64,000 nucleotides of DNA from Hymenobacter yonginensis (GTDB taxonomy: Bacteria > Bacteroidota > Bacteroidia > Cytophagales > Hymenobacteraceae). The notes under the pieces were generated by a model that was given only the letters and a program-made list of their open reading frames with translations, was not told the DNA's origin and did no database searches. Both the position numbers and the translations under genes were made by a program. The stretch lies in contig NZ_CP115396.1 of the NCBI RefSeq assembly GCF_027625995.1, positions 3,658,001 through 3,722,000 on the forward strand. The letters are read 5' to 3'. Of this stretch, positions 1 through 64,000 are shown one piece after another (position 1 is the first letter of the stretch; every line of letters starts with the position of its first letter).

Positions 1-383
1 CGCTGGGAGTGGTACTGGCGCTGTCGGCAGTGGGCAAGCAGCGGCGCGGCCGCCTGGGCAGTCTCACCGACTGGCTGCTGCTGCTGCCGGGCTTCTATTT
101 CACGGGCGGACTGCCGCTGGCCGTGGCCACGCTGGTGGTGCTGTACGCCTATTCCGGGGCCGTGCTCTGGCGCGCCCACCAGGAGCAAAACCCCGACCGG
201 GTGACGCTGGGCACCGTGCTGTTCATCCTGACCACCGCCGTAGCCTACTTCAAGCTGACGTGGGGCTTCATGGATAAGTCGTTGTTTTTTCTGCTGGGCG
301 GCGGGCTGCTGCTAGGTTTGAGCTGGTGGCTGCGCCGCCGGGCAGCGCGCACGTTTTCAACCTCTGAAGCTTCCAAGCCATGA
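1..383 (+). CDS. C-terminal part of a membrane protein (DUF4401-like, inferred)
   Basis: The reading frame is open to the left edge of the window, so the true start lies outside. The visible part (about 125 residues) has three or four hydrophobic segments (roughly residues 15-50, 68-86 and 90-108) and ends in a basic tail with Arg-Arg-Arg. The next gene encodes a GDYXXLXY-domain protein and starts inside this stop codon (ATGA overlap). That family commonly sits beside DUF2157/DUF4401 membrane proteins, so I infer the same here. The biochemical role of the group is unknown. The family call rests mainly on context. Confidence 0.55.
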   Translation, partial: LGVVLALSAVGKQRRGRLGSLTDWLLLLPGFYFTGGLPLAVATLVVLYAYSGAVLWRAHQEQNPDRVTLGTVLFILTTAVAYFKLTWGFMDKSLFFLLGGGLLLGLSWWLRRRAARTFSTSEASKP

Positions 384-982
384 GCGCGCCTGCTACGCCC
401 ATACCTGCGGCGGCCGGCGCTCAGGTAGCCACGGCCATCGTTCGGCCCAGCCACACGCTGCCCGAGCCCCGGCGGCGCCGCTGGCTGTGGGGGCTGGTGG
501 TGGCGCAGTTGCTGTTTGTGCTGGCGGTGGCCGGAGCCGGCTACGCCACCGAGCAACTGGGCACCACCATCACCCTGCGCACCGCCCCCGCCGACCCGCG
601 CGACCTGCGTTTCCACGATTATCTGGAGCTGCGCTACCTCATCAGTGAGCTGCCCGGCCACCTCTGGAAGGGCAGCGCCGTGCCCCGCCGCAAAGCCCCG
701 GTGTACGTGGTGCTGGAGCAGCGCCAAGGCGTCTACGAGGCCGTGGCTGTGCACCCGGAGCAGCCGGCCATCGGCCCCGGCCAGACTGTTCTGCGCGGCT
801 GGGTGCAGGAAACGTGGCGCCGCAGCATGCGCCTGCGCTACGGCCTGGAGCGCTACTACCTACCCGAGGAAGCGCGCCGCCAGCTGCGCCGCCCGCAGCC
901 GCTGCAGGTCACGGTTAGTATTGCGCCGTGGGGGCAGGCGCGCATCTCGCAGGTGCAGGTGCTGCCCGCTTTGCCCCGCTGA
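380..982 (+). CDS. GDYXXLXY-domain membrane-anchored protein
   Basis: A 200-residue protein with one N-terminal membrane segment (about residues 36-57) followed by a soluble, probably periplasmic domain. Residues 79-86 read HDYLELRY, which fits the family signature in which a short G-D-Y-x-x-L-x-Y segment follows the membrane anchor. The molecular function of this family is not known. Its start overlaps the preceding stop by ATGA, and its own stop overlaps the next start in the same way. The three genes are therefore almost certainly one translationally coupled operon. Length and topology are usual for the family. Confidence 0.8.
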   Translation: MSAPATPIPAAAGAQVATAIVRPSHTLPEPRRRRWLWGLVVAQLLFVLAVAGAGYATEQLGTTITLRTAPADPRDLRFHDYLELRYLISELPGHLWKGSAVPRRKAPVYVVLEQRQGVYEAVAVHPEQPAIGPGQTVLRGWVQETWRRSMRLRYGLERYYLPEEARRQLRRPQPLQVTVSIAPWGQARISQVQVLPALPR

Positions 983-1434
983 TGACGCGCCGCTTTCTGC
1001 TTTTGCTGCTGGGCTGCGGAGTGGTGGCCGTTGTGCTGGCCGGCCTGTTGGTGGGGTTCGGGGCGCTGCTGCAGCCGCAGCTGGATATTCAGCTGCACAA
1101 CACCTACATCGTGCTGCCGCCTTACTGGCTGGTGCTGGCGCTGCTATTGCCTATGCTGCTGCTGGCGCTGGCAGGCACGGCGTTGTGGCGGCGCAGTCCG
1201 CGCCTGACATATGCCGTGCTGGTAGCGGCCAGCCTGCTGCTGCTGCTTGGGGCCGACTATGCCACCGACGCCCTTACGCAACTGGCGGCGCTGGCGGTGC
1301 CGCCGGCGTTTCCGGCCGGCAGTGCGGCCGCTCCGGCCCGCTGGCTACTGCTGGCGCGGGCGCTGCACCTAGCCGCCATAGCCGGGGTAGGCTACGGGTG
1401 CTACCAGTTGGGCCGGCGAGCCATGCGCCGGTAG
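982..1434 (+). CDS. Small four-helix membrane protein, unknown function
   Basis: A 150-residue protein that is nearly all membrane: hydrophobic spans at about residues 5-30, 46-66, 73-92 and 117-138. The ATG at 982 overlaps the upstream TGA, so I prefer it to an in-frame GTG at 928 that would lie inside the preceding gene. Residues 35-44 (DIQLHNTYIV) resemble a segment near the start of heme-copper oxidase subunit I (D-x-x-x-H-D-T-Y-x-V). The rest shows no oxidase features such as the heme-ligand His pattern, so this is only a local resemblance. It is the last gene of the GDYXXLXY operon; the next gene is convergent and only 3 bases away. Confidence 0.75.
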   Translation: MTRRFLLLLLGCGVVAVVLAGLLVGFGALLQPQLDIQLHNTYIVLPPYWLVLALLLPMLLLALAGTALWRRSPRLTYAVLVAASLLLLLGADYATDALTQLAALAVPPAFPAGSAAAPARWLLLARALHLAAIAGVGYGCYQLGRRAMRR

Positions 1435-1437
1435 CGG

Positions 1438-1959
1438 CTAGTGCCGCACCTGGGGCCGGTAGTCGAGGAGCTGCTGGTCGGCGGGGGTGAAATCAACCAG
1501 AGCGTATTGCTGCTGGTCGGTGATGTTCATTTCGTCGAGCACGTCTACCAGGTCGCGGTATTTGGCGTCGGGGCCGGCCTTGATGAGCACGAAGGGCGCA
1601 GGCTGCTGCTGCTGGCGGTCCAGCAGAATCTGGCGCAGGCCAGCGGAGCTAAACGTGGTGGTACGCAGCGTCGGCTTGGTTTCCGCATCGTTCAGGCCGA
1701 AGAAGTAGTGCACCTGGCTGTCTTTGCCCAGAATCAACGTCAGGGCTTTGCTTTGTTTGAGCGGGGTGGCGGGGCCTTTGCCGGCGGGCATGGTCAGGTC
1801 CATGGCATTCTGCCGGGCAAACGTGGTGGTGAGCATGAAGAACGTGAGCAGCAGAAACGCCAAATCCACCATTGGGGTCATATCGAGGCGGAAGGCCGAC
1901 TTTTTCACGCGGGGTTTCGAGCCACGGGCGGCAGGGGCGGCGGTTTGGAAGTCGGCCAT
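1438..1959 (-). CDS. ExbD/TolR-type biopolymer transporter
   Basis: A 173-residue ExbD family protein. ExbD works with ExbB in the inner membrane and uses the proton gradient to energise TonB or related machines. A short basic N-terminus is followed by one membrane helix starting at LDMTPMVDLAF (about residues 25-35). D32 sits where the family has its essential proton-relay Asp. A periplasmic domain of about 110 residues follows, ending in the DVLDEMNIT segment. No exbB is adjacent; a second, altered exbD lies directly upstream on the same strand. The overlapping plus-strand frame is a shadow. Confidence 0.92.
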   Translation of the reverse strand: MADFQTAAPAARGSKPRVKKSAFRLDMTPMVDLAFLLLTFFMLTTTFARQNAMDLTMPAGKGPATPLKQSKALTLILGKDSQVHYFFGLNDAETKPTLRTTTFSSAGLRQILLDRQQQQPAPFVLIKAGPDAKYRDLVDVLDEMNITDQQQYALVDFTPADQQLLDYRPQVRH

Positions 1960-2090
1960 AACGATGCTGGGGGTTAAGTGAATACCGTTTGTATTCAGCC
2001 AACGCTATGGTGCAGGTCGGTATTGTGCGCCTGCAGGGTTTGCGGCTGGTCAACCAGTGCTGACACCACTATGGTAGGCTCCACCGCCAC

Positions 2091-2630
2091 CTACAGGCGC
2101 TTACGGTTCATCTGTTGCGCGTATTCAATCAGTTGCTCGTCTTCTGCCGTGAGGTCTGCTATGGCGTAATTGCTGGTTTCCGTAATGTTCATTTCGTCCA
2201 GCACATCTACCAGCGCTTGGTAAGACGATTGGTTGCTGGGTTTGATGAGGACTAACGCTGCATACGGATTCTTCCTGTTCTCTAACAGCACTTGACGCAA
2301 GCCCTCAGCACTGAAATCAGTCTGCTTCAAATCGGCTTTAGACAGCACCGAAGCCAATCCAGGATAACAGTAAAGTTTATCGTCTGCATCAATCAATACT
2401 GTCATAACATTCAGATAGCCACCACAAACAGCGCCCATATCCTCTGGCTTTGGCTTCACGGGCATCGCCAGTTCCATAACCGTAGGCCGGGCAAAATAAG
2501 CCGCCATCAAAAAGAAGCTAACCAGCAGAAACCCCAGCCCTACCATCGAGGTCATATCGGGCGACGAGGCAAGGCGGCGGCCGGCACGACGGGCGCGACC
2601 GGTGAAATGCGGGGATTGAATGTGGGCCAT
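2091..2630 (-). CDS. Degenerate ExbD paralogue lacking the membrane Asp
   Basis: A paralogue of the neighbouring ExbD: the two share the membrane segment layout and the string VDVLDEMNIT near the C-terminus. I chose the start MAHIQ (2630) because it aligns with MADFQ of the neighbour; an upstream ATG at 2657 would add 9 residues. At residues 26-36 the canonical DMTPMVDLAF reads DMTSMVGLGF. Codon 2538-2540 is GGG (Gly) where ExbD has its Asp. The periplasmic part also has two Cys (AVCGGY and LYCYP) absent from the neighbour. Base composition is less GC-rich than the flanking genes. It may be a non-pumping partner of the first ExbD, or a decaying copy; the intact frame favours retained function. 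Confidence 0.85.
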   Translation of the reverse strand: MAHIQSPHFTGRARRAGRRLASSPDMTSMVGLGFLLVSFFLMAAYFARPTVMELAMPVKPKPEDMGAVCGGYLNVMTVLIDADDKLYCYPGLASVLSKADLKQTDFSAEGLRQVLLENRKNPYAALVLIKPSNQSSYQALVDVLDEMNITETSNYAIADLTAEDEQLIEYAQQMNRKRL

Positions 2631-2706
2631 AGCCTGAATGTAGAGAATCGGCGTCATTCACGCACATCTACTCCACACAAAAAACTGGCTTACAGCGGCT
2701 CTCCGC

Positions 2707-3279
2707 CTAAAACCACCACACCCGTTCGGGCGTGAGGCAGGCATGCAGGGGCACGTCGCCGGCCCAGGCATCGGTAATGCGCGCAACCGGCGGCTCCAGG
2801 CTTACGCCAATACGCAGCGCGTCGGGGCGGCATTCAGTCAGAAAACGGTCGTAGAAGCCTTTACCGTATCCGACGCGGTGGCCGGCTTCGTCGAAAGCCA
2901 GCAGCGGAATCAGCACGGCATCCAGTTGTGCGGGGTGCACTTCGGCGGCACTTACCGGCTCCGGAATGCCCCAGCGGTTTTCTACCAGCGTCGTTTCGGG
3001 CGTGAGGTGGAAGTGGCGCAGCGTGTGGCCGTCGGGCTGCACCACGGGCACGGCCAGCTGCAAGTGCGGCTGCTGCGCCCACAGCTGCCGGATCAGCGGC
3101 CAGGTATTGGGCTCGTGCTGCTGCGGAATTGGCAGAAACAGGTGCAGCCACTGCCACTGCGCTACCGGGAAACCGGCCTGCAGCTGCTCCCACAATGCGG
3201 CGCTGCGGTGCGCCACTTCGGCTTCGGGCAGGGCGCGGCGGCGGGCCAGGGCTTCGCGGCGCAGGTCGGCTTTGGTCAT
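2707..3279 (-). CDS. 5-formyltetrahydrofolate cyclo-ligase
   Basis: A 190-residue cytoplasmic enzyme that converts 5-formyl-THF to 5,10-methenyl-THF with ATP, salvaging a folate dead-end product (ygfA/fthC type). The N-terminal helix MTKADLRREALARR and the glycine-rich, substrate-binding GYGKGFYDR motif at residues 137-145 are typical, as is the length. ATG 3279 is chosen because it begins the conserved N-terminal helix. It overlaps the stop of the upstream gene by 4 bases (ATGA), so both are probably co-translated. Confidence 0.95.
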   Translation of the reverse strand: MTKADLRREALARRRALPEAEVAHRSAALWEQLQAGFPVAQWQWLHLFLPIPQQHEPNTWPLIRQLWAQQPHLQLAVPVVQPDGHTLRHFHLTPETTLVENRWGIPEPVSAAEVHPAQLDAVLIPLLAFDEAGHRVGYGKGFYDRFLTECRPDALRIGVSLEPPVARITDAWAGDVPLHACLTPERVWWF

Positions 3280-4220
3280 GGGCGACGGGCAGGAGCCAGT
3301 TGGAAGGCCTTCATTGCCACGGTGCTGCCGGCGTCGATGCCGAAATAGTCCCACGGGTACGGGGGGAAATGACCGCCCAGCGCTACCAGAATGGCGTTGC
3401 GCTTTTCCCGCTCCCCTACTAAGTGGTACAGATAGGCTAGGTTGTTATTGGCATAGATGGATACCAACGTGTTGCTCAGCGGCAGCTGCGGCTGCGCCAG
3501 CACTTCTTCCAGCAGCTCCTGGTAAGCCGGATACCACCGCTGCAGGGCCGATGACTCATTTTCCAGGTCGGCGTCGCTGTACGCCTCTACCAGAAACATC
3601 AGCCAGAGCGTGTGGCGCAGCGCATCGTCCTCCACCGACTGGATGTAGCCCACCAGCTCTTCTTCGCTGCCCAGCCATTTGGGCGAGGCCAGCTTGAACA
3701 CGTGGTGGTAGGCCCAGAACTTGCGCGCGTCCACCGCAATGCTTTGGTGAAAGGCCGTCATGGCGTGGTCGGGCTCACTCAGGCCCATTTCCACCCGCAC
3801 CAGCCGGGCGCGTGCTTCGCAGAGGAAGGCTGGGGTGGCGAAAGGGCCACCCAGTAGCCCGCGGGCCAGCAGCAGGTAGTGCTCAAAGCCTTCCATCTGT
3901 GACTTCGATACATCCTTGGCCAGCAGGCCGGAGCGCGCCTGCCAGGCCTGGTAGAGGTACCAGGCTCCCAGCACCAGCCGGGCAAACTCCGGCTCTGGGT
4001 CCTTTGCCAGCGGCAGAATCTGCTTATTGAATTGTTCGGTCAGGCAGATACCGTCCAGCAGGCGGGAAAGCTCATCCGAAGTCACGCTCAGCGCTATCTG
4101 CCCGATTTGGTCCCACTTTTCCTGCTTTACCAAAGGCGTCAGCTGCCGGGCCTCCAGCAGGCCAAACGACAAATCACGGGCAGTAGGGGCGCCAAACAAA
4201 GCACGGATCCGGGAAAACAT
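3276..4220 (-). CDS. Helical-repeat protein of unknown function
   Basis: A 314-residue soluble protein without signal peptide or membrane span. It is almost entirely helical, with TPR-like pairs rich in Leu/Ala/Tyr, such as LVLGAWYLYQAWQ around residues 83-95 and YANNNLAYLYHLVG around 255-268. I do not recognise the family with confidence. The pattern resembles bacterial proteins that follow individual workloads or abundances (DUF4034-like), but I cannot confirm that. It is directly upstream of, and overlaps, the formyl-THF cyclo-ligase. The 93 bp between it and the next gene upstream holds no clear terminator. Confidence 0.78.
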   Translation of the reverse strand: MFSRIRALFGAPTARDLSFGLLEARQLTPLVKQEKWDQIGQIALSVTSDELSRLLDGICLTEQFNKQILPLAKDPEPEFARLVLGAWYLYQAWQARSGLLAKDVSKSQMEGFEHYLLLARGLLGGPFATPAFLCEARARLVRVEMGLSEPDHAMTAFHQSIAVDARKFWAYHHVFKLASPKWLGSEEELVGYIQSVEDDALRHTLWLMFLVEAYSDADLENESSALQRWYPAYQELLEEVLAQPQLPLSNTLVSIYANNNLAYLYHLVGEREKRNAILVALGGHFPPYPWDYFGIDAGSTVAMKAFQLAPARRP

Positions 4221-4312
4221 AGGTTGCAGTTATAAGGCCGGCGGGCGGCGTAAAAGCCCTCAATATATACCGCAGGCTGATTTGAATGGTCGGCGGGCCA
4301 GTGCTTACAGCG

Positions 4313-5179
4313 CTAGTCCTGCACCGTCACGTAGAAGCTGGCGCGGGGTTGCATACCTGCCAGATACGCCCCGGCCGACTGCCGCTCCCAAGTTCCCTGG
4401 CTGGTGGTGCGGATGTACAGGTCGTTGTTGGTATACCCGATGCTGGCGGAGAAGGCCAGGGCATTGGTGACTTTGGCCGCATCTGCTCCGCCAATCCATT
4501 CCAGCGCCAGAAAGAAGTCGTCGTCGAGAATCAGCTGGTCGGCGGTCAGGTCCACGGTAATCGGGCCTTTGGCCACGCTGCTGGTCACGATGATGTCGCG
4601 CTGCACCAGCTTCTCCATGGAAGGCTTACCGTTGGGCAGCAACCGGTACAGGTTCACCCGGAACTTCAGCGCGCCGGCCCGATTGTAGGCCACGTTGAAG
4701 TTGGCGTTGAGCACCTTCGTGGGCTTGTGTTTGAGGCTGATAACCGTCCCGATTTCCGCCCCCAGGTCGGTGGCCGCCAGCGTAATGGTAGAGTTTTCGG
4801 AGTTGGTGCTGATGCCCAGCGTGCGGGTGCGCCGGAAGTAGCCTTTGGCTTTCACCTTCACTTCGCGCAGAGCCACGGCATCCTCGGTAAGCTGCACGTT
4901 GGGCTGGGTTAGCAGGGCCTGCACCGTCAGGCGGCGCGGCCGGAACCCGATACTGGAAATGCGCACCGTGTCGGTGGGAGCGGCAACGCTCAGGCGGTAG
5001 CGGCCCTGTTCGTCGGCCACGGTACCCACGGCTTTGCCCGGCACGCCAATGTTCACGAACGGCACCGGCTCTTGGCTGCCAACCTTCGTGATGATGCCAT
5101 TAATGGACTGAGCCGCGGCACCTGCGGCCACTGTCAGCAGCAGAATGAAGAGCGTAATCGAAAGGCGTAATGACCGCAT
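4313..5179 (-). CDS. Secreted carboxypeptidase-regulatory-like domain protein
   Basis: A 288-residue exported protein: signal peptide at residues 1-23 (ending AAAQ), then a CarboxypepD_reg-like beta-sandwich at about residues 25-105. That domain shows the usual pattern of this Bacteroidota family (VPFVNIGVPGK, GTVADEQGRYRL, ISSIGFRPR). The remaining 180 residues are beta-rich and unassigned. In SusC-type receptors this domain is N-terminal to a TonB-dependent barrel, but there is no barrel here; the protein is a stand-alone periplasmic or surface protein. Related proteins are common in Bacteroidota and their function is unknown. Confidence 0.85.
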   Translation of the reverse strand: MRSLRLSITLFILLLTVAAGAAAQSINGIITKVGSQEPVPFVNIGVPGKAVGTVADEQGRYRLSVAAPTDTVRISSIGFRPRRLTVQALLTQPNVQLTEDAVALREVKVKAKGYFRRTRTLGISTNSENSTITLAATDLGAEIGTVISLKHKPTKVLNANFNVAYNRAGALKFRVNLYRLLPNGKPSMEKLVQRDIIVTSSVAKGPITVDLTADQLILDDDFFLALEWIGGADAAKVTNALAFSASIGYTNNDLYIRTTSQGTWERQSAGAYLAGMQPRASFYVTVQD

Positions 5180-5263
5180 AAAACTCCGGATAGTGTGAGG
5201 GATATGCGGGCAAGATACCGGGCGGCGGCCAACCGTTGGCTGAGCGGGTATTTTTTTGAGCCG

Positions 5264-6856
5264 CTACTCCTCCTCCAGCACCGTAAACTCCAGCGCCAGC
5301 GGGTCGAAGGCATCCAGCAACTGCCCGATAAAGCCGGGGTTGTTGATGAGGATGCTGAGCACGTTGTCTTCGCGCTCCTGCAGGTGGCCGTTGGGCATCA
5401 GCTTGTCTTTGAGGGCTGTGAGCTGGTTGTAGGCGGTTTCGTGCTTGGCTTCGGCGGCTTTGCTCAGGCGCTTTTCCAGGCCCTGCACAATGCCGACTAC
5501 TTTCTGTTGTTCGGCAGCCACCGTTTTCACCAGCGTCGGATCGAGGCGCTGGGCGAGGTCCGACATCTGCTGGAAAGCAGAAGCCAATTGCTGCTGCTGC
5601 TGCAGCAGGCTCACTTCCTCCTGACCCAGCGTGGCGCCCACCTGCTTTTTCAGCTCGGGTAGCGGCCGGAAAATGTCCAGTGAGGTGAGGCCCAGCTTGC
5701 GCAGCTTGCCGGCGTTGGCCTTGCCCACGTACTGGGCCGAGTTGCGGGGCAGCAGAATGGGGAACGGCACCTTATTCTGGTCGAACACACCCTTCAGCTG
5801 GAACCAGTAGGCCACTTCCGCCCCACCGCCGATGTAGCAGAGGTTGGGCAGCAGCAGCTCTTGATACAACGGCCGCAGCACCACATTGGGGCTGAATTGC
5901 TCGGGGTGCTCCTGGGCCAGCGCCAGCAACTCGGCCTGGGTGTGGCAGTGGCCGGTGTTACGCACCGTAATCTGCACGCAATCTTGGGCCGCGTCGTACT
6001 CCAGCCGCTCCCGCTTGCCGGCGTCGGTGAGGAAGAACAGGTTGAGGGGGCGCGAATACACCTGGGGCTTGTAGCCAGCAGCTTCGAGGCGGGCGTTGGC
6101 CGCCTGCACGGCCTGGTTGGAGGCCTGCGCCTGAATTTCCTGCTCCAATACCGGAACCAGCGCCTGCTTCAGCGCCGGCGCATCCGCATCCAGGCTCACC
6201 AGCCCGTACTCCCCAAACAGGTCGTGCGTAAGGCGGCGGGTGGCTTCAGCCAAAGTACCCGACTGCTCATACGCCTCGCGGAACAGCGCCGGCACATCGG
6301 CGGGCAGCTGGTCGAGCAGCTCTTCTCTCAGGCCACCAAGCGGCAGCCGGCCCACGGGCCCGCCCTGGTCGGCGGCGTTCCACTCGTATTTCTTGCCGAA
6401 CAGATTGAGGTGGTTGATTTCGGCGAAGTCGTGGTCTTCGGTGGCCATCCAGTACACCGGCACGAAATCGTACTGCGGGTACTGCTGCTTGAGCTGCCGG
6501 GCCAGCTTCACGGCCGTTACAATCTTGTAGATGAAGTACAACGGCCCGGTGAGTAGGTTGAGCTGGTGGCCGGTGGTGATGGTAAACGTCGTGTCCTTCG
6601 CCAGCAGCTCCAGATTGGCCTGCACCGCCGGGTGCACCGCGGGCAGCGCGGCGTACTGGCGCTGCAGCTCCGCCGTGAGCCGCTGCCGGGCCGCGGGCGG
6701 GTACTGAGCCTGCTTTTCCTGTATCTGCTCCTCGAAAGCGGCCAGCGTGGGGAAGCGGTGGTAGAAGGGCTGCAGCGCTTCCGCTTGGCCCAGATAATCA
6801 GTGAGCAAAGAGGAAAACGCGCCGGTTGCGGCGTACGAAAGAGTCGTGACGGACAT
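5264..6856 (-). CDS. bshC: Bacillithiol biosynthesis cysteine-adding enzyme BshC
   Basis: A 530-residue cytoplasmic protein matching BshC, which adds cysteine to GlcN-malate in the last step of bacillithiol synthesis. Visible markers are TGHQLNLLTGP at about residues 95-105 and WMATEDHDFAEI at 136-147, plus a long coiled-coil region around 420-490 (EEVSLLQQQQQLASAFQQ). Start ATG 6856 begins MSVTTLSY; the frame is open further upstream but that part overlaps a repeat and lacks family features. Bacillithiol is the main low-molecular-weight thiol in many Bacteroidota. bshA and bshB are not in the window. Confidence 0.95.
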   Translation of the reverse strand: MSVTTLSYAATGAFSSLLTDYLGQAEALQPFYHRFPTLAAFEEQIQEKQAQYPPAARQRLTAELQRQYAALPAVHPAVQANLELLAKDTTFTITTGHQLNLLTGPLYFIYKIVTAVKLARQLKQQYPQYDFVPVYWMATEDHDFAEINHLNLFGKKYEWNAADQGGPVGRLPLGGLREELLDQLPADVPALFREAYEQSGTLAEATRRLTHDLFGEYGLVSLDADAPALKQALVPVLEQEIQAQASNQAVQAANARLEAAGYKPQVYSRPLNLFFLTDAGKRERLEYDAAQDCVQITVRNTGHCHTQAELLALAQEHPEQFSPNVVLRPLYQELLLPNLCYIGGGAEVAYWFQLKGVFDQNKVPFPILLPRNSAQYVGKANAGKLRKLGLTSLDIFRPLPELKKQVGATLGQEEVSLLQQQQQLASAFQQMSDLAQRLDPTLVKTVAAEQQKVVGIVQGLEKRLSKAAEAKHETAYNQLTALKDKLMPNGHLQEREDNVLSILINNPGFIGQLLDAFDPLALEFTVLEEE

Positions 6857-6909
6857 ACGAGAGAAGGATAATCGGGCTATAACCGGCCAGCGGCCACAAA
6901 GTAACTGAG

Positions 6910-7058
6910 CTTTTTTAAGCTGTTGGCTTTTAGCTGCTGGCTGATAGCTCTCCGGGCTCAGCAAAAAACCTTAAAAGCAATTGGCTGTCAGCTGGCGAGG
7001 CATCTACACCTTTCACCAGCTAACAGCCAACAGCTAGTAGCTAACAGCTCAAAAAAAC
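6910..7058. repeat. Inverted-end repeat cassette, AGCTGTTGGCT family
   Basis: Left end 6918-6949 and right end 7018-7049 are inverted copies of a 32-base word-like sequence built from AGCTGTTGGCT/AGCTGTTAGCT, with 27 of 32 positions matching. Both ends are flanked on the outside by a homopolymer (TTTTTT on the left, AAAAAAA on the right), so the symmetry extends to about 40 bases. A third partial copy lies inside at about 6981-6994. The right end lies 9 bases beyond the rimO stop codon. Confidence 0.8.
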
Positions 7059-8372
7059 CTACACCAGCTTACCGTACAGGTCGAAGTCGGAAGCTTCCGT
7101 GATTTCCACCTGGGCGAAGTCGCCGAGGCGCACGTAGGTGTCTTTGGTGGCGGGCACCAGCACTTCGTTGTCCACTTCGGGCGAGTCGTACTGGGTGCGG
7201 CCCACGAAGTAGCCGCTTTCCTTGCGGTCGAAGAGCACCTTGTGGGTCTGGCCCACGCGCTCCTCGTTCAGCTCCATCGAAATGCCCTGCTGCAGCTCCA
7301 TGATCTGGTCGGCGCGGTCCTGCTTCACCTCGGCCGGCACATCATCGGGCAGCGTGAAGGAGTGCGTGTTGTCCTCGTGCGAGTAGGTGAAGATGCCTAG
7401 GCGGTCGAAGCGGGTTTCCTCCACGAAGTGGTAGAGGTCCTCAAAATCCTGCTGGGTTTCGCCGGGGTGGCCGGCAATGAGCGTGGTGCGCAGGGCAATG
7501 CCCGGCACCCGCTGGCGGATGGTGTCCACCAACTCCACCGTGCGGCGCTTGCTGATGCCACGGCGCATGGTTTTCAGCATGTTATCCGAAATATGCTGCA
7601 GGGGCATATCCAGGTATTTGCAGATGTTGTCCCGCTCGTTCATCACGTCCAGGGCATCCATCGGGAACTGCGAGGGGTAGGCGTACTGCAGCCGAATCCA
7701 GTCGATACCGTTCACATCCGACAGGTTGCGGAGCAGGTCGGCCAGCTTCCGCTCGCCGTAGTGCTGCAGGCCGTAGTATGTCAGGTCCTGAGCAATCAGA
7801 ATCAACTCCTTGGTACCCATGGAGGCGAGGCGGTTGGCTTCCTTCACAAGGTCCTCAATGGGGCGGTCCATGTGCTTGCCGCGCATCAGCGGGATGGCGC
7901 AGAACGAGCAGGGCCGGTTGCAGCCCTCGGCAATCTTGAAGTAAGCGTAGTGCTTGGGCGTGGTCAGCAGCCGCTCGCCCACCAGCTCGTGCATGTAGTC
8001 GGCCTCCAGCGTTTTCATCAGCTGGGGAAGCTCCAAAGTCCCGAAGAAGGCATCCACCTGCGGGATTTCCACCTCCAGGTCGTCCTTGTAGCGCTGGGAG
8101 AGGCAGCCCGTCACGTAGAGCTTTTCCAGGCGGCCGGCTTCCTTCTCGTCGGCATAGCGCAGGATGGTGTCGATGCTTTCCTGCTTGGCGTTGTCAATAA
8201 AGCCGCAGGTGTTGATGATGACGATGTTGGCGTCACTCTTCTCGGCTTCGTGCGTCACCTCAAACTGGTTGGCGCGGAGCTGGCCCATGAGCACCTCCGA
8301 GTCCACGATGTTCTTGGAGCAGCCGAGGGTGATGACGTTGACTTTATTGGCCTGCTGGCTTCTTACTTTCAT
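7059..8372 (-). CDS. rimO: Ribosomal protein S12 methylthiotransferase RimO
   Basis: A 437-residue radical-SAM methylthiotransferase that adds a methylthio group to an Asp of ribosomal protein S12. The N-terminal UPF0004 domain has its three cluster cysteines (C18 in TLGCSKN, C56 in NTCGF, C90 in VTGCLSQ). The radical-SAM motif CNRPCSFC (C151, C155, C158) follows, and a TRAM-like C-terminus starts at about residue 375. The GCSKN form and the length separate RimO from MiaB. Start ATG 8372 gives the usual N-terminus. A TACCTTTG box lies about 85 bases upstream. ftsY is the next gene upstream on the same strand but has its own region in between. Confidence 0.96.
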   Translation of the reverse strand: MKVRSQQANKVNVITLGCSKNIVDSEVLMGQLRANQFEVTHEAEKSDANIVIINTCGFIDNAKQESIDTILRYADEKEAGRLEKLYVTGCLSQRYKDDLEVEIPQVDAFFGTLELPQLMKTLEADYMHELVGERLLTTPKHYAYFKIAEGCNRPCSFCAIPLMRGKHMDRPIEDLVKEANRLASMGTKELILIAQDLTYYGLQHYGERKLADLLRNLSDVNGIDWIRLQYAYPSQFPMDALDVMNERDNICKYLDMPLQHISDNMLKTMRRGISKRRTVELVDTIRQRVPGIALRTTLIAGHPGETQQDFEDLYHFVEETRFDRLGIFTYSHEDNTHSFTLPDDVPAEVKQDRADQIMELQQGISMELNEERVGQTHKVLFDRKESGYFVGRTQYDSPEVDNEVLVPATKDTYVRLGDFAQVEITEASDFDLYGKLV

Positions 8373-8456
8373 GCTGGATTGGGTAGGCGGGTGGCCGGGC
8401 AATTTCTTATCAGTGAGAAACTTGCCTGCCTAAAGCCCGCGACGAAAATCGGACCG

Positions 8457-8464
8457 CAAAGGTA
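8457..8464 (-). promoter_or_regulatory. Putative rimO promoter -7 box
   Basis: On the minus strand this reads TACCTTTG, a perfect match to the Bacteroidota -7 consensus TAnnTTTG, about 85 bases upstream of the rimO start. No good -33 TTG is visible at 17-23 bases. Confidence 0.5.
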
Positions 8465-8532
8465 CGCAGGCGGCAACGCCTTTTCCTACTGAGGAAGTTT
8501 CTTTGTGCGCCGGGACCGTGGGTATAGAAACA

Positions 8533-8625
8533 GTCATTCCGAGCGGAGCGAGGAATCTCGCGTGCTGACGTTGAGTCACTTCTGCAACGTCAGCACGCGA
8601 GATTCCTCGCTCCGCTCGGAATGAC
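8533..8625. repeat. Perfect 40-bp hairpin, GTCATTCC family
   Basis: Arms 8533-8572 and 8586-8625 are exact reverse complements over 40 bases with a 13-base loop. The outer ends are GTCATTCC and GGAATGAC. It lies between the ftsY stop and the rimO start and contains no reading frame. A shared outer GTCAT is also found in the hairpins at 47225 and 61719. As RNA this would be an extremely stable stem. Confidence 0.9.
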
Positions 8626-8642
8626 GACCCGGATGATAGGGC

Positions 8643-9620
8643 CTATTTCTTAAACAGCGAATTCACAAACGTTGTCCTGTCGAACAGCTGCAAATCGGTC
8701 ATCTTCTCGCCCACGCCAATGTAGCGCACGGGCACCTGGAGCTGGTCGGAAATACCGATGACCACGCCGCCCTTGGCCGTGCCGTCGAGTTTAGTGATGG
8801 CCAGGGCCGATACCTCGGTGGCTTTGGTGAACTCCTTGGCTTGCAGGAAGGCGTTCTGGCCGGTACTGCCATCGAGCACCAACAGCACCTCGTGGGGCGC
8901 ATCGGGAATCACCTTCTGCATCACGCGCTTGATTTTGCTCAGCTCGTTCATCAGATTCACCTTGTTGTGCAGGCGGCCGGCCGTGTCGATAATCACCACA
9001 TCGGCCCCCATTTCCACGCCTTTCTGCACCGCGTCGTAAGCCACGGAGGCCGGGTCGGTGTTCATGCCGTGCGAAATGACTGGCACGCCCACCCGCTGGC
9101 CCCAGATGATGAGCTGATCCACGGCCGCCGCCCGGAAGGTATCGGCAGCACCGAGCACCACCTTCTTACCGGCCGAGTGGAAACGGTGCGCCAGCTTACC
9201 GATGGTCGTGGTTTTGCCCACACCGTTCACGCCCACTACCATAATCACGAAGGGCGAGCCGGGGCTATCGGGCCTATCCAGGATGGCGCGGGAGCCGGTG
9301 GCGCCGCTGTTGGCGTCGAGCAGCTCCACGATTTCCTCGCGCAGGATGCGGTCCAGCTCCGAGGTGCTCACGTACTTGTCGCGGGCCACGCGCTTCTCGA
9401 TGCGGTCAATGACCTTCACCGTGGTGTCGATGCCCACATCGGCGTGCACCAGCATGGTTTCCAGGTCGTCGAGCACCGCCTCGTCGACGGTGTTGCGGCC
9501 GGCTACGGCTTTGCTGAGCTGATCGAAGAAGCTGGTTTTGGTTTTTTGCAACCCCTCATCAAGGGCCTGCTGCTGCTCCTTGCTTTCCTTATCCTTCTTG
9601 AAAAAATCGAAAAGTCCCAT
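8643..9620 (-). CDS. ftsY: Signal recognition particle receptor FtsY
   Basis: A 325-residue SRP-receptor GTPase that docks ribosome-SRP complexes at the inner membrane. The NG domain is complete: P-loop GVNGVGKTT at 130-138, DTFRAAA at 160-166, DTAGR at 212-216 and TKLDG at 276-280. The acidic A domain seen in E. coli is missing, which is normal for Bacteroidota; the protein starts with an amphipathic MGLFDFFKK helix. I chose ATG 9620 for that helix, because the frame continues upstream only through a nested palindromic repeat. A terminator separates it from the DUF4295/rpmG genes upstream. Confidence 0.97.
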   Translation of the reverse strand: MGLFDFFKKDKESKEQQQALDEGLQKTKTSFFDQLSKAVAGRNTVDEAVLDDLETMLVHADVGIDTTVKVIDRIEKRVARDKYVSTSELDRILREEIVELLDANSGATGSRAILDRPDSPGSPFVIMVVGVNGVGKTTTIGKLAHRFHSAGKKVVLGAADTFRAAAVDQLIIWGQRVGVPVISHGMNTDPASVAYDAVQKGVEMGADVVIIDTAGRLHNKVNLMNELSKIKRVMQKVIPDAPHEVLLVLDGSTGQNAFLQAKEFTKATEVSALAITKLDGTAKGGVVIGISDQLQVPVRYIGVGEKMTDLQLFDRTTFVNSLFKK

Positions 9621-9627
9621 GCGGAGA

Positions 9628-9737
9628 GTAGCGCGAAGCTCCAGCTTCGCGCATCGTTGCTGACGATGGACGATGACGCTGGCCCTGCCCGCACGACGGG
9701 CCGACCAGCGGCACGCGAAGCTGGAGCTTCGCGCTAC
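9628..9737. repeat. Nested palindromic repeat upstream of ftsY
   Basis: Arms 9628-9651 and 9714-9737 are perfect 24-base inverted repeats. Each arm is itself a palindrome (CGCGAAGCT-CC-AGCTTCGCG), so the element can fold either as two small hairpins or one long one. It lies only 7 bases upstream of the ftsY ATG, inside the probable 5' leader. Confidence 0.85.
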
Positions 9738-9742
9738 AACGC

Positions 9743-9769
9743 AAAAAAGTCCCACGCTGGCGGGACTTC
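9743..9769 (-). terminator. Rho-independent terminator after DUF4295 gene
   Basis: On the minus strand: stem AAGTCCC/GGGACTT followed by TTTT, 36 bases beyond the stop codon of the DUF4295 gene. It suggests that rpmG-DUF4295 forms one transcript and ftsY another. Confidence 0.7.
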
Positions 9770-9804
9770 TTCACTTCAAATCAGGGAGCCACAAAGGCGC
9801 TGGT

Positions 9805-9966
9805 TTACTTAACGCCGGTGGCGAGGTAATCCTGCACTTTGTCAACGGGCACCATTTCCTCGCGGAAGGTATAGGCACCGGTTTTCTCCGATTTCACGGC
9901 GCGAATGACTTTAGCCCAGTCCTTGCCGCCTGGAGTTTTCAGGGTTGCTACTACTTTCTTAGCCAT
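9805..9966 (-). CDS. DUF4295 small protein downstream of rpmG
   Basis: A 53-residue basic protein beginning MAKKVVATLKTPGGKDWAKV and ending LATGVK. This is the DUF4295 family, which in Bacteroidota is found next to ribosomal protein L33 and is thought to be ribosome-associated; its role is not established. It starts 7 bases after the rpmG stop, so the two are co-transcribed, and it is followed by a terminator. Small size and high Lys content fit a ribosomal accessory protein. Confidence 0.9.
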   Translation of the reverse strand: MAKKVVATLKTPGGKDWAKVIRAVKSEKTGAYTFREEMVPVDKVQDYLATGVK

Positions 9967-9973
9967 TGCTCAA

Positions 9974-10156
9974 TTACTTGATTTCCTTGTGAACGGTCAT
10001 CTTCTTGAGCACGCTGTTGAACTTCTTCAACTCAATGCGCTCAGGAGTGTTCTTGCGGTTCTTGGTGGTGATGTAGCGCGAGGTGCCCGGCTGCCCCGAG
10101 TTTTTATGCTCAGTGCATTCAAGGATCACCTGCACCCGATTGCCTTTCTTAGCCAT
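9974..10156 (-). CDS. rpmG: 50S ribosomal protein L33
   Basis: A 60-residue L33: [21 protein letters not shown] at the start, then the conserved [18 protein letters not shown] segment. Only one Cys (position 14) is present, so this is the zinc-independent form without paired CxxC motifs. A complete promoter (TTG, 19 bases, TACCTTTG) lies just upstream. The usual Bacteroidota order rpmB-rpmG-DUF4295-ftsY is interrupted here by an aminopeptidase gene between rpmB and rpmG. Confidence 0.97.
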
Positions 10157-10185
10157 CTCGACGGGGGTTTTGGGATTAAGGACTG

Positions 10186-10215
10186 CAAAGGTACGAGGGT
10201 TTTCGGAATAGGCAA
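10186..10215 (-). promoter_or_regulatory. rpmG promoter (TTG-N19-TACCTTTG)
   Basis: Minus strand: -33 TTG at 10215-10213, 19-base spacer, -7 box TACCTTTG at 10193-10186. Both elements match the Bacteroidota housekeeping consensus. It is about 30 bases upstream of the rpmG ATG and one of the best promoters in the window. Confidence 0.75.
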
Positions 10216-10327
10216 GCTGTTAATTGTTTAATTGTTAAATGGTTGAATGGCTGCGTATTCCGGCCTTTAACGACGCCGGAATACGTCCCGCTGGTCAACA
10301 ATTTGACAATCAAACCATTGAACCTTA
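10216..10327. repeat. Inverted-end repeat cassette, AATTGTTTAATTG family
   Basis: Left end (about 10218-10250, words such as AATTGTTTAATTGTTAAATG) and right end (10293-10327) are inverted copies: one core of 26 bases aligns with 21 matches. Between them is a hairpin with 11-bp arms (10254-10264 and 10275-10285). The right end directly abuts the stop codon of the aminopeptidase gene (TAA followed by GGTTCAATGG). Confidence 0.75.
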
Positions 10328-11968
10328 GAGTTTCGGCAGCTGCAGGCTCTCCAGCACGCTGGGCTTGGCCATCAGGGCCTCAATATCGGCTACGGTGCGC
10401 GGCGCTTCCTTCGACAGATTTTCGGGTCCGGCGTTGGTGATGAGGATGTCATCTTCGATCCGGACGCCGATATTCCACCACTTTTTGTCGCAGGGGCTGC
10501 CCTCCGGAATGTAGATACCAGGCTCTACGGTGATGACGTTGCCGGCCTGCAGCGGGCCGTAGGCGCCCCGGTCGTGCACGTCGAGGCCGAGGTAGTGGCT
10601 GGTGCCGTGCGGGAAGTAGCGGCGCATTTCCTCGGGCGTGGCAATGATGCCCAGCTTCTGCAGGCCGGCAGCCACTACCTGCTGGGCCGCCTTGCCCGGG
10701 GCCCGGAACTCGTTGCCGGCGCGGCACTCCCGGATGCCGGCTTCCTGCGCCGCCAGCACCAGCTCGTAGATCTGGCGCTGGGCCGCACTGAACTTGCCCG
10801 AGGGCGGCACGGTGCGCGTGACGTCGGCGGTGTAGCCGTGGTATTCGGCGCCGCAGTCCATCAGCAGCAGGTCGTTGCCGAGACGAGGCTTGTCGTTGGT
10901 TTCGTAGTGCAGGATGCAGGCGTTGTTGCCCGCGCCCACGATGCTAGGGTAGCCCTCGAACTCAGCCCCGTATTTCTTGTAGATGTACTCGTGCAGGCCC
11001 TGCACTTCCATCTCGCCCATCTCGGGCCGCACGGCCTTCATCACCTCCTGCTGCCCAACGGCACTGATGCGGATGGCGCGGCGCAGCAAGGCCAGCTCCT
11101 CGGGCGTTTTCACGGCCCGCAGGGCGTCCAGGGCGTCGTTGAGGGTGGTGTTTTCGTGGCGGCTGGGCGGGCGCGTGGTGAGGGCCTGCTGGCGGGTAGC
11201 GTCGGTGGTGGCCTGCAGGTAGCCCAGCACATAAGGGTCGGTGGCCAGCACCGGCTGGGCTTTCATCTGGTTTTCCAGGTAGGGGCGCAGGGCCGTGGCA
11301 TTCACTATGCCTTCGCGCTGCATGGTCAGGTACACGGCTTCGCGGCGGGCGTCGTAGTCGGCGGGCACGGCGGCCTGGCGGCGGAAGGCGGCTACCAGGT
11401 TGAACAGGTCGGCGGGGTCCTGGGCATCGTCGCGCACGTCGGTGGGCAGGTCCAGGAAGTGGATGCGTGCGAAGCTGGCCCAGCGGATATCAGCCGTGGC
11501 AAAGGCCGTGTTGTCGGCCACGTACTGCAGCTTGAGCTGCTGCTTGGCGCCCTCGGTGCCCAGGCGGCGGCCGGTCCAGAGTTCGGCTTTGGGGTCGCGG
11601 GGCTGCACAAACAGCGCCTCCGTGACGCCCGCCTGCCCGCCCAGCGTCTGGGGCTCCTTGAACAGCACCAGCACCGCGTCGGGCTCGTCGTAGCCGGTGA
11701 GGTAGTAGAGGTCGGGGTGCTGGTGGTAGAGGTAGTTGACGTCGTTGGCGCGGTTGCGGACCGGGCTGGCAAACAGCACCGCCACCGAGCCCGCCGGCAG
11801 CGCCTGCCGCAGCTGCTCGCGCCGGCTTTTGTGGAAGGCCGGGTCGAGGAAGTCGGTGGGGCGGCCGGGGCCGGCGGCACGCTGGGCGTGGGCGGCCGGC
11901 GCCAAGGCGCTCAGCAGCAGGAAAGCCCACAGGCAGCGGGCGGCGGAAGTCAGACGGAATACGGACAC
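10325..11968 (-). CDS. Exported Xaa-Pro aminopeptidase (M24B)
   Basis: A 547-residue aminopeptidase P family protein that removes an N-terminal residue preceding proline. I propose a GTG start at 11968, giving a signal peptide of about 28 residues (hydrophobic WAFLLLSALAPAAHAQ); no ATG in this position gives a signal peptide. The N-terminal creatinase-like domain (about 35-280) is followed by the pita-bread domain with all five metal ligands: D371, D382, H454, E482 and E505, in DCGAEYHGYTADV, PHGTSH, VEPGIY and RIEDD. It stands between rpmB and rpmG, separated by a terminator from rpmB; it looks inserted into a conserved ribosomal neighbourhood. Confidence 0.92.
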   Translation of the reverse strand: MSVFRLTSAARCLWAFLLLSALAPAAHAQRAAGPGRPTDFLDPAFHKSRREQLRQALPAGSVAVLFASPVRNRANDVNYLYHQHPDLYYLTGYDEPDAVLVLFKEPQTLGGQAGVTEALFVQPRDPKAELWTGRRLGTEGAKQQLKLQYVADNTAFATADIRWASFARIHFLDLPTDVRDDAQDPADLFNLVAAFRRQAAVPADYDARREAVYLTMQREGIVNATALRPYLENQMKAQPVLATDPYVLGYLQATTDATRQQALTTRPPSRHENTTLNDALDALRAVKTPEELALLRRAIRISAVGQQEVMKAVRPEMGEMEVQGLHEYIYKKYGAEFEGYPSIVGAGNNACILHYETNDKPRLGNDLLLMDCGAEYHGYTADVTRTVPPSGKFSAAQRQIYELVLAAQEAGIRECRAGNEFRAPGKAAQQVVAAGLQKLGIIATPEEMRRYFPHGTSHYLGLDVHDRGAYGPLQAGNVITVEPGIYIPEGSPCDKKWWNIGVRIEDDILITNAGPENLSKEAPRTVADIEALMAKPSVLESLQLPKL

Positions 11969-12000
11969 GGCAACGAAGCTAGCAGGCAGATACAACAAAG

Positions 12001-12043
12001 ACGCGTACCCGCCCCGGAAATTGCTTCCGGGGCGGGTACGCGT
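12001..12043 (-). terminator. rpmB terminator hairpin
   Basis: Perfect 17-bp stem (12001-12017 with 12027-12043) and a 9-base loop, followed on the minus strand by a T-rich stretch (CTTTGTTGT). It lies 39 bases beyond the rpmB stop and 33 bases upstream of the proposed aminopeptidase start. Confidence 0.8.
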
Positions 12044-12081
12044 CTGAATACAATTCGCTCCGAGAAGCGGCCGGGGGCAGA

Positions 12082-12321
12082 CTAGTAAACGATGAAGCCT
12101 TGCTCCTTCGCCTTCTTCAGGACCGACATGATGCCGTTCTTGTTGATGGTGCGGATGGTGCTGGTAGCTACTTTCAGCGTTACCCAAGCATCCTCTTCGG
12201 GGATGTAGAAGCGCTTTTTCTGCAGGTTCGGGTAGAACTTGCGCTTGGTCTTGTTGTTGGCGTGCGACACGTTGTTACCTACGCGGGTACGCTTGCCGGT
12301 CAAATCACAAACTCGGGCCAT
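12082..12321 (-). CDS. rpmB: 50S ribosomal protein L28
   Basis: A 79-residue L28 with the expected [20 protein letters not shown] start and the NLQKKRFY segment. One N-terminal Cys is present, but the zinc-binding cysteine set of some L28 proteins is not. It is followed by a strong terminator, so here it is a single-gene transcript, unlike the usual rpmB-rpmG arrangement in the phylum. The upstream sequence holds GATATTTG (minus strand, about 40 bases from the start), a one-mismatch -7 box. Confidence 0.98.
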
Positions 12322-12435
12322 GATATCAGGAACTTAGAGGTTTCAAAGCGGAAAAACGGGGCCGCAAATATCGGCATAAGTTTGATAGAAGCAAAACCAC
12401 TGACTGAAAAATAGCGGGTTAGCATTTCGGGGAAG

Positions 12436-12986
<551 letters not shown>

Positions 12987-12992
12987 TTATAG

Positions 12993-13000
12993 TATCTTTC
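12993..13000 (+). promoter_or_regulatory. Putative promoter -7 box for the DUF2314-like gene
   Basis: TATCTTTC, one mismatch from TAnnTTTG, 49 bases upstream of ATG 13050 and in an AT-richer patch (13000-13025). Confidence 0.4.
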
Positions 13001-13049
13001 CACTATATAATTAAACTCAACAGTTGTTTCACGCTCATTCTCTGCCCGA

Positions 13050-13517
13050 ATGCGGTACTGGATTCTGCTTTTGATGTTGCTGGCGGCGGGGCCGGCAGCA
13101 CACCCCCAACAGCCCGAAATGCCGGTGGCCGCCACCCGCCTAGCGCTGCAGCTGACCACGGCCGAAACGCTGCCCGCGGCCCCGCTGAAAGAGGCCCGGC
13201 GCACGCTAAACCAGGCCCGGCAGCGCTTCAACCGGGGCTTGCCCACCGGCGACAAGCTGTTTGTAACGGCCACGCTGCTGGATGATGCCGCCAACCGGGT
13301 GCCGCAGCTGGTGCAGGTGTACAGCTGGCAGGATGGCCGGGTGGCGGGCCGGCTAGTGGGCACCAACCTGCCCGAAGGCAACAACCGCGAGGAGTTCGAC
13401 GAGGCTGACATCGTGGACTGGATGATTCTGCACCCCGACGAATCGGAGGAAGGCAACTACGTGGGCAAGTTCCTGGACCTGGAAGACCGGCTGGGCAGCC
13501 TCTCGGCGCCACGCTGA
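13050..13517 (+). CDS. Exported DUF2314-like protein
   Basis: A 155-residue protein with an N-terminal signal peptide (about residues 1-19, ending AHPQ). The rest has a DUF2314-like pattern: a helical start (KEARRTLNQARQRF), FVTATLLDD, VYSWQDGRVAGRLVGTNLP, and the DADIVDWM-like stretch (here EADIVDWMIL) before a G-x-x-V-G-K end. Proteins of this kind are often paired with regulatory or immunity functions, but no role is established. It stands alone between divergent DUF5522 and rocD, with its own probable promoter. Confidence 0.72.
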   Translation: MRYWILLLMLLAAGPAAHPQQPEMPVAATRLALQLTTAETLPAAPLKEARRTLNQARQRFNRGLPTGDKLFVTATLLDDAANRVPQLVQVYSWQDGRVAGRLVGTNLPEGNNREEFDEADIVDWMILHPDESEEGNYVGKFLDLEDRLGSLSAPR

Positions 13518-13616
13518 AGCGGGCCGCCGAAGCGCGGGTTTTTGCGTAATTTTCGGCGGTGGGCAGCGTAGGCGGCTCACCGCTTTTTGCTGATCTGCCC
13601 CCAAACTCCTGCCCAT

Positions 13617-14870
13617 ATGCACGCTCCCTCCGCCCCCACCACCCAGCAAAGCCGCAGCCAGGAGCTGATGGCCCTCGAAGACCAGTACGGCGCCCACAAC
13701 TACCACCCACTGCCCGTGGTGCTGAGCCGCGGGGAAGGCGTGCACCTGTGGGACGTGGAGGGCAAGCATTATTTCGATTTTCTCTCGGCGTACTCGGCCG
13801 TCAACCAGGGCCACTGCCACCCGCGCATCATCGGGGCCCTCACGGAGCAGGCCCAGAAGCTGACGCTCACCAGTCGCGCCTTCTTCAACGACCAGCTGGG
13901 TGCGGCTGAAAAGCAGCTCTGCGAGCTGTTCAACTACGACAAGGCCCTGCTGATGAACTCCGGGGCCGAGGCCGTGGAAACGGCCCTGAAGCTGGCCCGC
14001 AAGTGGGGCTATCAGGAAAAAGGCATTGCGCCCAATCAGGCCCGCATTCTGGTGGCCGAGCACAACTTCCACGGCCGCACCACCGGCATCATATCCTTCA
14101 GCACCGACGGCGACTCCACCGGCGGCTTCGGCCCCTACATGCCCGGCTACCAGGTGGTGCCCTACGACGACCTGGCGGCGCTGGAAGAAGCCCTGCAGGA
14201 CCCGCACGTGTGTGGCTTCTTGGTCGAGCCGATTCAGGGCGAAGCCGGCGTGATGGTGCCTTCTGAGGGCTACCTGTTCAAGGCCGCCGCGCTGTGCAAA
14301 GCCCACAACGTGCTGTTTATTGCCGACGAGATTCAGACGGGCCTGGGTCGCACGGGCCAGCTGCTGGCCGTGTGCTACGAAGGCGTGCACGCTGATATTC
14401 TGATTCTGGGCAAGGCCCTAAGCGGCGGCGTGCTGCCGGTATCGGCGGTGCTGGCTCGCAACGACATCATGCTCACCATTCAGCCCGGGCAGCACGGCTC
14501 CACCTTCGGCGGCAACCCGCTGGCCTCGGTGGTGCTGCGCGCGGCCCTGGACGTATTGCTGGAAGAAAAGCTGATCGACAATGCCCGGGCCATGGGCGAG
14601 GTATTCCGGGAGCGGATGCGCCGCGTGATGGCCAAGCGCCCCGACGTGGTGGAGCTGGTGCGTGGCAAAGGCCTGCTCAACGCCGTGGTCATCAAGCCCG
14701 CCGCCGACGGCCGCACGGCCTGGGACGTGTGCGTGACGCTGATGGAGCGCGGCGTGCTGGCCAAGCCCACCCACGGCGACATCATCCGGTTCGCGCCCCC
14801 GCTGGTCATCACCGAAGAGCAGCTCCACGAAGCCTGCGACATTATCGAGCAGGTGATTCTGGAGTTCTAG
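13617..14870 (+). CDS. rocD: Ornithine--oxo-acid aminotransferase
   Basis: A 417-residue class III PLP aminotransferase that converts ornithine and 2-oxoglutarate to glutamate semialdehyde and glutamate. Markers: the N-terminal [13 protein letters not shown] stretch typical of ornithine aminotransferase, [17 protein letters not shown] at 114-130, [11 protein letters not shown] at 237-247, and PLP lysine K266 in LGKALSGG. The ATG at 13617 gives the usual N-terminus. A clear terminator follows (14899-14951), and the gene appears monocistronic. Confidence 0.95.
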
Positions 14871-14898
14871 CCGTCCTCTTCTCTTTTATTGCCTCACT

Positions 14899-14951
14899 AG
14901 CCGTTGCCGGGTTGGATACCAATGGGTGTCCGGCCCGGCAACGGCTGTTTT
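14899..14951 (+). terminator. rocD terminator
   Basis: 13-bp perfect stem (14899-14911 with 14934-14946), 22-base loop, followed by GTTTT. It is 29 bases beyond the rocD stop. Confidence 0.65.
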
Positions 14952-15096
14952 GGGGGCGCTTGGGTGAAGGGCGGAGGCGCTTTGGCAGGGTCATCCGCCC
15001 GCTGGTCGGGCGCGGCGGGGGCTTGGTCGAGTAGGAAAGCAGCGAACCGCCAGAGGGCGTAATTTTGTCGTGTTAGTCCTTCATCTGCACCTGATT

Positions 15097-15321
15097 ATGT
15101 TTACGCTTCGCCCGCTGATTGTTGTATTATCTGCCGTACTGTTGCTGCTGGCGAGCTGCCAGACCAGCCGGGTAGCCTTCCAGGCCCGGCCATTCGGGCA
15201 CGTAGCCGCCACCCCTACCGATACGGCCACCACCGTGCTGCTCCTGCACGATTCGCAGGGCCCGCAAGCCACCCGCGTTTCCCTGACCACGGCCGAAGCG
15301 GCCGTGTGGCGGCAGCAGTAA
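15097..15321 (+). CDS. Small putative lipoprotein
   Basis: A 74-residue protein: MFTLRPLIVVLSAVLLLLASC at the start contains a signal peptide with lipobox L-L-A-S-C, so the mature chain of about 54 residues would be lipid-anchored. No family recognised; the mature part is Thr/Ala-rich and has no obvious domain. ATG 15097 is chosen because it places the charged residue and hydrophobic core correctly; an upstream ATG adds only 9 residues. The coding call depends on the signal peptide and codon choice. Confidence 0.62.
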   Translation: MFTLRPLIVVLSAVLLLLASCQTSRVAFQARPFGHVAATPTDTATTVLLLHDSQGPQATRVSLTTAEAAVWRQQ

Positions 15322-15516
15322 GCCGGCCTGGCCGGGCGGCCGTGGGCGCACCAGTTTCCTTCTGATTATTTTGCTGATCTGGCCGGCGGCCTTACTTCCT
15401 GTTTGGGAGTGAGGCCGTCGGCCAGCTGCTTTTCGGGGCTGCAGCCGGCCGGCGGCGCATGGCAAAGCGTGCAGGGCTGGCTACCTTGGGCCATCCATTC
15501 GCTTTATCTCTGCCCA

Positions 15517-16038
15517 TTGAACTTCCGTTTTTCTCTTTTCGGCCTGCTGCTGGCTGCCGGTTGCCGCGGCCCGCAGGCTGCTTTCCGCTTCGCGCCAGCT
15601 CCGGCCCCCGTGGCCGTAACTCCGGCTTCCGCAACAGTCCCGACCGAACCCGTAGTAGCGGCACCGGCAGCCCGCCAGGCAGCTGATGGTCAGCAGCCCA
15701 AGCATCCTTTGCCCAAAGCACCACGGCACGCACACCGGGCAGTCGCCATGCGTGCGCCCCGGCTGCGGACGGCAGCCACGGAGGCAGCCAGCCACCAGCT
15801 ACGGCGGCAGCGGCGCCAGTCTTCGCGGCCGCAAGAGCCGCAGCTGGAGCACTCCGGGGCTTTCGTGCTGGGGGTGGCGCTGGTGGCGGGTGGCGTGGTG
15901 GCGGGCTTGCTGCTGGGCGGCTGGCTGGGGCTGGGCGTAGGGGCGCTGGTGGTGCTGGGCGGCTACTACTTCCTGGGCGTGGGCCTGGGTGGCAAGCATG
16001 CCTGGCTGGAGGTGTTTCAGGAGTTCTTCAATATGTGA
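15517..16038 (+). CDS. Putative lipoprotein with C-terminal membrane/glycine-rich segment
   Basis: No ATG gives a sensible N-terminus. A TTG at 15517 starts a signal peptide with lipobox (FGLLLAAGC) and yields 173 residues. The mature part begins with a Pro/Ala-rich stretch, continues with a basic His/Arg/Gln region (about 65-110), and ends with a long hydrophobic Gly/Leu/Val segment (about 118-160) that could span the membrane twice. This lay-out recurs among Bacteroidota proteins of unknown function. I am fairly sure that the 3' half is coding and less sure of the start. Confidence 0.58.
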   Translation: MNFRFSLFGLLLAAGCRGPQAAFRFAPAPAPVAVTPASATVPTEPVVAAPAARQAADGQQPKHPLPKAPRHAHRAVAMRAPRLRTAATEAASHQLRRQRRQSSRPQEPQLEHSGAFVLGVALVAGGVVAGLLLGGWLGLGVGALVVLGGYYFLGVGLGGKHAWLEVFQEFFNM

Positions 16039-16086
16039 GTTGCCCTGCGGGAACGGCTGGCCGAATAAAGCTGCCGCCGGCAACCT

Positions 16087-16094
16087 TACCTTTG
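16087..16094 (+). promoter_or_regulatory. hemB promoter -7 box
   Basis: TACCTTTG, a perfect -7 consensus, 40 bases upstream of the hemB ATG. Confidence 0.6.
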
Positions 16095-16134
16095 TGCCGG
16101 TTGTTCTCTCCCGTCTTACCAACTGACTTTCCTC

Positions 16135-17127
16135 ATGCCCCAGCTCCCCACGCACCGCCCGCGCCGCAACCGCAAGTCGCAGATTATCCGCGACATGGTG
16201 CAGGAAACCCGCCTGACTACGCACGACTTCATCTTCCCGCTCTTCCTGATTGAAGGCCACAGCCAGCAGGTAGAAATCCACTCCATGCCGGGCATTTTTC
16301 GGTTTTCAGCCGATAAACTCATCGATGAGGTGGGCCGCTGCGTGGAGCTGGGCATCCAGAGCTTCGCGCCGTTTCCGAGCATCAACGACGGCCTGAAAGA
16401 CCGGCTGGCGCGCGAATCGGCTAACCCGGAGGGGCTCTACCTGAAGACCATAGCCGAGATTAAGCGCCAGTTTCCGGATGTGGTACTGATGACTGACGTG
16501 GCCATGGACCCCTACTCCTCCGACGGCCACGACGGCGTAGTGGATGCCGAATCGGGCGAGATTCTCAACGATGCCACCCTGGAGGTGCTCGGCCAGATGG
16601 CGTTGGCCCAGGCCCGCGCCGGCGCTGATATTATCGGCCCTTCCGACATGATGGACGGCCGCGTGGCCTGGATTCGGGACGTGCTGGATAGCAACGCCTT
16701 CAGCCACGTGAGCATCATGAGCTACACGGCCAAGTACGCCTCGGCTTTCTACGGCCCCTTCCGCGACGCGCTGGACTCGGCCCCAAAAAAAGGCGACAAG
16801 AAAAGCTACCAGATGAACCCTGCCAACCGCCGCGAAGCCCTGCGCGAGCTGGCCCTCGACGAAGCAGAAGGTGCCGACATGGTGATGATCAAGCCGGCCC
16901 TGAGCTACCTCGACGTGATTCGGGAAGTGCGCGACAACACCCACCTGCCCGTGACGGCTTATAACGTATCGGGCGAGTACGCCATGGTGAAAGCCGCCGC
17001 CCAGAACGGCTGGCTCGACGGCGAGAAAACCATGATGGAAGTCCTCACCAGCATCAAGCGCGCCGGTGCCGACGCCATTCTGACCTACTTCGCTAAGGAA
17101 GCCGCCGAAGTGCTGCGGCGCGGGTAA
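16135..17127 (+). CDS. hemB: Porphobilinogen synthase (delta-aminolevulinic acid dehydratase)
   Basis: A 330-residue enzyme that condenses two 5-aminolevulinate molecules to porphobilinogen in heme synthesis. Schiff-base lysines are K200 (SYTAKYASAFYGPFRDA) and K253 (MVMIKPALSYLD). The metal-site region reads DVAMDPYSSDGHDG (about 121-134) without the Cys triad, so it belongs to the zinc-independent group with Mg/K activation. It has its own promoter at 16087 and a terminator at 17159; no other heme genes are in the window. Confidence 0.97.
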   Translation: MPQLPTHRPRRNRKSQIIRDMVQETRLTTHDFIFPLFLIEGHSQQVEIHSMPGIFRFSADKLIDEVGRCVELGIQSFAPFPSINDGLKDRLARESANPEGLYLKTIAEIKRQFPDVVLMTDVAMDPYSSDGHDGVVDAESGEILNDATLEVLGQMALAQARAGADIIGPSDMMDGRVAWIRDVLDSNAFSHVSIMSYTAKYASAFYGPFRDALDSAPKKGDKKSYQMNPANRREALRELALDEAEGADMVMIKPALSYLDVIREVRDNTHLPVTAYNVSGEYAMVKAAAQNGWLDGEKTMMEVLTSIKRAGADAILTYFAKEAAEVLRRG

Positions 17128-17158
17128 GTCTCGATCAGCCAAATAGTTTTGCAGGATA

Positions 17159-17200
17159 GGCAGTAGTTGTGGCAAGCGCCGCAACTACTGCCTAATTTTG
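17159..17200 (+). terminator. hemB terminator overlapping the next promoter
   Basis: 11-bp stem (17159-17169 with 17182-17192) followed by TAATTTTG. The T-rich tail is at the same time a perfect -7 box for the next gene. Confidence 0.6.
17167..17200 (+). promoter_or_regulatory. Promoter of the transglutaminase-like gene (TTG-N23-TAATTTTG)
   Basis: TTG at 17167-17169 and TAATTTTG at 17193-17200, 23 bases apart, 34 bases upstream of ATG 17235. Most of the spacer is the hemB terminator stem, so folding or supercoiling of that palindrome could affect both processes. Confidence 0.55.
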
Positions 17201-17234
17201 TTCCAGGGCCTGTACTAACCAGCCCTCGTACACG

Positions 17235-18458
17235 ATGAACCAGGAATTGCGGAGCCGACTAATACCCCTTACAGGACTAGCACTGTTGATCTTGACAGGG
17301 GGCTCCCGAGCACTGGCTCAACAGCCCAAAAAGCCGCCAGTATCCCCGGAGCCCTACGCGGCCGTTGACCACAAGATGGAGTTGGTCCCCGACTCCTCGA
17401 CCCACTCGGCGGCGGGGCTGGCCCGCTACATCACGGCCAATTTTACCACCGAATCCGACCGGGCCCGGGCCGCGTTTAGCTGGGTAGCCCGCCACATCCG
17501 CTACGACCGGGAGAACATGTACCTGCTGGAGTTTGAGCGCGAATCGGCAGTGGTGGTGCAGGAAACCCTGGAAAAGCGCCGAGGCGTGTGCCGCCATTAT
17601 GCCGAGCTGTACGCTGCCATTACCAACCTGACGGGGCTGAAATCCTACATGGTGCCGGGCTACGCCAGCCTGCGCGACCCAGTGGGCCATGCTTGGTGCG
17701 CCACCCGCATTGATGGGCAGTGGTACCTGATGGACCCTACTTGGGCCCTGCAAACCCGGACGGTCAATGGCAAGCCGCTGGTGGTCTTCCGCGACGACTA
17801 TTTTCGCATGAAGCCCGCGCAGGCCATCGAGTCGCACATGCCCTATGACCCGCTGTGGCAACTGCTGAAAGCCCCACGTACACCCATGCAGTTTCAGGTG
17901 GGCACAGTGCCGCCGCCCCCGAAGCACCCCTTCAACTATCCCGATTCGGTGGCGGCGTATGAGCAGCAGGATGAGCTGCAACGCCTGCGCGCTACCAACC
18001 GACGCGTGCAGCAGAACGGTGTGAAGAGCGGCCTGATCTTCAACTATCTCAGCAACAACCAGGTGAAGGAGCATAACTACTTCATCCACCTCGATAACCG
18101 GCAGCAGGCGGCATTCAATCAATCGGTGCACACATTCAATGCGGGCATTGAGAAGCTCAACTTGTTCATTGAGTACTACAACCACCAGTTTCTGCCCAAA
18201 AAGTCCGACGATGAGCTGCGGCAGATGCTGGCCGCAGTAGCCGCAGACTTTGCCCAGGCTCAGGCATTGGAGGCCCAGGTACAGTTTCACTCCCCCGACC
18301 TTGTCGCGCTGCACCGGCAGCAGCAGCAGTTGGCGCAGCAAGCCAGCGTTAAGCTGCAGAGCTGCCAGGTGTTTGTAGATCGGTATTTGCGTACCGGCAA
18401 GCTGCTGCGCCCCACGCTGTTCCATCCACTCAGTGGCACCAACGAAATAGTTAACTGA
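17235..18458 (+). CDS. Exported transglutaminase-like cysteine protein
   Basis: A 407-residue protein with a signal peptide (about 1-29, ending LAQQ). The transglutaminase-core triad is complete: C119 in RGVCRHYAELY, H152 in GHAWC and D167 in LMDPTW. The core occupies about residues 60-175. The C-terminal 230 residues are helical and Gln-rich and unassigned. Bacterial members are mostly thiol peptidases or amidases in the periplasm or on the surface, and true crosslinking is rare. Own promoter; the downstream acetyltransferase gene starts 81 bases later and may be co-transcribed. Confidence 0.88.
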   Translation: MNQELRSRLIPLTGLALLILTGGSRALAQQPKKPPVSPEPYAAVDHKMELVPDSSTHSAAGLARYITANFTTESDRARAAFSWVARHIRYDRENMYLLEFERESAVVVQETLEKRRGVCRHYAELYAAITNLTGLKSYMVPGYASLRDPVGHAWCATRIDGQWYLMDPTWALQTRTVNGKPLVVFRDDYFRMKPAQAIESHMPYDPLWQLLKAPRTPMQFQVGTVPPPPKHPFNYPDSVAAYEQQDELQRLRATNRRVQQNGVKSGLIFNYLSNNQVKEHNYFIHLDNRQQAAFNQSVHTFNAGIEKLNLFIEYYNHQFLPKKSDDELRQMLAAVAADFAQAQALEAQVQFHSPDLVALHRQQQQLAQQASVKLQSCQVFVDRYLRTGKLLRPTLFHPLSGTNEIVN

Positions 18459-18539
18459 GCTATACAACCCGTGGAAGCGTTTCAACTGGCTGCGGTTGGC
18501 TTCACAGTTTCTTCTGCTCGTTCCTCCTCTGTACTCTGT

Positions 18540-19052
18540 ATGACTACACTTCTGCGCCTCGCCACCGCCGCCGACCTACCCGCCATTCTCGACCTCATCC
18601 GGCAGGTGGTACCGTTGATGAATGCGGCCGGCAACTGGCAGTGGACGGCAGAGTACCCGAACGAAGAAGTATTCCGGCGCGATATTGCCCAGGGCCACCT
18701 CTGGGTGGCCAAGCTGGACGGCCGCGTAGCCGCCGTGGCCGCCCTCACCCACAACGACCAAGATGCCGAGTACGCCCAAGCCGACTGGGACGCCACCGAG
18801 CCGGCTCTGGTCACGCACCGCCTAGCCGTGCATCCGCAGGCGCAGGGCCATGGCTTGGCCGCCACGCTGCTGGCTCAGGCCGAGGTGCTGGCGCGGCAGC
18901 AGGGCCTGCGGGTACTGCGCGTAGACACCAACTCCGAAAACCAGGCTACCCAACGGCTTTTCCCGAAGCCAGGCTACCGCTATGCCGGCGAAATCACGCT
19001 GGCGTTCCGGCCGGGCCTGCGTTTTTTCTGCTACGAGAAGTGGTTGGGGTAG
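18540..19052 (+). CDS. GNAT-family N-acetyltransferase
   Basis: A 170-residue single-domain GNAT enzyme. The acetyl-CoA loop is VHPQAQGHGLAATLL (about residues 98-112, pattern Q/R-x-x-G-x-G/A), preceded by THRLAV and followed by RVDTNSENQATQRLFPKPGY, the usual motif B. The substrate is unknown. ATG 18540 is preferred over 18471 because the extra 23 residues do not fit the fold. It is convergent with the downstream permease gene, 15 bases apart, with no terminator seen between. Confidence 0.88.
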   Translation: MTTLLRLATAADLPAILDLIRQVVPLMNAAGNWQWTAEYPNEEVFRRDIAQGHLWVAKLDGRVAAVAALTHNDQDAEYAQADWDATEPALVTHRLAVHPQAQGHGLAATLLAQAEVLARQQGLRVLRVDTNSENQATQRLFPKPGYRYAGEITLAFRPGLRFFCYEKWLG

Positions 19053-19067
19053 CGGCCAGCACTTCAG

Positions 19068-20441
19068 CTACCGCCCGAACGGCCAGCGGCCCAGCCGGCG
19101 GCTCCAGAGCAGAAACGCCCCCACCCCGGCCCCGATAACGGCCAGTCCGGAGAGCATGAACTGCGGGCCGGTGCTCCAGAACACCCACAGCCACACGGCC
19201 ACCACCAGCACCACCGGCAGCGGATACAGGGGCATCCGGAACGGCAGGTGCGCCGTGCCGTTGCGGCGGCGCAGCAGCACCAGCCCCACGGCCTGGCCCA
19301 CAAACTGCACCAGAATCCGCATGGCCAAGATGGCCGAAATGACCTCACCCAGCCGAAACAGCAAGCTGAACACAAACCCCACGCCGCCTAGAATCAGCAA
19401 CGACACGTGCGGGAAGTGCTTGGTGGGGTGGGTTTTGGCGAAGATGGGCAGAAACTCGCCGTCGGCGGCCGCCGCATATGGGATGCGCGAGTAACCCAGC
19501 AGCACCGCAAACAAGGAGGCAAACGCCACCCACAGCACCAGCGCCGTAGCGGCCTGCGCCGCCAGCGGCCCGTAAATCTTCTCCACGAAGCTGCTCACGA
19601 TGAACTCGGAGTGCTGCGCCTCCTGCCACGGAATAACCGAGCCCACGCTCCAGTTCAGCAGCAGGTACAGCGCCATGATGCCCAGAATACTCAGAAAGAT
19701 GCTGCGCGGAATCACACGCTGCGGCTCCTTGATTTCGCCGCCCAGATGGCACACGTTGTAGTAGCCGAGGTAGCTGTAGATGGTCTTGACGGTGGCCTGC
19801 CCCATGGCGGCCGAGAGCAGCACGCCCGGCAGCGCCGACAGGCCGCCCTCGGGCAGCCACGCCACCGGCACCGTGGCGTGCGTGACGCCCCCGAAAATCA
19901 GCCAGCCCATGAGGCCCAGCACCCCCACCCACAGCATCACGCCGAGCTTGCCGATGTCCTCGATGCGGCGGTAGAGCAGCGCAATCAGCAGCACCACCAC
20001 CACACCCGACACCAATTTGGGCTGCCACCATTCGGTAAGTGGGACCAGATAGCCGAAGTACTGCGCGAAGCCGATGGCACCCGAGGCTACTACCAGCGGC
20101 GCCTGCACCAGCGTCTGCCACACGTACAGGAACGAGAACAGCCGGCCCCACTTCTGCTCGCCGTAGGCCAGCTTGAGGAAGCGGTAGGAGCCGCCGGCCT
20201 CGGGGTAGGCCGCGCCCAACTCACTCCAGATCAGGCCATCCACGAGGCTCAGGCCCGCCCCCACCAGCCAGGCCAGCAGGAAGTTCGGCCCCATAAACCC
20301 CATCACCAGCGGCAGCGTCACGAAGGGCCCGATGCCCACCATGTCAATCATGTTTAGGGCCGTGGCCTGCACCAGCCCCAGGCGGCGGCGCAGCGGGGCA
20401 GTGGTTTCGGAAGTAGCAGTAGGGGAGTCGAGGTCGGGCAT
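19068..20441 (-). CDS. APC-family amino acid permease
   Basis: A 457-residue inner-membrane protein with about 12 membrane spans. It has the APC signature near the first span (NMIDMVGIGPFVTLPLVMG) and GAAYPEAGGSYRFLKLAYG at about residues 77-95, typical of LAT/APC-type transporters. The region VKTIYSYLGYYNVCHLGGEIKEPQR (span 6-loop area) is also characteristic. The substrate is probably an amino acid but cannot be read from sequence. Start MPDLDS (20441) gives a short cytoplasmic tail; longer upstream starts are unsupported. It is divergent from the CDF transporter gene. Confidence 0.92.
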   Translation of the reverse strand: MPDLDSPTATSETTAPLRRRLGLVQATALNMIDMVGIGPFVTLPLVMGFMGPNFLLAWLVGAGLSLVDGLIWSELGAAYPEAGGSYRFLKLAYGEQKWGRLFSFLYVWQTLVQAPLVVASGAIGFAQYFGYLVPLTEWWQPKLVSGVVVVLLIALLYRRIEDIGKLGVMLWVGVLGLMGWLIFGGVTHATVPVAWLPEGGLSALPGVLLSAAMGQATVKTIYSYLGYYNVCHLGGEIKEPQRVIPRSIFLSILGIMALYLLLNWSVGSVIPWQEAQHSEFIVSSFVEKIYGPLAAQAATALVLWVAFASLFAVLLGYSRIPYAAAADGEFLPIFAKTHPTKHFPHVSLLILGGVGFVFSLLFRLGEVISAILAMRILVQFVGQAVGLVLLRRRNGTAHLPFRMPLYPLPVVLVVAVWLWVFWSTGPQFMLSGLAVIGAGVGAFLLWSRRLGRWPFGR

Positions 20442-20593
20442 ACGCGGGGAGAGAAGCTGTAAAAGTCGCGGAAACCCGGAATGTTCAACCGCCCGTAGTC
20501 TACGCTCTTCGAGGAAGGGGCGGTGAACCCGGCTGCGCATTTCCAACCTCAATCCGATGCGGCGCGTACCAGCAGGCACACGCACTCTACCTT

Positions 20594-21550
20594 ATGTCTG
20601 CCGGTTCTTCCAAGATTGCCATTTACGGGGCCATTGGGGCCAACGTCGCTATTGCCATCAGCAAGTTTGTGGCAGCTTTTTTCACCGGCAGCTCGGCCAT
20701 GCTGTCCGAGGGCATTCACTCCCTGGTGGATAGTGGCAATGGCCTGCTGATCCTCTACGGCGTGAAGCAGTCGGAGAAGCCGGCCGATGCCCGCCATCCG
20801 TTCGGACGCAGCAAGGAGCTGTATTTCTGGTCGCTGATTGTGGCCGTGCTAGTGTTTTCGGTAGGCGGCGGCATGTCGTTCTACGAAGGCATCGAGCACC
20901 TCAAGCACCCCGCCCCCATCACTGACCCCACCTGGAACTACTGGGTGCTGGGCCTCTCGATGTTGTTTGAAGGTATTTCCTGCTTCTTGGCGTTCCGCGA
21001 GTTCAACAAAACCCGCGGCGACGCGGGCTTCTGGGCCACGCTGGGCAGCAGCAAGGATCCCTCGGTTTTTGCTATCCTGATGGAAGACTTGGCCGCCCTG
21101 GTCGGCCTCACCATTGCCCTGATCGGCGTGTACCTCGGGCACGCCCTCAACAACCCGTATTTCGACGGCGGCGCCTCCATCTGCATCGGCGTACTGCTAG
21201 TATCGGTGGCCATTTTCCTGATCTATAAAACCAAAGGCCTGCTGGTGGGCGAAGGCGTGGACGACGAAACCCTCGACAGCCTCGAAGCCATTGCGCGGCA
21301 GCAGCGCGGCGTGGAGCAGGTGCGCCGGCCCCTCACCATGTACATGGGCCCGCAGGATGTGGTGCTGGCCCTCGACGTGGAGTTTCACGACCACCTGTCG
21401 GCCGTGGAGGTGGAACGTGAGGTAGACGCGCTGCAGGACAGCATCCGGGCCAAACACCCCGAGTTCAAGCGCATTTTCATCGAGGCCAAAGGGCTGACCG
21501 GCAAGGAGCGCGGGCCGCTGGACAGCGCATCGGTATCACCGCAGATTTAG
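20594..21550 (+). CDS. Cation diffusion facilitator (CDF) transporter
   Basis: A 318-residue inner-membrane metal/proton antiporter. Span 2 carries H42 and D46 (SEGIHSLVDSGNG). The partner site in span 5 reads MEDLAALVG (E164, D165) rather than H-x-x-x-D. That E/D form and the HPFGRSKE segment are like the SLC30A9/ZnT9-type subgroup. The cytoplasmic C-terminal domain (about 215-300) is present. Zn2+ or a similar ion is likely, but specificity is not certain. A terminator follows. Confidence 0.9.
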   Translation: MSAGSSKIAIYGAIGANVAIAISKFVAAFFTGSSAMLSEGIHSLVDSGNGLLILYGVKQSEKPADARHPFGRSKELYFWSLIVAVLVFSVGGGMSFYEGIEHLKHPAPITDPTWNYWVLGLSMLFEGISCFLAFREFNKTRGDAGFWATLGSSKDPSVFAILMEDLAALVGLTIALIGVYLGHALNNPYFDGGASICIGVLLVSVAIFLIYKTKGLLVGEGVDDETLDSLEAIARQQRGVEQVRRPLTMYMGPQDVVLALDVEFHDHLSAVEVEREVDALQDSIRAKHPEFKRIFIEAKGLTGKERGPLDSASVSPQI

Positions 21551-21613
21551 CGGCGGGCGAGGCCGGCGGCGAAGCTCCACGCTAACCCCACCGGCGGTTT
21601 TGCGGTACACAAG

Positions 21614-21655
21614 GCGGTGCGGCCACCCTTCCGGGGCGGGCCGCACCGCTTTTTT
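21614..21655 (+). terminator. Terminator of the CDF gene
   Basis: 11-bp GC-rich stem (21614-21624 with 21639-21649) followed by TTTTTT. Confidence 0.75.
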
Positions 21656-21676
21656 CGTTCATCTACCCGCGCTCCT

Positions 21677-22882
21677 ATGTCTGTTGCTACTGCCCGCTCC
21701 AATCCGTTTCACTCGTTCTGGATGGCCGGCTACGAATGCACCGATCAGCTCAACGCCTTCGGCCACCGGGTTGATTTTCTGCCCCTGACCGGCCACCTGC
21801 AGTTCATCGACGACGATTACCAGGCCCTGCACCAGCACCAGCTGGGCACCGTGCGCGAAGGCATCCGCTGGAGCCAGATCGAGAAAACGCCCTACCAGTA
21901 CGACTGGAGCACCGTGCGCCAGATGCTGGCTGCCGGCCAGCGCCACGGCATCCAGCAGGTCTGGGACATCTGCCACTTCGGCTACCCCGACGACCTCACG
22001 CCACTGCACCCGCTGTTTGCCCGGCGCTTTGCGGCGCTGTGCCGCGCCTTCGTGGCTTTCTACCGCGAAGTGAGCCCCGAGGGCGAGCTGATTGTGACGC
22101 CCATCAACGAGGTGAGCTTTATGAGCTGGCTGGGCGGCGACGTGCGCGGCACCTCGCCCTACTGCGTGGGGCAGGGCTGGGAAGTGAAGCGCGGCCTGAT
22201 GCGGGCCTACATTGAGGGCGTGGCCGCCATGCGCGAGCTGGACCCCAGCGTCCGGATTCTGACCACCGAGCCCCTTGTCAATATTGTGCCGCGGGCCGGG
22301 GCCAGCCGCCAGGAGCGCCAGCGCGCCGCCGAGTTTCACGACAACCAGTTCCAGAGCGTGGACATGCTGGCCGGGCGGCTGTGTCCCGAGCTGGGCGGCC
22401 GCCCCGAGTATATCGATATGCTGGGCTTCAACTTCTACTACGACAACCAGTGGGAACTGGACCCGCACTGCCGCATTCCGTGGGCCGACGTGCCCGCCGA
22501 CCCACGCTGGCAGCCGCTGCGCCACCTGCTGGCCGCCGCCCACCGCCGCTACAATTGCCCGGTGGTGCTCACCGAAACCAGCCACCCCGGCGTAGACCGA
22601 CCCCTCTGGATTCGGATGATTGGCGAAGAATGTGCCGCCGCGCTGCGTATGGGCGTGCCGCTGTGGGGCGTGTGCCTCTACCCTATCGTGGACCGGCCCG
22701 ACTGGGACTTTCCGGAGCGGGAGTGGCACCGCTCGGGCCTCTGGGATGCCGTGCTGCGGCCCGACGCGCCCCCGCTGCGGGTGCTGCACGCGCCCTACGC
22801 CGAGGCCCTGGCTGAAGCGCAGCAGGTGGTGGCCGAGGCCGCGCCGGAGCTGGCTGGTTCGCTGGCGCTTTCTTTATCTTAG
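21677..22882 (+). CDS. GH1-like glycoside hydrolase
   Basis: A 401-residue cytoplasmic protein with the (beta/alpha)8 pattern of clan GH-A, near family GH1. The acid/base is probably E145 in VTPINEVSF, and the nucleophile E300 in PVVLTETSHPG; both lie at the ends of strands 4 and 7 as expected. It is shorter than classical GH1 enzymes (about 450) and lacks their NEP form of motif 1 (INE here). The substrate is unknown. The following phospholipase-D-like gene starts 5 bases after the stop and is likely in the same operon, although a degenerate -7 box also lies in that junction. Confidence 0.84.
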   Translation: MSVATARSNPFHSFWMAGYECTDQLNAFGHRVDFLPLTGHLQFIDDDYQALHQHQLGTVREGIRWSQIEKTPYQYDWSTVRQMLAAGQRHGIQQVWDICHFGYPDDLTPLHPLFARRFAALCRAFVAFYREVSPEGELIVTPINEVSFMSWLGGDVRGTSPYCVGQGWEVKRGLMRAYIEGVAAMRELDPSVRILTTEPLVNIVPRAGASRQERQRAAEFHDNQFQSVDMLAGRLCPELGGRPEYIDMLGFNFYYDNQWELDPHCRIPWADVPADPRWQPLRHLLAAAHRRYNCPVVLTETSHPGVDRPLWIRMIGEECAAALRMGVPLWGVCLYPIVDRPDWDFPEREWHRSGLWDAVLRPDAPPLRVLHAPYAEALAEAQQVVAEAAPELAGSLALSLS

Positions 22883-22887
22883 GCCGC

Positions 22888-23607
22888 ATGAACCCACGGC
22901 CCAACTCCCCCACCGACCTGCTCCAGCACTTCCAGCGCGCCTTCGCCGATTCCACCCTCTCGCCCGACGAGGCCCGGCAGCTGCGCCAGCGCCTCACCGA
23001 GCGCGCCCAGCACCCGGCCGGCCTCGCCGATTTGCGCCACCGCCTGTTCGGGCTGGCCCGCGACCGGTTCAACAACTTTCAGGATAAGGCCGTGGTGGAA
23101 TGGCTGGAGGCGGCCAGCGCCCTGCTGCTGCCAGCTCCCGCGCCGGCGGCAGCCCGCGCCACGCACGCCGAGGTGTATTTCAGCCCCAACGACGACTGCG
23201 TGGCGGCCATCCGGCGGTTTCTGGGGCAGGCCGCGTGCCAGCTCGATATCTGCGTGTTCACGATTGCAGATGACCGCCTGACCGACGCCGTGCTGGCCGC
23301 CCACCGGCGCGGCGTGCGCGTGCGCCTGCTCACCGACAACGACAAGCTCCACGACCGGGGCTCCGACGTGCGCCAGCTACACGCCGCCGGCCTCCCCATC
23401 CGCGTCGACCGCACCGACAACCATATGCACCACAAGTTCGCCGTGGCCGACAACCGCACCGTGCTGACCGGCTCATACAACTGGACCCGCTCCGCCGCCG
23501 AACTGAACCTGGAAAATCTGCTCATCAGCGACGACGAAACGCTGGTGAAGCGCTATACCGGTGAGTTCAACAAGTTGTGGGACGCGCTGGAGGAATTCCG
23601 GGGCTAG
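22888..23607 (+). CDS. Phospholipase D-like domain protein (single HKD)
   Basis: A 239-residue protein: an N-terminal all-helical segment (about 1-80), then one PLD-like domain. The catalytic motif HHKFAVAD (H181, K183) is followed by TGSYNWT (194-200), the pattern of Nuc-type endonucleases and mitochondrial cardiolipin hydrolases that act as dimers. No signal peptide is seen, so it is cytoplasmic. The partner gene upstream encodes a GH1-like enzyme; the functional link is unknown. The substrate could be nucleic acid or lipid. Confidence 0.87.
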   Translation: MNPRPNSPTDLLQHFQRAFADSTLSPDEARQLRQRLTERAQHPAGLADLRHRLFGLARDRFNNFQDKAVVEWLEAASALLLPAPAPAAARATHAEVYFSPNDDCVAAIRRFLGQAACQLDICVFTIADDRLTDAVLAAHRRGVRVRLLTDNDKLHDRGSDVRQLHAAGLPIRVDRTDNHMHHKFAVADNRTVLTGSYNWTRSAAELNLENLLISDDETLVKRYTGEFNKLWDALEEFRG

Positions 23608-23632
23608 GTCAGCCCCAGCATCACCTACCCAA

Positions 23633-23676
23633 CGAAACAGCCCGCCCCGGATGTACTATCCGGGCGGGCTGTTTCG
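23633..23676. terminator. Bidirectional terminator
   Basis: Stem of about 18 bp (CGAAACAGCCCGCC with GGCGGGCTGTTTCG) between two convergent genes, 25 bases beyond one stop and 40 beyond the other. Confidence 0.75.
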
Positions 23677-23715
23677 GTATGTAGAGGCAGTGAAGCCTTG
23701 CGCAAGGCGTGGCAG

Positions 23716-25383
23716 CTATTTAGCGGCTTCCGGCTCCGGCGTAGCTTCCGGAGTACCTGCATTCGGGCGGCGGATGCTCACCATCTGGCGGGTGGTGGAG
23801 GCGCCTACGGTCAGGTTGAGGTTGTAGTCGCCGGAGGGTAGGCCCGTGAAGTCGATGGTCTGGTGGTGCGAGCCAGCCGTCTGGCGGCGGTAGTCAGACA
23901 CGCGCACGGCCGAGCCGCGCTGGTCGTAGAGCACCCAGCCCATGGGCTGGTCCTGGCCGAGCTGGTAGGCCATCTGCACCACGCCGCTGGAGGGGTTGGG
24001 GTACACGCTCAGGCGGTTGGCCCCCGTCACGGGCACGTCGGCGGGTGGGCCCGCGAACTGCTGTTGCTGCTGCGCCACGGCCTGCAGCTTCCATTGCTGG
24101 TTGGGCTTGCTGGCGTAGCGGCGCTGCTGCAGGCCGCCTTCTTCCTCGGTGCCGGCCGTGAGGGCCTTTTTGCTGTGCTTGGCAGTGAGCTTGTAGTAGC
24201 CGTCGCCGGCATCTTCAATTTTCCAGAGCTGGTTGTTGCCGCTGTAATACGGCCACAGGCTCAAGGGGGCGCCGTTGGACGTGGAGCTGCCCAGCACCTC
24301 CATCACCTTGCGGCTGCCCTGCACCGTGAGCTTGTAGAAACCGGCCCCGGCTTCCTCAATCTGCCACTGCGGAGCCCCGGCGGGCGCAGAAGCCAAACCC
24401 GGCTCCTTGGATACAGGGGCTTCGCCCTGCACTTCCAGGGGCTTGCCATCGGTGCGGCCCATGATGGTGAACACGCCCGGAATGCCCAGCGTCTTAGCCA
24501 GTGCCTCCGGCGCCGGGGCCTCGGCTTTCGCGGGCTTAGCCGGGGCTGGTGCTTTGGCTACGGCCGGCTTGGCCGGAGCAGCGGGCTTGGCAGCGGCAGT
24601 AGCTTTGGCGGCAGTAGCTTTGGCCGCAGCGGCTTTCGCGGCGGCCGCTTTGGCGGCATCAGTTTTGGCGGTGGCTTTGGCGGCCGCGGCGGCCGTAGCT
24701 TCGGCATCGGCTTTGGCGCGGGCCTCAGCCTTAGCAGCAGCTTTGTCTACAGCGGGCTTGGCTTCCGGCGCTGGCGGCGGCGTGATGGCCACCGGCGGCG
24801 CCGCTACCGGCATGCCCGGGCCTTCCAGCGGATACAGATATACCGAAGGCACCGTCTGGGGGCCCTGGCCGGGGCGCACCCACTGCAGGCGCACGGTGGC
24901 CTCACCTTCCTGGTCGTAGTATTCCACCTTGATGGTCGTCCGCTCGCCGGCGGCCAGGCTTACCTCGGCGCTGGTGATGGTGGTGGTGCCTTGCCCGCTC
25001 CAGTTGTCGAGGATCTGCTTGCCGTTCACCCAGAGGCGTACGCCGTCGTTGGAGCGGGTGATGAACTTGTAGCGGCCCGTAGCCGGGGCTTCCACCTGCC
25101 CTTCCCAGCGCACCGAGAAGTTGTCGTTGCGTACTCCGGGGGCCGGAATGCCTTCCTTCCACTCAAAGTCCACTACTGCATCTACGCGCCGTAGCAGCGG
25201 CGTGCCGGCCAGCGAGCCGTTGTTGAAGTAGGAGCCGGTGAGGCCCGTGCCTTCGCCCACTCCGGCCAGCCCTGCTACGGCAGGAGTGCCCGGCAAGCCG
25301 GCGGGCCCCGAAACGGCGGATCCGCCCAGCGCTGGGGCCGTGGAGAGCAGGCCGGCTACGAAACAGAACAGTAAGTGTCGCAC
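23716..25383 (-). CDS. Secreted PA14 + Ala/Lys linker + ricin-like + T9SS protein
   Basis: A 555-residue surface or secreted protein. Order: signal peptide (1-20); PA14 domain (about 45-185, with FEWKEG, FSVRWEG, SNDGVRLWVNG); a low-complexity Ala/Lys/Pro linker of about 100 residues (195-297) resembling histone H1 tails; a ricin-type beta-trefoil (about 303-435, with repeated WQIEEAG/WKIEDAG and YYKLTAKHSKKAL units); and a T9SS type A sorting domain starting at LSVYPNPSSG (about 463). A further tail of about 20 residues rich in Pro/Glu/Ala follows where the sorting domain normally ends. It probably binds carbohydrate. It is convergent with the phospholipase-like gene. Confidence 0.86.
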   Translation of the reverse strand: MRHLLFCFVAGLLSTAPALGGSAVSGPAGLPGTPAVAGLAGVGEGTGLTGSYFNNGSLAGTPLLRRVDAVVDFEWKEGIPAPGVRNDNFSVRWEGQVEAPATGRYKFITRSNDGVRLWVNGKQILDNWSGQGTTTITSAEVSLAAGERTTIKVEYYDQEGEATVRLQWVRPGQGPQTVPSVYLYPLEGPGMPVAAPPVAITPPPAPEAKPAVDKAAAKAEARAKADAEATAAAAAKATAKTDAAKAAAAKAAAAKATAAKATAAAKPAAPAKPAVAKAPAPAKPAKAEAPAPEALAKTLGIPGVFTIMGRTDGKPLEVQGEAPVSKEPGLASAPAGAPQWQIEEAGAGFYKLTVQGSRKVMEVLGSSTSNGAPLSLWPYYSGNNQLWKIEDAGDGYYKLTAKHSKKALTAGTEEEGGLQQRRYASKPNQQWKLQAVAQQQQQFAGPPADVPVTGANRLSVYPNPSSGVVQMAYQLGQDQPMGWVLYDQRGSAVRVSDYRRQTAGSHHQTIDFTGLPSGDYNLNLTVGASTTRQMVSIRRPNAGTPEATPEPEAAK

Positions 25384-25653
25384 AATGCGTTAGGTCTAAA
25401 AATGAATGAATTGCATGCATCATGGATAGAATGAAGCAGCAACTGGGAATCATTATTTCCAGCCGCCGTTTGCCGCATGCTGAAGCAATATAAAGCATTC
25501 TTTTTCCACCTGCATTGCCGGACTCCGGACAACCTGTTCATTTCCAATTTTTTCCTCCGTAGAGTCCATTACCGGCGATATTCCGCGGCTGGGACGTGAT
25601 GAGCAGGCTTTTTTGCATTTTTGCTCTTTCCCATCTTGCTCTCGCCCTAGTCT

Positions 25654-26148
25654 ATGATTGACACGCAGGCCTATCTTTCCACGCCGCTCGGCTGCCTGCG
25701 CCTGCAGGGCTCTGATGCCGGCCTGGCCGCCGTAGAATTTCTGGAGGCAAACGCCGCGCCGGCCCCTACGCCCCCGGCCGCCGTGGCCACACCGCTGCGC
25801 GAAGCCTACCGCCAGCTCCAGGCCTACTTCGGCCGCGAGCTGCGTGACTTCCAACTCACCTACGACGTGCAGCAAGGCACCGACTTCCAGCGGCGGGTGT
25901 GGGCGGCCCTGCCGGCCGTGGGCTACGGCCGCACGGCCTCCTACCTGGATCTGGCCCGGCAGCTCGGCAACCCCGGCGCCGTGCGGGCCGTGGGGGCGGC
26001 CAATGGCCAGAACCCTTTGGGGCTGGTGTGGCCCTGCCACCGCATCATCGGGGCGGGCGGGCAGCTCACGGGCTACGCCGGCGGCCTCTGGCGCAAGAAG
26101 TGGCTGTTGGAGTTCGAGCAGCCCACCGTGCAAACGGCGCTGTTTTAG
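25654..26148 (+). CDS. ogt: Methylated-DNA--protein-cysteine methyltransferase
   Basis: A 164-residue suicide repair protein that takes the alkyl group from O6-alkylguanine onto its own cysteine. The acceptor is C128 in NPLGLVWPCHRIIG; the helix-turn-helix with its arginine finger is in the ARQLGNPGAVRAVGAAN region (101-117). The Ada-type N-terminal domain is absent, so this is the Ogt form. The stop codon TAG is the first part of a TAGGGCTTAGG repeat shared with the convergent esterase gene. Confidence 0.93.
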   Translation: MIDTQAYLSTPLGCLRLQGSDAGLAAVEFLEANAAPAPTPPAAVATPLREAYRQLQAYFGRELRDFQLTYDVQQGTDFQRRVWAALPAVGYGRTASYLDLARQLGNPGAVRAVGAANGQNPLGLVWPCHRIIGAGGQLTGYAGGLWRKKWLLEFEQPTVQTALF

Positions 26149-26270
26149 GGCTTAGGATGTATGAAAGAGGCCCCGCCGGGTTACGGCGGGGCCTCTTTTC
26201 TTTCGGTTTATTTGAGCATAATCACCAAACCCTATTACCTAAGCCCTGTTCCCTAAGCCCTAAGCCCCTA
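26146..26270. repeat. Inverted-end cassette, GGGCTTAG family
   Basis: Left end 26146-26157 (TAGGGCTTAGGA) and right end 26231-26270 (on the minus strand GGGGCTTAGGGCTTAGGG, then AACAGGGCTTAGG) are inverted and enclose a terminator hairpin. The stop codons of both convergent genes (TAG at 26146-26148 and TAG at 26260-26262) lie inside the repeat ends. Confidence 0.82.
26164..26203. terminator. Terminator between ogt and the esterase gene
   Basis: 15-bp stem (26164-26178 with 26184-26198), 5-base loop, then TTCTTT on the plus strand. It can serve both convergent genes. Confidence 0.8.
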
Positions 26271-27141
26271 TAAACTTCAGCAGCTCCTGATAGATGATGT
26301 TGTGCTGGAAGTAGAGTTGCAGCACCATGGGGGCGTGTTTTTTGCCGGGCAGCACGGTCAGTTCTGGCTGCTGGCCCAGGCCCTGCAGCTTGCTCACGAA
26401 CTTGCGGCTGCTACTGCTGATGGACGGATACGTTTCGCCGCCGATGAACAGCCGCATGGGCGGCGTCTGGGCCGTGACGTGGTACATGGCCGACACCTCG
26501 CGCCACACGACCGGATCCTTGCCGAACGGCACCAGGTACTGGGCGTCACCGGGGTACTCCTGCTTCTGCAGGTAGTCGTACATATCGAGGCCGGCAGGGT
26601 CATCGAGCAGGACGCCTTTGACGGGGTTCTGAGGCCAGCCGTGGCGGGCCAGCAGGCGGTTGTCGGCGGCCAGTAGTGCGGCCAGGCCGGCACCGGCCGA
26701 GTGGCCCATCAGGAACAGGCGCTGGGGGTCACCGCCGTACTCGGCAATGTGCTGCGCGGTCCAGGCCACGGCGCGGGCGCAGTCATCGGCCATCTGGGGC
26801 ACCTGCACGGCCGGAGCCAAGCGGTAGTTGATGACCACGGCCACCACGCCCTGCTTGGCCAGCCGCCGCCCAATAAAGGAGTAGAAGTTCTTGTTACCGC
26901 TGTTCCAGCTGCCGCCATGGATGAACACCACCACCGGATACGGCGCCGCAGCTTTCTTCTTGGGCGTATATACATCGAGGCGGTGACGCTCGGTGTCGAA
27001 AGCAGGGTCGGAGGCGGGCACGTAGGCCACGTTTTGGGTGCGGCGGCTGGGGCGGGCGGTGGCGTATTCGTTGGCCAAACCTAACAGCAGGGGCAGCACC
27101 AGCAGAGCCGGCAGATAGAGCCAGCGGCGGGAAAAAGACAT
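26260..27141 (-). CDS. Membrane-anchored or exported alpha/beta-hydrolase esterase
   Basis: A 293-residue BD-FAE/HSL-like esterase. An uncleaved or cleaved N-terminal hydrophobic segment (about 7-22) precedes the fold. Oxyanion motif HGGSW at 75-79, nucleophile S148 in MGHSAGAG, and a catalytic His near residue 270 (KKHAPMV) are present. It probably hydrolyses short or medium esters outside the cytoplasm. The last two residues (Gly-Ala) and the TAG stop come from a GGGCTTAG repeat, so the ancestral C-terminus may have been slightly different. Confidence 0.9.
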   Translation of the reverse strand: MSFSRRWLYLPALLVLPLLLGLANEYATARPSRRTQNVAYVPASDPAFDTERHRLDVYTPKKKAAAPYPVVVFIHGGSWNSGNKNFYSFIGRRLAKQGVVAVVINYRLAPAVQVPQMADDCARAVAWTAQHIAEYGGDPQRLFLMGHSAGAGLAALLAADNRLLARHGWPQNPVKGVLLDDPAGLDMYDYLQKQEYPGDAQYLVPFGKDPVVWREVSAMYHVTAQTPPMRLFIGGETYPSISSSSRKFVSKLQGLGQQPELTVLPGKKHAPMVLQLYFQHNIIYQELLKFIGA

Positions 27142-27247
27142 AAAAGCAGAGAAAAAGCAGGGCCGGACCGGCCGCGCTTTGCACCTACGCAGCCAGGCCC
27201 TGCCCGGATGCCACCCCGCTGCACACCAGCGCCCGGCAAGCCGGCGT

Positions 27248-27255
27248 TATATTTG
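27248..27255 (+). promoter_or_regulatory. Promoter -7 box of the TPR gene
   Basis: TATATTTG, a perfect TAnnTTTG, 56 bases upstream of ATG 27312 in otherwise GC-rich DNA. Confidence 0.55.
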
Positions 27256-27311
27256 CCGGAAGCCCCTGGCTGCCAGCCGGCGGCTTCGTTCTCCGTTCTT
27301 CTGTTCTCTCC

Positions 27312-28031
27312 ATGAAATACCCTTTCTACGCAGCCCTGGGGCTGCTTACGCTACTGGCCGCTCCTGCCCACGCCCAGCGCAAAGTCAAAGTTAAAGGCGA
27401 CGCCGCCGTGGCACTGAGTGCGGCCAATCGCCTGCAGCCGCTGTTCGGCGGCGCCACCCCGGCCCAGGCCGAGGCCCTGCTGGGCGCCGGCTACGTGGAG
27501 AAAGTGGCCGGCAGCTTTGCTTCCCGCGAAGAAGCCAGCCGCTTCCTGTCGGGCAAGGGCTACGAGTATCTCTCGGAAGGCCTCACCGACACGGCCGCGT
27601 TCCGGTTCAACCTCGCCTGGCTGCTCGACGCCAAAAACCCCGACGTGTACCGCGGCCTGGGCATCGTGGCCAGCCGCCAGCCCACCCCCGACCAAGCTAT
27701 TGCCCTGCTCACGCAGGGCTTGGCTTTGGCGCCCACCAACGCCCTTATGCTCAGCGACCTGGGCTCCAGCCACCTAATTCGTTACGAGCAAACCAAGAAG
27801 AAGAAAGACCTCACAACCGCCACCGACCTGCTGCAGCGCGCCCTCACCGCCAGCCCCGACAACGCCATTGCCTGGCAGCAAATGGCCCGCGTGCACTACC
27901 TGCAGGAAGACTACGCCAAAGCCTGGGAGGCCGTCCACAAAGGCCAGGCCCTGAGCATGACCAGCATCGACTTCGACTTCCTGAGTGAGCTGATGACCAA
28001 AATGCCCGACCCGCAGGGGAAGTTTAAGTAA
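27312..28031 (+). CDS. Exported tetratricopeptide-repeat protein
   Basis: A 239-residue protein with a signal peptide (1-21, ending AHAQ). The mature part has several TPR units from about residue 85 onward (AFRFNLAWLLDAKNPDVYRG, then NALMLSDLGSSHL and NAIAWQQMARVHYLQEDY). It is presumably a periplasmic scaffold; no enzyme domain is seen. The stop TAA is followed after 3 bases by a GTGATGAGG repeat. The next gene (outer-membrane barrel) follows after 260 bases of repeat-containing DNA. Confidence 0.85.
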   Translation: MKYPFYAALGLLTLLAAPAHAQRKVKVKGDAAVALSAANRLQPLFGGATPAQAEALLGAGYVEKVAGSFASREEASRFLSGKGYEYLSEGLTDTAAFRFNLAWLLDAKNPDVYRGLGIVASRQPTPDQAIALLTQGLALAPTNALMLSDLGSSHLIRYEQTKKKKDLTTATDLLQRALTASPDNAIAWQQMARVHYLQEDYAKAWEAVHKGQALSMTSIDFDFLSELMTKMPDPQGKFK

Positions 28032-28032
28032 A

Positions 28033-28290
28033 ATGTGATGAGGTGATGAGGTGAAACGGGGCAGGAGACAAGTGACAGGTGACAGGCTATACGCCACAGG
28101 TGAAGGGGGTAATATGCGTGGCAGGGAGGGAAAGTGACGCGCGCAGAAACCTATTTTCAGACCAAAGCCGTACTTGCTTGCGTTGTAGGCTTGCCGCTGC
28201 CCCAACCGCGCCGGCAAGCCTCTCCCCTACCCCGTCACGTATCACCTGCTACGTGTCACCTCATCACCCCATCACCTCATTACCCCCACT
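28033..28290. repeat. Inverted-end cassette, GTGATGAGGTGACAGG family (copy 2)
   Basis: Left end 28035-28085 (GTGATGAGGTGATGAGGTGA, later AGTGACAGGTGACAGG). Right end 28236-28286 reads on the minus strand GTAATGAGGTGATGGGGTGA then TGAGGTGACACG. The ends are inverted. The cassette starts 3 bases after the TPR stop and finishes within a few bases of the proposed GTG start of the barrel gene, so it fills the intergenic space almost exactly. Confidence 0.78.
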
Positions 28291-28292
28291 GC

Positions 28293-29039
28293 GTGAAGCG
28301 TCTTGTGCTCCTTTCTTCTTTAACGGCCAGCGTGCTGCTGGCCCACACCGCCACCGCGCAGGATGGGCCGGAGCGTCGCCGACGCTACTATAGCAGCCAA
28401 GCACGGGCCTATTACCGGGGTCCGGTTCGCTTTACAGTGGGCGGTGGCGCGGCCTTTTACAACGGCGACCTGGCTGGCAACCTCAGCAATAACCTGCCGG
28501 GCCCCAGCGCCAGCCTGGGTGTGCTCTACCTGCTGCGCCCGCGGCTGGTGGTAGGCGGCGAGGCCACGTATTTTCAGATTGGGGCCAAAGACCAGCTGCC
28601 GGAGCGCGGCCTCGCTTTCCAGGGCCGCAACGTGACGGGCGTAACATTTCTGCGATATGAGCTGCTGCGCGACGAAAGCCAGTTTGCCACGCCCAAACGC
28701 CCCCCGTCCCTGATCAAGCCCTACGTGAAAGCTGGCGCCGGCTTCCTGCTCTACAGCCCCAAAGCCTACCGCGGCACTCTGCGCCCCGACGACCGCACGA
28801 ACTACCTGGAGCCCGAACGCAACGACTACCCCGCCCTGGGCCTGGTCGCGCCGGTCGGGTTCGGGGTAGTGTTCCGGCTCACGCCGCAACTCAATGCCAC
28901 CGCCGAAGCTTCCTACTACTTCACCACCACCGACCAGCTCGACGACATCAGCCCCGCCAGCGGCCGCTCCAGCTCCAGCCTCAACGACGGTTACGGCCTG
29001 GCCGAAATCAAGCTGGAATACGCGCCCTGGGGGCGGTAG
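28293..29039 (+). CDS. Outer-membrane beta-barrel protein
   Basis: A 248-residue protein. The GTG at 28293 is the best start because it gives a signal peptide (VKRLVLLSSLTASVLLAHTA, cut near TAQ). Upstream in-frame ATGs would place repeat DNA into the protein. The mature part alternates in short beta-strands (FTVGGGAAFYNGDLAG, LRPRLVVGGEATYFQI, LNATAEASYYFTT) ending in an aromatic-rich LEYAPWGR, which fits a small 8-strand porin-like barrel of the DUF6089 or OmpW-like kind. Function unknown. Confidence 0.75.
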   Translation: MKRLVLLSSLTASVLLAHTATAQDGPERRRRYYSSQARAYYRGPVRFTVGGGAAFYNGDLAGNLSNNLPGPSASLGVLYLLRPRLVVGGEATYFQIGAKDQLPERGLAFQGRNVTGVTFLRYELLRDESQFATPKRPPSLIKPYVKAGAGFLLYSPKAYRGTLRPDDRTNYLEPERNDYPALGLVAPVGFGVVFRLTPQLNATAEASYYFTTTDQLDDISPASGRSSSSLNDGYGLAEIKLEYAPWGR

Positions 29040-29125
29040 AGCAGCTTATTATTTCAACCGGCACCTGACTAATGCCATCGGCTACGAGCCGGCTACACCC
29101 CAAGGCGTTGTTCATAAACCACAAA

Positions 29126-29153
29126 AAAAGGCCCGTCTTGCGACGGGCCTTTT
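29126..29153. terminator. Bidirectional terminator
   Basis: 12-bp stem (29126-29137 with 29142-29153), 4-base loop, A-run before and T-run after. It lies between convergent genes. Confidence 0.85.
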
Positions 29154-29192
29154 TCATTTTACTGGCAGCGCAACGCACTGGCCGGGGTTCGA

Positions 29193-31673
29193 CTATTGCT
29201 TGATGAAGCGCTGGTGGAACACTTTCTGGCCGTCGGTGGCGGTGAGGGTGTATATGCCCTTGGCCAGTGCCGATACGTTCAGTTGGTCGCCTTCCACCTG
29301 CACGCCGGTTACTTTGGCGCCGCGCAGGTCAGTCAGAGTTACGGATACCAGCGGAGCGTTGTCGGGCATGCTGATGCGGACTACATCGGTAGCAGGGTTC
29401 GGGTACAGCTCCAGGCCGCGGGCTGTGGCGCCCTGCGTGAGGCCCATGCTGCTGCCGCCGCCGGTGGTTACGCCGGCAATGGCCGCGCCGCCCGTGATGG
29501 TCACGGTGTAGTCTTCGGTTTCGCCGTAGCTGTAGCTGTTGCAGCTGGTCGTGGCCGAGTTGTCGCTCATGATGACGCGCAGACGGGTAGCGCCGTTTTT
29601 AGCCGTAGCCGGAACCGTGAAAGTACCCGTGAGCGTGCCGGTGCTGGCCGAAGAGCCCGATACTACCAGTTCGCCGGCGTCCGTGAACAGGCCGTTCTGG
29701 TTGTAGTCGATATAGATCTTCCAGTTTTCGGTGTACGCCGTGGAAGCAAAGCCAGCCGAGAAGCTGATGGTCTGCGACGAGCCAGCGGCAATCGAGGTGC
29801 TGGTAGCAGTACCGTTGTAGTAGCCGGCGTCAGCAGCCGAAGTGCGGGCGATGGTGCCCAGCTTCACGTAGTCGATCCACTCGTAGGCTACGCTGGTGCC
29901 TTTGCTGGCGCAGTAGGTAACCGTGGTTGGAGGAGGCGTAGTGCCACCACCGGCGGCAGCGCCTACGCCCACAGCGTACCAGGCGTTGGTAACGGCCGTT
30001 ACCTGAGCCGAACCGGCACCGTACAGGTCGGTGGCAGCGGAAATGGCGCCGGCGCGGGCGTTAGCGTAGGTCGACGAAGCCGTCAGGTACACACTTTCGG
30101 TGCGGTAGGCAATTTTGGCGGCGGCATCGATGCCCACACCCGTTACCGAGTAAGCGCTGCCGATGTCGTTGGTGCCCGAGCCACCCTGGCTCAGCAGGTA
30201 GAACCAGAAGTTGAGCACACCCGAGTTGGTGTGCACTCCACCATAGTCGTTGGCCTGAGTAGGGCTGGTGGTGGTGGCGCGCCAGTTGGTGCCTTTGTAG
30301 GTGTCAGGTTGGCCGTACTGGTTGGGGTTGCTCATGGAGCGCAGAGCGCCGCCGGCTTTCATGATTTCCTCGCCGATGAGGAAGGTACTCTTGCCGGTCA
30401 GGCCGAAGGTCGAAGCTGCGCGGGCCTCTACGCAGGCACCCCAGATATCGGAGAAGCCTTCGTTCATGGCGCCCGACTCGTTCTGGTAGGTCAGGTTAGC
30501 GGTTTTCTCGCAGATGGCGTGGCCGATTTCGTGGGCGCACACGTCCAGCGACGTGAGCGGCTTGAAGGTGCTGGCCCCGTCGCCGTAGGTCATCACCGAG
30601 CCATTCCAATAGGCGTTTTCGTAGCCCGCGCCGCCTGGCACGTCATCGAAGTGCACGTAGCTCTTGATTTTAGCACCGGCGTTATCGTAGGAGTTGCGGT
30701 TGTGCACCAGCTTCCAGTAATCGTAGGTGGCCTGAGCGCCGAAGTGGGCGTCGCCAGCGGCATTGTCGAAGTTGGCGTTGTTGTATTCGGCAGCCGTCCA
30801 GTTGTTGTCGGCGTCGATGAAGTCAACGGCCGCGGTGTAGCTGTTGCCTTTCTTGCAGTTGTAGGTTTCGATGCCGAGGCCACGGGTGGCTTCGCGCAGG
30901 TTGTAGCCGCCGGTGGCGGTGCTGTTGGCAATGGAGCGGGTGCCGCTGTAGGCAGTAGCAAACGTAGCCGTAGCCGCCGCGTGCTTGATGATTTTGTCCT
31001 GGGCTACTACGTCGCCGGTGTGGGCATTCACATACACGTACGCGCGGCTAACTGGAGCCTGAGCGTAGATGTTGAATTTCCAGGCCAGTACGGGCTTACC
31101 GGCCAGCAGCGGATTGCTGGTGCGCTCGGTGCGCACCACCACCAGTTCGCCCTGAGGCAGGTACGTGGCGTTGGGGTTGTTTTCCTGCTGCTTCAGGCCG
31201 GCTTCCTCGCGGGCATCCTGCCACATGTATTTGCTGGCTCCCACAAACGAGAGGGCGCGCTGCAGCGCGTCGGCCGCCGTGAGGGAAGGCGTGGCGTTCA
31301 GGCCGCGGATCTTCTCAAACTGGCCGCTGATGCTGGCCACTTGGCCCTGGCGGGCGTGCACCGAGTAGGTGGCGTGCTCTACCTTGATGCCTTTGTAGTA
31401 CTGCTGGAATTTCTCGTGCACGAAGCCCAACTGATCGGCTTCCGATTTGGCGGGCAGCAGCTGGTCGTCGGCGGTCAGCTGGAGCTGCTCGCGCAGCAGG
31501 GTGCCGGCTTCCTGCAGCTTGTAGGCGTTGCCATCGGCGCGGAACTGCACCAGGTAGGGCGTGCCGTCATCGTTGAGGGTTTTAGCCTGCACCCGGGAAA
31601 AGTCCTGAGCCAGTGCCGATGTGGTAAGGCCACCAAGCAGCAAGAGTGTTGCCGTAGAGTACTTGTTGAGCAT
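29193..31673 (-). CDS. Secreted M4-family metallopeptidase with T9SS sorting domain
   Basis: An 826-residue thermolysin-like protease. Order: signal peptide (1-22); FTP and propeptide (about 25-235); M4 catalytic domain (about 240-560) with HEIGH at 381-385, zinc Glu E405 in GAMNEGFSD and His H481 in GVHTNSG; a linker (GGGTTPPPTTV); a GEVED-type beta domain (about 585-735, with WIDYVKLG, IYIDYNQNG, YGETEDYTV); and a T9SS type A sorting domain from LELYPNPATD (about 753) to the end. All zinc and catalytic residues are present, so it should be active extracellularly. The region upstream is an AT-rich divergent promoter. Confidence 0.95.
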   Translation of the reverse strand: MLNKYSTATLLLLGGLTTSALAQDFSRVQAKTLNDDGTPYLVQFRADGNAYKLQEAGTLLREQLQLTADDQLLPAKSEADQLGFVHEKFQQYYKGIKVEHATYSVHARQGQVASISGQFEKIRGLNATPSLTAADALQRALSFVGASKYMWQDAREEAGLKQQENNPNATYLPQGELVVVRTERTSNPLLAGKPVLAWKFNIYAQAPVSRAYVYVNAHTGDVVAQDKIIKHAAATATFATAYSGTRSIANSTATGGYNLREATRGLGIETYNCKKGNSYTAAVDFIDADNNWTAAEYNNANFDNAAGDAHFGAQATYDYWKLVHNRNSYDNAGAKIKSYVHFDDVPGGAGYENAYWNGSVMTYGDGASTFKPLTSLDVCAHEIGHAICEKTANLTYQNESGAMNEGFSDIWGACVEARAASTFGLTGKSTFLIGEEIMKAGGALRSMSNPNQYGQPDTYKGTNWRATTTSPTQANDYGGVHTNSGVLNFWFYLLSQGGSGTNDIGSAYSVTGVGIDAAAKIAYRTESVYLTASSTYANARAGAISAATDLYGAGSAQVTAVTNAWYAVGVGAAAGGGTTPPPTTVTYCASKGTSVAYEWIDYVKLGTIARTSAADAGYYNGTATSTSIAAGSSQTISFSAGFASTAYTENWKIYIDYNQNGLFTDAGELVVSGSSASTGTLTGTFTVPATAKNGATRLRVIMSDNSATTSCNSYSYGETEDYTVTITGGAAIAGVTTGGGSSMGLTQGATARGLELYPNPATDVVRISMPDNAPLVSVTLTDLRGAKVTGVQVEGDQLNVSALAKGIYTLTATDGQKVFHQRFIKQ

Positions 31674-31744
31674 ACAATGTGGTTGTGAAGAGGTGAGAAA
31701 GCGCGAACTGCCTTATTTCGATAAAGCAGGCTGCCAATTTACAG

Positions 31745-31837
31745 TATTTTCAAATTATCAATCATTCTGTTGATAATTTATTTTCAAACCACACCATTCG
31801 TTACAACGCTTATAAATGAACATGTATTCATTTATAA
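31745..31837. promoter_or_regulatory. AT-rich divergent control region with two dyads
   Basis: Within about 140 AT-rich bases between two divergent genes there are two perfect dyads. One has 10-bp arms (31752-31761 with 31770-31779, AAATTATCAA/TTGATAATTT). The other has 11-bp arms (31810-31820 with 31827-31837, TTATAAATGAA/TTCATTTATAA). A direct repeat TATTTTCAAA occurs at 31745 and 31779, 34 bases apart. These look like operators for dimeric regulators; no regulator gene is adjacent. Confidence 0.5.
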
Positions 31838-31946
31838 CAATTTAATTTCGTTTTAATACAACTATCCTGCTATTTACCCTCCTCCCGGCTGCCCGTCTCT
31901 GCGTAGACATTGCCTGATTCTGTCCAACTTTTTTTCTGACTACCCC

Positions 31947-32741
31947 ATGCATTCCCCCGCTTTTTCCGCTACATATTCCTCCCGCTGGCGCCTCGATGGC
32001 CAGCTGGCCATCGTCACGGGCGCCTCCAAAGGCATTGGCGCCGCCGTGGCGGCCGAGCTGCTGAACCTGGGCGCCACCGTGCTGGCCGTAGCCCGCCAGG
32101 CGCCCGACCTGGAAACCCAGGTGGCCGACTGGCGCGCCCAGAACCTGGCCGCCTACGCCATAGCCGCCGATGTGAGCACTGCCGACGGCCGGCAGCAGGT
32201 GCTGGAGGCCGCGGGCCGGCTTGGGCCTGCCCTGCACATTCTGGTGAACAACGTGGGCACCAACATCCGCAAGCCCACCATCGAATACAGCCCCACCGAG
32301 TACCAGCACCTGCTGGCCACCAACCTGGAGTCGGTGTTTGGGCTGTGCCAAGGCGCGTATCCGCTGCTGCAGGCGGCGGGCGGCGCCAGCATCGTGAATG
32401 TGTCGTCGGTGGCGGGGCTCACGCACGTACGCACCGGCTCCATCTACGGCATGACCAAAGCCGCCATGAACCAGCTGGGCCGCAACCTGGCCGCCGAGTG
32501 GGCCCCAGCCGGCATCCGGGTGAATACGGTGGCGCCGTGGTACATCCGCACCCCGCTGGCCGAAACCGTGCTGCGCAACCCCGAGTACCTGGAGCAGGTG
32601 CTGAGCCGCACGCCGGCCCGCCGCGTGGGCGAGCCGGAAGAAGTGGCCGCCGCCGTGGCGTTTCTGTGTCTGCCCGCCGCCAGCTACATCACCGGCCAGA
32701 CCCTGAGCGTGGACGGTGGCTTCAGCGTGAATGGTTTCTGA
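31947..32741 (+). CDS. SDR-family oxidoreductase
   Basis: A 264-residue classical short-chain dehydrogenase. Cofactor motif TGASKGIG at 24-31, NNVG at 101-104, active-site Ser 153/154 (NVSSVAG), Tyr 167 and Lys 171 (YGMTK). The first 18 residues before the fold and the WYIRTPLAE segment resemble plant-type tropinone reductase-like SDRs. An Arg (R50) in the loop after strand 2 suggests NADPH. The substrate is unknown. The stop TGA runs straight into a CACGGATT repeat. Confidence 0.93.
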
Positions 32742-32764
32742 ATCACGGATTTTAGCGAATTAGA

Positions 32765-32836
32765 CGGATTGGTCGGATTTCGTGGACGATTCTGTTCTGC
32801 CGGATTGGGCGGATTTTGTGGACGATTCTGTTCTGC
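32765..32836. repeat. 36-bp tandem duplication
   Basis: Two head-to-tail 36-base units, 32765-32800 and 32801-32836, differ at two positions (units 9 and 17). Both contain GTGGACGATTCTGTTCTGC. It forms the left arm of the CACGGATT cassette. Confidence 0.9.
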
Positions 32837-32865
32837 TTGGTTCTGCCTTGATTGCCTATTCAGCC

Positions 32866-32905
32866 AAACAGAAAGGGCTTGCCGTGTGGCAAGCCCTTTC
32901 TGTTT
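32866..32905. terminator. Bidirectional terminator
   Basis: Perfect 18-bp stem (32866-32883 with 32888-32905), 4-base loop GTGT, T-run/A-run at the ends, between convergent genes. Confidence 0.85.
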
Positions 32906-32940
32906 AAAACGAAATCTTCTACAAAATCCGGCTGTTCCGG

Positions 32941-33819
32941 CTAATCCGCTGACATCCGTGCTAAGGCCTGGCTGTAGCGGGTGAGGCTGTGCTCGTCGGA
33001 GGCCAGGTAGAGGAAGGGCTCGATAAGCTCCAGCTCCATGAGCAGCAGCTCGCCGTTGGCGTCTACGCCGTCCACGCGGGCGTAGAGGCAGTTTTTGGCG
33101 AAGTCACGCACGATCTGGTCGGCGGTGGCGCGCAGGTGGGTGGGCGCCTCTTGGGGCTCGATGCGGCCGCCGAGGTAGTGCTGCACCCGAAAGTCGCCGG
33201 CTTTGGGGGTTTTCAGCACGCAGTGGCTGAACTCGCCGCCCAGGTAGATGAGCGACCATTCGCCCTCGGTCTGAATTTCGGGCTGGAAGGGCTGGGCCAG
33301 AAAGTCCTCGTGGCGCAGCAGCTCGGTGAGCTCCGGCGCGCGGCGCAGGGCTTCCGGCAGCGTGAGGTCGAAGGTATTTTTGGCGCCGCCGCTCACGGCC
33401 GGCTTCACCACCAGCCGCTCGGTGCCGAGGGCCGCAAACACGCTTTCAGCATCGAAAACGGTGTCTTTCGTGAGCCAGTGCGTGGGTACGATGCGCACGC
33501 CGGCCTGCTGCATATCGAGCAGGTACTTCTTGTCGGCGTTCCAGCGCACGGTGGCCACGGGGTTGAGCAGGCGCACGCCCAGCGCGTCCAGCCGGTCCAG
33601 CCAGGCGTAAAACTCCTGCACCCGGTCGAAATAGTCCCACGGCGACTTGAGCACCACGGCGTCGTAGCTCAGCCAGTCCACTGCGGAGTTGCTCCAGATG
33701 CGCGGCTCTACGTGGTGGCCCTGCGCCCGCAGGTGGCGCGTGAGCAGGTTGTCTTCATCATCGACGTTGGGAGCCGCGTATTGCGCCAGAGTTTCGCAGG
33801 TGACGAGGGCGATATTCAT
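32941..33819 (-). CDS. ATP-grasp domain protein (RimK/glutathione synthetase-like)
   Basis: A 292-residue protein with the lay-out of an ATP-grasp ligase. An N-terminal alpha/beta domain (about 1-95, MNIALVTCETLAQY, VVLKSPWDYFDR) precedes the ATP-binding lysine segments (KKYLLDMQQAG, then RLVVKPAVSGGAKNTF at about 160-175). The metal-binding end LLLMELELIEP (about 258-268, E-x-E-x-x-E) follows. It resembles prokaryotic glutathione synthetase and cycloserine-type amide ligases. The substrate cannot be inferred. ATG 33819 sits only 1 base from a 15-bp tandem repeat that occupies the ribosome-binding region. The last residues (Ser-Ala-Asp) and the stop are in a dispersed repeat. Confidence 0.82.
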   Translation of the reverse strand: MNIALVTCETLAQYAAPNVDDEDNLLTRHLRAQGHHVEPRIWSNSAVDWLSYDAVVLKSPWDYFDRVQEFYAWLDRLDALGVRLLNPVATVRWNADKKYLLDMQQAGVRIVPTHWLTKDTVFDAESVFAALGTERLVVKPAVSGGAKNTFDLTLPEALRRAPELTELLRHEDFLAQPFQPEIQTEGEWSLIYLGGEFSHCVLKTPKAGDFRVQHYLGGRIEPQEAPTHLRATADQIVRDFAKNCLYARVDGVDANGELLLMELELIEPFLYLASDEHSLTRYSQALARMSAD

Positions 33820-33820
33820 T

Positions 33821-33903
33821 GTGATGGGGTGAATCGTGATGGGGTGAATCGTGATGGGGTGAATCGTGATGGGGTGAATCGTGATGGGGTGACAGGTGAT
33901 AGG
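33821..33903. repeat. 15-bp tandem repeat at a start codon
   Basis: Five units of GTGATGGGGTGAATC (33821-33895; the last unit varies to GTGATGGGGTGACAG) followed by GTGATAGGG. It lies immediately upstream (minus strand) of the ATP-grasp ATG. It forms the left end of a cassette of the GTGATGAGG family (copy 3) whose right end is 34023-34075. Confidence 0.92.
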
Positions 33904-33984
33904 GAGAAGTTGGCAAGAAAGGGCGTCGCGCAAGGAAGAGCTTCTGCGTGGAGGCGTCGATGGGGCAACGGGGCGCAGGCGTCA

Positions 33985-34075
33985 GCGCGCGAGATGCTTC
34001 GCTCTGCATGACGTTCTTTTTCACCTGTTACCTGTCACGATTCACCTCATCACCCCATCACCTCATCACCCCTCA
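33985..34075. repeat. GTCAT-family arm plus right end of the GTGATGAGG cassette
   Basis: 33985-34014 is a single arm (GCGAGATGCTTCGCTCTGCA then TGAC) related to one arm of the hairpin at 47225. 34023-34075 is an inverted copy of the GTGATGAGG family (CACCTGTTACCTGTCACG, then CACCTCATCACCCCATCACC). It ends 4 bases before the stop codon of the M20 gene. Confidence 0.75.
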
Positions 34076-34079
34076 CAAC

Positions 34080-35378
34080 TCACTTTTTCATGGTTAGATA
34101 GTCGGCGGCAAGGGCGGCGAGGGTGCGGACGCCGAGGGTGAGGCCGCTTTCGTCGATGAAAAAGCCGGGTGTATGGTGCGGGGCGGTGGTAGCGGCGTCC
34201 TTGCCTTTGGGCATGCCGCCCACAAACAGGAAGAAGCCGGGCACTTTCTCCTGGTAGTAGGCGAAGTCCTCGGCACCGGTGACGGCCTTCTGCAGCACCA
34301 CGTGCTCGGGGCCGGCCACGCGGCGCAGGGTGGGCAGCATCTGCTCGGTGAGGCGCACTTCGTTGAAGGTCACGGGCGCGTAGTTCACGATGTCAACCTC
34401 GGCGGTGGCGCCGGCGCTTTCGGCAATGTTGGTGGCCGTGCGGCGCACAGCGGCCCAGATCTGCTGCTGCATTTCCTTGTTGAGGGTGCGAATGGTGCCA
34501 GTCAGCTCCACCTGCTCCGGGATGATGTTGTTGCGCACCCCGCCGTGCACCATGCCTACGGTCAGCACAGCCGCGTCCTGCGTCAGCTCGGTCTGGCGGC
34601 TGATGATGGTCTGCAAACCCACTACAATCTGCGCGGCCGTCACCACGGGGTCCACGGCCAGCCACGGATACGCCCCGTGCGCCGACTTGCCTTTCACCTT
34701 GATGGTAAATACATCCGACGAGGCCATGGTTCCCTCGGGGCGGTACTTGAGGGTGCCCACTTCGGTCTGGGCGTTGATGTGCACGCCGAAGATGGCGTCG
34801 ACCTTAGGGTTGTCGAGCACGCCTTCCTGCACCATCAGCTTGGCGCCGCCCGTCACGCTGGGCAGGGAGCCTTCCTCGGCGGGCTGGAAGATGAACTTCA
34901 CGGTGCCGCTGAGGTCTTTCTTCATCTCACTGAGCACGTTGGCGGCGCCCAGCAGCATGGCCACGTGGGTGTCGTGGCCGCAGGCGTGCATCACGCCCAC
35001 TTCCTGGCCGTTGTACTGGGTGCGGGCTTTGGAGGCGAAGGGCAGCGTGGGGCTTTCCGTCACGGGCAGGCCGTCCATGTCGGCGCGCAAAGCTACCACG
35101 GGGCCGGGCTTGCCGCCGCGCAGGATGCCTACCACGCCGGTGCGGGCCACGCCGGTCTGCACTTCTAGGCCCAGCCGCTTCAGCTCCGCCGCAATGATGC
35201 CGGCCGTGCGGGTTTCCTGGTTGCCCAGCTCGGGGTGTTCGTGCAGGTCGCGCCGCCAGGCAATCACCTGCTTTTCCTGCTGGGCGGCCAGCTTGGCAAT
35301 GCGGGCATCGAGGGCGGTGGTTTGGGCCGACGCGGCCAGGGGCAGCGTGAGGGCAAGTACGGAAAGCAGACGCTTCAT
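34080..35378 (-). CDS. Exported M20 amidohydrolase
   Basis: A 432-residue M20D-type aminoacylase/amidohydrolase with a signal peptide (1-19, ending ASAQ). Metal residues are visible: C133 and H135 in HACGHDTHVAML, general base E168/E169 in FQPAEEGS, and a distal His near 404 (PHHTPGF). The dimerisation domain (about 205-320, KGKSAHGAYP, GGVRNNIIP) is present. Relatives cleave N-acyl amino acids or indole-acetyl-amino acid conjugates; export suggests use of peptide or conjugate nutrients. A TACCTTTTG box (one base longer than the consensus) lies about 22 bases upstream. Confidence 0.95.
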   Translation of the reverse strand: MKRLLSVLALTLPLAASAQTTALDARIAKLAAQQEKQVIAWRRDLHEHPELGNQETRTAGIIAAELKRLGLEVQTGVARTGVVGILRGGKPGPVVALRADMDGLPVTESPTLPFASKARTQYNGQEVGVMHACGHDTHVAMLLGAANVLSEMKKDLSGTVKFIFQPAEEGSLPSVTGGAKLMVQEGVLDNPKVDAIFGVHINAQTEVGTLKYRPEGTMASSDVFTIKVKGKSAHGAYPWLAVDPVVTAAQIVVGLQTIISRQTELTQDAAVLTVGMVHGGVRNNIIPEQVELTGTIRTLNKEMQQQIWAAVRRTATNIAESAGATAEVDIVNYAPVTFNEVRLTEQMLPTLRRVAGPEHVVLQKAVTGAEDFAYYQEKVPGFFLFVGGMPKGKDAATTAPHHTPGFFIDESGLTLGVRTLAALAADYLTMKK

Positions 35379-35518
35379 AAACTACAGGCTGAAATGGGCC
35401 GCAAAAGGTACAACACGCGCGCCGGAGTGCCCCGGCATAGCGCTTGGTTTGTGGGCGTACCTGCCGCAATAAACTCCCGAGCGTACAGCAGGCTTGGCAG
35501 TACACGCCGGTCAGGCTG

Positions 35519-35526
35519 TACTTTTG
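35519..35526 (+). promoter_or_regulatory. -7 box unusually close to a start codon
   Basis: TACTTTTG matches TAnnTTTG and is only 4 bases from ATG 35531. If it is used, transcription would begin at or next to the A of the ATG and the mRNA would be leaderless. Confidence 0.45.
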
Positions 35527-35530
35527 CCGC

Positions 35531-36181
35531 ATGCCTGCTCCTACCGCCGATTCTGCTGCTGCCTCCCCTCCCCTGCGCTGGCCCGAAGCCTGGCGCACGC
35601 CGGGCTTCCGGGCGCGGCTGCTGCTGGTGCTTGTGCTGCTGCTGGCACTGCTGGCAGTGCTGCCGCGCTTCTTCGCCTACATTCAGGCTCGCCCCGGCGT
35701 GGTGCTGCCCGACCCGCTGCTGGCCGCCCTGCCCGCCCACGACGTATCGGGGCTGGTGTTCGGGACCATCTACCTGAGCGTGGTGACGGGCTTGTGGGTG
35801 CTGCTGCCGCGGCCCCGTCTGCTGCTACGGGCGCTGTGGGCGTATCTGCTGCTGCATGTGTGCCGCTGCCTGCTGCTGTGGCTGCTGCCGCTGGAGCCGC
35901 CCGTGGGTTTGGTGCTGCTGCAGGACCCGCTCGTGGATCAGCTGGTATACGCCGCGCCGGCGCCCATCACCAAAGACCTGTTTTTCTCGGGCCACACGGC
36001 CACCGTGGTGCTACTGGCGCTGGCCGTGGGCCGAGGCCGGCTGCGCACTGTGTTGCTGGCGGCGGCGGCCGTAGTAGGCGCGCTGGTGCTGGTGCAGCAT
36101 GTTCACTACACCTACGACGTGTTGGCCGCGCCGCTGTTTGCCTGGGGCTGCTACCGGATGGCTGGGTACCTCACCCCCTAA
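35531..36181 (+). CDS. PAP2_C/sphingomyelin-synthase-like membrane protein
   Basis: A 216-residue membrane protein with about five spans. The motif pair FFSGHTAT (about 152-159) and HYTYDVLAAP (about 193-202) is the lipid phosphatase/sphingomyelin synthase (PAP2_C) signature with both catalytic His and the Asp. It may transfer or remove a head group on phospholipids or ceramide-type lipids; Bacteroidota of this group make sphingolipids. The last residues (Leu-Thr-Pro) and TAA stop lie within a CACCCCCTAACCCC repeat. The -7 box directly before the ATG points to a leaderless mRNA. Confidence 0.8.
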   Translation: MPAPTADSAAASPPLRWPEAWRTPGFRARLLLVLVLLLALLAVLPRFFAYIQARPGVVLPDPLLAALPAHDVSGLVFGTIYLSVVTGLWVLLPRPRLLLRALWAYLLLHVCRCLLLWLLPLEPPVGLVLLQDPLVDQLVYAAPAPITKDLFFSGHTATVVLLALAVGRGRLRTVLLAAAAVVGALVLVQHVHYTYDVLAAPLFAWGCYRMAGYLTP

Positions 36182-36281
36182 CCCCCTCTCCGAAAGAGAG
36201 GGGGAATTAGCTCTGGAGTTACAGATTTAGAAAGTTAGGACTAGAGCCCCTCTCTTTTGGAGAGGGGTTGGGGTGAGGTGC
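36169..36281. repeat. Inverted-end cassette, CACCCCCTAACCCCCTCTCC family
   Basis: Left end 36169-36204 and right end 36245-36281 are inverted imperfect copies. Each also folds on itself (CCCCCTCTC-CGAA-GAGAGGGGG on the left, CCCCTCTC-TTTT-GGAGAGGGG on the right). The left end contains the TAA stop of the PAP2_C gene. The right end begins 1 base after the TAA of the convergent SDR gene. Confidence 0.85.
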
Positions 36282-36282
36282 C

Positions 36283-37068
36283 TTACTTCAGGTGCTTTTC
36301 GTAGATGCCGGCCGCAATCTTCTCGGTCAGCGACTTGGGCACGAGGCCGGTGAGCTTCGAGGAAATCTTGTTCAGGGCGCCCGGAATCAGCTCGGCCTCA
36401 CCGGAGAGCATGGCCTCAATGCCGGCCTGGGCCACCTGCGCGGGCGTCATGGATACCTTGTTGGCGGTTTCCTGCAGGCCGGCGCTCATGCCGGCGCGGT
36501 CGGCGAAGTCGGTGGTGGTGGCGCCGGGGCTCAGGCAGGTGACCGACACGCTGGTGTCGCGCAGCTCGTAGCGCAGGCCGCGGGAGAAGCTCAGCAGAAA
36601 CGCCTTGCTGGCGGCGTAGAGCGTGAGCGTGGGCACGGCTTGGTAGGCGGCGGTACTGGCTACGTTCAGAATGTAGGCCCGGGGCTGCCGGCGCAGCGTC
36701 GGCAGCAGGCGGTGCGTGAGGGCCACCGGCACGTGCATGTTCAGCTGCAGCATGTTCTGTTGCTCTTCCAGGGCCAGGTCCTCAAACCGCCCCCACAACC
36801 CGTAGCCGGCATTGTTGACCAGCACAGCCAGCTCCTGCGTCTGGCTGCCGGCCCACTCTGCCACAGTTTCCACGGCGTGCGGCGCGGCCAGGTCCTGGGC
36901 CAGCACGGCGGCCTGCACCTTGAACTGCTGCCGCAGTTCGGCGGCCACTTCTTCCAGCTGCGCCGCCGAGCGGGCCACCAGCAACAGGTTGTAGCCGCGG
37001 CGAGCCAGCTCGGCGGCAAAAGCACGGCCGATGCCGCGGGAAGCGCCAGTAATGAGAGCAGTAGGCAT
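36283..37068 (-). CDS. SDR-family oxidoreductase (DltE-like)
   Basis: A 261-residue short-chain dehydrogenase. TGASRGIG at 7-14, NNAGYG at about 85-90, ASTAAYQ and Y-A-A-S-K at the active site (about residues 136-155). An Arg after strand 2 (ARSAAQLEE) suggests NADPH. The C-terminus (GLVPKSLTEKIAAGIYEKHL) is typical of the SDR_c group near YqjQ/DltE. Substrate unknown. Upstream of its start (37071 on) lies the GGATTAGTGGGG repeat that bounds the four-helix-bundle gene. Confidence 0.93.
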   Translation of the reverse strand: MPTALITGASRGIGRAFAAELARRGYNLLLVARSAAQLEEVAAELRQQFKVQAAVLAQDLAAPHAVETVAEWAGSQTQELAVLVNNAGYGLWGRFEDLALEEQQNMLQLNMHVPVALTHRLLPTLRRQPRAYILNVASTAAYQAVPTLTLYAASKAFLLSFSRGLRYELRDTSVSVTCLSPGATTTDFADRAGMSAGLQETANKVSMTPAQVAQAGIEAMLSGEAELIPGALNKISSKLTGLVPKSLTEKIAAGIYEKHLK

Positions 37069-37070
37069 AT

Positions 37071-37549
37071 GGTGGGGTGATGGATTAGTGGGGTGGTGGA
37101 TTAGTGGGGTGGTGGGTTATTCTTCCCGGATGGTGCGGCGGGAAGAGGCCAGCACGGCAGTGATTTTGTTGAAATCCTCGTAAAGCGCCGCCAGCTTTTC
37201 AGGGCGAATGATGCCGGATTCCATTAGCAACTCCATCCAGTACAGCGTTTCATCTGCTTCCTCTACGCAGATGCAGAGTTTCGCAAAGTACTCGGCACGG
37301 GAGCGGCCACGGCAGGCAGCCCGGTGATTGGCTCCAACGGATGTAGCGGAGCGTAGTAACTGCTTGCCCAATATCCGCGCCTCGTCGGTTTGAGGCATTG
37401 CCTGATACAAGCGAATCACCCGTAGCGCAGCCTGCTTGGTACGCTGACGCGTTTCTTCTGCAAAAGCCGCTGATCCTTCCATCATGCTGATAAATGAGGT
37501 TGGTTCACGCAAAATAGCGCATCCCACCAATCCACCACTCCAGCAATCC
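37071..37549. mobile_element. Candidate cassette: four-helix-bundle gene within inverted ends
   Basis: Left end: two exact 16-base units TGGATTAGTGGGGTGG (37081-37112) with partial copies at 37071 and 37113. Right end 37523-37549 (CCCACCAATCCACCACTCCA then GCAATCC). Segment 37082-37108 and the reverse complement of 37523-37549 match at 23 of 27 positions. The enclosed 415 bases contain only the four-helix-bundle gene. No transposase is present, so calling it mobile is inference from structure. Confidence 0.5.
37117..37485 (-). CDS. Four-helix-bundle protein (23S rRNA-IVS/Avd-like)
   Basis: A 122-residue helical protein of the S23/IVS family: RTKQAALRVIRLYQAMPQTD, ILGKQLLRSATSVGANHRAA (about 40-60) and AKLCICVEEADETLYWMELL are its hallmarks. 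Relatives are encoded inside 23S rRNA intervening sequences, as accessory variability determinants of retroelements, or as stand-alone genes. The function of the stand-alone form is unknown. Start ATG 37485 is one of two adjacent Met codons. The gene is enclosed by inverted repeats; its TAA is immediately followed by the left end (CCCACCACCCCACTAATCC). Confidence 0.9.
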   Translation of the reverse strand: MMEGSAAFAEETRQRTKQAALRVIRLYQAMPQTDEARILGKQLLRSATSVGANHRAACRGRSRAEYFAKLCICVEEADETLYWMELLMESGIIRPEKLAALYEDFNKITAVLASSRRTIREE

Positions 37550-37553
37550 GGCT

Positions 37554-38369
37554 CTACTTCACCAAGTGCAAAAACCGCAGATAAAACGGCGTGGGGCTGT
37601 TTTCGTGCTTGGGCTGGTACTTGCCGGCCACGATGGGCACGTACATCACGCGGCGGCGCGACACCTCCCCTACCAGCGGCGACTGCGCCACGCGGTGCCA
37701 CATGCGGCCGTCGTGCACGGTCAGGTCGCCGGGCTCGGTTTCCACGGCTATTTCGTGCGGGTCGGGGCCCACGTCTTTGTAGTACTTCTTGCGGAACAGC
37801 ATTTCGCGCAGCGGCTGCTGGTGGGTGCCCGGAATCAGGCGCAGGCCGCCGTTGGTGGCGGGGGTGCCGTCGAGGTGGAAGCCTACGTTGAGCATGGGGC
37901 CGATGCGCTTGCCGTAGAACACGTCACGCAGCGAGTCGGTGTGCCAGCCCATCTGCGAGAACTCCGAGCCCGGCACATTCACGTAGTGGTTGATGACGAG
38001 GCCATCCTTCTCATTAACACCTACCCGGCCGCCGGGCGCTTCCAGCAGTGGAAACAAGGCCCGGAACCGGGCATCCTCCAGGAAGTCGGCCAGCACGGGG
38101 CTATAGTGCGAGGCAAAGGCGAAGCGCTGTACGATGGGCGCGCCATCCACGTCTTTGCCGTATTTGATGGGCACGCCGTTTACCTTCTGCACCCCCTCGG
38201 CCAGCCACTGCTGCTGCACCGCCTCGGTGGCGCGCAGCAATTCCTGCACCTGCTCGGGGCTGGCAAAGGCACGAAAATGAAGGAAGCCGTGCTGTCGGAA
38301 AAAGGCCTGTTGCTCAGCCGTGAGCGTGGCCCCTAAAGTAAACCGCGGATAAGATTTCAAGGACGTCAT
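37554..38369 (-). CDS. PhyH-family Fe(II)/2-oxoglutarate dioxygenase
   Basis: A 271-residue phytanoyl-CoA dioxygenase-like protein. Iron ligands H143 and D145 (GWHTDSL) and distal H225 (GRMWHRVAQS) are visible, with a likely 2-oxoglutarate Arg near 238-240 (VSRRRVMY). The fold pattern VPGSEFSQMGWHTD, NVGFHLDGT, NGGLRLIPGTHQ fits the family. The substrate is unknown; bacterial members hydroxylate lipids, amino acids or metabolites. A TATCTTTG box lies 36 bases upstream of the start. Confidence 0.9.
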   Translation of the reverse strand: MTSLKSYPRFTLGATLTAEQQAFFRQHGFLHFRAFASPEQVQELLRATEAVQQQWLAEGVQKVNGVPIKYGKDVDGAPIVQRFAFASHYSPVLADFLEDARFRALFPLLEAPGGRVGVNEKDGLVINHYVNVPGSEFSQMGWHTDSLRDVFYGKRIGPMLNVGFHLDGTPATNGGLRLIPGTHQQPLREMLFRKKYYKDVGPDPHEIAVETEPGDLTVHDGRMWHRVAQSPLVGEVSRRRVMYVPIVAGKYQPKHENSPTPFYLRFLHLVK

Positions 38370-38405
38370 AAGAACCCAGGCCGCCTGAAAGCGGGCCTGC
38401 GGGGG

Positions 38406-38413
38406 CAAAGATA
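38406..38413 (-). promoter_or_regulatory. Promoter -7 box of the PhyH gene
   Basis: Minus strand TATCTTTG, perfect consensus, 36 bases before ATG 38369. Confidence 0.55.
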
Positions 38414-38559
38414 CGAGGGGAAGATGGCGCACCTCGGATACGCAATGAAAAACGACCACCTGAGTAGCCGCTAATCTGCGCCGGGCAGCGTGAAGAACAA
38501 GTGAATAGCAACCGCCCGGGCGCGCGCAGGTTTTCGGCGCCCCTCGTACCTTCGCCGGT

Positions 38560-39378
38560 ATGCCTGGCTATCAGTTACTCCCGTTTTCGTTGCGCCGGCC
38601 GCTGTGGGCGGTGGTCGGGCTGCTGCTGACAGCCGAAGCCGCCGCCCAAACTCAGCAGCCCCCCAGGCTGGTACCGTTCCGGCAGGGCAGCCGCTTCGGC
38701 TATGCCGACCTCTCGCGCCGCCTGGTGCTGCCCGCCCTCTACGACGACGCCGGCCCCATGGTGAATGAAGTGGCCTGGGTGCGCCGGGGCGCGCTCTACG
38801 GCTACATTGATGGCAGCGGCAACCCCGTGACGCCAGTGCAGTACGCCGCCGCCGGCACCTTCGGGCCCGACGGCCGCGCCACCGTGGTGCTGGCCGCCGA
38901 CACCTTCGCCATCGGCCCCGACGGCCAGCGCCTGACCGGCCCCGCTGCCCCCGCCTCCGAAACCGACTACCTGGAGCAGGGCGACCTGGTGCGCCGCCAG
39001 GGCAAGGTGGGATTCCGATTCACGAGCGGCTCCAGCACTGTGGTGCCGGCCGAGTACGACGAAATCCGGGACCTGCACCACGACGGGCTGCTGCTGGTGC
39101 GCCAGGGCACCAAATGGGGCGTGCTCAACGCCAAAGGCCGCCTCACGCTGCCCTTGGAGTATGATGCCATTCGGGCCACGCCAGCCAACGGCTTCGTGCT
39201 GCCAGTGGTGGAGCAGGCCGGCCGCTTCGGCTACCTCGGCCCCGACGGCAAGCTCCTGACGCCCATCAAGTACGCCACCGCCGCGCCCTTCGTGCAGGAC
39301 GTGGCCCGCGTAACCACCGCCACCGGCCAGCCCGGCTACCTCGACAGCCGCGGCCGGGAGTTCTGGGACGACAAGTAA
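38560..39378 (+). CDS. Exported WG-repeat protein
   Basis: A 272-residue protein with a signal peptide (about 1-30, ending AAAQ). At least five WG/KWG-type units follow (RFGYADLSRRLVLPALYDDA, LYGYIDGSGNPVTPVQYAAA, KWGVLNAKGRLTLPLEYDAI, RFGYLGPDGKLLTPIKYATA, QPGYLDSRGREFW). These short beta repeats form open or propeller-like arrays; their role is unknown. A degenerate -7 box TACCTTCG is 5 bases from the ATG. A 29-bp inverted repeat starts 6 bases after the stop. Confidence 0.86.
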   Translation: MPGYQLLPFSLRRPLWAVVGLLLTAEAAAQTQQPPRLVPFRQGSRFGYADLSRRLVLPALYDDAGPMVNEVAWVRRGALYGYIDGSGNPVTPVQYAAAGTFGPDGRATVVLAADTFAIGPDGQRLTGPAAPASETDYLEQGDLVRRQGKVGFRFTSGSSTVVPAEYDEIRDLHHDGLLLVRQGTKWGVLNAKGRLTLPLEYDAIRATPANGFVLPVVEQAGRFGYLGPDGKLLTPIKYATAAPFVQDVARVTTATGQPGYLDSRGREFWDDK

Positions 39379-39384
39379 GCGTAG

Positions 39385-39471
39385 CTGTGGCCCGGACTTC
39401 AGTCCGTAGCCCGTTGGTACCGCGCAATCTATCGGGCTTCAGCGGGCTACGGACTGAAGTCCGTGCCACAG
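39385..39471. repeat. Hairpin repeat, GGACTTCAGTCCGTAGCCCG family
   Basis: Arms 39385-39413 and 39443-39471 match at 28 of 29 positions, loop 29 bases. Each arm holds an inner palindrome (GGACTTCAGTCC / GGACTGAAGTCC). It lies between the WG-repeat gene and the TonB_C cluster. Confidence 0.88.
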
Positions 39472-39540
39472 GCAGGCGCCGCCCGCAATAATGCGGCGCG
39501 GAAAGCGTATTTTTCAGGAGCTATCTATTCCCTCCTGCCT

Positions 39541-40263
39541 ATGCTACCGCTGCCTATCCTCGACGTGCGCCTGCAGCCCTGCTCCGAAAACTGGCAGCAA
39601 ATGACGCCCACCGCCCAGGGTCGCCACTGCGCCAGCTGCCAGCGCACGGTGTTCGACTTCACCGACAAGACCTCAGCCGACCTCGAAGCCGCCCGCGCCG
39701 CCTCCCCCGATGGCCGCCTGTGCGGCCGGTTCCGGCCGACGCAGCTGGCCCACCCGCCCCGCCTGCGCCCCAGGCTGCGGCGGTTTCTGGTGGCGCTGGT
39801 GCTGGTATGTGGCCTGGGCTTAACGAGCCAGCAGGCTATAGGCCAATTTCTTGCCTGCGCAAAACCTCCTACAATAGATTTTCAGTCCATTGCTGATGCT
39901 ACAGCAGAAGCATTAGGATTGGAGCCTGTATCAATCTCTCGGACGCGTGAGTATCCTATGACTGGATTCATAACAACCGAACCCATGCCGGTTTTCCCAG
40001 GCGGACAGGATTCTCTGGTGGCTTACATGAAAAGAAACCTGCGCTACCCTGATTCCACCTCTGACGAAGGCAAGGTGTTTATTAGCTTCGTCATCACGAA
40101 AACCGGGCACATCGCGCAAGCAAAAGTGTTGAAAGGTGTCACTCCAACTCTGAATGCTGAAGCGTTGCGGGTGGTGCGTCAAATGCCCCGCTGGATACAG
40201 CTGTCCCGGCAGCATCCGATAGAAGTGAGCTACACGCTGCCCATCACCTTCAGCCAGAAGTAG
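39541..40263 (+). CDS. TonB_C-domain protein with N-terminal Cys cluster (1st of 4)
   Basis: A 240-residue inner-membrane protein. Cytoplasmic N-terminus with a conserved Cys pattern (C14, C30, C33, C61; W18, GRHCASCQRTVFDFT at 27-41, LCGRF at 60-64), found in many Bacteroidota TonB-like proteins and probably metal-binding. One membrane span at about 80-101, then a linker without the Pro-rich stretch of classical TonB, and a TonB C-terminal domain from about residue 158 (EPMPVFPGGQDSLVAYMKRN). It probably interacts with a TonB-dependent receptor or signals from one. The 3' half is less GC-rich than the flanking genes. The next gene starts 2 bases after its TAG. Confidence 0.86.
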   Translation: MLPLPILDVRLQPCSENWQQMTPTAQGRHCASCQRTVFDFTDKTSADLEAARAASPDGRLCGRFRPTQLAHPPRLRPRLRRFLVALVLVCGLGLTSQQAIGQFLACAKPPTIDFQSIADATAEALGLEPVSISRTREYPMTGFITTEPMPVFPGGQDSLVAYMKRNLRYPDSTSDEGKVFISFVITKTGHIAQAKVLKGVTPTLNAEALRVVRQMPRWIQLSRQHPIEVSYTLPITFSQK

Positions 40264-40265
40264 CC

Positions 40266-40679
40266 ATGAAACTGCTGCTGTTTCTGACACTGTCGGCGCT
40301 ACTGGCTTCGCGCACGCAGGCGCAAAGCCCCCGCCCGTTCGGCCCGCCGGACGACCCGCTGTGGCACTGCTTTGCGTGCAAGTATCCGGAGTATCTCGAC
40401 GGGGGATTTGAGGGGATGCTGCGGGCAATTGGCCAGAACGTGCGCTTCCCGCAGCAGTTGCAGCAGTTGCAGCAGGATGGCCGGGTATTCGTGCAATTCA
40501 CCGTCAGCGAGCAAGGGCAGGTGCGCAACGCCGTGGTGGCGCAGTCCTTCCGGCCCGATGCCGATTCGGCCGCCGTACAGGCCGTGCGGCGGCTGGGAGC
40601 GTTCAGGCCGGCCCTGGATGCGCAGGGCCGGCCCATTGCCGTGAAGCTGACGGCGCCCATCCATTTCAGCCGGAAATAG
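40266..40679 (+). CDS. Secreted TonB_C-domain protein (2nd of 4)
   Basis: A 137-residue protein: signal peptide (1-19, ending TQAQ), then directly a TonB_C-like domain (GGFEGMLRAIGQNVRFPQQL, DGRVFVQFTVSEQGQVRNAV, FRPALDAQGRPIAVKLTAP). No membrane anchor and no Pro-rich linker, so it cannot work like classical TonB. A Cys pair (CFAC) lies near residues 35-38. The junction before and after is TAG-CC-ATG, the same in both cases, which points to tandem duplication. Confidence 0.85.
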   Translation: MKLLLFLTLSALLASRTQAQSPRPFGPPDDPLWHCFACKYPEYLDGGFEGMLRAIGQNVRFPQQLQQLQQDGRVFVQFTVSEQGQVRNAVVAQSFRPDADSAAVQAVRRLGAFRPALDAQGRPIAVKLTAPIHFSRK

Positions 40680-40681
40680 CC

Positions 40682-41233
40682 ATGAAAACGATGATGCTCT
40701 TGGCGCTGCTGTGCCTGCTGAGTGGCGAGGCATGGGCCCAGGCGAGGAAGACAAGTACGCCGGTCGCTGCTCAGCCCCGACAGAAGCAGGCCCGAAAAAA
40801 ACCGTTACCTGGCAAGCCGCATATCGAAGCGCCTACTTTGTCAACGGTTACCGTGGTAAGTGACAATGAGCAGCAGGTGTATTGTTTGAAAGATACCACA
40901 AGCTCAACCACGCCCATCATCTACAACTACGTCAGGCAGATGCCGGCATTTCCGGGTGGACATGAGGCCATGCAGGCGTTTTTGCAAAAGAATCTACGCT
41001 GGCCCGAAAACGGCGGAATGATCTGTGCCGAAGGACGTGTGTTTGTCAATTTCATCGTCGGTAAAGAAGGCCGCTTGCGGGAGTTTAAGGTGCTGAAAGA
41101 ACTTGATCCGTTGCTGGATGCCGAGGCGCTGCGCGTAGCCCAGCTGCTGGATGGCCGGTTTACGCCCGGCGCCCAAGATGGCCGCCCAGTGGACGTATAT
41201 TATACTGTTGCAGTCACCTTCCGTATCAGATAG
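40682..41233 (+). CDS. Secreted TonB_C-domain protein (3rd of 4)
   Basis: A 183-residue protein with a signal peptide (1-20, ending AWAQ), a basic Lys/Arg/Gln-rich segment (21-47), and a TonB_C domain from about residue 82 (RQMPAFPGGHEAMQAFLQKN, GRVFVNFIVGKEGRLREF, LLDGRFTPGAQDGRPVDVYY). No anchor. The motif MPxFPGG is the family start and is shared with the first gene. It is part of the four-gene array; separated from the next by 6 bases. Confidence 0.85.
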   Translation: MKTMMLLALLCLLSGEAWAQARKTSTPVAAQPRQKQARKKPLPGKPHIEAPTLSTVTVVSDNEQQVYCLKDTTSSTTPIIYNYVRQMPAFPGGHEAMQAFLQKNLRWPENGGMICAEGRVFVNFIVGKEGRLREFKVLKELDPLLDAEALRVAQLLDGRFTPGAQDGRPVDVYYTVAVTFRIR

Positions 41234-41239
41234 TCAGCC

Positions 41240-41761
41240 ATGCGAGAATTATTACTTCTGCTAATGGCCCTGCTTCTGCACCACGTCGGTACTGCCCAAA
41301 CCGTCCCGGCGACAGTCAATACAACTAGAACTTACATACCAGAAGTCATGGTTGCCCCCACTTATCAGCCCACCCAATCATTGCCGGGCCGAAGCGTGCA
41401 CATCGACCAAATGCCCGTATTTCAAGGCGGCACTGAAGCCTTGCACTGCTTCCTTTACCAGAATAACCGATTGAGCCAACCAAAAAGTGGATACCCGACC
41501 GGAATAGTATTCGTCGGGCTCGTCGTAGATACTGCGGGGCGAGTACGAGATGTGCGGATTCTGCGCGGCCTGCACCCGGCCCTGGATGCTGAAGCATTGC
41601 GACTGACGAACCTGCTGAGCGGGCGTTTCACACCGGGGCAGAACAACAAGCGGCTGGTTGCCGTCCCTCTTACTCTCCCAGTTCGATTTCCGGCAATAGC
41701 CCCCGTTGGCAGAAAGCAGCAGAAGCGCTGCGCTTCATCTTTTACTACCAGTACCCGTTGA
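41240..41761 (+). CDS. Secreted TonB_C-domain protein (4th of 4)
   Basis: A 173-residue protein with a signal peptide (1-19, ending GTAQ), then a TonB_C domain from about residue 56 (IDQMPVFQGGTEALHCFLYQ, GIVFVGLVVDTAGRVRDVRI, LLSGRFTPGQNNKRLVAVPL). The C-terminal 18 residues are basic and Ser/Thr-rich and not part of the domain. Its Cys lies in the first helix (LHCFL). The array ends here; HMG-CoA reductase follows after 60 bases. Confidence 0.82.
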   Translation: MRELLLLLMALLLHHVGTAQTVPATVNTTRTYIPEVMVAPTYQPTQSLPGRSVHIDQMPVFQGGTEALHCFLYQNNRLSQPKSGYPTGIVFVGLVVDTAGRVRDVRILRGLHPALDAEALRLTNLLSGRFTPGQNNKRLVAVPLTLPVRFPAIAPVGRKQQKRCASSFTTSTR

Positions 41762-41821
41762 GGTAGCGAAAACCTTCCTATTTTCCCCGACCCGATTCCT
41801 CACTCCAACCGCGCCCGCCCT

Positions 41822-43378
41822 ATGGTCTTCACGCCCAGCCCCATGCTTCTCAAGCTGCTCTACACCCGCGGCAGCCTGCACAATACGCCCGAAGGTGTGG
41901 CCTTCAGCATCAAAAACCGCCTAGATACGGTGCGCATCACCCGCATCGATCATGTGCAGCTGGATGGCGTGAAGATTGGCGTGGAGCAGATTGCGCTGGA
42001 TTTGGGCGAGGGCGACGTGCGGCCCGCCACCATCTTCAACGCCGACAGCGCCGGCTACACGCTGCCCGTTGGCCAGGCTGCTACTTTTCACCTGGCCACC
42101 GAGCACCTGAAAGAAGGCCTGCACACGGTGCAGGTACAGTTTGTCGCCGACCCCTTCGGCGACCTGAACGTGGAGGTGGAAGACGCCATTGCCGCCCAGC
42201 CCGACAAACGCACCCGTATTCCGCGCTCCGACCAGGACGACTACTCCGACGACGCCATCCGGGCCCGGCAGCAGTTTGCCGAGGAGTTTTCGGGGCAGGA
42301 ATTCAAGCACCTCAAGCACTACTCCTTCGATGCCCACGACCTGCAGGGCAACTGCGAGCATTTCACGGGCGTGACCCAGATTCCGGTGGGGCTGGCCGGC
42401 CCGCTGCGCGTGAATGGCGAGCACGCCGACGGCGAGTTCCTGATTCCGATGGCCACCACCGAAGGCACCCTGGTAGCCAGCTACAACCGCGGTATTCAGC
42501 TCCTGAACCTGTGCGGCGGCGTGAAGTGCACCGTCATCGGCGACGCCATGCAGCGGGCCCCGGTGTTCGTGTTCGACGATGCCCGCGGCGCCCGCGACTT
42601 TGGCAAGTGGGTGGAAGACAACATCGACCAGATCCGGCCTGAGGCCGAAAGCACCTCCCGCATTGCCAAGCTGCAGTACATCGACACTTACCTGAGCAAC
42701 AAGTTCGCCTTCCTGCGCTTCAACTACAGCACCGGCGACGCGGCCGGCCAGAACATGGTGGGCCGCGCCACCTTCGCGGCCTGCTCCTGGATTCTAGAGC
42801 ACTACAAAGGCGCGCCCATCCGCCACTTCTACCTCGAATCCAACTTCGCCACCGACAAAAAAGCCTCCCAGATCAACGTGATGCGCACCCGCGGCAAGCG
42901 CGTGGTGGCGGAGGCCGTCATCAAGCGAGACATTCTGCAGCAGCGCATGCGCGTGACGCCCGAGCAACTGGCCTACCACGGGCAGGTCAGCAACGTGGGC
43001 GCGTTCATCTCCGGGGCCAACAACAACGGCGCGCACTCGGCCAACGGCATCACAGCCCTGTTCATCGCCACCGGCCAGGACGTGGCCAACGTGTCGGAAT
43101 CCTCAGCCGGCGTGCTCTACTCCGAAGTCACGGCCGAGGGCGACCTGTACATCAGCATCACCATCCCAAGCCTGATTGTGGCTACGCACGGCGGCGGCAC
43201 CGGCCTGGCCACCCAGAACGAGTGCCTGCGCATGCTGGGCTGCGTGGGCCGCGGCACGGTCAATAAGTTCGCTGAAATAGTGGCCGGCGTGGTGCTGGCC
43301 GGCGAGCTGAGCCTGGGCTCGGCCATCAGTAGCTCCGACTGGGTGAGCAGCCACGAGCAGTACGGTCGCAACCGGTAG
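41822..43378 (+). CDS. Hydroxymethylglutaryl-CoA reductase with extra N-terminal domain
   Basis: A 518-residue protein. Residues about 160-510 form an HMG-CoA reductase catalytic domain: E214 in PMATTEGTLVAS, STGDAAGQNMV at 303-313, lysine in NFATDKKAS (341-349), GAHSANGI (about 407) and a C-terminal His in SSHEQY. It makes mevalonate from HMG-CoA. Residues about 8-122 are a separate beta-rich domain (NTPEGVAFSIKNRL, LKEGLHTVQVQFV) resembling the C-glycoside deglycosidase beta subunit (DUF6379). This is not part of classical reductases. No other mevalonate gene is in the window. A long palindromic terminator follows. Confidence 0.92.
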   Translation: MVFTPSPMLLKLLYTRGSLHNTPEGVAFSIKNRLDTVRITRIDHVQLDGVKIGVEQIALDLGEGDVRPATIFNADSAGYTLPVGQAATFHLATEHLKEGLHTVQVQFVADPFGDLNVEVEDAIAAQPDKRTRIPRSDQDDYSDDAIRARQQFAEEFSGQEFKHLKHYSFDAHDLQGNCEHFTGVTQIPVGLAGPLRVNGEHADGEFLIPMATTEGTLVASYNRGIQLLNLCGGVKCTVIGDAMQRAPVFVFDDARGARDFGKWVEDNIDQIRPEAESTSRIAKLQYIDTYLSNKFAFLRFNYSTGDAAGQNMVGRATFAACSWILEHYKGAPIRHFYLESNFATDKKASQINVMRTRGKRVVAEAVIKRDILQQRMRVTPEQLAYHGQVSNVGAFISGANNNGAHSANGITALFIATGQDVANVSESSAGVLYSEVTAEGDLYISITIPSLIVATHGGGTGLATQNECLRMLGCVGRGTVNKFAEIVAGVVLAGELSLGSAISSSDWVSSHEQYGRNR

Positions 43379-43400
43379 ACGCCGGGCACGAGCATCCACC

Positions 43401-43448
43401 CACAAAAAAGGCCGCCCTTCTCATGTGAGAAGGGCGGCCTTTTTTGTG
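43401..43448. terminator. Bidirectional terminator, near-perfect palindrome
   Basis: 23-bp stem (43401-43423 with 43426-43448) with A-run and T-run ends, between convergent genes. Confidence 0.85.
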
Positions 43449-43471
43449 AACCATCCAGCTACTGCAGTGCG

Positions 43472-43996
43472 CTACAGCGGGTCGGCAGTTACTTTGAACT
43501 TAGAGTCGGAACGTAGCGTGAGCTCCCGCGCTACGTTGCCGCGCAGCGTTACCTCGGTGTAGAGCGTGTAGCTGGGGGCCTTCAGGTACTTGTCGAGCTT
43601 GGCGTTGCTCGACTGCAGTTCGATGCTGGATACGCCCGTCGGAACGTTATCCAGCGAAGCCAACGGCACTTTGTCGTTCTGGTCGGTGCCGATGGAGATT
43701 TTAATGCTGCGCAGGAAGTTGAAGTTCTCGGCAGCCGGATCGGTGATGGTGAGCGTGAGCTTGGTGAGGCTGACGTCCTTCACTAGGTCGGCGCTGGTGT
43801 TGTTGTTTTTGAAATTCTCCTGTGAGCGCGCCGGCACGGCTATAGGCAAGATGATAGGCGGCGTAACCAGACCGCTGGCCGGGATTTTAATGTTCTGTGA
43901 ATCCGAAATTTCGAACGTCAGCAGGTCGTTGATTTTTTTGCAGCCTACCGTGAGCAGCAGCACCGCCAACGGCAGCAAAAGCAGGATTTTTTTCAT
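43472..43996 (-). CDS. Putative lipoprotein (paralogue of the upstream gene)
   Basis: A 174-residue protein with signal peptide and lipobox (LLLTVGC, Cys at about 19). The mature part is beta-rich and shares a pattern with the gene at 44079: NFxFxRSIKISIGTDQND, VPLASLDNVPTG, NAKLDKYLKAPSYTLYTEVTLRG. No family name is known to me. A -7-like box (TATCTTCG, minus strand 44022-44015) lies 19 bases before the start. An ATG at 44002 would add Met-Thr only. Confidence 0.76.
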   Translation of the reverse strand: MKKILLLLPLAVLLLTVGCKKINDLLTFEISDSQNIKIPASGLVTPPIILPIAVPARSQENFKNNNTSADLVKDVSLTKLTLTITDPAAENFNFLRSIKISIGTDQNDKVPLASLDNVPTGVSSIELQSSNAKLDKYLKAPSYTLYTEVTLRGNVARELTLRSDSKFKVTADPL

Positions 43997-44078
43997 GGTC
44001 ATTGAATTTTTCCCCGAAGATACGTAGTCCGGCGCATGATGGACTTCGTAACGGCCGGGGCAATACTACCGGCCCGCG

Positions 44079-44621
44079 TTAGAGTTGGTCGGCCTGCATC
44101 TGGTAGCGCAGCTGCAGCTGCACTCGGGCCACCGTCTGTCCGGGCTGCCGGAGCTCCAGTTGCGGCGTGAGGAAGTACTGGTCGGAGTGCAGGTAGCTCA
44201 GCAGGGCGGCATTGGTGGGCGTGAGCGTCAGGGTAGTGGCACCAAGAGGCACGTTCGGCAGCGTCGCCAGCAGTATCCGGTCGTTGCCCTGCTCCGAGGT
44301 GATGTACCAGGTCAGCTGGCGCACAAAATCGAAGTTCTGGCCGGCGGGGGCCTGCACCGTAAGCGTGGCCTGGCTGAGGGTGGCCTGCCGCAGCTGCTCC
44401 AGGGTGGTTTTGTGGCGGCGGCAGGAATCCGCAGTGGCAGAGTAGATGCGGGTGGTGGGCAGAAACAGCGTGAGCGGGCCCCCAGCCGGCGCCGTTACAT
44501 CCAGGACCGCCGCCCAGGTATCCACCACGTCAAAGGTCACGGTGGTGTCCTGCGCCTCTTTTTTGCAGCCGAAGCTCAGAGCGGCCAGCAGCAGAAATCC
44601 CAGCAAGTTGTGTAGGCGCAT
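44079..44621 (-). CDS. Putative lipoprotein (paralogue of the downstream gene)
   Basis: A 180-residue protein: signal peptide with lipobox (LLAALSFGC, Cys about 19) starting at MRLHNLL. The mature part shares with the downstream gene the sequence NFDFVRQLTWYITSEQGND, LLATLPNVPLGATTL, NAALLSYLHSDQYFLTPQLELR. The two are probably a tandem duplication and may form a pair on the outer membrane. Longer upstream frames are not supported. Function unknown. Confidence 0.76.
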   Translation of the reverse strand: MRLHNLLGFLLLAALSFGCKKEAQDTTVTFDVVDTWAAVLDVTAPAGGPLTLFLPTTRIYSATADSCRRHKTTLEQLRQATLSQATLTVQAPAGQNFDFVRQLTWYITSEQGNDRILLATLPNVPLGATTLTLTPTNAALLSYLHSDQYFLTPQLELRQPGQTVARVQLQLRYQMQADQL

Positions 44622-44733
44622 ATCGTAGCTAAACAGGTAACATTCCCGCAAACCTATGCCCCGCACGAACCGGGACGCTTGATGCAGATCAAGAAAAAAC
44701 GAACGGGGCCAACCGGTTTCCCCAGCCAGCCCC

Positions 44734-44772
44734 GTCCACAAAATCCGGCTAATCTGCCCAAATCCGTGATTA
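44734..44772. repeat. Single AATCACGGATT-family repeat at a stop codon
   Basis: On the minus strand the 39 bases begin TAATCACGGATTTGGGCAGA and contain GCCGGATTTTGTGGAC. The TAA is the stop codon of homogentisate dioxygenase (44772-44770). It matches the family of the cassette at 32739-32960. Confidence 0.82.
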
Positions 44773-45978
44773 GTCCATCATATCGGCCGACCGTGGCGGG
44801 TCGGGCACGAAGCCAGGCTGCCAGCTCATGGGGTAGTGCGGGTCTACGTAGGGAAGCGCGGCCTCGGTGAGGTAGAGCGGGCGGAAGGTGTCTACCATCA
44901 CGGCCAACTCGTGGGTTTCCTTTTTGCCGAGGCTGGCTTCCACGGTGCCGGGGTGCGGCCCGTGCGGAATGCCGCTCGGGTGCCACGTAAACGAGGCCAG
45001 ATCCACGCCCTTGCGCGACATGAAGTTGCCGGCCACGTAGTACAGCACCTCGTCGGAATCGACGTTGGAGTGGTTGTAGGGCGCCGGAATGCTCAGCGGG
45101 TGGTAGTCGAAGAGGCGCGGCACGAAGGAGCAGATGACGAAGTTGTTGGCCTCGAAGTGCTGGTGTACCGGCGGCGGCTGGTGCAGGCGGCCCGTAATCG
45201 GCTCGAAATCGTGGATGCTGGTGGCGTAGGGGTAGAAGTAGCCGTCCCAGCCCACCACGTCGAACGGCGAGTGGCCGTAGGTGAGGTGGTGCAGTTGGCC
45301 TTCCTTCTTGATCTTGACCAAGTACTCGCCCGACTCCTGCACATCGCCCTCAATCAGCTCGCTCGGCGGCCGGATGTCCCGCTCGCAGTAGGGCGAGTGT
45401 TCCAGCAGCTGCCCGAAGTGGTTGCGGTAGCGGCGGCACGTTTCCACGGGGCTGAACGACTCGATGATGAGCAGGCGCACCGGCCCGTCCTCGAAGTGCA
45501 GCTGGTGGATGATGGTGCGCGGAATAACGATGTAGTCGCCGGGCTCGAAGGCCACCTTGCCCATCTGGCTCCACAGCTCGCCGCGGCCCTCGTGCACGAA
45601 AATCACCTCATCGGCCAGCGCGTTTTTGTAGTAGTACTGCATCCGCTTCTCGGTGGGGTTGCAGATGCTCATGGTCACGTCGGCGTTGCCGAGCAGCGTC
45701 TGGCGGGCCTGCAGATAGTCGCCGCCGGTGCTCACCTGGCCGAGGGTGCGCAGGTGGCTGGGCTCCAGCGGCCGGTCTTTCAGCAGTTTGGGGCTGTAGG
45801 GCTCGGGCGTGCCTACCTTCTGGATTTCGGTGGGCGGATGCTGGTGGTAGAGCAGCGACGAAACGCCGTGGAAGCCCAGCGTGCCCACCAGCTGCTCGGC
45901 GTAGAGCGTGCCGTCGGGCTGGCGGAACTGGGTGTGGCGCTTGCGCGGAATCTGGCCGAGGCGGTGGTAGTAAGCCAT
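44770..45978 (-). CDS. hmgA: Homogentisate 1,2-dioxygenase
   Basis: A 402-residue cupin dioxygenase that opens the ring of homogentisate in tyrosine breakdown. Typical segments are MAYYHRLGQIPRKRHTQFR at the N-terminus, HEGRGELWSQMG, PRTIIHQLHFEDG, the iron-site region PPPVHQHFEANNFVICSF (about 289-306), and SGIPHGPHPGT. ATG 45978 begins the conserved N-terminus. It is single; no fumarylacetoacetase or maleylacetoacetate isomerase is adjacent. Its TAA stop overlaps a dispersed repeat. Confidence 0.96.
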   Translation of the reverse strand: MAYYHRLGQIPRKRHTQFRQPDGTLYAEQLVGTLGFHGVSSLLYHQHPPTEIQKVGTPEPYSPKLLKDRPLEPSHLRTLGQVSTGGDYLQARQTLLGNADVTMSICNPTEKRMQYYYKNALADEVIFVHEGRGELWSQMGKVAFEPGDYIVIPRTIIHQLHFEDGPVRLLIIESFSPVETCRRYRNHFGQLLEHSPYCERDIRPPSELIEGDVQESGEYLVKIKKEGQLHHLTYGHSPFDVVGWDGYFYPYATSIHDFEPITGRLHQPPPVHQHFEANNFVICSFVPRLFDYHPLSIPAPYNHSNVDSDEVLYYVAGNFMSRKGVDLASFTWHPSGIPHGPHPGTVEASLGKKETHELAVMVDTFRPLYLTEAALPYVDPHYPMSWQPGFVPDPPRSADMMD

Positions 45979-46150
45979 TGCGAAACGGACGTTGGGTGGG
46001 TGGGAAGTATGGGGAGGTGAAGGTAAGAAGGTTTGGCGGCACCCACGCAGCCCGCGGCCCCACTGGAAAACGGCCAGCTCTAATTGCACCAACTTCAACC
46101 GTTAGGCTCCAATACCGGTCCGGGGCGCCGGCTGCCGAAACGGAATGGCC

Positions 46151-46158
46151 TACCTTTG
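46151..46158 (+). promoter_or_regulatory. Promoter -7 box of the second transglutaminase gene
   Basis: TACCTTTG, 46 bases upstream of ATG 46205. It lies inside the possible longer frame from ATG 46145, which supports the shorter start. Confidence 0.6.
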
Positions 46159-46204
46159 TGTTAGCACTATCCAGGCGGCCGTTGCCGCTGTTTTTCTGTT
46201 CGTT

Positions 46205-47203
46205 ATGCGCTTTACCTTGCTCCGCTGCCTGCTGCCCGCTGGCGTCGCTTTGCTGGCGGCCGGCCCCACGTCGGCGCCCCGCACCCGCACCTTCACCTTT
46301 GAGTACACGGCCACCGTACCCGCCCTGCCCGCCACCACCGACTCGCTGGAGCTGTGGCTGCCCGTGCCCCACCCCGACGCCTCGCAGGAGCTGCGCAACC
46401 TGAAAATCAGCACCACCGCGCCCTACACGCTCACCAAGGCGCCGTTCGGCAATACCATGCTGCACCTGAAAGTGCCCGCCGCCCAGGCTGCCGGCCTCAC
46501 GGTGGCCATGCGCTTCGAAGCCACCCGGCGCGAGCACCAGAACCCCTACCTGGCCGGCGCCGCGCCCAAGAAACTACGCGCCGCCGATGCCGCCGACCCC
46601 AACATGGCCCGCTGGCTCCAGCCCGACCGCCTCGTACCGCTCGACGATAAAATCAAGTTTTGGGCCCTGGAAGTGGTGGCCAAAGCCGGCGCCAAAACCG
46701 ACCTCGAAAAAGCCCGCGCCATCTACGAGCACGTGGTGAGCACCGTCACCTACGACAAATCGGGGCAGGGCTGGGGCCGCGGCGACATCTACTACGCCTG
46801 CGACGCCCGTCGCGGCAACTGCACCGACTTCCACGCCGTGTTCATCGGCTACTGCCGGGCCGTGGGCATTCCGGCGCGCTTCAGCATCGGGTTTCCGGTG
46901 CCCGCCGAGCGCGGCACCGGCGAAATCAAGGGCTACCACTGCTGGGCTGAGTTCTACACCGCCCAGACCGGCTGGGTGCCCGTCGATGCTTCCGAAGCCG
47001 CCAAAGACCCCAGCCGCCGCGCCTACTTCTTCGGCGCCCACGACGAAAACCGCGTGGAGTTCAGCCGCGGCCGCGACCTAGCCCTCACGCCCCGTCAGCA
47101 GGGTCAGCCGCTCAACTACTTCATCTACCCCTACGCCGAGCTGGGCGGCAAGCCCTTCGAGGGCGTGAAGCGCGAGTTCCGGTATCAGGATGTAGGGAAG
47201 TAA
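46205..47203 (+). CDS. Exported transglutaminase-like protein
   Basis: A 332-residue protein with a signal peptide (about 1-23). An N-terminal beta domain (about 28-110) precedes the core with triad C206 (GNCTDFHAVF), H245 (GYHCWAEF) and D261 (VPVDASEA). The lay-out (immunoglobulin-like domain then transglutaminase core) matches bacterial proteins acting on peptides or glycans outside the cytoplasm. This family differs from the protein at 17235, which lacks the beta domain. It is followed by a long hairpin repeat. Confidence 0.89.
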   Translation: MRFTLLRCLLPAGVALLAAGPTSAPRTRTFTFEYTATVPALPATTDSLELWLPVPHPDASQELRNLKISTTAPYTLTKAPFGNTMLHLKVPAAQAAGLTVAMRFEATRREHQNPYLAGAAPKKLRAADAADPNMARWLQPDRLVPLDDKIKFWALEVVAKAGAKTDLEKARAIYEHVVSTVTYDKSGQGWGRGDIYYACDARRGNCTDFHAVFIGYCRAVGIPARFSIGFPVPAERGTGEIKGYHCWAEFYTAQTGWVPVDASEAAKDPSRRAYFFGAHDENRVEFSRGRDLALTPRQQGQPLNYFIYPYAELGGKPFEGVKREFRYQDVGK

Positions 47204-47224
47204 CGGGGGGAGTCCCGTAAGAAT

Positions 47225-47317
47225 GTCATGCAGAGGCGCAGCCGAAGCATCTCGCTAGTGTAGTAATCAATGAGGTTACCACACTAGCAAGATGCTTCGG
47301 CTGCGCCTCTGCATGAC
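47225..47317. repeat. 42-bp hairpin, GTCATGC family
   Basis: Arms 47225-47266 and 47276-47317 match at 40 of 42 positions with a 9-base loop. The outer ends are GTCATGCAGAGG and CCTCTGCATGAC. A separate single arm of the GTCATTCC type (GATTCCTCCTTCGTCGGAAT then GAC) follows at 47334-47356. Confidence 0.88.
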
Positions 47318-47442
47318 GTTTCGGTTTTACTCAGATTCCTCCTTCGTCGGAATGACAGTTCTTACCCACCCCCAAAATCAAAACGGCCGGAGTCCCCACC
47401 CCGGCCGCTTCGCAGTATAGATTTCCCCTAATTGTAATGCAC

Positions 47443-49125
47443 TTATTTCATGGACAGCTTTTGCATGGGATTGGCGGAACCGTCGGCCATGGCCTGCACC
47501 GCCTGTTTCAGCTCGGCGTCCTGCTCCCGCAGGGTGGCGTAGTAAGCGGGCTTACCATAGGCACTACGAGCAATATACGCTTTTAGTTGATTACGAAGTA
47601 GTTCGGCACAGCGCTTCAGGTGAATGGGGTTGGCCGGCATGCCGTCTTTGGCGGCCACTTCGGCCAGCTCCTGCAGCTGCGCATCGCTGATGCGGAAGGT
47701 GGCCAGGTACTGCTCGGGGCGCAAAGCCTCCAGCTCTGCTTTGTGGCCCTGGAAGTAGTTGAGCGCAAACTCGCGCACCAAATTGTGGCTCTGCAGGCGG
47801 GTGTAGTAGGCCGAAAACGCCGTGGTGTCGCGCGGCACAAACAGGTCGGGCATGATGCCGCCGCCGCCGTACACGGTGCGGCCGTGCACCGTTTTGTAGC
47901 GCAGCGAGTCGGCGAAATGGATGCTGTCGGCGTGGAACAGCTCGCCGTGGCGCAGGCGGTTCTGCAGGTCCTGCTCGTAGGCGGCCAGCCCGTGGCTGTA
48001 TGATTTCTGAATGCTGCGGCCCGAGGGCGTGTAGTAGCGTGCAATGGTCAGGCGCAGCTCCGAGCCGTCGTTGAGGGCAATGGGCTGCTGCACCAGACCC
48101 TTACCGAAGGTGCGGCGGCCTACCACCAGCGCCCGGTCGTGGTCCTGCAGAGCGCCGGCCACCACCTCGGCGGCCGAGGCCGAGCCTTCGTCCACGAGCA
48201 CCACCAGCGGGCCTTCCTCGAACTCGCCCAGCACCCGCGAATAGGTCTGGGTGTCGTACTGGTCGCCTTTGCCGTCGGTGTACACGATTTTGCGGGTTCC
48301 CCCGATGAACTCGTCGGCCAGCTTGGTGGCGCGGTCGAGGTAGCCGCCGGGGTTGCCACGCAAGTCCAGCACGAGGCCGGTCATGCCCTGGCGGCGCAGG
48401 TCGCCGAGGGCCTGCTTGAACTCGTCGTAGGTGCCGCTGGCGAAGCGGCTGATTTTGATGTAGCCGGTGGTGGCGTCGAGCAGGTAGGCCACGTCCACCG
48501 AGTTGTTGGGGATGCGGTTACGCACCAGCGCCACGTTGATGGGCTTGACCACTGTGTGGCGGCGCAGCTGCAGCACCACCTTGGAGCCGCGCGGACCGCG
48601 CAGCTTCTGAAACATCTGCTCGGTGCTGATGTGCATGCCCGACACCCGCTCGCCGTTCACGGCCAGAATACGGTCGCCGGCCTGCAGGCCCGACTGCTCG
48701 GCCGGGCCGCCGCTGAGCGGGGCCACCACCGTTACGGTGTCGTGGAAAATATTGAACTCCACCCCGACGCCGTCGAAATCACTCTGCAGAAACGCCGAGG
48801 CGGCCTGCTGCTGCTTGGCCGGAATGAATACCGAGTGCGGGTCGAGCCGCTCCAGCATGCGCGCAATGGCGTAGTCGGACAGGGCTTCGGCGTCCACGGA
48901 GTCCACGTAGTCGCGGTCCACGTAGCTCAGGATTTCCTTGAATTTCAGGTAGCCACGCGCCGTGCCGTCGGGGTTCTGGTCGGAAGGCCGGAACGGATTG
49001 GCCCCGATCAGCACGCCGCACACCAGCGCCAGCGCCAACAGCCACGGCTGCCGCGCCCGCCGCCGCGCAAGACGCGGCTCAGGCCCGGGAGAAAGCACTG
49101 GCTGAAGCAAAGGCTCGGCTGCCAT
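47443..49125 (-). CDS. S41-family C-terminal processing protease
   Basis: A 560-residue periplasmic protease with an N-terminal membrane anchor (about 28-42). A helical region (50-110), PDZ domain (about 118-190, GVGVEFN, GLQAGDRILAVNG), and catalytic domain follow. The latter has LDLRGNPGGYL (254-264), nucleophile Ser in GSASAAE (S317) and Lys342 in TFGKGLVQ. The C-terminal part (about 390-560) resembles the Bacteroidota C-terminal processing peptidase group. It probably degrades or trims envelope proteins. Confidence 0.95.
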   Translation of the reverse strand: MAAEPLLQPVLSPGPEPRLARRRARQPWLLALALVCGVLIGANPFRPSDQNPDGTARGYLKFKEILSYVDRDYVDSVDAEALSDYAIARMLERLDPHSVFIPAKQQQAASAFLQSDFDGVGVEFNIFHDTVTVVAPLSGGPAEQSGLQAGDRILAVNGERVSGMHISTEQMFQKLRGPRGSKVVLQLRRHTVVKPINVALVRNRIPNNSVDVAYLLDATTGYIKISRFASGTYDEFKQALGDLRRQGMTGLVLDLRGNPGGYLDRATKLADEFIGGTRKIVYTDGKGDQYDTQTYSRVLGEFEEGPLVVLVDEGSASAAEVVAGALQDHDRALVVGRRTFGKGLVQQPIALNDGSELRLTIARYYTPSGRSIQKSYSHGLAAYEQDLQNRLRHGELFHADSIHFADSLRYKTVHGRTVYGGGGIMPDLFVPRDTTAFSAYYTRLQSHNLVREFALNYFQGHKAELEALRPEQYLATFRISDAQLQELAEVAAKDGMPANPIHLKRCAELLRNQLKAYIARSAYGKPAYYATLREQDAELKQAVQAMADGSANPMQKLSMK

Positions 49126-49528
49126 AAGACACTGAGGGAGTAGAGGTTGGGGCTATAGAAAACGCTTCTGATAATGGACAGGATTTCAAATCTATTGAAA
49201 CTTTTCCAAGAAAATTACAGTGTACATACAGTGATATGAATTATCCGATAACAATGCAATTTCATCTTTGTATAGCTCAAAATATTGCCATTTCAGGCCG
49301 AAGTCAGTGCAAATCCTTTTGCCTTGCGGCGACAGGCAATCAAAGGTATGTTTATGATTATATGGGGATTAAATCTTTCGCTGAACCTTACGAATTCCCG
49401 GACCGACCGGATTGTTGGGCCGTTGGATTGTGCGCGGCACCGGCACACGGTTCCAGCCCCCTGTCGTATCTTTGCAGCAGCCGGCGGCGGGTGCTGCCAG
49501 GCCGCGTACTTTCTCCTTTGCTTCCGTG
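49126..49528. other. Gene-free divergent region with AT-rich core
   Basis: About 400 bases between the divergent S41 protease gene and ruvX. The part 49150-49400 is clearly AT-rich compared with the rest of the window, without a frame I trust. It includes the direct repeat CAGTG-TACATA-CAGTG (around 49219-49234). The ruvX promoter (TATCTTTG) is at 49467. A frame from 49236 does not resemble any protein family. Confidence 0.5.
49467..49474 (+). promoter_or_regulatory. ruvX promoter -7 box
   Basis: TATCTTTG, perfect consensus, 54 bases before ATG 49529. Confidence 0.55.
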
Positions 49529-49939
49529 ATGGGCCGTATTCTTGCCATCGATTATGGCCACAAGCGCGTGGGGCTGGCCGTCACGGACCCGCTCCAGCTG
49601 ATTGCCACCCCCCTCGACACCATCCACAGCAAAGACCTGCTGGCCTACGTGAAGGCCTACCACCTGCGCGAGCCGCTGGCGGCGCTGGTGGTGGGCATGC
49701 CGCGCACACTGCTCAACGAGGCCACCGACAGCACCAGCGCCGTGGTGGGGCTGCTGCGCACGCTGCGCCGCGAGTTGCCCGAAGTGCCGGTGCACGAAAT
49801 CGACGAGCGCTACACCTCGCGCATGGCCCAGGCCGCCATGCTGGCCGGCGGGCTGGGCAAGAAGGACCGCCGCGACAAAGCCACCGTAGACAAGGTGGCG
49901 GCCACCCTCATTCTGCAATCTTTCCTCGAATCAAGATGA
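49529..49939 (+). CDS. ruvX: Putative Holliday junction resolvase RuvX (YqgF)
   Basis: A 136-residue RNase H-fold nuclease of the YqgF/RuvX family, thought to resolve Holliday junctions or process pre-16S rRNA. D8 in ILAIDYGHKRVGLAVTD, the strand LAALVVGMPR, E/D in HEIDERYTSRMA and the final KATVDKVAATLILQSFL segment are all present. It is four bases overlapped by def (ATGA), so the two are co-translated. Confidence 0.93.
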   Translation: MGRILAIDYGHKRVGLAVTDPLQLIATPLDTIHSKDLLAYVKAYHLREPLAALVVGMPRTLLNEATDSTSAVVGLLRTLRRELPEVPVHEIDERYTSRMAQAAMLAGGLGKKDRRDKATVDKVAATLILQSFLESR

Positions 49940-50535
49940 TTTACCCCATAGTTGCGTTCGGCGACCCGGTGCTGAAAGCCCGCGCCAAAGACATTCCGGC
50001 CGATTTTCCGGCCGCTGACCTCCAGCAGATCGTGCAGGACATGTACGACACCATGTACCACGCCCACGGCGTGGGACTGGCCGCCCCGCAGGTGGGCAAA
50101 GGCATCCGGCTGTTCGTTATCGACTCGGAGCCGATGATGGACGAGGATGAGGACGGCAACCCCATCATCGAGGAGCCCACGGCCGGGCCGGTGAAGCGCG
50201 CCTTCATCAACCCGCAGATGGTGAGCGAAACCGGCGAGGAATGGGGCTTCGAGGAAGGCTGCCTGAGCATTCCGGGCGTGCGCGAAATGGTGTACCGCCA
50301 TGAAACCATCGTGATTCGCTACGAAGACGAGCAGCGCCAGACGCACGAGGAAACCTTCTCGGGCATGACGGCCCGCGTGATTCAGCACGAGTACGACCAC
50401 CTGGAAGGCGTGCTGTTCACCGACAAGATTTCGGGCTTCAAGAAGCAGCTCATCAAGGGCAAGCTGGCGCGCATCAGCAAAGGCGACGTGAATGCCGACT
50501 ACCGCATGCGTTTCGCGGGCCAGGGCCGGCGGTAG
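49936..50535 (+). CDS. def: Peptide deformylase
   Basis: A 199-residue metal enzyme that removes the formyl group from nascent proteins. All three family motifs are visible: GVGLAAPQVG (45-54), EEGCLSIPG (C109) and HEYDHLEG (H151, E152, H155). A moderately long acidic insertion (DEDEDGNPIIEEPTAG, about 69-84) is typical of Bacteroidota def. Overlaps the ruvX stop. A terminator follows at 50557. Confidence 0.97.
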   Translation: MIYPIVAFGDPVLKARAKDIPADFPAADLQQIVQDMYDTMYHAHGVGLAAPQVGKGIRLFVIDSEPMMDEDEDGNPIIEEPTAGPVKRAFINPQMVSETGEEWGFEEGCLSIPGVREMVYRHETIVIRYEDEQRQTHEETFSGMTARVIQHEYDHLEGVLFTDKISGFKKQLIKGKLARISKGDVNADYRMRFAGQGRR

Positions 50536-50556
50536 GCAGTAGGCGTTTACCTGCAG

Positions 50557-50589
50557 AAAAGGCCCACGGCATTGCGCCGTGGGCCTTTT
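50557..50589. terminator. Bidirectional terminator
   Basis: 14-bp stem (50557-50570 with 50576-50589), 5-base loop, A and T runs at the ends. Confidence 0.85.
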
Positions 50590-50637
50590 GCGTGTGCTGA
50601 TGGCGCGTGTGTTCCGGGCAACGGCCTGGCGCTGGCG

Positions 50638-51726
50638 CTACGGCAGCTCGTTGAAGCTGACCACCTTCACGCCGGGCATGGCGCGGAGCAGCTCGGTCAT
50701 CAGCTGGCCGTGGGAGGCCCCGACGGCTACTACCACCCGGCGGGCGCCCTGCTGGCGGGCCAGGCGCACCACATTGGCGCACATGCCCTGGTTGCGCAGC
50801 ATCCATTGCGCTTTCATGGCTTTCACTTCTTCGGTGGGGAAGCCGGGCGCGCCGTACAGGGCCACGCCGCCGTAGAAGTTGGCGGGCTCATCTACCTGCG
50901 CATAGGCGGGGACGTTGAGGGACTGGTAGACGGCCAACGGCTCGTTGGTGGTGGGGCCGTAGTTGGCGTAGGCGGTGCCGGCGGCGTTCATGCGGCGCCA
51001 AGTGGTGGCTTCGGCCGAGGTAGAATCGAGCTTGAAGCGGGCTCCCAGGGCGTTTACCTGTTTGTCGGCCTGCTCCCAGGCAGCGCTCCAGGCTGCATCG
51101 TAGAGCTGGCAGTCCATGGGGTATATCTGGGGGTGCTGCAGCTCGTAAGCCAGCGGGAAAAAGATCTTGTGGTACTCGCTGGTAGAGCGCACCAGGCGGC
51201 GCTGTTTCAGGGAGTCGGAGCCGCCGAATACGGTGTTGAAGTAGGCCAACTCCTGCGCGCCGAAGCGGGGCTTCATTTCCTGGTTGAGCAGGTAGAGCTG
51301 GTACTCAGCATTGGCGCGGTCGGAGCCGAGCACGTAGCTGCGGGCCAGCTCCATGCGGGTTTTGTGGTAGTAGGGGAAGCCGGCCAGCGCCTGCCGGGCT
51401 TTTTCCATCTGGCGCGCCGTGAGGGGCCGGGCTTTGGGGCTGCGCTGCTGCACAAACTGCTGACGGGGCCGGAACATACGGGAGGCGTAGTTGTCGGCGG
51501 GCAGCTGCTGCAGCTCCGTGGCCGAGATATACTCGCCGAAAATCATGTCGGGCTTGCAGGCTTTCAGCTTCTCGATGACGGGCCGGTAGCTGGCCGCGGG
51601 GCCGGTGTTGACGTGCGAAGAAGCCACCATCACCACTTCGAGCGGCGCGGCAGATTGGGAACGGGCGGCCAGGGGAAGTACCAGCAGCAGGCAGAACAGC
51701 AGGTGGCGGAGCGTGGAAAGCAGCAT
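50638..51726 (-). CDS. Exported DUF5694-type protein
   Basis: A 362-residue protein with a signal peptide (about 1-24, ending ARSQ). The start EVVMVASSHVN (about 29-39) and the end RVVVAVGASHGQLM (about 336-349) are the two His-bearing strands of TraB/ChaN/EreA-like folds, and the overall pattern matches DUF5694. Family members have not been characterised enough to assign a reaction. A CACCTTTG box (one mismatch) lies about 38 bases upstream on the minus strand. Confidence 0.8.
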   Translation of the reverse strand: MLLSTLRHLLFCLLLVLPLAARSQSAAPLEVVMVASSHVNTGPAASYRPVIEKLKACKPDMIFGEYISATELQQLPADNYASRMFRPRQQFVQQRSPKARPLTARQMEKARQALAGFPYYHKTRMELARSYVLGSDRANAEYQLYLLNQEMKPRFGAQELAYFNTVFGGSDSLKQRRLVRSTSEYHKIFFPLAYELQHPQIYPMDCQLYDAAWSAAWEQADKQVNALGARFKLDSTSAEATTWRRMNAAGTAYANYGPTTNEPLAVYQSLNVPAYAQVDEPANFYGGVALYGAPGFPTEEVKAMKAQWMLRNQGMCANVVRLARQQGARRVVVAVGASHGQLMTELLRAMPGVKVVSFNELP

Positions 51727-51935
51727 AACGAAAGAGGAAAGTAGGTGAGGTGGCAGAACTGAGTCAAAGGTGCAGGTCCCGCCCGCCGGGCGAAACTTTA
51801 TTATCTCAACCACCCAAAACCAGCTGTCAACTTCCCATTTGCCCGCCCGGGACCCGGCCGCCCGGTTCACAAGCCAAACCGGCGGGTTCACATAATAAAC
51901 TGCGCCCGCCGGGCGGCTCCTGCTACTTTTAGGGC

Positions 51936-52952
51936 ATGACGAAACGCCAACTCATCGGGCTGCATGTGCTGGGCTGGGGGCTGTGGGCCGGCTACATCGG
52001 CCTGGGCCTCTACCTCGACCACGCGAAACGCTCGTTTGCCATCCTGACCTACACTCTGCTGCTGGTGAAGTGCGTGCAGTTCTACCTGGGCTACCTGTGG
52101 GTGTTTCCGCGCTACCTGCGGCGCGGCCGGCTGCCGCAGCTGCTGCTGGGTGTGGCCGGTATGATGGGCGCCTTCATTGTGCTGCGCTACCTGCTGGAAG
52201 AAATATTGCTGCCCGCCACCGTGGGCATCAGCAACTACTCGCCCGATACGCCTTTTAGCAGCTACGCCCTCGATAATCTGTACTGGGGCACCTCCTACAT
52301 GGTGCTGAGCGCGGCCGTGTGGGGGCTGGAAAACGCGTTTCGGCGGGAGCGGGAGCACCAGCAGCTGCAGCAGGAGAAAACCCGGGCCGAGCTGGCCTTC
52401 CTCAAAACCCAGATCAACCCGCACTTCCTCTACAACACGCTCAACTACCTCTATGCCGAAGCCTACCTGGTGTCGGAGCCGCTGGCCGATGCGGTGCTGC
52501 GCCTCTCCGACCTGATGCGCTACATGCTCACCGAGAGCCCCGACGGCACGGCCAGCCTGCAGCACGAAGTCACCTACCTGCACAACTACCTGGCGCTGCA
52601 CCGGCTGCGGTTCGAGGACCGGTTTTTCGTGGAGATGGACGTGCAGGGCCCGCTCGACGGGCAGCGCATTGCGGCGTTGCTGCTGATTCCGTTCGTGGAA
52701 AACGCCCTCAAGCACGGCGTCACGAGCCGGCCCGAGTGCCCGGTGCGCATCAGTCTGCGCCTGCCCACGCCCCGGCAGCTGCAGTTTGAGGTCTGCAACC
52801 ACATCAATCAGCACCAGAAAGACCACACGACGGGCATCGGGCTGGCCAATATCCGGCGGCGGCTGGAGCTGCTCTACCCCGGCCGCCACCGGCTGCAGGT
52901 GCACTCCGACGGGACCGTGCACCGCACGCTGCTGGAGCTGGAGTTGGGGTGA
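51936..52952 (+). CDS. LytS-type sensor histidine kinase
   Basis: A 338-residue membrane kinase with four membrane spans (about 8-27, 38-57, 68-88, 112-130) and no separate sensor domain. Phospho-acceptor H163 is in QINPHFLYNTLN (His_kinase family). The ATPase part has the N-box IPFVENALKHG (about 252-262) and G-box GIGLANIRRRLELL. Its partner is the LytTR regulator gene 91 bases downstream. TACTTTTA lies 4 bases before the ATG, so the mRNA may be leaderless. Confidence 0.93.
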   Translation: MTKRQLIGLHVLGWGLWAGYIGLGLYLDHAKRSFAILTYTLLLVKCVQFYLGYLWVFPRYLRRGRLPQLLLGVAGMMGAFIVLRYLLEEILLPATVGISNYSPDTPFSSYALDNLYWGTSYMVLSAAVWGLENAFRREREHQQLQQEKTRAELAFLKTQINPHFLYNTLNYLYAEAYLVSEPLADAVLRLSDLMRYMLTESPDGTASLQHEVTYLHNYLALHRLRFEDRFFVEMDVQGPLDGQRIAALLLIPFVENALKHGVTSRPECPVRISLRLPTPRQLQFEVCNHINQHQKDHTTGIGLANIRRRLELLYPGRHRLQVHSDGTVHRTLLELELG

Positions 52953-53043
52953 AGTCCTGACGACGGTGCCCGCAGAGGGTGCAGAGGGCGCAGAGTTGTT
53001 CTGGCGGCTATATTGCGGCGTCCACTTCCTGCTGCCCGCCGCT

Positions 53044-53787
53044 ATGCTCCGCTGTATTGCCGTTGATGACGAAGCCTACGCCAGCCGGCTGCTGGCCGCC
53101 TACATCCAGAAGATTCCGGGGTTGGAGCTGGCCGGCACCACCACCAATCCCATTGAGGCGCTGCAGTGGGTGCAGGAAGGCCGCGCCGACCTCGTGTTTC
53201 TCGACATTCAGATGCCCGAGCTGACGGGCCTGCAGTTTCTGAAGCTCTGCGGCAACCGGTGCAAAGTCATCCTCACCACCGCCTACCCCGAGTACGCGCT
53301 GGAAGGCTACGAGCACGACGTGGTGGATTACCTGCTCAAGCCCATTGCCTTCGACCGGTTTCTGCGGGCCGTGCAGAAAGCCCAGGCTCTGCTGGCCCCC
53401 GCCCCGCCCGTTGCGCCCCCGCCGCTGCCCGCGGCTGCGGCACCAGCGGCTTCGGTTCCGATGGCCAATGGCTACCTGTTCGTGAAGGGCGAAAGCAAGA
53501 ACAAGTTCCTGCGCGTCAGCCACGCCGATATTCTCTACGCCGAGGCGCTGGGCAACTACGTGACGCTCTTCGTGGCGGGCCAGCGCCTCATCACCTACCA
53601 GACGCTGAAAGAGCTGGCCGCGCAGCTGCCGCAGCCCCCATTTCTGCGGGTGCACAAGTCGTTTCTGGTGTCCGTGGACAAGATCAGCATGATAGACGGC
53701 AACACCGTCTACATCGGCGAGCAGGCCATTCCGGTGGGCGAAACCTACCGCGACAGTCTGTACCGGCTGGTGCGGGAGCGGGACTGA
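53044..53787 (+). CDS. LytTR-family response regulator
   Basis: A 247-residue transcription regulator. Receiver domain 1-120 with phospho-acceptor D54 (FLDIQMPELTG), acidic pair D8/D9 and Lys in LLKPIAF (about 99-105). A Pro/Ala-rich linker (about 120-140) connects to a LytTR DNA-binding domain (about 145-245; FVKGESKNKF, EALGNYVTLF, FLRVHKSFLV). It pairs with the upstream LytS kinase, the usual arrangement in Bacteroidota. The target is unknown. Confidence 0.95.
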   Translation: MLRCIAVDDEAYASRLLAAYIQKIPGLELAGTTTNPIEALQWVQEGRADLVFLDIQMPELTGLQFLKLCGNRCKVILTTAYPEYALEGYEHDVVDYLLKPIAFDRFLRAVQKAQALLAPAPPVAPPPLPAAAAPAASVPMANGYLFVKGESKNKFLRVSHADILYAEALGNYVTLFVAGQRLITYQTLKELAAQLPQPPFLRVHKSFLVSVDKISMIDGNTVYIGEQAIPVGETYRDSLYRLVRERD

Positions 53788-53865
53788 GGCTGGCCGCTAC
53801 GGCCCGCAGTTGCCGGGCTCAGGAACTCCGTGTATCTTCCTCGCCACCTCTGACTTCTGCTGCTT

Positions 53866-54837
53866 ATGCCCCGTCTTCTACTGCTGCTTGGTTTTCTGCT
53901 GCTGCTGCCGCAACAGCCGCAGGCGTGGGGGTTTTTCGGGCACCGGCTGCTCAACCGGCTGGCTGTGTTTACGCTGCCGCCCGAGATGATGGGCTTCTAC
54001 AAAACCAACATCGAGTACCTGACCACCAATGCCACCCGGCCCGACTCGCGGCGCTCGGTGGTGCCCGGCGAGGCCGCCCGCCACTTCCTCGACGTGGACG
54101 TGTACGGCGACTCGGCCCTTACCCGCCTGCCCCGCTCCTACGCCGACGCCGTGGCCAAGTACGGCGAGGATTCGCTGATGCGCCACGGCATTGTGCCCTG
54201 GCAGGTGGTGCGCATGAAGGGCCAGCTCACCGAAGCCTTCCGCCAGCGCGACGCCGACCGGATTCTGAGCCTTTCGGCCGACATGGGCCACTACATTGCC
54301 GATGCCTGCGTGCCGCTGCACACCACCCACAACTACAATGGCCAGCTCACGGGGCAGCGCGGCATTCACGGGCTGTGGGAATCCCGGCTGCCCGAAATCC
54401 TGGCCGCCAATTACGACTTCTTCACCGGCCCGGCTCCGTACCTGGAGCGGCCCTCCGAAACCATCTGGACGGCCGTGGCCCGCTCCAACGCCGCCGTCGA
54501 CTCGGTGCTCCGCTTTGAGCGCGACCTGACGGCCAAAATGCCCGACGACAAAAAGTACGGCTTCGAGGAGCGCGGCAACGCCGGGGCCGTGCGCGTGTAC
54601 TCGCGCGAGTTCAGCCGCGAGTATCACCAGCGCCTCGCCGGCCAGGTGGAGCGCCAGATGCGCCTGGCCCAGCGCCTCATCGGAGCATTCTGGTACACCT
54701 GCTGGGTGGATGCCGGCCAGCCCGACCTCGACGCCCTGCCCAAACAGCCCTCCGAGAAAGAGCAGCTGCGCCTGGCCCGCGAGGCCAAAGACCTGCAGCA
54801 GGCGCCCCAGGCCGCCGTGCCGGGCCACGAGGACTAA
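53866..54837 (+). CDS. Zinc-dependent phospholipase C-like protein
   Basis: A 323-residue exported protein. After the signal peptide (1-20, cut before W21) the mature chain would start with Trp, as in zinc-dependent phospholipase C, where the N-terminal Trp is a zinc ligand. Other ligands appear in WGFFGHRLLN, HFLDVDVYG, GHYIADACVPLHTTHNYNG and HGLWES. The C-terminal extension (from about 275) is charged. It probably cleaves phospholipids or related esters; some relatives are S1/P1 nuclease-like. Confidence 0.86.
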   Translation: MPRLLLLLGFLLLLPQQPQAWGFFGHRLLNRLAVFTLPPEMMGFYKTNIEYLTTNATRPDSRRSVVPGEAARHFLDVDVYGDSALTRLPRSYADAVAKYGEDSLMRHGIVPWQVVRMKGQLTEAFRQRDADRILSLSADMGHYIADACVPLHTTHNYNGQLTGQRGIHGLWESRLPEILAANYDFFTGPAPYLERPSETIWTAVARSNAAVDSVLRFERDLTAKMPDDKKYGFEERGNAGAVRVYSREFSREYHQRLAGQVERQMRLAQRLIGAFWYTCWVDAGQPDLDALPKQPSEKEQLRLAREAKDLQQAPQAAVPGHED

Positions 54838-54909
54838 ACGGCCGGCTGAAGCACAGCCAGCAGAGCCACTTCTGTCGTATGCAGGCTATTTTCCTTCTAG
54901 CCTCGTCCC

Positions 54910-55281
54910 ATGAAAGCGCTGTCTACCGTTGTGCTGCTCACCATCTCCAACCTGTTTATGACCTTCGCCTGGTACGGGCATCTGGAGTTCAAGAAGATTT
55001 CGTGGCTGCAGGGCCTGGGGCTGGTGGGCGTGATTCTGGTGAGCTGGGGACTGGCCTTTTTCGAGTACGTGTTTCAGGTGCCGGCCAACCGCATCGGGTT
55101 TGAGGAAAACGGCGGGCCGTTCAACCTGTTTCAGCTGAAAGTGATTCAGGAGTTCATTTCGCTGTCAGTGTTCACGCTGTGCGCCGTGTACGTGTTCAAG
55201 ACCGATAAGCTGGGCTGGAACCACTTCGTCGGGTTTGGGCTGCTGATTGCGGCCGTGTACGTCATCTTTAAGAAATGGTGA
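54910..55281 (+). CDS. DMT-family small membrane protein (DUF486)
   Basis: A 123-residue protein with four membrane helices. NLFMTFAWYGHLEFK (about 15-29) and EYVFQVPANRIGFEENGGPF (about 52-71) are signatures of DUF486, a member of the DMT transporter clan. The substrate is unknown. It is followed by a CD225-like gene with 77 bp between. Confidence 0.87.
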   Translation: MKALSTVVLLTISNLFMTFAWYGHLEFKKISWLQGLGLVGVILVSWGLAFFEYVFQVPANRIGFEENGGPFNLFQLKVIQEFISLSVFTLCAVYVFKTDKLGWNHFVGFGLLIAAVYVIFKKW

Positions 55282-55358
55282 GTTGCGGCGCGGAGTTGGG
55301 GATTGGAACGGGAATCTTTAGCTTTCCGCCATCTATCACTCTACTCCCTTTTTCCTAC

Positions 55359-55679
55359 ATGGAACAATCCTACACTTCGCCTTCGGGCATGTCGCCGCTG
55401 CCTCCCGGCCCACCCCCGAAAAACTGGCTTGTTGAATCGATTCTGGTGACGATTTTCTGCTGCTTGCCCTTCGGCATCGTGGCCATCATTAATGCCGCCA
55501 ACGTGAATTCGCGCTTGGCCCTCGGCGACTACAACGGCGCGCTGGAGGCCTCGCAGAAAGCCGGCAAATGGGTGAAATACTCGCTGATCGGCTGGGCCGT
55601 ATTTGCCGTGCTGTATGTGGTGTTTGTGGTGGTGATGGGTGTAGGCGCCGGCATGCTGGGTGCCCTCAACAACCAATAG
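55359..55679 (+). CDS. CD225/dispanin-like membrane protein
   Basis: A 106-residue protein with a short Pro-rich N-terminus and two hydrophobic segments. The first, SILVTIFCCLPFGIVAIINA (residues 28-47), with the double Cys and the following NSRLALGDYNGALEASQKAG, is the CD225 signature known from interferon-induced transmembrane proteins. Bacterial forms have no known function. Its 3' end overlaps the possible start of the DUF2752 gene by 20 bases. Confidence 0.82.
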   Translation: MEQSYTSPSGMSPLPPGPPPKNWLVESILVTIFCCLPFGIVAIINAANVNSRLALGDYNGALEASQKAGKWVKYSLIGWAVFAVLYVVFVVVMGVGAGMLGALNNQ

Positions 55680-56100
55680 TCGCGCTTTGCCCACTACTAT
55701 TGCTAAGCGGAGGGCCGCTGGCGCCGTGGTCCTGCTGGCAGGGCTGGCGCTGGCGGCCCTCTACTTTCGCCTGAACCCGGCGCACTATCCGTTTCCGCGC
55801 TGCCCCGTAAACTGGCTCACGGGCCTGCATTGCCCCGGCTGCGGCACCCAGCGCGCCCTGCACGCGCTGCTGCATGGCCGGCTGACTGAGGCCGTCGGCT
55901 TCAACCTGCTGGCGGCCACGCTGGCGCCACTGGTGGCCCTGGGGCTGCTACACGAAGCCCGCCTGCAACTGAGCGGCCAGCCCCGCCGCCGCACGCTGCT
56001 TTACCGGCCGTGGCTGGCCTGGGGCATCGTGGGCCTGACGGTGATGTTTACGGTGCTGCGCAACCTGCCCGGCCCGCTGGGAACGTGGCTGGCGCCCTGA
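55660..56100 (+). CDS. DUF2752 membrane protein
   Basis: A 146-residue protein (GTG at 55660) or 137 residues if TTG 55687 is used; there is no ATG. It carries the DUF2752 signature FPRCPVNWLTGLHCPGCGTQ (residues about 44-63) with the C-P-G-C-G motif followed by RALHALLHG and three hydrophobic spans. In this phylum it is often next to CD225-type genes, as here. The Cys-rich motif may bind metal. Function unknown. Confidence 0.86.
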   Translation: MPSTTNSRALPTTIAKRRAAGAVVLLAGLALAALYFRLNPAHYPFPRCPVNWLTGLHCPGCGTQRALHALLHGRLTEAVGFNLLAATLAPLVALGLLHEARLQLSGQPRRRTLLYRPWLAWGIVGLTVMFTVLRNLPGPLGTWLAP

Positions 56101-56228
56101 GCGGTGCCAAATCGGGCCTGAAAGCCACCTGAAGAAAAATTAACGTGGCCTTCAGCCCGGCCTCAGGTGCGGCGGACACCTTTGTATCGTTGGCTGGGAA
56201 CAAGCCCGGCAACGCTACCCACTTTCCC

Positions 56229-57104
56229 ATGTTTTTCTCACCCAAATCAATGAGCACCCTGGCGCTGGCCGCCCTGCTGGCTAGCCCGGCCTTTGCCCAG
56301 CAAACCACCACCAAAACCAAGACCAAAGGCAAAGCCAGCCGCACCGCCGCGGCCACGCCCGCGCCACCCGTAGCCGGCCCCGAGGGCACGCCGCCCCCGC
56401 CTCCCGGTGGCCCCCACGGCAAAGGTCCGCATGGCAAAGGCCCCCACGGCAAAGGCGGCCCCGAGGCCACCCGGCCGCTGCGGCAGGTGCAGACGCTGAC
56501 CGGCACGCTCACGCGCTACACCACCAACCCCGAAGGGTTCTATGATGGCTTCGTGCTGCCACTCAATGGCACCGAAACCACCGTGCATTTCCCGCTGCAC
56601 ATGGCCAAGGCCCTGATGGCCGCCGCCAAGCCCGGCCAGAGCATCACGTTCGGGGCCGTGAGCGGGCATCCGCGGCCTGACCGGCCAGCTGGCACTGCCG
56701 GCACCGCCACTACGGCAACCGCCGCTACCACGGCAGCAGCCAAATCGGCGCCGCTGGAGCTGGTGAGCGTGCAGAGCGGCGGCAGCACGCTGCTGGTGCA
56801 GCCCCCCGCCCGCCCTGCCACCACCGAGGCCGCACCGGCCACCACCAGCGTATCAGGCCGCATCCTGGAGCGCCGCACCGACGACCGGGGCCAGCTGCGC
56901 GGGCTGGTGCTGGCCGATAACACCCTGCTGCTGGTGCCGCCGCACGTAGGCGAGCAGCTCGGCGACAAGCTGAAAGTAGGCGAAACCGTGCAGGCCACTG
57001 GCGCCGTGCTGCCCCTGCGCGACGGCATGGTAGCTGCCACCGATGTTCGCCGCTTTCATGCCCAGACCCTCACGGTGGGCGGTGTGCAGTTTCTGATGCG
57101 CTAG
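56229..57104 (+). CDS. Exported protein with PHGKG repeats
   Basis: A 291-residue protein with a signal peptide (about 1-23, ending AFAQ). It has a basic Lys/Thr-rich segment and then three exact PHGKG units (about 62-76), which could bind metal ions. Two beta-rich domains follow (about 88-155 and 200-291), both with a LTGTLTRY/SGRILERR start, suggesting a repeated fold of about 70 residues that resembles OB-type beta-barrels. A Thr/Ala linker joins them. No family name found. It lies directly upstream of an OmpR-type two-component system, separated by a terminator. Confidence 0.76.
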   Translation: MFFSPKSMSTLALAALLASPAFAQQTTTKTKTKGKASRTAAATPAPPVAGPEGTPPPPPGGPHGKGPHGKGPHGKGGPEATRPLRQVQTLTGTLTRYTTNPEGFYDGFVLPLNGTETTVHFPLHMAKALMAAAKPGQSITFGAVSGHPRPDRPAGTAGTATTATAATTAAAKSAPLELVSVQSGGSTLLVQPPARPATTEAAPATTSVSGRILERRTDDRGQLRGLVLADNTLLLVPPHVGEQLGDKLKVGETVQATGAVLPLRDGMVAATDVRRFHAQTLTVGGVQFLMR

Positions 57105-57141
57105 CCGCCCTTTGCGGCCACACGCTTCGGCACCACAACAG

Positions 57142-57173
57142 GCACGGTCCGGCTGATCCCAGCCGGACCGTGC
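57142..57173 (+). terminator. Terminator between the PHGKG gene and the OmpR regulator
   Basis: Perfect 13-bp stem (57142-57154 with 57161-57173), 6-base loop, followed by TGGTTTG. Confidence 0.65.
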
Positions 57174-57220
57174 TGGTTTGCGGCCGCCCTTTCCCCACTG
57201 TTTTTCGTAGCTTCCCTGGT

Positions 57221-57907
57221 ATGCGTATTCTGTTGATTGAAGATGAGGTGCGGCTGGCCAGCTTTGTGCAGCAGGGCCTGCGCCAGGCCGGCCACGTCGC
57301 CGACGTGGCGCACAGCGGCCCCGAGGGGCTGGAGCGCGCCGCTACCACCGCCTACGACGTCATTCTGCTGGACATGATGCTGCCCGGCCAGAACGGGCTG
57401 GACGTGCTGCGCAATCTGCGCGAGTTCGGCCTGGAAGCCGTGCCGGTCATCATCCTCAGCGCGTTGTCTGATACCACGCACGTTATCCGGGGGCTCGATG
57501 CCGGGGCCGTGGACTACCTGCGCAAGCCGTTTGAGCTGGAGGAGCTACTGGCCCGGCTGCGCGCCGTAGACCGGCAGCGGGCCACGCCCGGCGCCGCCCC
57601 GCTCCGCCTCGCCGACCTGGAAGTGGACCCGCTACACCGCGCCGTGCGCCGCGCCGGCCAGCCCCTGAGCCTCACCAACCGCGAGTTTGCCCTGCTGGAG
57701 CTGCTGTTGCGTAACGCGGGCCGCGTGGTCACGAAAACGCGCATCGCCGAGAAGGTATGGGAAGTGGACTTCGACATGGGGTCCAACGTCATTGAGGTGC
57801 ACATCTCGCAGCTTCGGCGCAAGCTGGATAAGGCCTTTCCGGAGCTCCCGCCTTTGCTTGAAACCGTGGTCGGCCACGGCTACCGCCTCACAGATTCTGT
57901 TGCCTGA
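57221..57907 (+). CDS. OmpR/PhoB-family response regulator
   Basis: A 228-residue regulator: receiver domain (1-118) with D51 in LLDMMLPG, E7/D8 acidic pair and Lys in LRKPFE; winged-helix domain (about 130-225) with LTNREFALLELLLRN and VEVHISQLRRKLDK-type recognition helix (here IEVHISQLRRKLDK). It resembles CusR/CopR-like regulators. Its stop overlaps the kinase start (TGATG). A poor -7-like TAGCTTCC is 5 bases before the ATG. Confidence 0.95.
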   Translation: MRILLIEDEVRLASFVQQGLRQAGHVADVAHSGPEGLERAATTAYDVILLDMMLPGQNGLDVLRNLREFGLEAVPVIILSALSDTTHVIRGLDAGAVDYLRKPFELEELLARLRAVDRQRATPGAAPLRLADLEVDPLHRAVRRAGQPLSLTNREFALLELLLRNAGRVVTKTRIAEKVWEVDFDMGSNVIEVHISQLRRKLDKAFPELPPLLETVVGHGYRLTDSVA

Positions 57908-59235
57908 TGCGCTGGCGGCCCCGCTTTTCGTCGCTGCGGACGCACCTGCTGCTGGCTTTCACGGCGGTGGTGCTGCTCACTACCCTGCTGGGCGTGGGCT
58001 GGCAGTACCGCCGCCTGCGCGCCCTGCTCACGGCCGCCGACGACACCCGCCTGACCACCCGCGCCGAGCTGCTGCTGGCCCGCACCGACGTCAGCGGCCG
58101 CTTTCCGCTCATCGCCCTGCCCGACCAAGCCCACGACTACATCCGGATAGTATACGGGGTGCCGGGGCAGCGGCCGCAGGAGCTGTTTCGGTCGGCGCGC
58201 TGGCCGCGGGGGCCGGTGCGCGGCTGGCGGCAGGTGCGGGTGAGCCGCAGCCCCGGGTTGTTTCCGGATGACCGCCTGACCTTGTGGCTCGCCCACCCGG
58301 CCACTTCTCTGGCTGCCGACCTGGCGCAGGTGCGGCAAGGGCTAGCGGTGGCCGCCGTGGGCAGCCTGCTGCTGGCCTGGCTGCTGGCGCCGCTGCTGAG
58401 CCGGGCGGCCTTGCGGCCGCTGCGCCGCATGAGCCGGCAGGCCCGCCGCATGCACCACACCCCCGACCTCACCGACCTGCCCGTGCCCGCCACCGGCGAC
58501 GAGGTGCAGGAGCTGGCCGAAACCCTCAACCAACTGCTGGCCCGCTTGCGCGAAAGCGCCCGCCTCCAAGACAATTTCCTGGCCGCCGCCGCCCACGAGC
58601 TGCGCACCCCGCTGGCCACCCTGCAAACCGGCCTCAGCGTAGCGCGCCACAACCCCGATATGCCCGCGGCCGCCAGCGCCCAGCTGGCCGGACACCAGGA
58701 AGAAATCCGGCGGCTGAGCGGGCTGGTGGATGACTTTCTGCTGGTGAGCCGCCTGCGGGCCGGCGCTCTGCCGCTGCATCTGGCCCCCGTCGCCCTCGAC
58801 GACCTGGTGCTGCGGGCCGTGGACCAAGTGCTGCCCCGCTACCAGGCCGCCGGCCGCCCCCTGCACCTGCACCTCGACGACACTGTGGCCGACTACACCG
58901 TGCCAGCCGATGCCGGCAAGCTGCTGAGCGTGCTGCTCAACCTGCTCGAAAACGCCCTGCGCCACGCTCCGCCGGCCGCCGCCGTGCAGGTAACACTGGG
59001 GCCGGCGCCTGCCGGCTCAGGCTGGCAGGTCAGCATCCGCAACCCCGTAGCCCGCAGCCTCGGCGACCTGTCGCGGCTGACGGCCGCGTACTACCAGGCC
59101 GATGTGCTGAGCGAGGGCGCCGGGCTGGGTTTGTGGCTCAGCAGCCGCATTCTGGAGCTGCATGGCAGCGCCCTGCAACTCACAGAGCACGAAGGGGTTT
59201 TCAGCGCTGAATTCACACTCGCCGACAACAAATAA
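57907..59235 (+). CDS. Sensor histidine kinase
   Basis: A 442-residue membrane kinase: span 1 (about 12-32), periplasmic sensor (33-140), span 2 (about 145-165), HAMP (170-222), HisKA with H230 in AAHELRTPLATL, then HATPase_c with N-box LLENALRHA (about 347-355). The G1 box (D-x-G-x-G) is not recognisable; the segment between NPVARSLG and GAGLGLWLSS lacks it, while the G2 box is intact. Variants with this degeneracy still occur in active kinases. Overlaps the regulator gene. Confidence 0.94.
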   Translation: MRWRPRFSSLRTHLLLAFTAVVLLTTLLGVGWQYRRLRALLTAADDTRLTTRAELLLARTDVSGRFPLIALPDQAHDYIRIVYGVPGQRPQELFRSARWPRGPVRGWRQVRVSRSPGLFPDDRLTLWLAHPATSLAADLAQVRQGLAVAAVGSLLLAWLLAPLLSRAALRPLRRMSRQARRMHHTPDLTDLPVPATGDEVQELAETLNQLLARLRESARLQDNFLAAAAHELRTPLATLQTGLSVARHNPDMPAAASAQLAGHQEEIRRLSGLVDDFLLVSRLRAGALPLHLAPVALDDLVLRAVDQVLPRYQAAGRPLHLHLDDTVADYTVPADAGKLLSVLLNLLENALRHAPPAAAVQVTLGPAPAGSGWQVSIRNPVARSLGDLSRLTAAYYQADVLSEGAGLGLWLSSRILELHGSALQLTEHEGVFSAEFTLADNK

Positions 59236-59353
59236 TAGGCATTACTAATTTTCTATTCAGCAGCTTTGTGCGTAACTCCGCCGAAGCAGCAACCTGCCTG
59301 CTCACTTTGCGTACGAAACGCGCCGCCGAGGCGGGGATCTTAGTCTTCTTTTT

Positions 59354-61690
59354 ATGCGCAAAACCTACCGTTTTCTACATGTTTTACTGCTCTGCCTGTT
59401 GGCAGGCACCACGGCTCAGGCTCAGAAAGTGGGCCTTGTACTTTCAGGCGGGGGGGCCAAGGGCCTCGCGCACGTGGGAGTGCTGAAAGTGCTGGAGAAA
59501 AACCGGATTCCCATCGACTACATCGTGGGCACGAGCATGGGCGCCATTGTGGGGGCCATGTACGCTGCCGGCTACTCGCCGGCCGAAATTGAGGAAATCG
59601 TGCTCAAGCCGGAGTTCCAGAACTGGGTTTCGGGCGAGCCGCTGGCCGGCAAGGTCTACAACTACTACGACGGCGACTACGACCCCGCCGCCCTGCATCT
59701 GCGTCTGGCGCTCGACTCGACGCTAAAGGCCCGCGTGACGCCTAAGCTCGTAGACGACGTGACGCTCAACTACGTGCTGGCCACCATGCTGGCCCCGGCC
59801 GGCGCCATTTCCGGCTACGATTTCAACAAGCTGATGGTGCCCTACCGCAGCGTGGCGTCTGAGGTATTCACCCGCGAGCGGGTGGTGCAGCGCAGCGGCT
59901 CCCTCTCCGATGCCGTCCGCAACTCCATGGCCTTCCCGCTGGCCTTCCGCCCCATCCGGCAGCAGGACGGCCGCTACCTCTTCGATGGCGCCGTGGTGGA
60001 TAACTTCCCGACCGGCGTGATGCGCGAGGAATTCAAGCCCGACGTGATGATTGGGGTGAATGTGGGCGACGTGGCCTTCAACAAATACCCGCACAGCAAA
60101 GACGACGCCCTGCTGACCAGCACGTTGCTGTTCCTGGGCTCCAACGTGGCCGATACGGCTTCGGTTGGCAAAAACGGCATCTTCATCCAGCCCAACCTGG
60201 AAGGCATCACGGCCGCCGACTTCAACAAAGTGAAGCAGCTGCTGAGCCTGGGCCAGCAGGCCACCGAAAAGAAGCTGGACCTGCTGCTGACCCGCATTAC
60301 GCGCCGCGAAGACACACTGGCGCTGCAGCAGCGCCGCCGCGACTTCCAGGAACGCGCCCCTAAGCCCGATTTCAAGCAGATCAGCGTGCAGGGCGTGCCG
60401 AAGCAGCAGCAGGAGTTTGTGCGGCGCTTCTTCCAGCGCACCGGCTCCACTTACTCGCCGGGTGATGTGGAGGAAGGCTACTACCGCCTCGTCAACAACG
60501 ACTTCTTCAACAACGTGTACCCGCGGGTGCGCTACGACAGCAAGCTACAGGGCTACGAGCTGAACCTGGACGCCCGCCAGAACTCCAACCTCACCACCGA
60601 CCTGGGGGTGCTGCTCTCGTCGCGGTCCATGAGCAACTTCTACTTGGGCGGGGCCTACCGCTACCTCAACCGCTACCTCTACACCATCAAGGCCAACGCC
60701 ACCATCGGGCGCTTCTACAACGGGGCGCAGGGCTCGTTTCGGGTGAGCGTGCCCGGCCGGGCACCGCTCTACTTCGAGCCTACCGTTACGTTCAACAACT
60801 TCAACTACCAGGACACGGGTGGCCTGCTGGGCAGCACGGCCCAAAATACGCAGCTGCAGCAGCGCGACCTGAAAACCTACCTGCAGATCGGCTACAGCCC
60901 CAACTACCGCAGCCGCTACATCCTGAGCGGCGGCGTATTCACGAGCCGCGACCGGTTTGCCAATACCAACGAAATCAGCTCCGGCGCCGAGCTCGACCAG
61001 AACCGTCTGGATGGCTTTACGACGGCTCTGCGTTTCGAGCGCAACTCCCTGAACCGCCGGCAGTACGCTGTGAGCGGCCGCCGGGCTGAGTTTGCCTTCC
61101 GGGGCGTGCTGGCTGAAGAAGAATACACGCCGGGCTCCACGGCTAACGGCCTGCAGGGCCGCACCAAAGACCACCAGTGGGTGCAGGGCCGCCTCTACAC
61201 CGAGCAGTATTTCACGTTACATAAAGTCGATTCGGTGGGCCAGCGGGTGCACGCCTGGGGCTACACCCTCGATGCCGTGGCTACCACACAGGGCAGCTTT
61301 GCCACCTACCGCTCGTCGCTGACGTCGGCACCGGCCTTCCTGCCGCTGCCCGACTCCCGCACCCAGTTCCTGGACCGCTACCGCGGCACCGCCTACGCCG
61401 CCGTGGGCCTGAAGTACATCAAGGCCATTGTGGGTTCGCTGGAGTGGCGCACCGAAGCCTACGTGCACACCCTGTTCCGGCCCTGGGAGCGTTCCAGCGT
61501 CAATCCACTGCAGCCCGACCGCGGCCCCACCATCAGCCGCCCTTACCTGACGGCCATGACCGGCCTGGTGTACCAGACGCCCGTCGGACCGGCTTCGATA
61601 CAGGCTATTCACTACGATGACCCTGACCACCAGTTCGGGGTGTTTGCCCACATCGGCTTCGTGCTGTTCCGCGACCGGGCCCTGGACTAG
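59354..61690 (+). CDS. Patatin-like phospholipase with POTRA and outer-membrane barrel
   Basis: A 778-residue protein with a signal peptide (1-23). Patatin domain (about 25-330): oxyanion GGGAKG (32-37), nucleophile S61 in GTSMG, Asp in FDGAVVDNFP (about 212). A short POTRA-like segment (about 345-405, FKQISVQGVPK to NNVYPRVRY) follows. The remaining part (about 410-778) alternates in beta-strands ending FVLFRDRALD, a surface barrel. This is the PlpD/type Vd-like arrangement. It should hydrolyse phospholipids at the outer membrane. Confidence 0.93.
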   Translation: MRKTYRFLHVLLLCLLAGTTAQAQKVGLVLSGGGAKGLAHVGVLKVLEKNRIPIDYIVGTSMGAIVGAMYAAGYSPAEIEEIVLKPEFQNWVSGEPLAGKVYNYYDGDYDPAALHLRLALDSTLKARVTPKLVDDVTLNYVLATMLAPAGAISGYDFNKLMVPYRSVASEVFTRERVVQRSGSLSDAVRNSMAFPLAFRPIRQQDGRYLFDGAVVDNFPTGVMREEFKPDVMIGVNVGDVAFNKYPHSKDDALLTSTLLFLGSNVADTASVGKNGIFIQPNLEGITAADFNKVKQLLSLGQQATEKKLDLLLTRITRREDTLALQQRRRDFQERAPKPDFKQISVQGVPKQQQEFVRRFFQRTGSTYSPGDVEEGYYRLVNNDFFNNVYPRVRYDSKLQGYELNLDARQNSNLTTDLGVLLSSRSMSNFYLGGAYRYLNRYLYTIKANATIGRFYNGAQGSFRVSVPGRAPLYFEPTVTFNNFNYQDTGGLLGSTAQNTQLQQRDLKTYLQIGYSPNYRSRYILSGGVFTSRDRFANTNEISSGAELDQNRLDGFTTALRFERNSLNRRQYAVSGRRAEFAFRGVLAEEEYTPGSTANGLQGRTKDHQWVQGRLYTEQYFTLHKVDSVGQRVHAWGYTLDAVATTQGSFATYRSSLTSAPAFLPLPDSRTQFLDRYRGTAYAAVGLKYIKAIVGSLEWRTEAYVHTLFRPWERSSVNPLQPDRGPTISRPYLTAMTGLVYQTPVGPASIQAIHYDDPDHQFGVFAHIGFVLFRDRALD

Positions 61691-61718
61691 CGGGGCAGTA
61701 ATACAACGGACATGACAC

Positions 61719-61761
61719 AACAGAACGTCATTCCGCGCTTTGCGTGGAATGACGTTCTGTT
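61719..61761. repeat. 16-bp hairpin, GTCATTCC family
   Basis: Arms 61719-61734 and 61746-61761 are perfect inverted repeats (AACAGAACGTCATTCC with its complement), loop 11 bases. It lies between convergent patatin and hydrolase genes and may double as a terminator. Confidence 0.8.
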
Positions 61762-61789
61762 TTAGTGCCTACTGTGCCGCGTTATCCTA

Positions 61790-62530
61790 TTAATGTACTT
61801 TCTCACCAAACGCCCGCAGTAGCGCCGCTACCTCTTCGGGCGCCTCGTAGGGCAGCAGGTGACCAGCGCCGGACACTATTTCCAGCGGCGTGCCTTCGGG
61901 GAGCAGCGGCAGCGTCTCCAGCCCATGCACCGACGGCGACATGACGGCGTCCTGGTCGCCGGCCAGAATGGTGCAGGGTACGCGGACTTCGCACATGCGG
62001 CCGGCCAGGTTTTCGCGGCTGCCGTGGAGCAGCCAGGCTTCCCAGGCGGCTTTGGAGGTGCGCAGATTGTCAGCGAGAATGTGCTCCTCGGCGGCAGCCG
62101 TCAGCGGCCGGGCAGTGATGTGGCGCAGTGTTTTCTTGGCCTCCGTGCGTTTGCCCCAGGCCTGCAGGCTGGCTTTGCGGTCGGCATCGGTCATGGGCTC
62201 GGGCGTGGGCGGCGAGGGGCTGAGCAGCGCCACGCCCCGCAACCCGGCGGGCTGCCGGGCCGCCAACGCCAGCGCAATTTTGCCGCCCATGCTGTGCCCC
62301 ACCAGCACATAGCGTTGCAGGCCTTGAGCTGCCACGAACGTCGCCACCTCGTCGGCATACGCGTCTACAGTGTAGCCGCCGGCCGGCGCTAGCGCCGCCC
62401 CGAAGCCCCCCAAATCGGGGGCTAGCACGGCATATTCGGGGGTAAGGCGCTCGGCAACGTCCTGAAAGGCGCCGCCGGAGCCGGCCCAGTAATGCAGGTA
62501 TACAAAGGTGAGTGGAGTGGCTTTTGGCAT
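61790..62530 (-). CDS. Alpha/beta hydrolase
   Basis: A 246-residue cytoplasmic hydrolase without signal peptide. Nucleophile S80 in VGHSMGGK, acid probably Asp in AGDQDAVM (about 192-199), His in SGAGHLLPYEAP (about 221-232). The lid is short. It resembles esterases and haloperoxidase-like hydrolases; substrate unknown. ATG 62530 begins MPKATPLTF; longer frames are not supported. Confidence 0.9.
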   Translation of the reverse strand: MPKATPLTFVYLHYWAGSGGAFQDVAERLTPEYAVLAPDLGGFGAALAPAGGYTVDAYADEVATFVAAQGLQRYVLVGHSMGGKIALALAARQPAGLRGVALLSPSPPTPEPMTDADRKASLQAWGKRTEAKKTLRHITARPLTAAAEEHILADNLRTSKAAWEAWLLHGSRENLAGRMCEVRVPCTILAGDQDAVMSPSVHGLETLPLLPEGTPLEIVSGAGHLLPYEAPEEVAALLRAFGEKVH

Positions 62531-62675
62531 ACAAGAGAGTCGAGAGAACAACAGGCAGCGGCAGCAGCCGCTTTTCGTTTGTATATACTCCCGGATAGCT
62601 CCTGCGTTGTTTGGCCGCAACATTTGCCGCAACTGTTTTGCCCAGGCCACAGCTCCGGCCAGCAGATGCCCACAA

Positions 62676-62710
62676 AAAAATACCCGGCACCAACCGGGCC
62701 GGGTATTTTT
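62676..62710 (-). terminator. Terminator of the T9SS adhesin gene
   Basis: 13-bp stem (62676-62688 with 62698-62710), 9-base loop, ending in a T-run on both strands; about 50 bases beyond the stop at 62760. Confidence 0.8.
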
Positions 62711-62759
62711 CTCAGCAGGAAACTACCGCGCTACAGCGGCGGCGGCGCCTGATAGTAGG

Positions 62760-64000
62760 TTACTTGGTGAGTACCAGCTGACGGATGGTGTACTCCGAGC
62801 CGGACTGCACGCGCAGCACATACATGCCGGTAGCCAGGCCCGACAGGTCGAGCTTGTTCTCGGCATTGTCGCGAACGGCGGCAGTGTGCACCACCTGGCC
62901 GAGGGCGTTGGTAATCTGCACCTGCATGGCGCCTTTGGCTTTGGCGTCGCGGATGTCAAGCGTTACCTGGCCCTGGCTGGGGTTCGGGAACATAGAGATA
63001 GAGCGAGCCAGCGCCGGGCTGTTGGTGGAGAGGACCGTACCAAGTGTAACATCAATTGCGAGGCGCGAATTCAGAGTCGACGTATTAATGTCGGTCCAAG
63101 TGGTAGCTGCCGCTGTTTTGAACAGGAACGTTCCGGCTCGCAATGGATTTTCCACCTGGTAAGCAATACCGAGGTTACCAGCAGTGGTATTTTCAATAGC
63201 CACGAAGAAGTTATTGCTGACATTGACCCCTGGCAGCGTCAATACATCGTTACCACCCGCCGCTGGACGTGTGCGAACTGGAGACGTGTAAAGTAGCGTT
63301 CCGGGCAGGTTAGTGGCATCAGCGTCATAGATACGTACTTGGTAGCTGCCTGAACCGGTACCGAAGAAGTTGGTCGTAACAGCACGTACGGAAGACGGGC
63401 TTTGCTTCTGGTACCGAACGGCAATAATGGTATTGACTGCTACCACGCCAGCGCCTCCCGCGAAAGTGGTGCCGGAAACATAGCTCAACTGATTTGTGGA
63501 CACAGTCTGGCTCAAGGTTTGAGTGTTATTGCTGGCATCCCCATCGGCAGGCAGCGTAACAGTCAGTGTGTTGGTTCCGGAGGCTGCTGTCACCGGATAA
63601 GGAGCAAATGTCACGACCGTCGACGCACCTGCTGCTAGCGAAGGGATGATTTTGGCATCAGTGAAGGTTGTGGCACCCGTCACATTCAGTGTAACAGGTA
63701 CGTTGGTTAGCGCGGCAGTACCATTGTTGCGAATTGCCACTTGCGCTGTCACCGGCGAACCATACGTATTTGACACTGAGCCCAAAGAGTAGATAGCCTG
63801 TACGGCGGCATCGTTAGCCGGAATCGAAACGGCGCAGATGCCGAACTGACCGGTAGGCGTGGTGCCGAAGCTCCACACGCGGGCGTAGATGGTAGAGCCA
63901 GGCGTCAGGCCGCTGGCCGTGGTAGTAGAAAAAAAGTTGGTAGCCGTGGCGTCGTCGCTGCAGGCTACTTCCGTGAGCGTGCCGCAGGCACCCGTGTACA
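62760..64000 (-). CDS. T9SS-sorted surface protein, C-terminal part
   Basis: The frame is open to the right edge of the window, so the N-terminus is missing. The visible 413 residues contain a Cys-bearing end of a beta domain at the very edge (YTGACGTLTEVACSDDATAT, then STIYARVWSFGT). A CARDB-like beta-sandwich follows (about 50-135 of this part; NTYGSPVTAQVAIRNNGTAA), then a jelly-roll-like domain, and a T9SS type A sorting domain (SISMFPNPSQGQ to TIRQLVLTK). It is likely a secreted protease, glycosidase or adhesin; the catalytic part is not visible. A terminator follows. Confidence 0.86.
   Translation of the reverse strand, partial: YTGACGTLTEVACSDDATATNFFSTTTASGLTPGSTIYARVWSFGTTPTGQFGICAVSIPANDAAVQAIYSLGSVSNTYGSPVTAQVAIRNNGTAALTNVPVTLNVTGATTFTDAKIIPSLAAGASTVVTFAPYPVTAASGTNTLTVTLPADGDASNNTQTLSQTVSTNQLSYVSGTTFAGGAGVVAVNTIIAVRYQKQSPSSVRAVTTNFFGTGSGSYQVRIYDADATNLPGTLLYTSPVRTRPAAGGNDVLTLPGVNVSNNFFVAIENTTAGNLGIAYQVENPLRAGTFLFKTAAATTWTDINTSTLNSRLAIDVTLGTVLSTNSPALARSISMFPNPSQGQVTLDIRDAKAKGAMQVQITNALGQVVHTAAVRDNAENKLDLSGLATGMYVLRVQSGSEYTIRQLVLTK

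Follow-up and report, generated by a model that had tools for sequence, protein, structure and literature searches.

The window examined here, a stretch of 64,000 nucleotides from Hymenobacter yonginensis, contains nine intergenic spaces bounded by short repeated words and their inverted copies, and the question raised by this locus is what kind of element they represent. The original prediction saw in them one process working on different sequences, which it did not recognise. In our study, the process was recognised in part, because the arms were found to resemble those of units carrying a gene of the S23, or 23S rRNA-intervening-sequence protein (IVP), family. Most of the window cassettes are best interpreted as relatives of such S23 units that lack the gene, akin to 23S rRNA intervening sequences. 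The probability that most cassettes are units or unit remnants of one kind, with or without the S23/IVP gene, is put at about 0.5. The mirror-word ends around S23 genes in other bacteria suggest a single, little-understood kind of genetic element.

The inverted ends were present in all nine spaces. In the comparison with dinucleotide shuffles, the loose inverted-repeat test gave p<=0.01 in 9/9 spaces, with p=0 of 200 in eight of them. The strict score gave p<0.02 in 8/9 spaces and p=0 of 500 in 7/9; the values for 37071-37549 and 12436-12769 were 0.016 and 0.21, respectively. A chance origin of the inverted ends was ruled out by the shuffles of the window, of the nine sites and of the survey of a related genome. 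The list of nine sites was only a part of what is present, since 19 of the 54 window gaps of at least 40 bp reached p<0.01. The view of a single architecture built from many sequences was upheld, but the nine sites were not all of one kind, as 36169 is a hairpin and the strict signal at 26146 comes from a predicted terminator hairpin. No transposase was found among the ten proteins scanned around sites 26146-38459.

The cassette at 6910-7058 was gene-less and belonged to the AGCTGTTGGCT family (p=0 in both tests), and its arm matched the arm of the S23 gene at locus L307 with a score of 48, the highest of 100 shuffles being 39. The gene-less cassettes of the GTGATGAGG/GTGACAGG family at 28033-28290 and of the GTGATGGGG/GTGACAGG family at 33821-34075 (p=0 in both tests for each) matched the S23 arms of L256 (38 versus 36 in shuffles) and L243 (38 versus 33), respectively. 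The S23 arm of L243 was also matched by 12436-12769 (31 versus 26), a decayed gene-less cassette of the GTGACAGG/GTGATGAGG family with a loose p of 0.01. In the arm alignment against shuffles, the link to S23 arms was absent at three of the nine window sites. These were 10216-10327, a gene-less word cassette of the AATTGTTTAATTG / ATGGTTGAATGG family around a hairpin (25 versus 34), 32739-32960, a terminator-like hairpin within inverted AATCACGGATT arms between convergent genes (26 versus 36), and 36169-36281, a CCTCACCCCC...CCCCTCTCC hairpin pair of a different kind (18 versus 22), each with p=0 in both tests. The last is a CCCCTC/GAGGGG hairpin with no word array. The site 26146-26270 (p=0) contained a putative bidirectional terminator hairpin within inverted GGGCTTAG arms, and its strict signal came from the inner terminator hairpin, the arms lying outside. 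The S23 gene L241 of the sister species G003 has TTAGGGCTTAGG arms, the likeness of which to the arms at 26146 was judged by eye.

The ninth site, 37071-37549 on the minus strand, was found to enclose a PF05635 gene that had been missed by the original prediction. The whole unit consists of a word arm, the S23/IVP gene and an inverted word arm, and it is flanked by two minus-strand protein genes at 36283-37068 and 37554-38459. The left arm (GGTGGGGTGATGGATTAGTGGGGTGG...) was located by alignment at 37071-37116, with a pairing core at 37082-37111, and the right arm, its inverted copy, at 37520-37549. Both arms pair in the predicted RNA fold, the ends of which were inspected. The flank test of the gene gave a score of 42 (p=0 of 200). 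The gene itself lies at 37117-37488 on the minus strand and was read as 123 codons, with a provisional start; the ORF may begin further upstream. Its product is a member of the S23/IVP family (PF05635), with a profile score of 65.9 bits above the cut-off of 33.8 (E 4.3e-18) and the S23 fold. Among PDB sequences it matched 2rld (E 2.2e-18), and its predicted four-helix model (pLDDT 87.9) matched 2rld and 2gsc in Foldseek, the TM-score with 2rld being 0.80-0.84 by query length. The same space in G001, G003, G008, G010, G024 and others contained other cassettes without an S23 gene. S23 is a small protein devoid of any known nuclease or polymerase domain. The S23 fold in diversity-generating retroelements (Avd) accompanies a reverse transcriptase and an RNA.

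In ten Hymenobacter genomes, 27 S23 genes were found, and every one was flanked by inverted arms of short words (p<=0.005) when the test was measured from the domain match; measured from the ORF ends, 24/27 had p<=0.01. At the same threshold such arms were present at 24 of 25 further Hymenobacter loci, giving 51/52 for the genus, and at 17 of 30 loci in the phylum set, where the 25 and the 30 loci were the best-scoring ones returned and not a random sample. Among the control genes, only 7/178 had inverted word arms. A mismatched-flank null covering the 52 and 30 loci, with 314 (genus) and 60 (phylum) homologous pairs dropped, was exceeded at its 95% point by 49/52 genus and 16/30 phylum loci, and at the stricter 99% point by only 27/52 and 4/30, respectively. 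The plasmid S23 copies of five phyla contained inverted arms in 15/15 tested (of 24 hit records), several of these loci being A+T-rich. The arm words were found to follow the S23 lineage, with a Mantel rho of 0.344 (p 0.001) between protein identity and arm similarity in the genus; the phylum set gave a rho of 0.212 (p 0.006). The S23 gene was co-directional with both neighbours at 34 of 35 evaluable genus loci, the other 17 of the 52 being left out for want of callable neighbours on both sides, and at 25 of 28 evaluable loci of the 30 in the phylum set, compared with 98/178 controls. In a cruder ORF-based count of the genus loci, 26 genes ran with and 4 against their neighbours, 21 were in mixed contexts and 1 was not evaluable, and 3/15 plasmid copies were oriented against their neighbours. 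The G-rich strand ran inward in 61/63 gene-less word cassettes and in 51/52 S23 arms.

A gene-less hairpin of one S23 word family gave 80, 76, 92, 77, 48, and 45 matches in six genomes, which are those with an S23 gene at the L263 space in a comparison that ignores genome kinship, and 0-3 matches in nine other genomes. G014 was found to contain 37 matches without an S23 gene at this space, which counts against the reading as S23 units. The same holds for G001, which has no PF05635 match yet contains many word cassettes, and for the GTGACAGG family, whose words are present in G001 and G003 without a close S23 gene. Gene-less hairpins were also observed nested with terminators and other palindromes. 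One arm family in G001 encloses two unrelated terminators, and this is at odds with the insertion of whole units. G001 is the nearest relative compared, and 1.7 Mb of its genome was surveyed, leaving out genes with a weak coding score and gaps of <40 or >1200 bp. Among its 119 word arrays, 64 had an inverted partner beyond 100 shuffles, so the statement that the ends of one site always match does not hold as a general rule; it is also contradicted by one space of G017, the ortholog of site 33821, with a different family at each end. At least one cassette end was flush with a gene in 57/63 cases, against a simulated 45.6 and a maximum of 55 in 2000 simulations. Flush contact of both ends with genes was rejected as a rule, the observed 20 being no excess over the simulated mean of 18.2.

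In the explanation that we propose, the unit would consist of a pair of inverted arms made of short, G-rich words, with periods mostly of 7 or 8, which could pair into a long stem. The gene-bearing form is situated mainly between co-directional genes, so that the host transcript could supply the S23 message and the arms could form an RNA stem around it, as happens in 23S rRNA intervening sequences. The gene-less hairpin form is scattered over the genome. The S23 protein may bind its own words, either in RNA or in single-stranded DNA, and may promote the copying of its words into new gaps, and the mobility of the units would then be driven by this protein. Slippage would renew the word arrays, copying between arms through fold-back template switching would keep the arms matched, and copies between divergent genes would be purged because they may disturb promoters. 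A wider proposal, held tentatively and at less than even odds, is that S23/IVP proteins and their own short-word hairpins form a new class of mobile element. In this class, the protein would recognise and spread the hairpin, and protein and word would drift together; the heptamers of cyanobacteria, xanthomonads and Bacteroidota would be the ends of such elements and the rRNA intervening sequences a special case.

It is possible, and to us rather doubtful, that the arms are ordinary heptamer or octamer microsatellites produced by polymerase slippage in neutral gaps, where fold-back template switching at hairpins copies an arm across and the S23 genes are tolerant passengers. The dominance of periods 7 and 8 among the G001 arrays (40 and 37 of 119, together 77) fits this explanation, as do the spread of arms without their interior and the joint change of both arms in sister species. 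The latter often held different word families in the same space, usually with both arms changed. Of the 44 spaces where G001 and G003 each have long inverted repeats, 31 had arms more alike within than between species, 7 showed the reverse and 6 were equal; of 316 G001 spaces, the 66 that lack an ortholog in G003 were left out. At one site, where the heptamers are GGGCTTA and GTGCTTA, both arms were changed and the site's own interior was retained, a result that speaks for the S23 units proposed above. The inner palindrome of G001 at 32739 appeared by eye to be made perfect by pieces from both arms, as slippage with template switching would have it. The original prediction had set presence or absence of cassettes, with target duplications, against gradual base change. 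The orthologous cases listed showed mainly swaps, nesting and concerted word change, and a word cassette facing a clean empty site was not seen among them. For 42 cassettes (63 word cassettes minus 21 with nested known elements), the best match among all the 1.7-Mb spaces was the own partner in 17, in favour of slippage, but another site in 25, against it. The exact template-switch scan likewise gave no excess (5 inverted versus 5 direct copies in 1805 tests). Slippage also does not predict word families recurring at many sites per genome, as was found, or words tracking the S23 lineage, or such arms at S23 genes of several phyla. Polarised pairing gains and losses (31 each) were uninformative because pairing in some species had been the criterion of selection. 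A stop-codon change at swapped cassettes, striking by eye, was not enriched, the codon being different in 5/26 swapped, 16/83 conserved and 10/53 repeat-free ends.

It is unlikely that selection maintains the cassettes for a role in bidirectional termination or as hairpins stabilising transcript ends, the sequence being free if the pairing holds. Such selection would agree with the distribution in G001, where a significant inverted repeat was commonest between convergent genes (166/190 spaces), less common in tandem spaces (324/731) and rare between divergent genes (24/209), and with the double changes that preserve pairing, of which 191 were found versus 29.5 expected, 1389 base pairs with a gap being left out of the count. 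The double changes also speak for the S23 units and for slippage with template switching. It would also agree with the G+C hairpins with flanking A/T tracts, predicted terminators, inside the arms at 26146 and 32739. The former was also found within heptamer arms elsewhere in G001 and G003; the arms of the latter and a similar terminator were found elsewhere too, among the matches listed, and a terminator-like hairpin is present in this space in most of the named species compared. The same explanation does not account for the G001 arrays that extend far past the length with which the other arm can pair, such as a long (GGGCTTA)n facing a short partner, or for single unpaired arrays, which are common in G001, and it leaves the S23 link unexplained.

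Movement of REPIN-like or MITE-like elements by a RAYT or other transposase elsewhere in the genome is improbable, since the dispersal of the inverted doublets, the REPIN-like appearance of nested GTCATNNNGAGC palindromes (examples among the matches listed) and Y1_Tnp profile matches in 12/16 genomes are set against 45 and 76 word-hairpin matches in G007 and G024 without a Y1_Tnp match, the lack of an RVT_1 profile match in G024, G017, G018, G007, and G014, all with at least 37 hairpin matches, and word arms that vary in length, unit number and words and have no fixed ends. A RAYT was rejected as a necessary agent on the two genomes, and a reverse transcriptase, at the level of RVT_1, on the five.

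The reading as S23 units and their gene-less relatives would give two orphan subjects a testable partner each. The structures of S23 proteins are solved and no known role was found for them in the accessible literature, while the heptamer repeats reported between genes in several phyla lack an agent. Should the S23 protein spread or guard its word hairpin, the element type would have a trans-acting factor of a kind not known to move DNA, and the rapid turnover of intergenic gaps in these bacteria would become easier to explain. With the S23 gene as a mere passenger, mirror-word arms would still flag S23 genes and their remnants for annotation. No report linking S23 genes with word arms between genes was recognised in the literature searched, subscription journals being mostly beyond the search, and the word sequences used as a query returned no paper.

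Among known systems, the site 36169 resembles, in resemblance only, the G/C-rich purine/pyrimidine hairpin motifs of intrastrand triplexes (PIT), as far as the available text describes them (PMC4666352). REPINs are similar in being inverted doublets able to form hairpins and in dispersing with no enzyme of their own; they need RAYTs according to the text available, whereas hairpin-rich genomes without a Y1_Tnp match were found here (PMC3116915). The BrickBuilt MITE of Porphyromonas gingivalis is also an intergenic Bacteroidota element with tandem repeats and inverted ends, but its unit is of 23 nt, small inverted ends flank the array and no S23 gene is named in the accessible part of the description (PMC4596501). 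The TAACTGA repeats of Beggiatoaceae, cyanobacteria and Bacteroidetes are heptamer arrays adjoining start codons, with no mechanism known in the portion available, and share with the Hymenobacter cassettes a patchy spread over the same phyla; they differ in being direct, with one indirect set in the main genome (PMC4679880). The terms 'S23' and 'intervening' have no occurrence in that paper. The heptamers of Xanthomonas and Nostoc are G-rich intergenic arrays, fewer between divergent ORFs, with a repeat type mostly conserved between species; inverted pairs number 70 and 75 in two genomes of Xanthomonas and are few in Nostoc (PMC4692102). The Hymenobacter arrays are like them in being intergenic, with a period of ~7 (77/119 with 7 or 8), and rare between divergent genes (12/119). 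Unlike in Hymenobacter, one word family per genome is described and no S23 gene is linked in the available description (PMC4692102). In our study, Xcc0516 of X. campestris was found to be an S23-fold protein. The 23S rRNA intervening sequence of Coxiella contains an S23p ORF, 28-bp inverted ends and heptamers, is excised by RNase III and was once proposed to be a mobile element, in the part of the account available (PMC4990558). The site 37071-37549 differs in its position between protein genes, outside the 23S rRNA gene, in the many word families and numerous gene-less copies, and in an RNA pairing that is a prediction. It is similar in that complementary inverted ends enclose an S23-family ORF, which runs in the same sense as the host transcript, and in its heptameric repeats on the side of the start codon (PMC4990558).

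Inverted ends were found on reading in all nine intergenic spaces for which the original prediction had claimed them, starting at window positions 6910, 10216, 12436, 26146, 28033, 32739, 33821, 36169, and 37071. Against shuffles, the loose score gave p ≤ 0.01 in nine of nine spaces, and the strict score gave p = 0 of 500 in seven, the remaining two being 0.016 and 0.21. The window belongs to Hymenobacter, the genus of all 17 named matches of one of its proteins at 58% identity or higher. The G+C content of the window was 63%, and 19 of its 54 gaps contained inverted repeats at p < 0.01, the borders of the spaces being set by genes called with a home-made codon model. The strongest two inverted repeats of the window, at 8373–8642 and 47204–47442 (scores 143 and 141), were absent from the first list. 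The earlier observation stands, and it belongs to a wider pattern.

Site nine (37071–37549) alone among the nine was found to enclose a gene of the 23S-rRNA-intervening-sequence protein family (S23/IVP; PF05635, 65.9 bits, cut-off 33.8), which explains its length of 479 bp. PF05635 was found in 83 of 101 Hymenobacter genomes and, across Bacteroidota, in 156 of 198; no such gene was found in G001, which, with G003, is the compared Hymenobacter genome nearest to the window. When the flanks of PF05635 genes were tested for inverted similarity, p ≤ 0.005 was reached by 27/27 S23 genes of ten Hymenobacter genomes, 24/25 further loci of the genus, and 17 of the 30 best-scoring loci of the phylum, compared with 7 of 178 control genes of similar size in G001. 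Against a mismatched-flank null, 49/52 genus and 16/30 phylum loci exceeded the 95% point and 27/52 and 4/30, respectively, the 99% point; the loci are not independent, since six share one orthologous space, and the phylum signal is weaker than that of the genus. The plasmid copies tested (15 of 24 matching records) all passed, with no hit in 300 shuffles each; they belonged to Gloeocapsa, Planktothrix, Nostoc (four), Pseudanabaena, Dolichospermum, Anabaena, Euhalothece, Chlorohelix (two), Bernardetia, Treponema saccharophilum, and Monoglobus. In the sets tested, S23/IVP genes are regularly accompanied by mirror-image arms of short words, and searches of an open-access library yielded no paper that we recognised as linking the two. 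The plasmid S23 genes often adjoined defence genes (L320–L322, L324, L325, L327, L331–L334), including DISARM helicase, DUF1156/Swt1-HEPN, helicase with methylase, type I restriction, and cas1/cas2.

Of the 52 genus loci, 35 could be evaluated for orientation, and in 34 of them the S23 gene was co-directional with its neighbours on both sides; among the 30 phylum loci this held for 25 of the 28 evaluable ones, compared with 98 of 178 control genes. A cruder count from ORFs classed 26 of the genus loci as same, 4 as opposite, 5 as convergent, and 16 as divergent, with 1 not evaluable, and 3 of the 15 plasmid copies opposed their neighbours. The unit therefore lies mostly in sense within a possible transcript.

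The arms of the window sites at 6910, 12436, 28033, and 33821 matched S23 arms beyond 100 shuffles, and those of 26146 resembled by eye the arms of the Hymenobacter S23 locus L241; no S23-arm match beyond 100 shuffles was found for 10216, 32739, and 36169. The space at 36169–36281 contained a hairpin pair, CCTCACCCCC..CCCCTCTCC, similar to published G/C-rich triplex motifs, and this type was found again in G001 spaces. Arm similarity followed protein identity, with rho 0.344 for 53 S23 proteins of Hymenobacter (999 permutations reached at most 0.171) and rho 0.212 (p 0.006) in the phylum set. In six species (L245, L246, L251, L261, L262, and L263) the S23 gene occupied one orthologous space with differing words, and G001 had there 67–71 bp with GTGCTTAG words. 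The gene-less hairpin adjoining L263 gave 80, 76, 92, 77, 48, and 45 matches in six genomes with the S23 gene at this space, 37 in G014, where no S23 gene was found at that space, and 0–3 in nine others; these are local alignments, with scored candidates limited to 40 per genome, counted on both strands so that one hairpin may count twice, and the comparison is not corrected for kinship. Since a word hairpin directly adjoins the S23 gene in several of the six species, gene-less hairpins may represent a part of the unit that can detach. A second family, GTGACAGG-like, gave a mixed result: its overlapping pattern matches numbered 62 in G004, 56 in G001, 31 in G003, 9 in G008, and 2 in G014, with a close S23 gene (75–100% identity) only in G004 and G008. 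The GAGTAACTGAG family had 25 matches in G003, along with an S23 gene bearing such arms, and 18 in G001 without an S23 match. Word copies without the gene may be remnants.

In G001 (1.7 Mb) a significant inverted repeat was present in 166/190 convergent, 324/731 tandem, and 24/209 divergent spaces. The same ranking was found in named Hymenobacter loci (38/43, 35/100, and 1/58, respectively) and across four further groups of loci from Bacteroidota; long inverted repeats were fewer in Pedobacter and relatives. Part of this signal is plain terminators. Word-like arms were present in 63 of 538 G001 spaces having an inverted repeat, with the G-rich strand inward in 61 of these 63 cassettes versus 90 of 159 other long repeats. 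Read inward, the arms of the 63 word cassettes had a mean of 2.1 of 3 frames stopped within 36 nt (shuffles 1.5; maximum of 100, 1.6). Tandem word arrays were found in 119 G001 spaces (period 7 in 40, period 8 in 37). The claim that the two ends always match held as a strong tendency to mirror pairing but not as a universal rule, as an inverted partner exceeded 100 shuffles in 64 of the 119 spaces (3/12 of the divergent ones).

G001 and G003 were colinear with most of the window (identity per aligned block 80–97% and 77–96%). G003 orthologs were found for 250 of 316 G001 spaces, with inverted repeats in both species in 87, in one in 55, and in neither in 108. Where both had long repeats (n = 44), arms were closer within species in 31, between species in 7, and equal in 6. 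In twelve spaces inspected from this set, the flanks were 79–97% identical, the families mostly differed between the species, and part of the space was kept in three. Site 37071 showed at least five families across the window, G001, G003/G008, G010/G024/G017/G018, and G014. Two-sided changes that preserve pairing numbered 191, whereas independence between sites would give 29.5; every space is viewed from both genomes in this count. One family of terminators carries heptamer arms. With orthology assigned by flanking coding sequence, both arms of one of its spaces read GGGCTTA in G001 and GTGCTTA in G003, and the interior tail, unique to this site among the copies compared, was kept; a second had GGGATTA versus GTGCTTA, and in a third the two G001 arms differed from each other. 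Words can therefore be altered in situ, frequently in the two arms alike. Whole-unit insertion fits less well than arm copying, because one word family surrounds two unrelated terminators. At 32739–32960 the inner palindrome was, by eye, perfect over about 33 bp in G001 and imperfect in the window and G003; it seems built with pieces of both arms, as template switching predicts. A second class of long palindromes in G001 and G003 spaces, GTCAT-xxx-GAGC...-yyy-ATCTCGC, had xxx and yyy complementary within the arm and covarying in four places (TGC/GCA, TTCC/GGAA, TCCT/AGGA, TTGC/GCAA); orthologous pairs include 188693 and 460677. It was often nested mid-cassette, always inside the word arms in the G001 cassette list.

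Neither RVT_1 reverse transcriptase nor RAYT seems necessary, since for each of them some genomes rich in hairpins gave no match. S23 units would be intervening-sequence-like elements of gaps within operons, gene-less hairpins would be their derivatives, and slippage with arm-to-arm copying would let the words drift in step. We rate S23 units as intervening-sequence-like units outside rRNA, and there is a real chance that they form a putative new class of mobile element. The site-nine arms appear to pair at the ends of the predicted RNA fold. The window S23 protein was confidently predicted as a four-helix bundle (pLDDT 87.9), closest to 2rld (S23 family) and to the Xanthomonas campestris protein Xcc0516 (2gsc); Avd of diversity-generating retroelements, also in complex with reverse transcriptase, was among the weaker matches (E about 0.03), but unrelated four-helix proteins scored like Avd. 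An rRNA intervening sequence described in PMC4990558 combines an S23 ORF with a 28-bp inverted stem and heptamers before the start codon, and is excised by RNase III; an older proposal cited there held that such an ORF served mobility. PMC4692102 describes arrays of heptamers in two Xanthomonas genomes, with 70 and 75 pairs in inverted arrangement; Xanthomonas is also the genus of the S23-fold Xcc0516, and it is on these parallels of fold, rRNA intervening sequence, and heptamer arrays that the intervening-sequence-like model is proposed.
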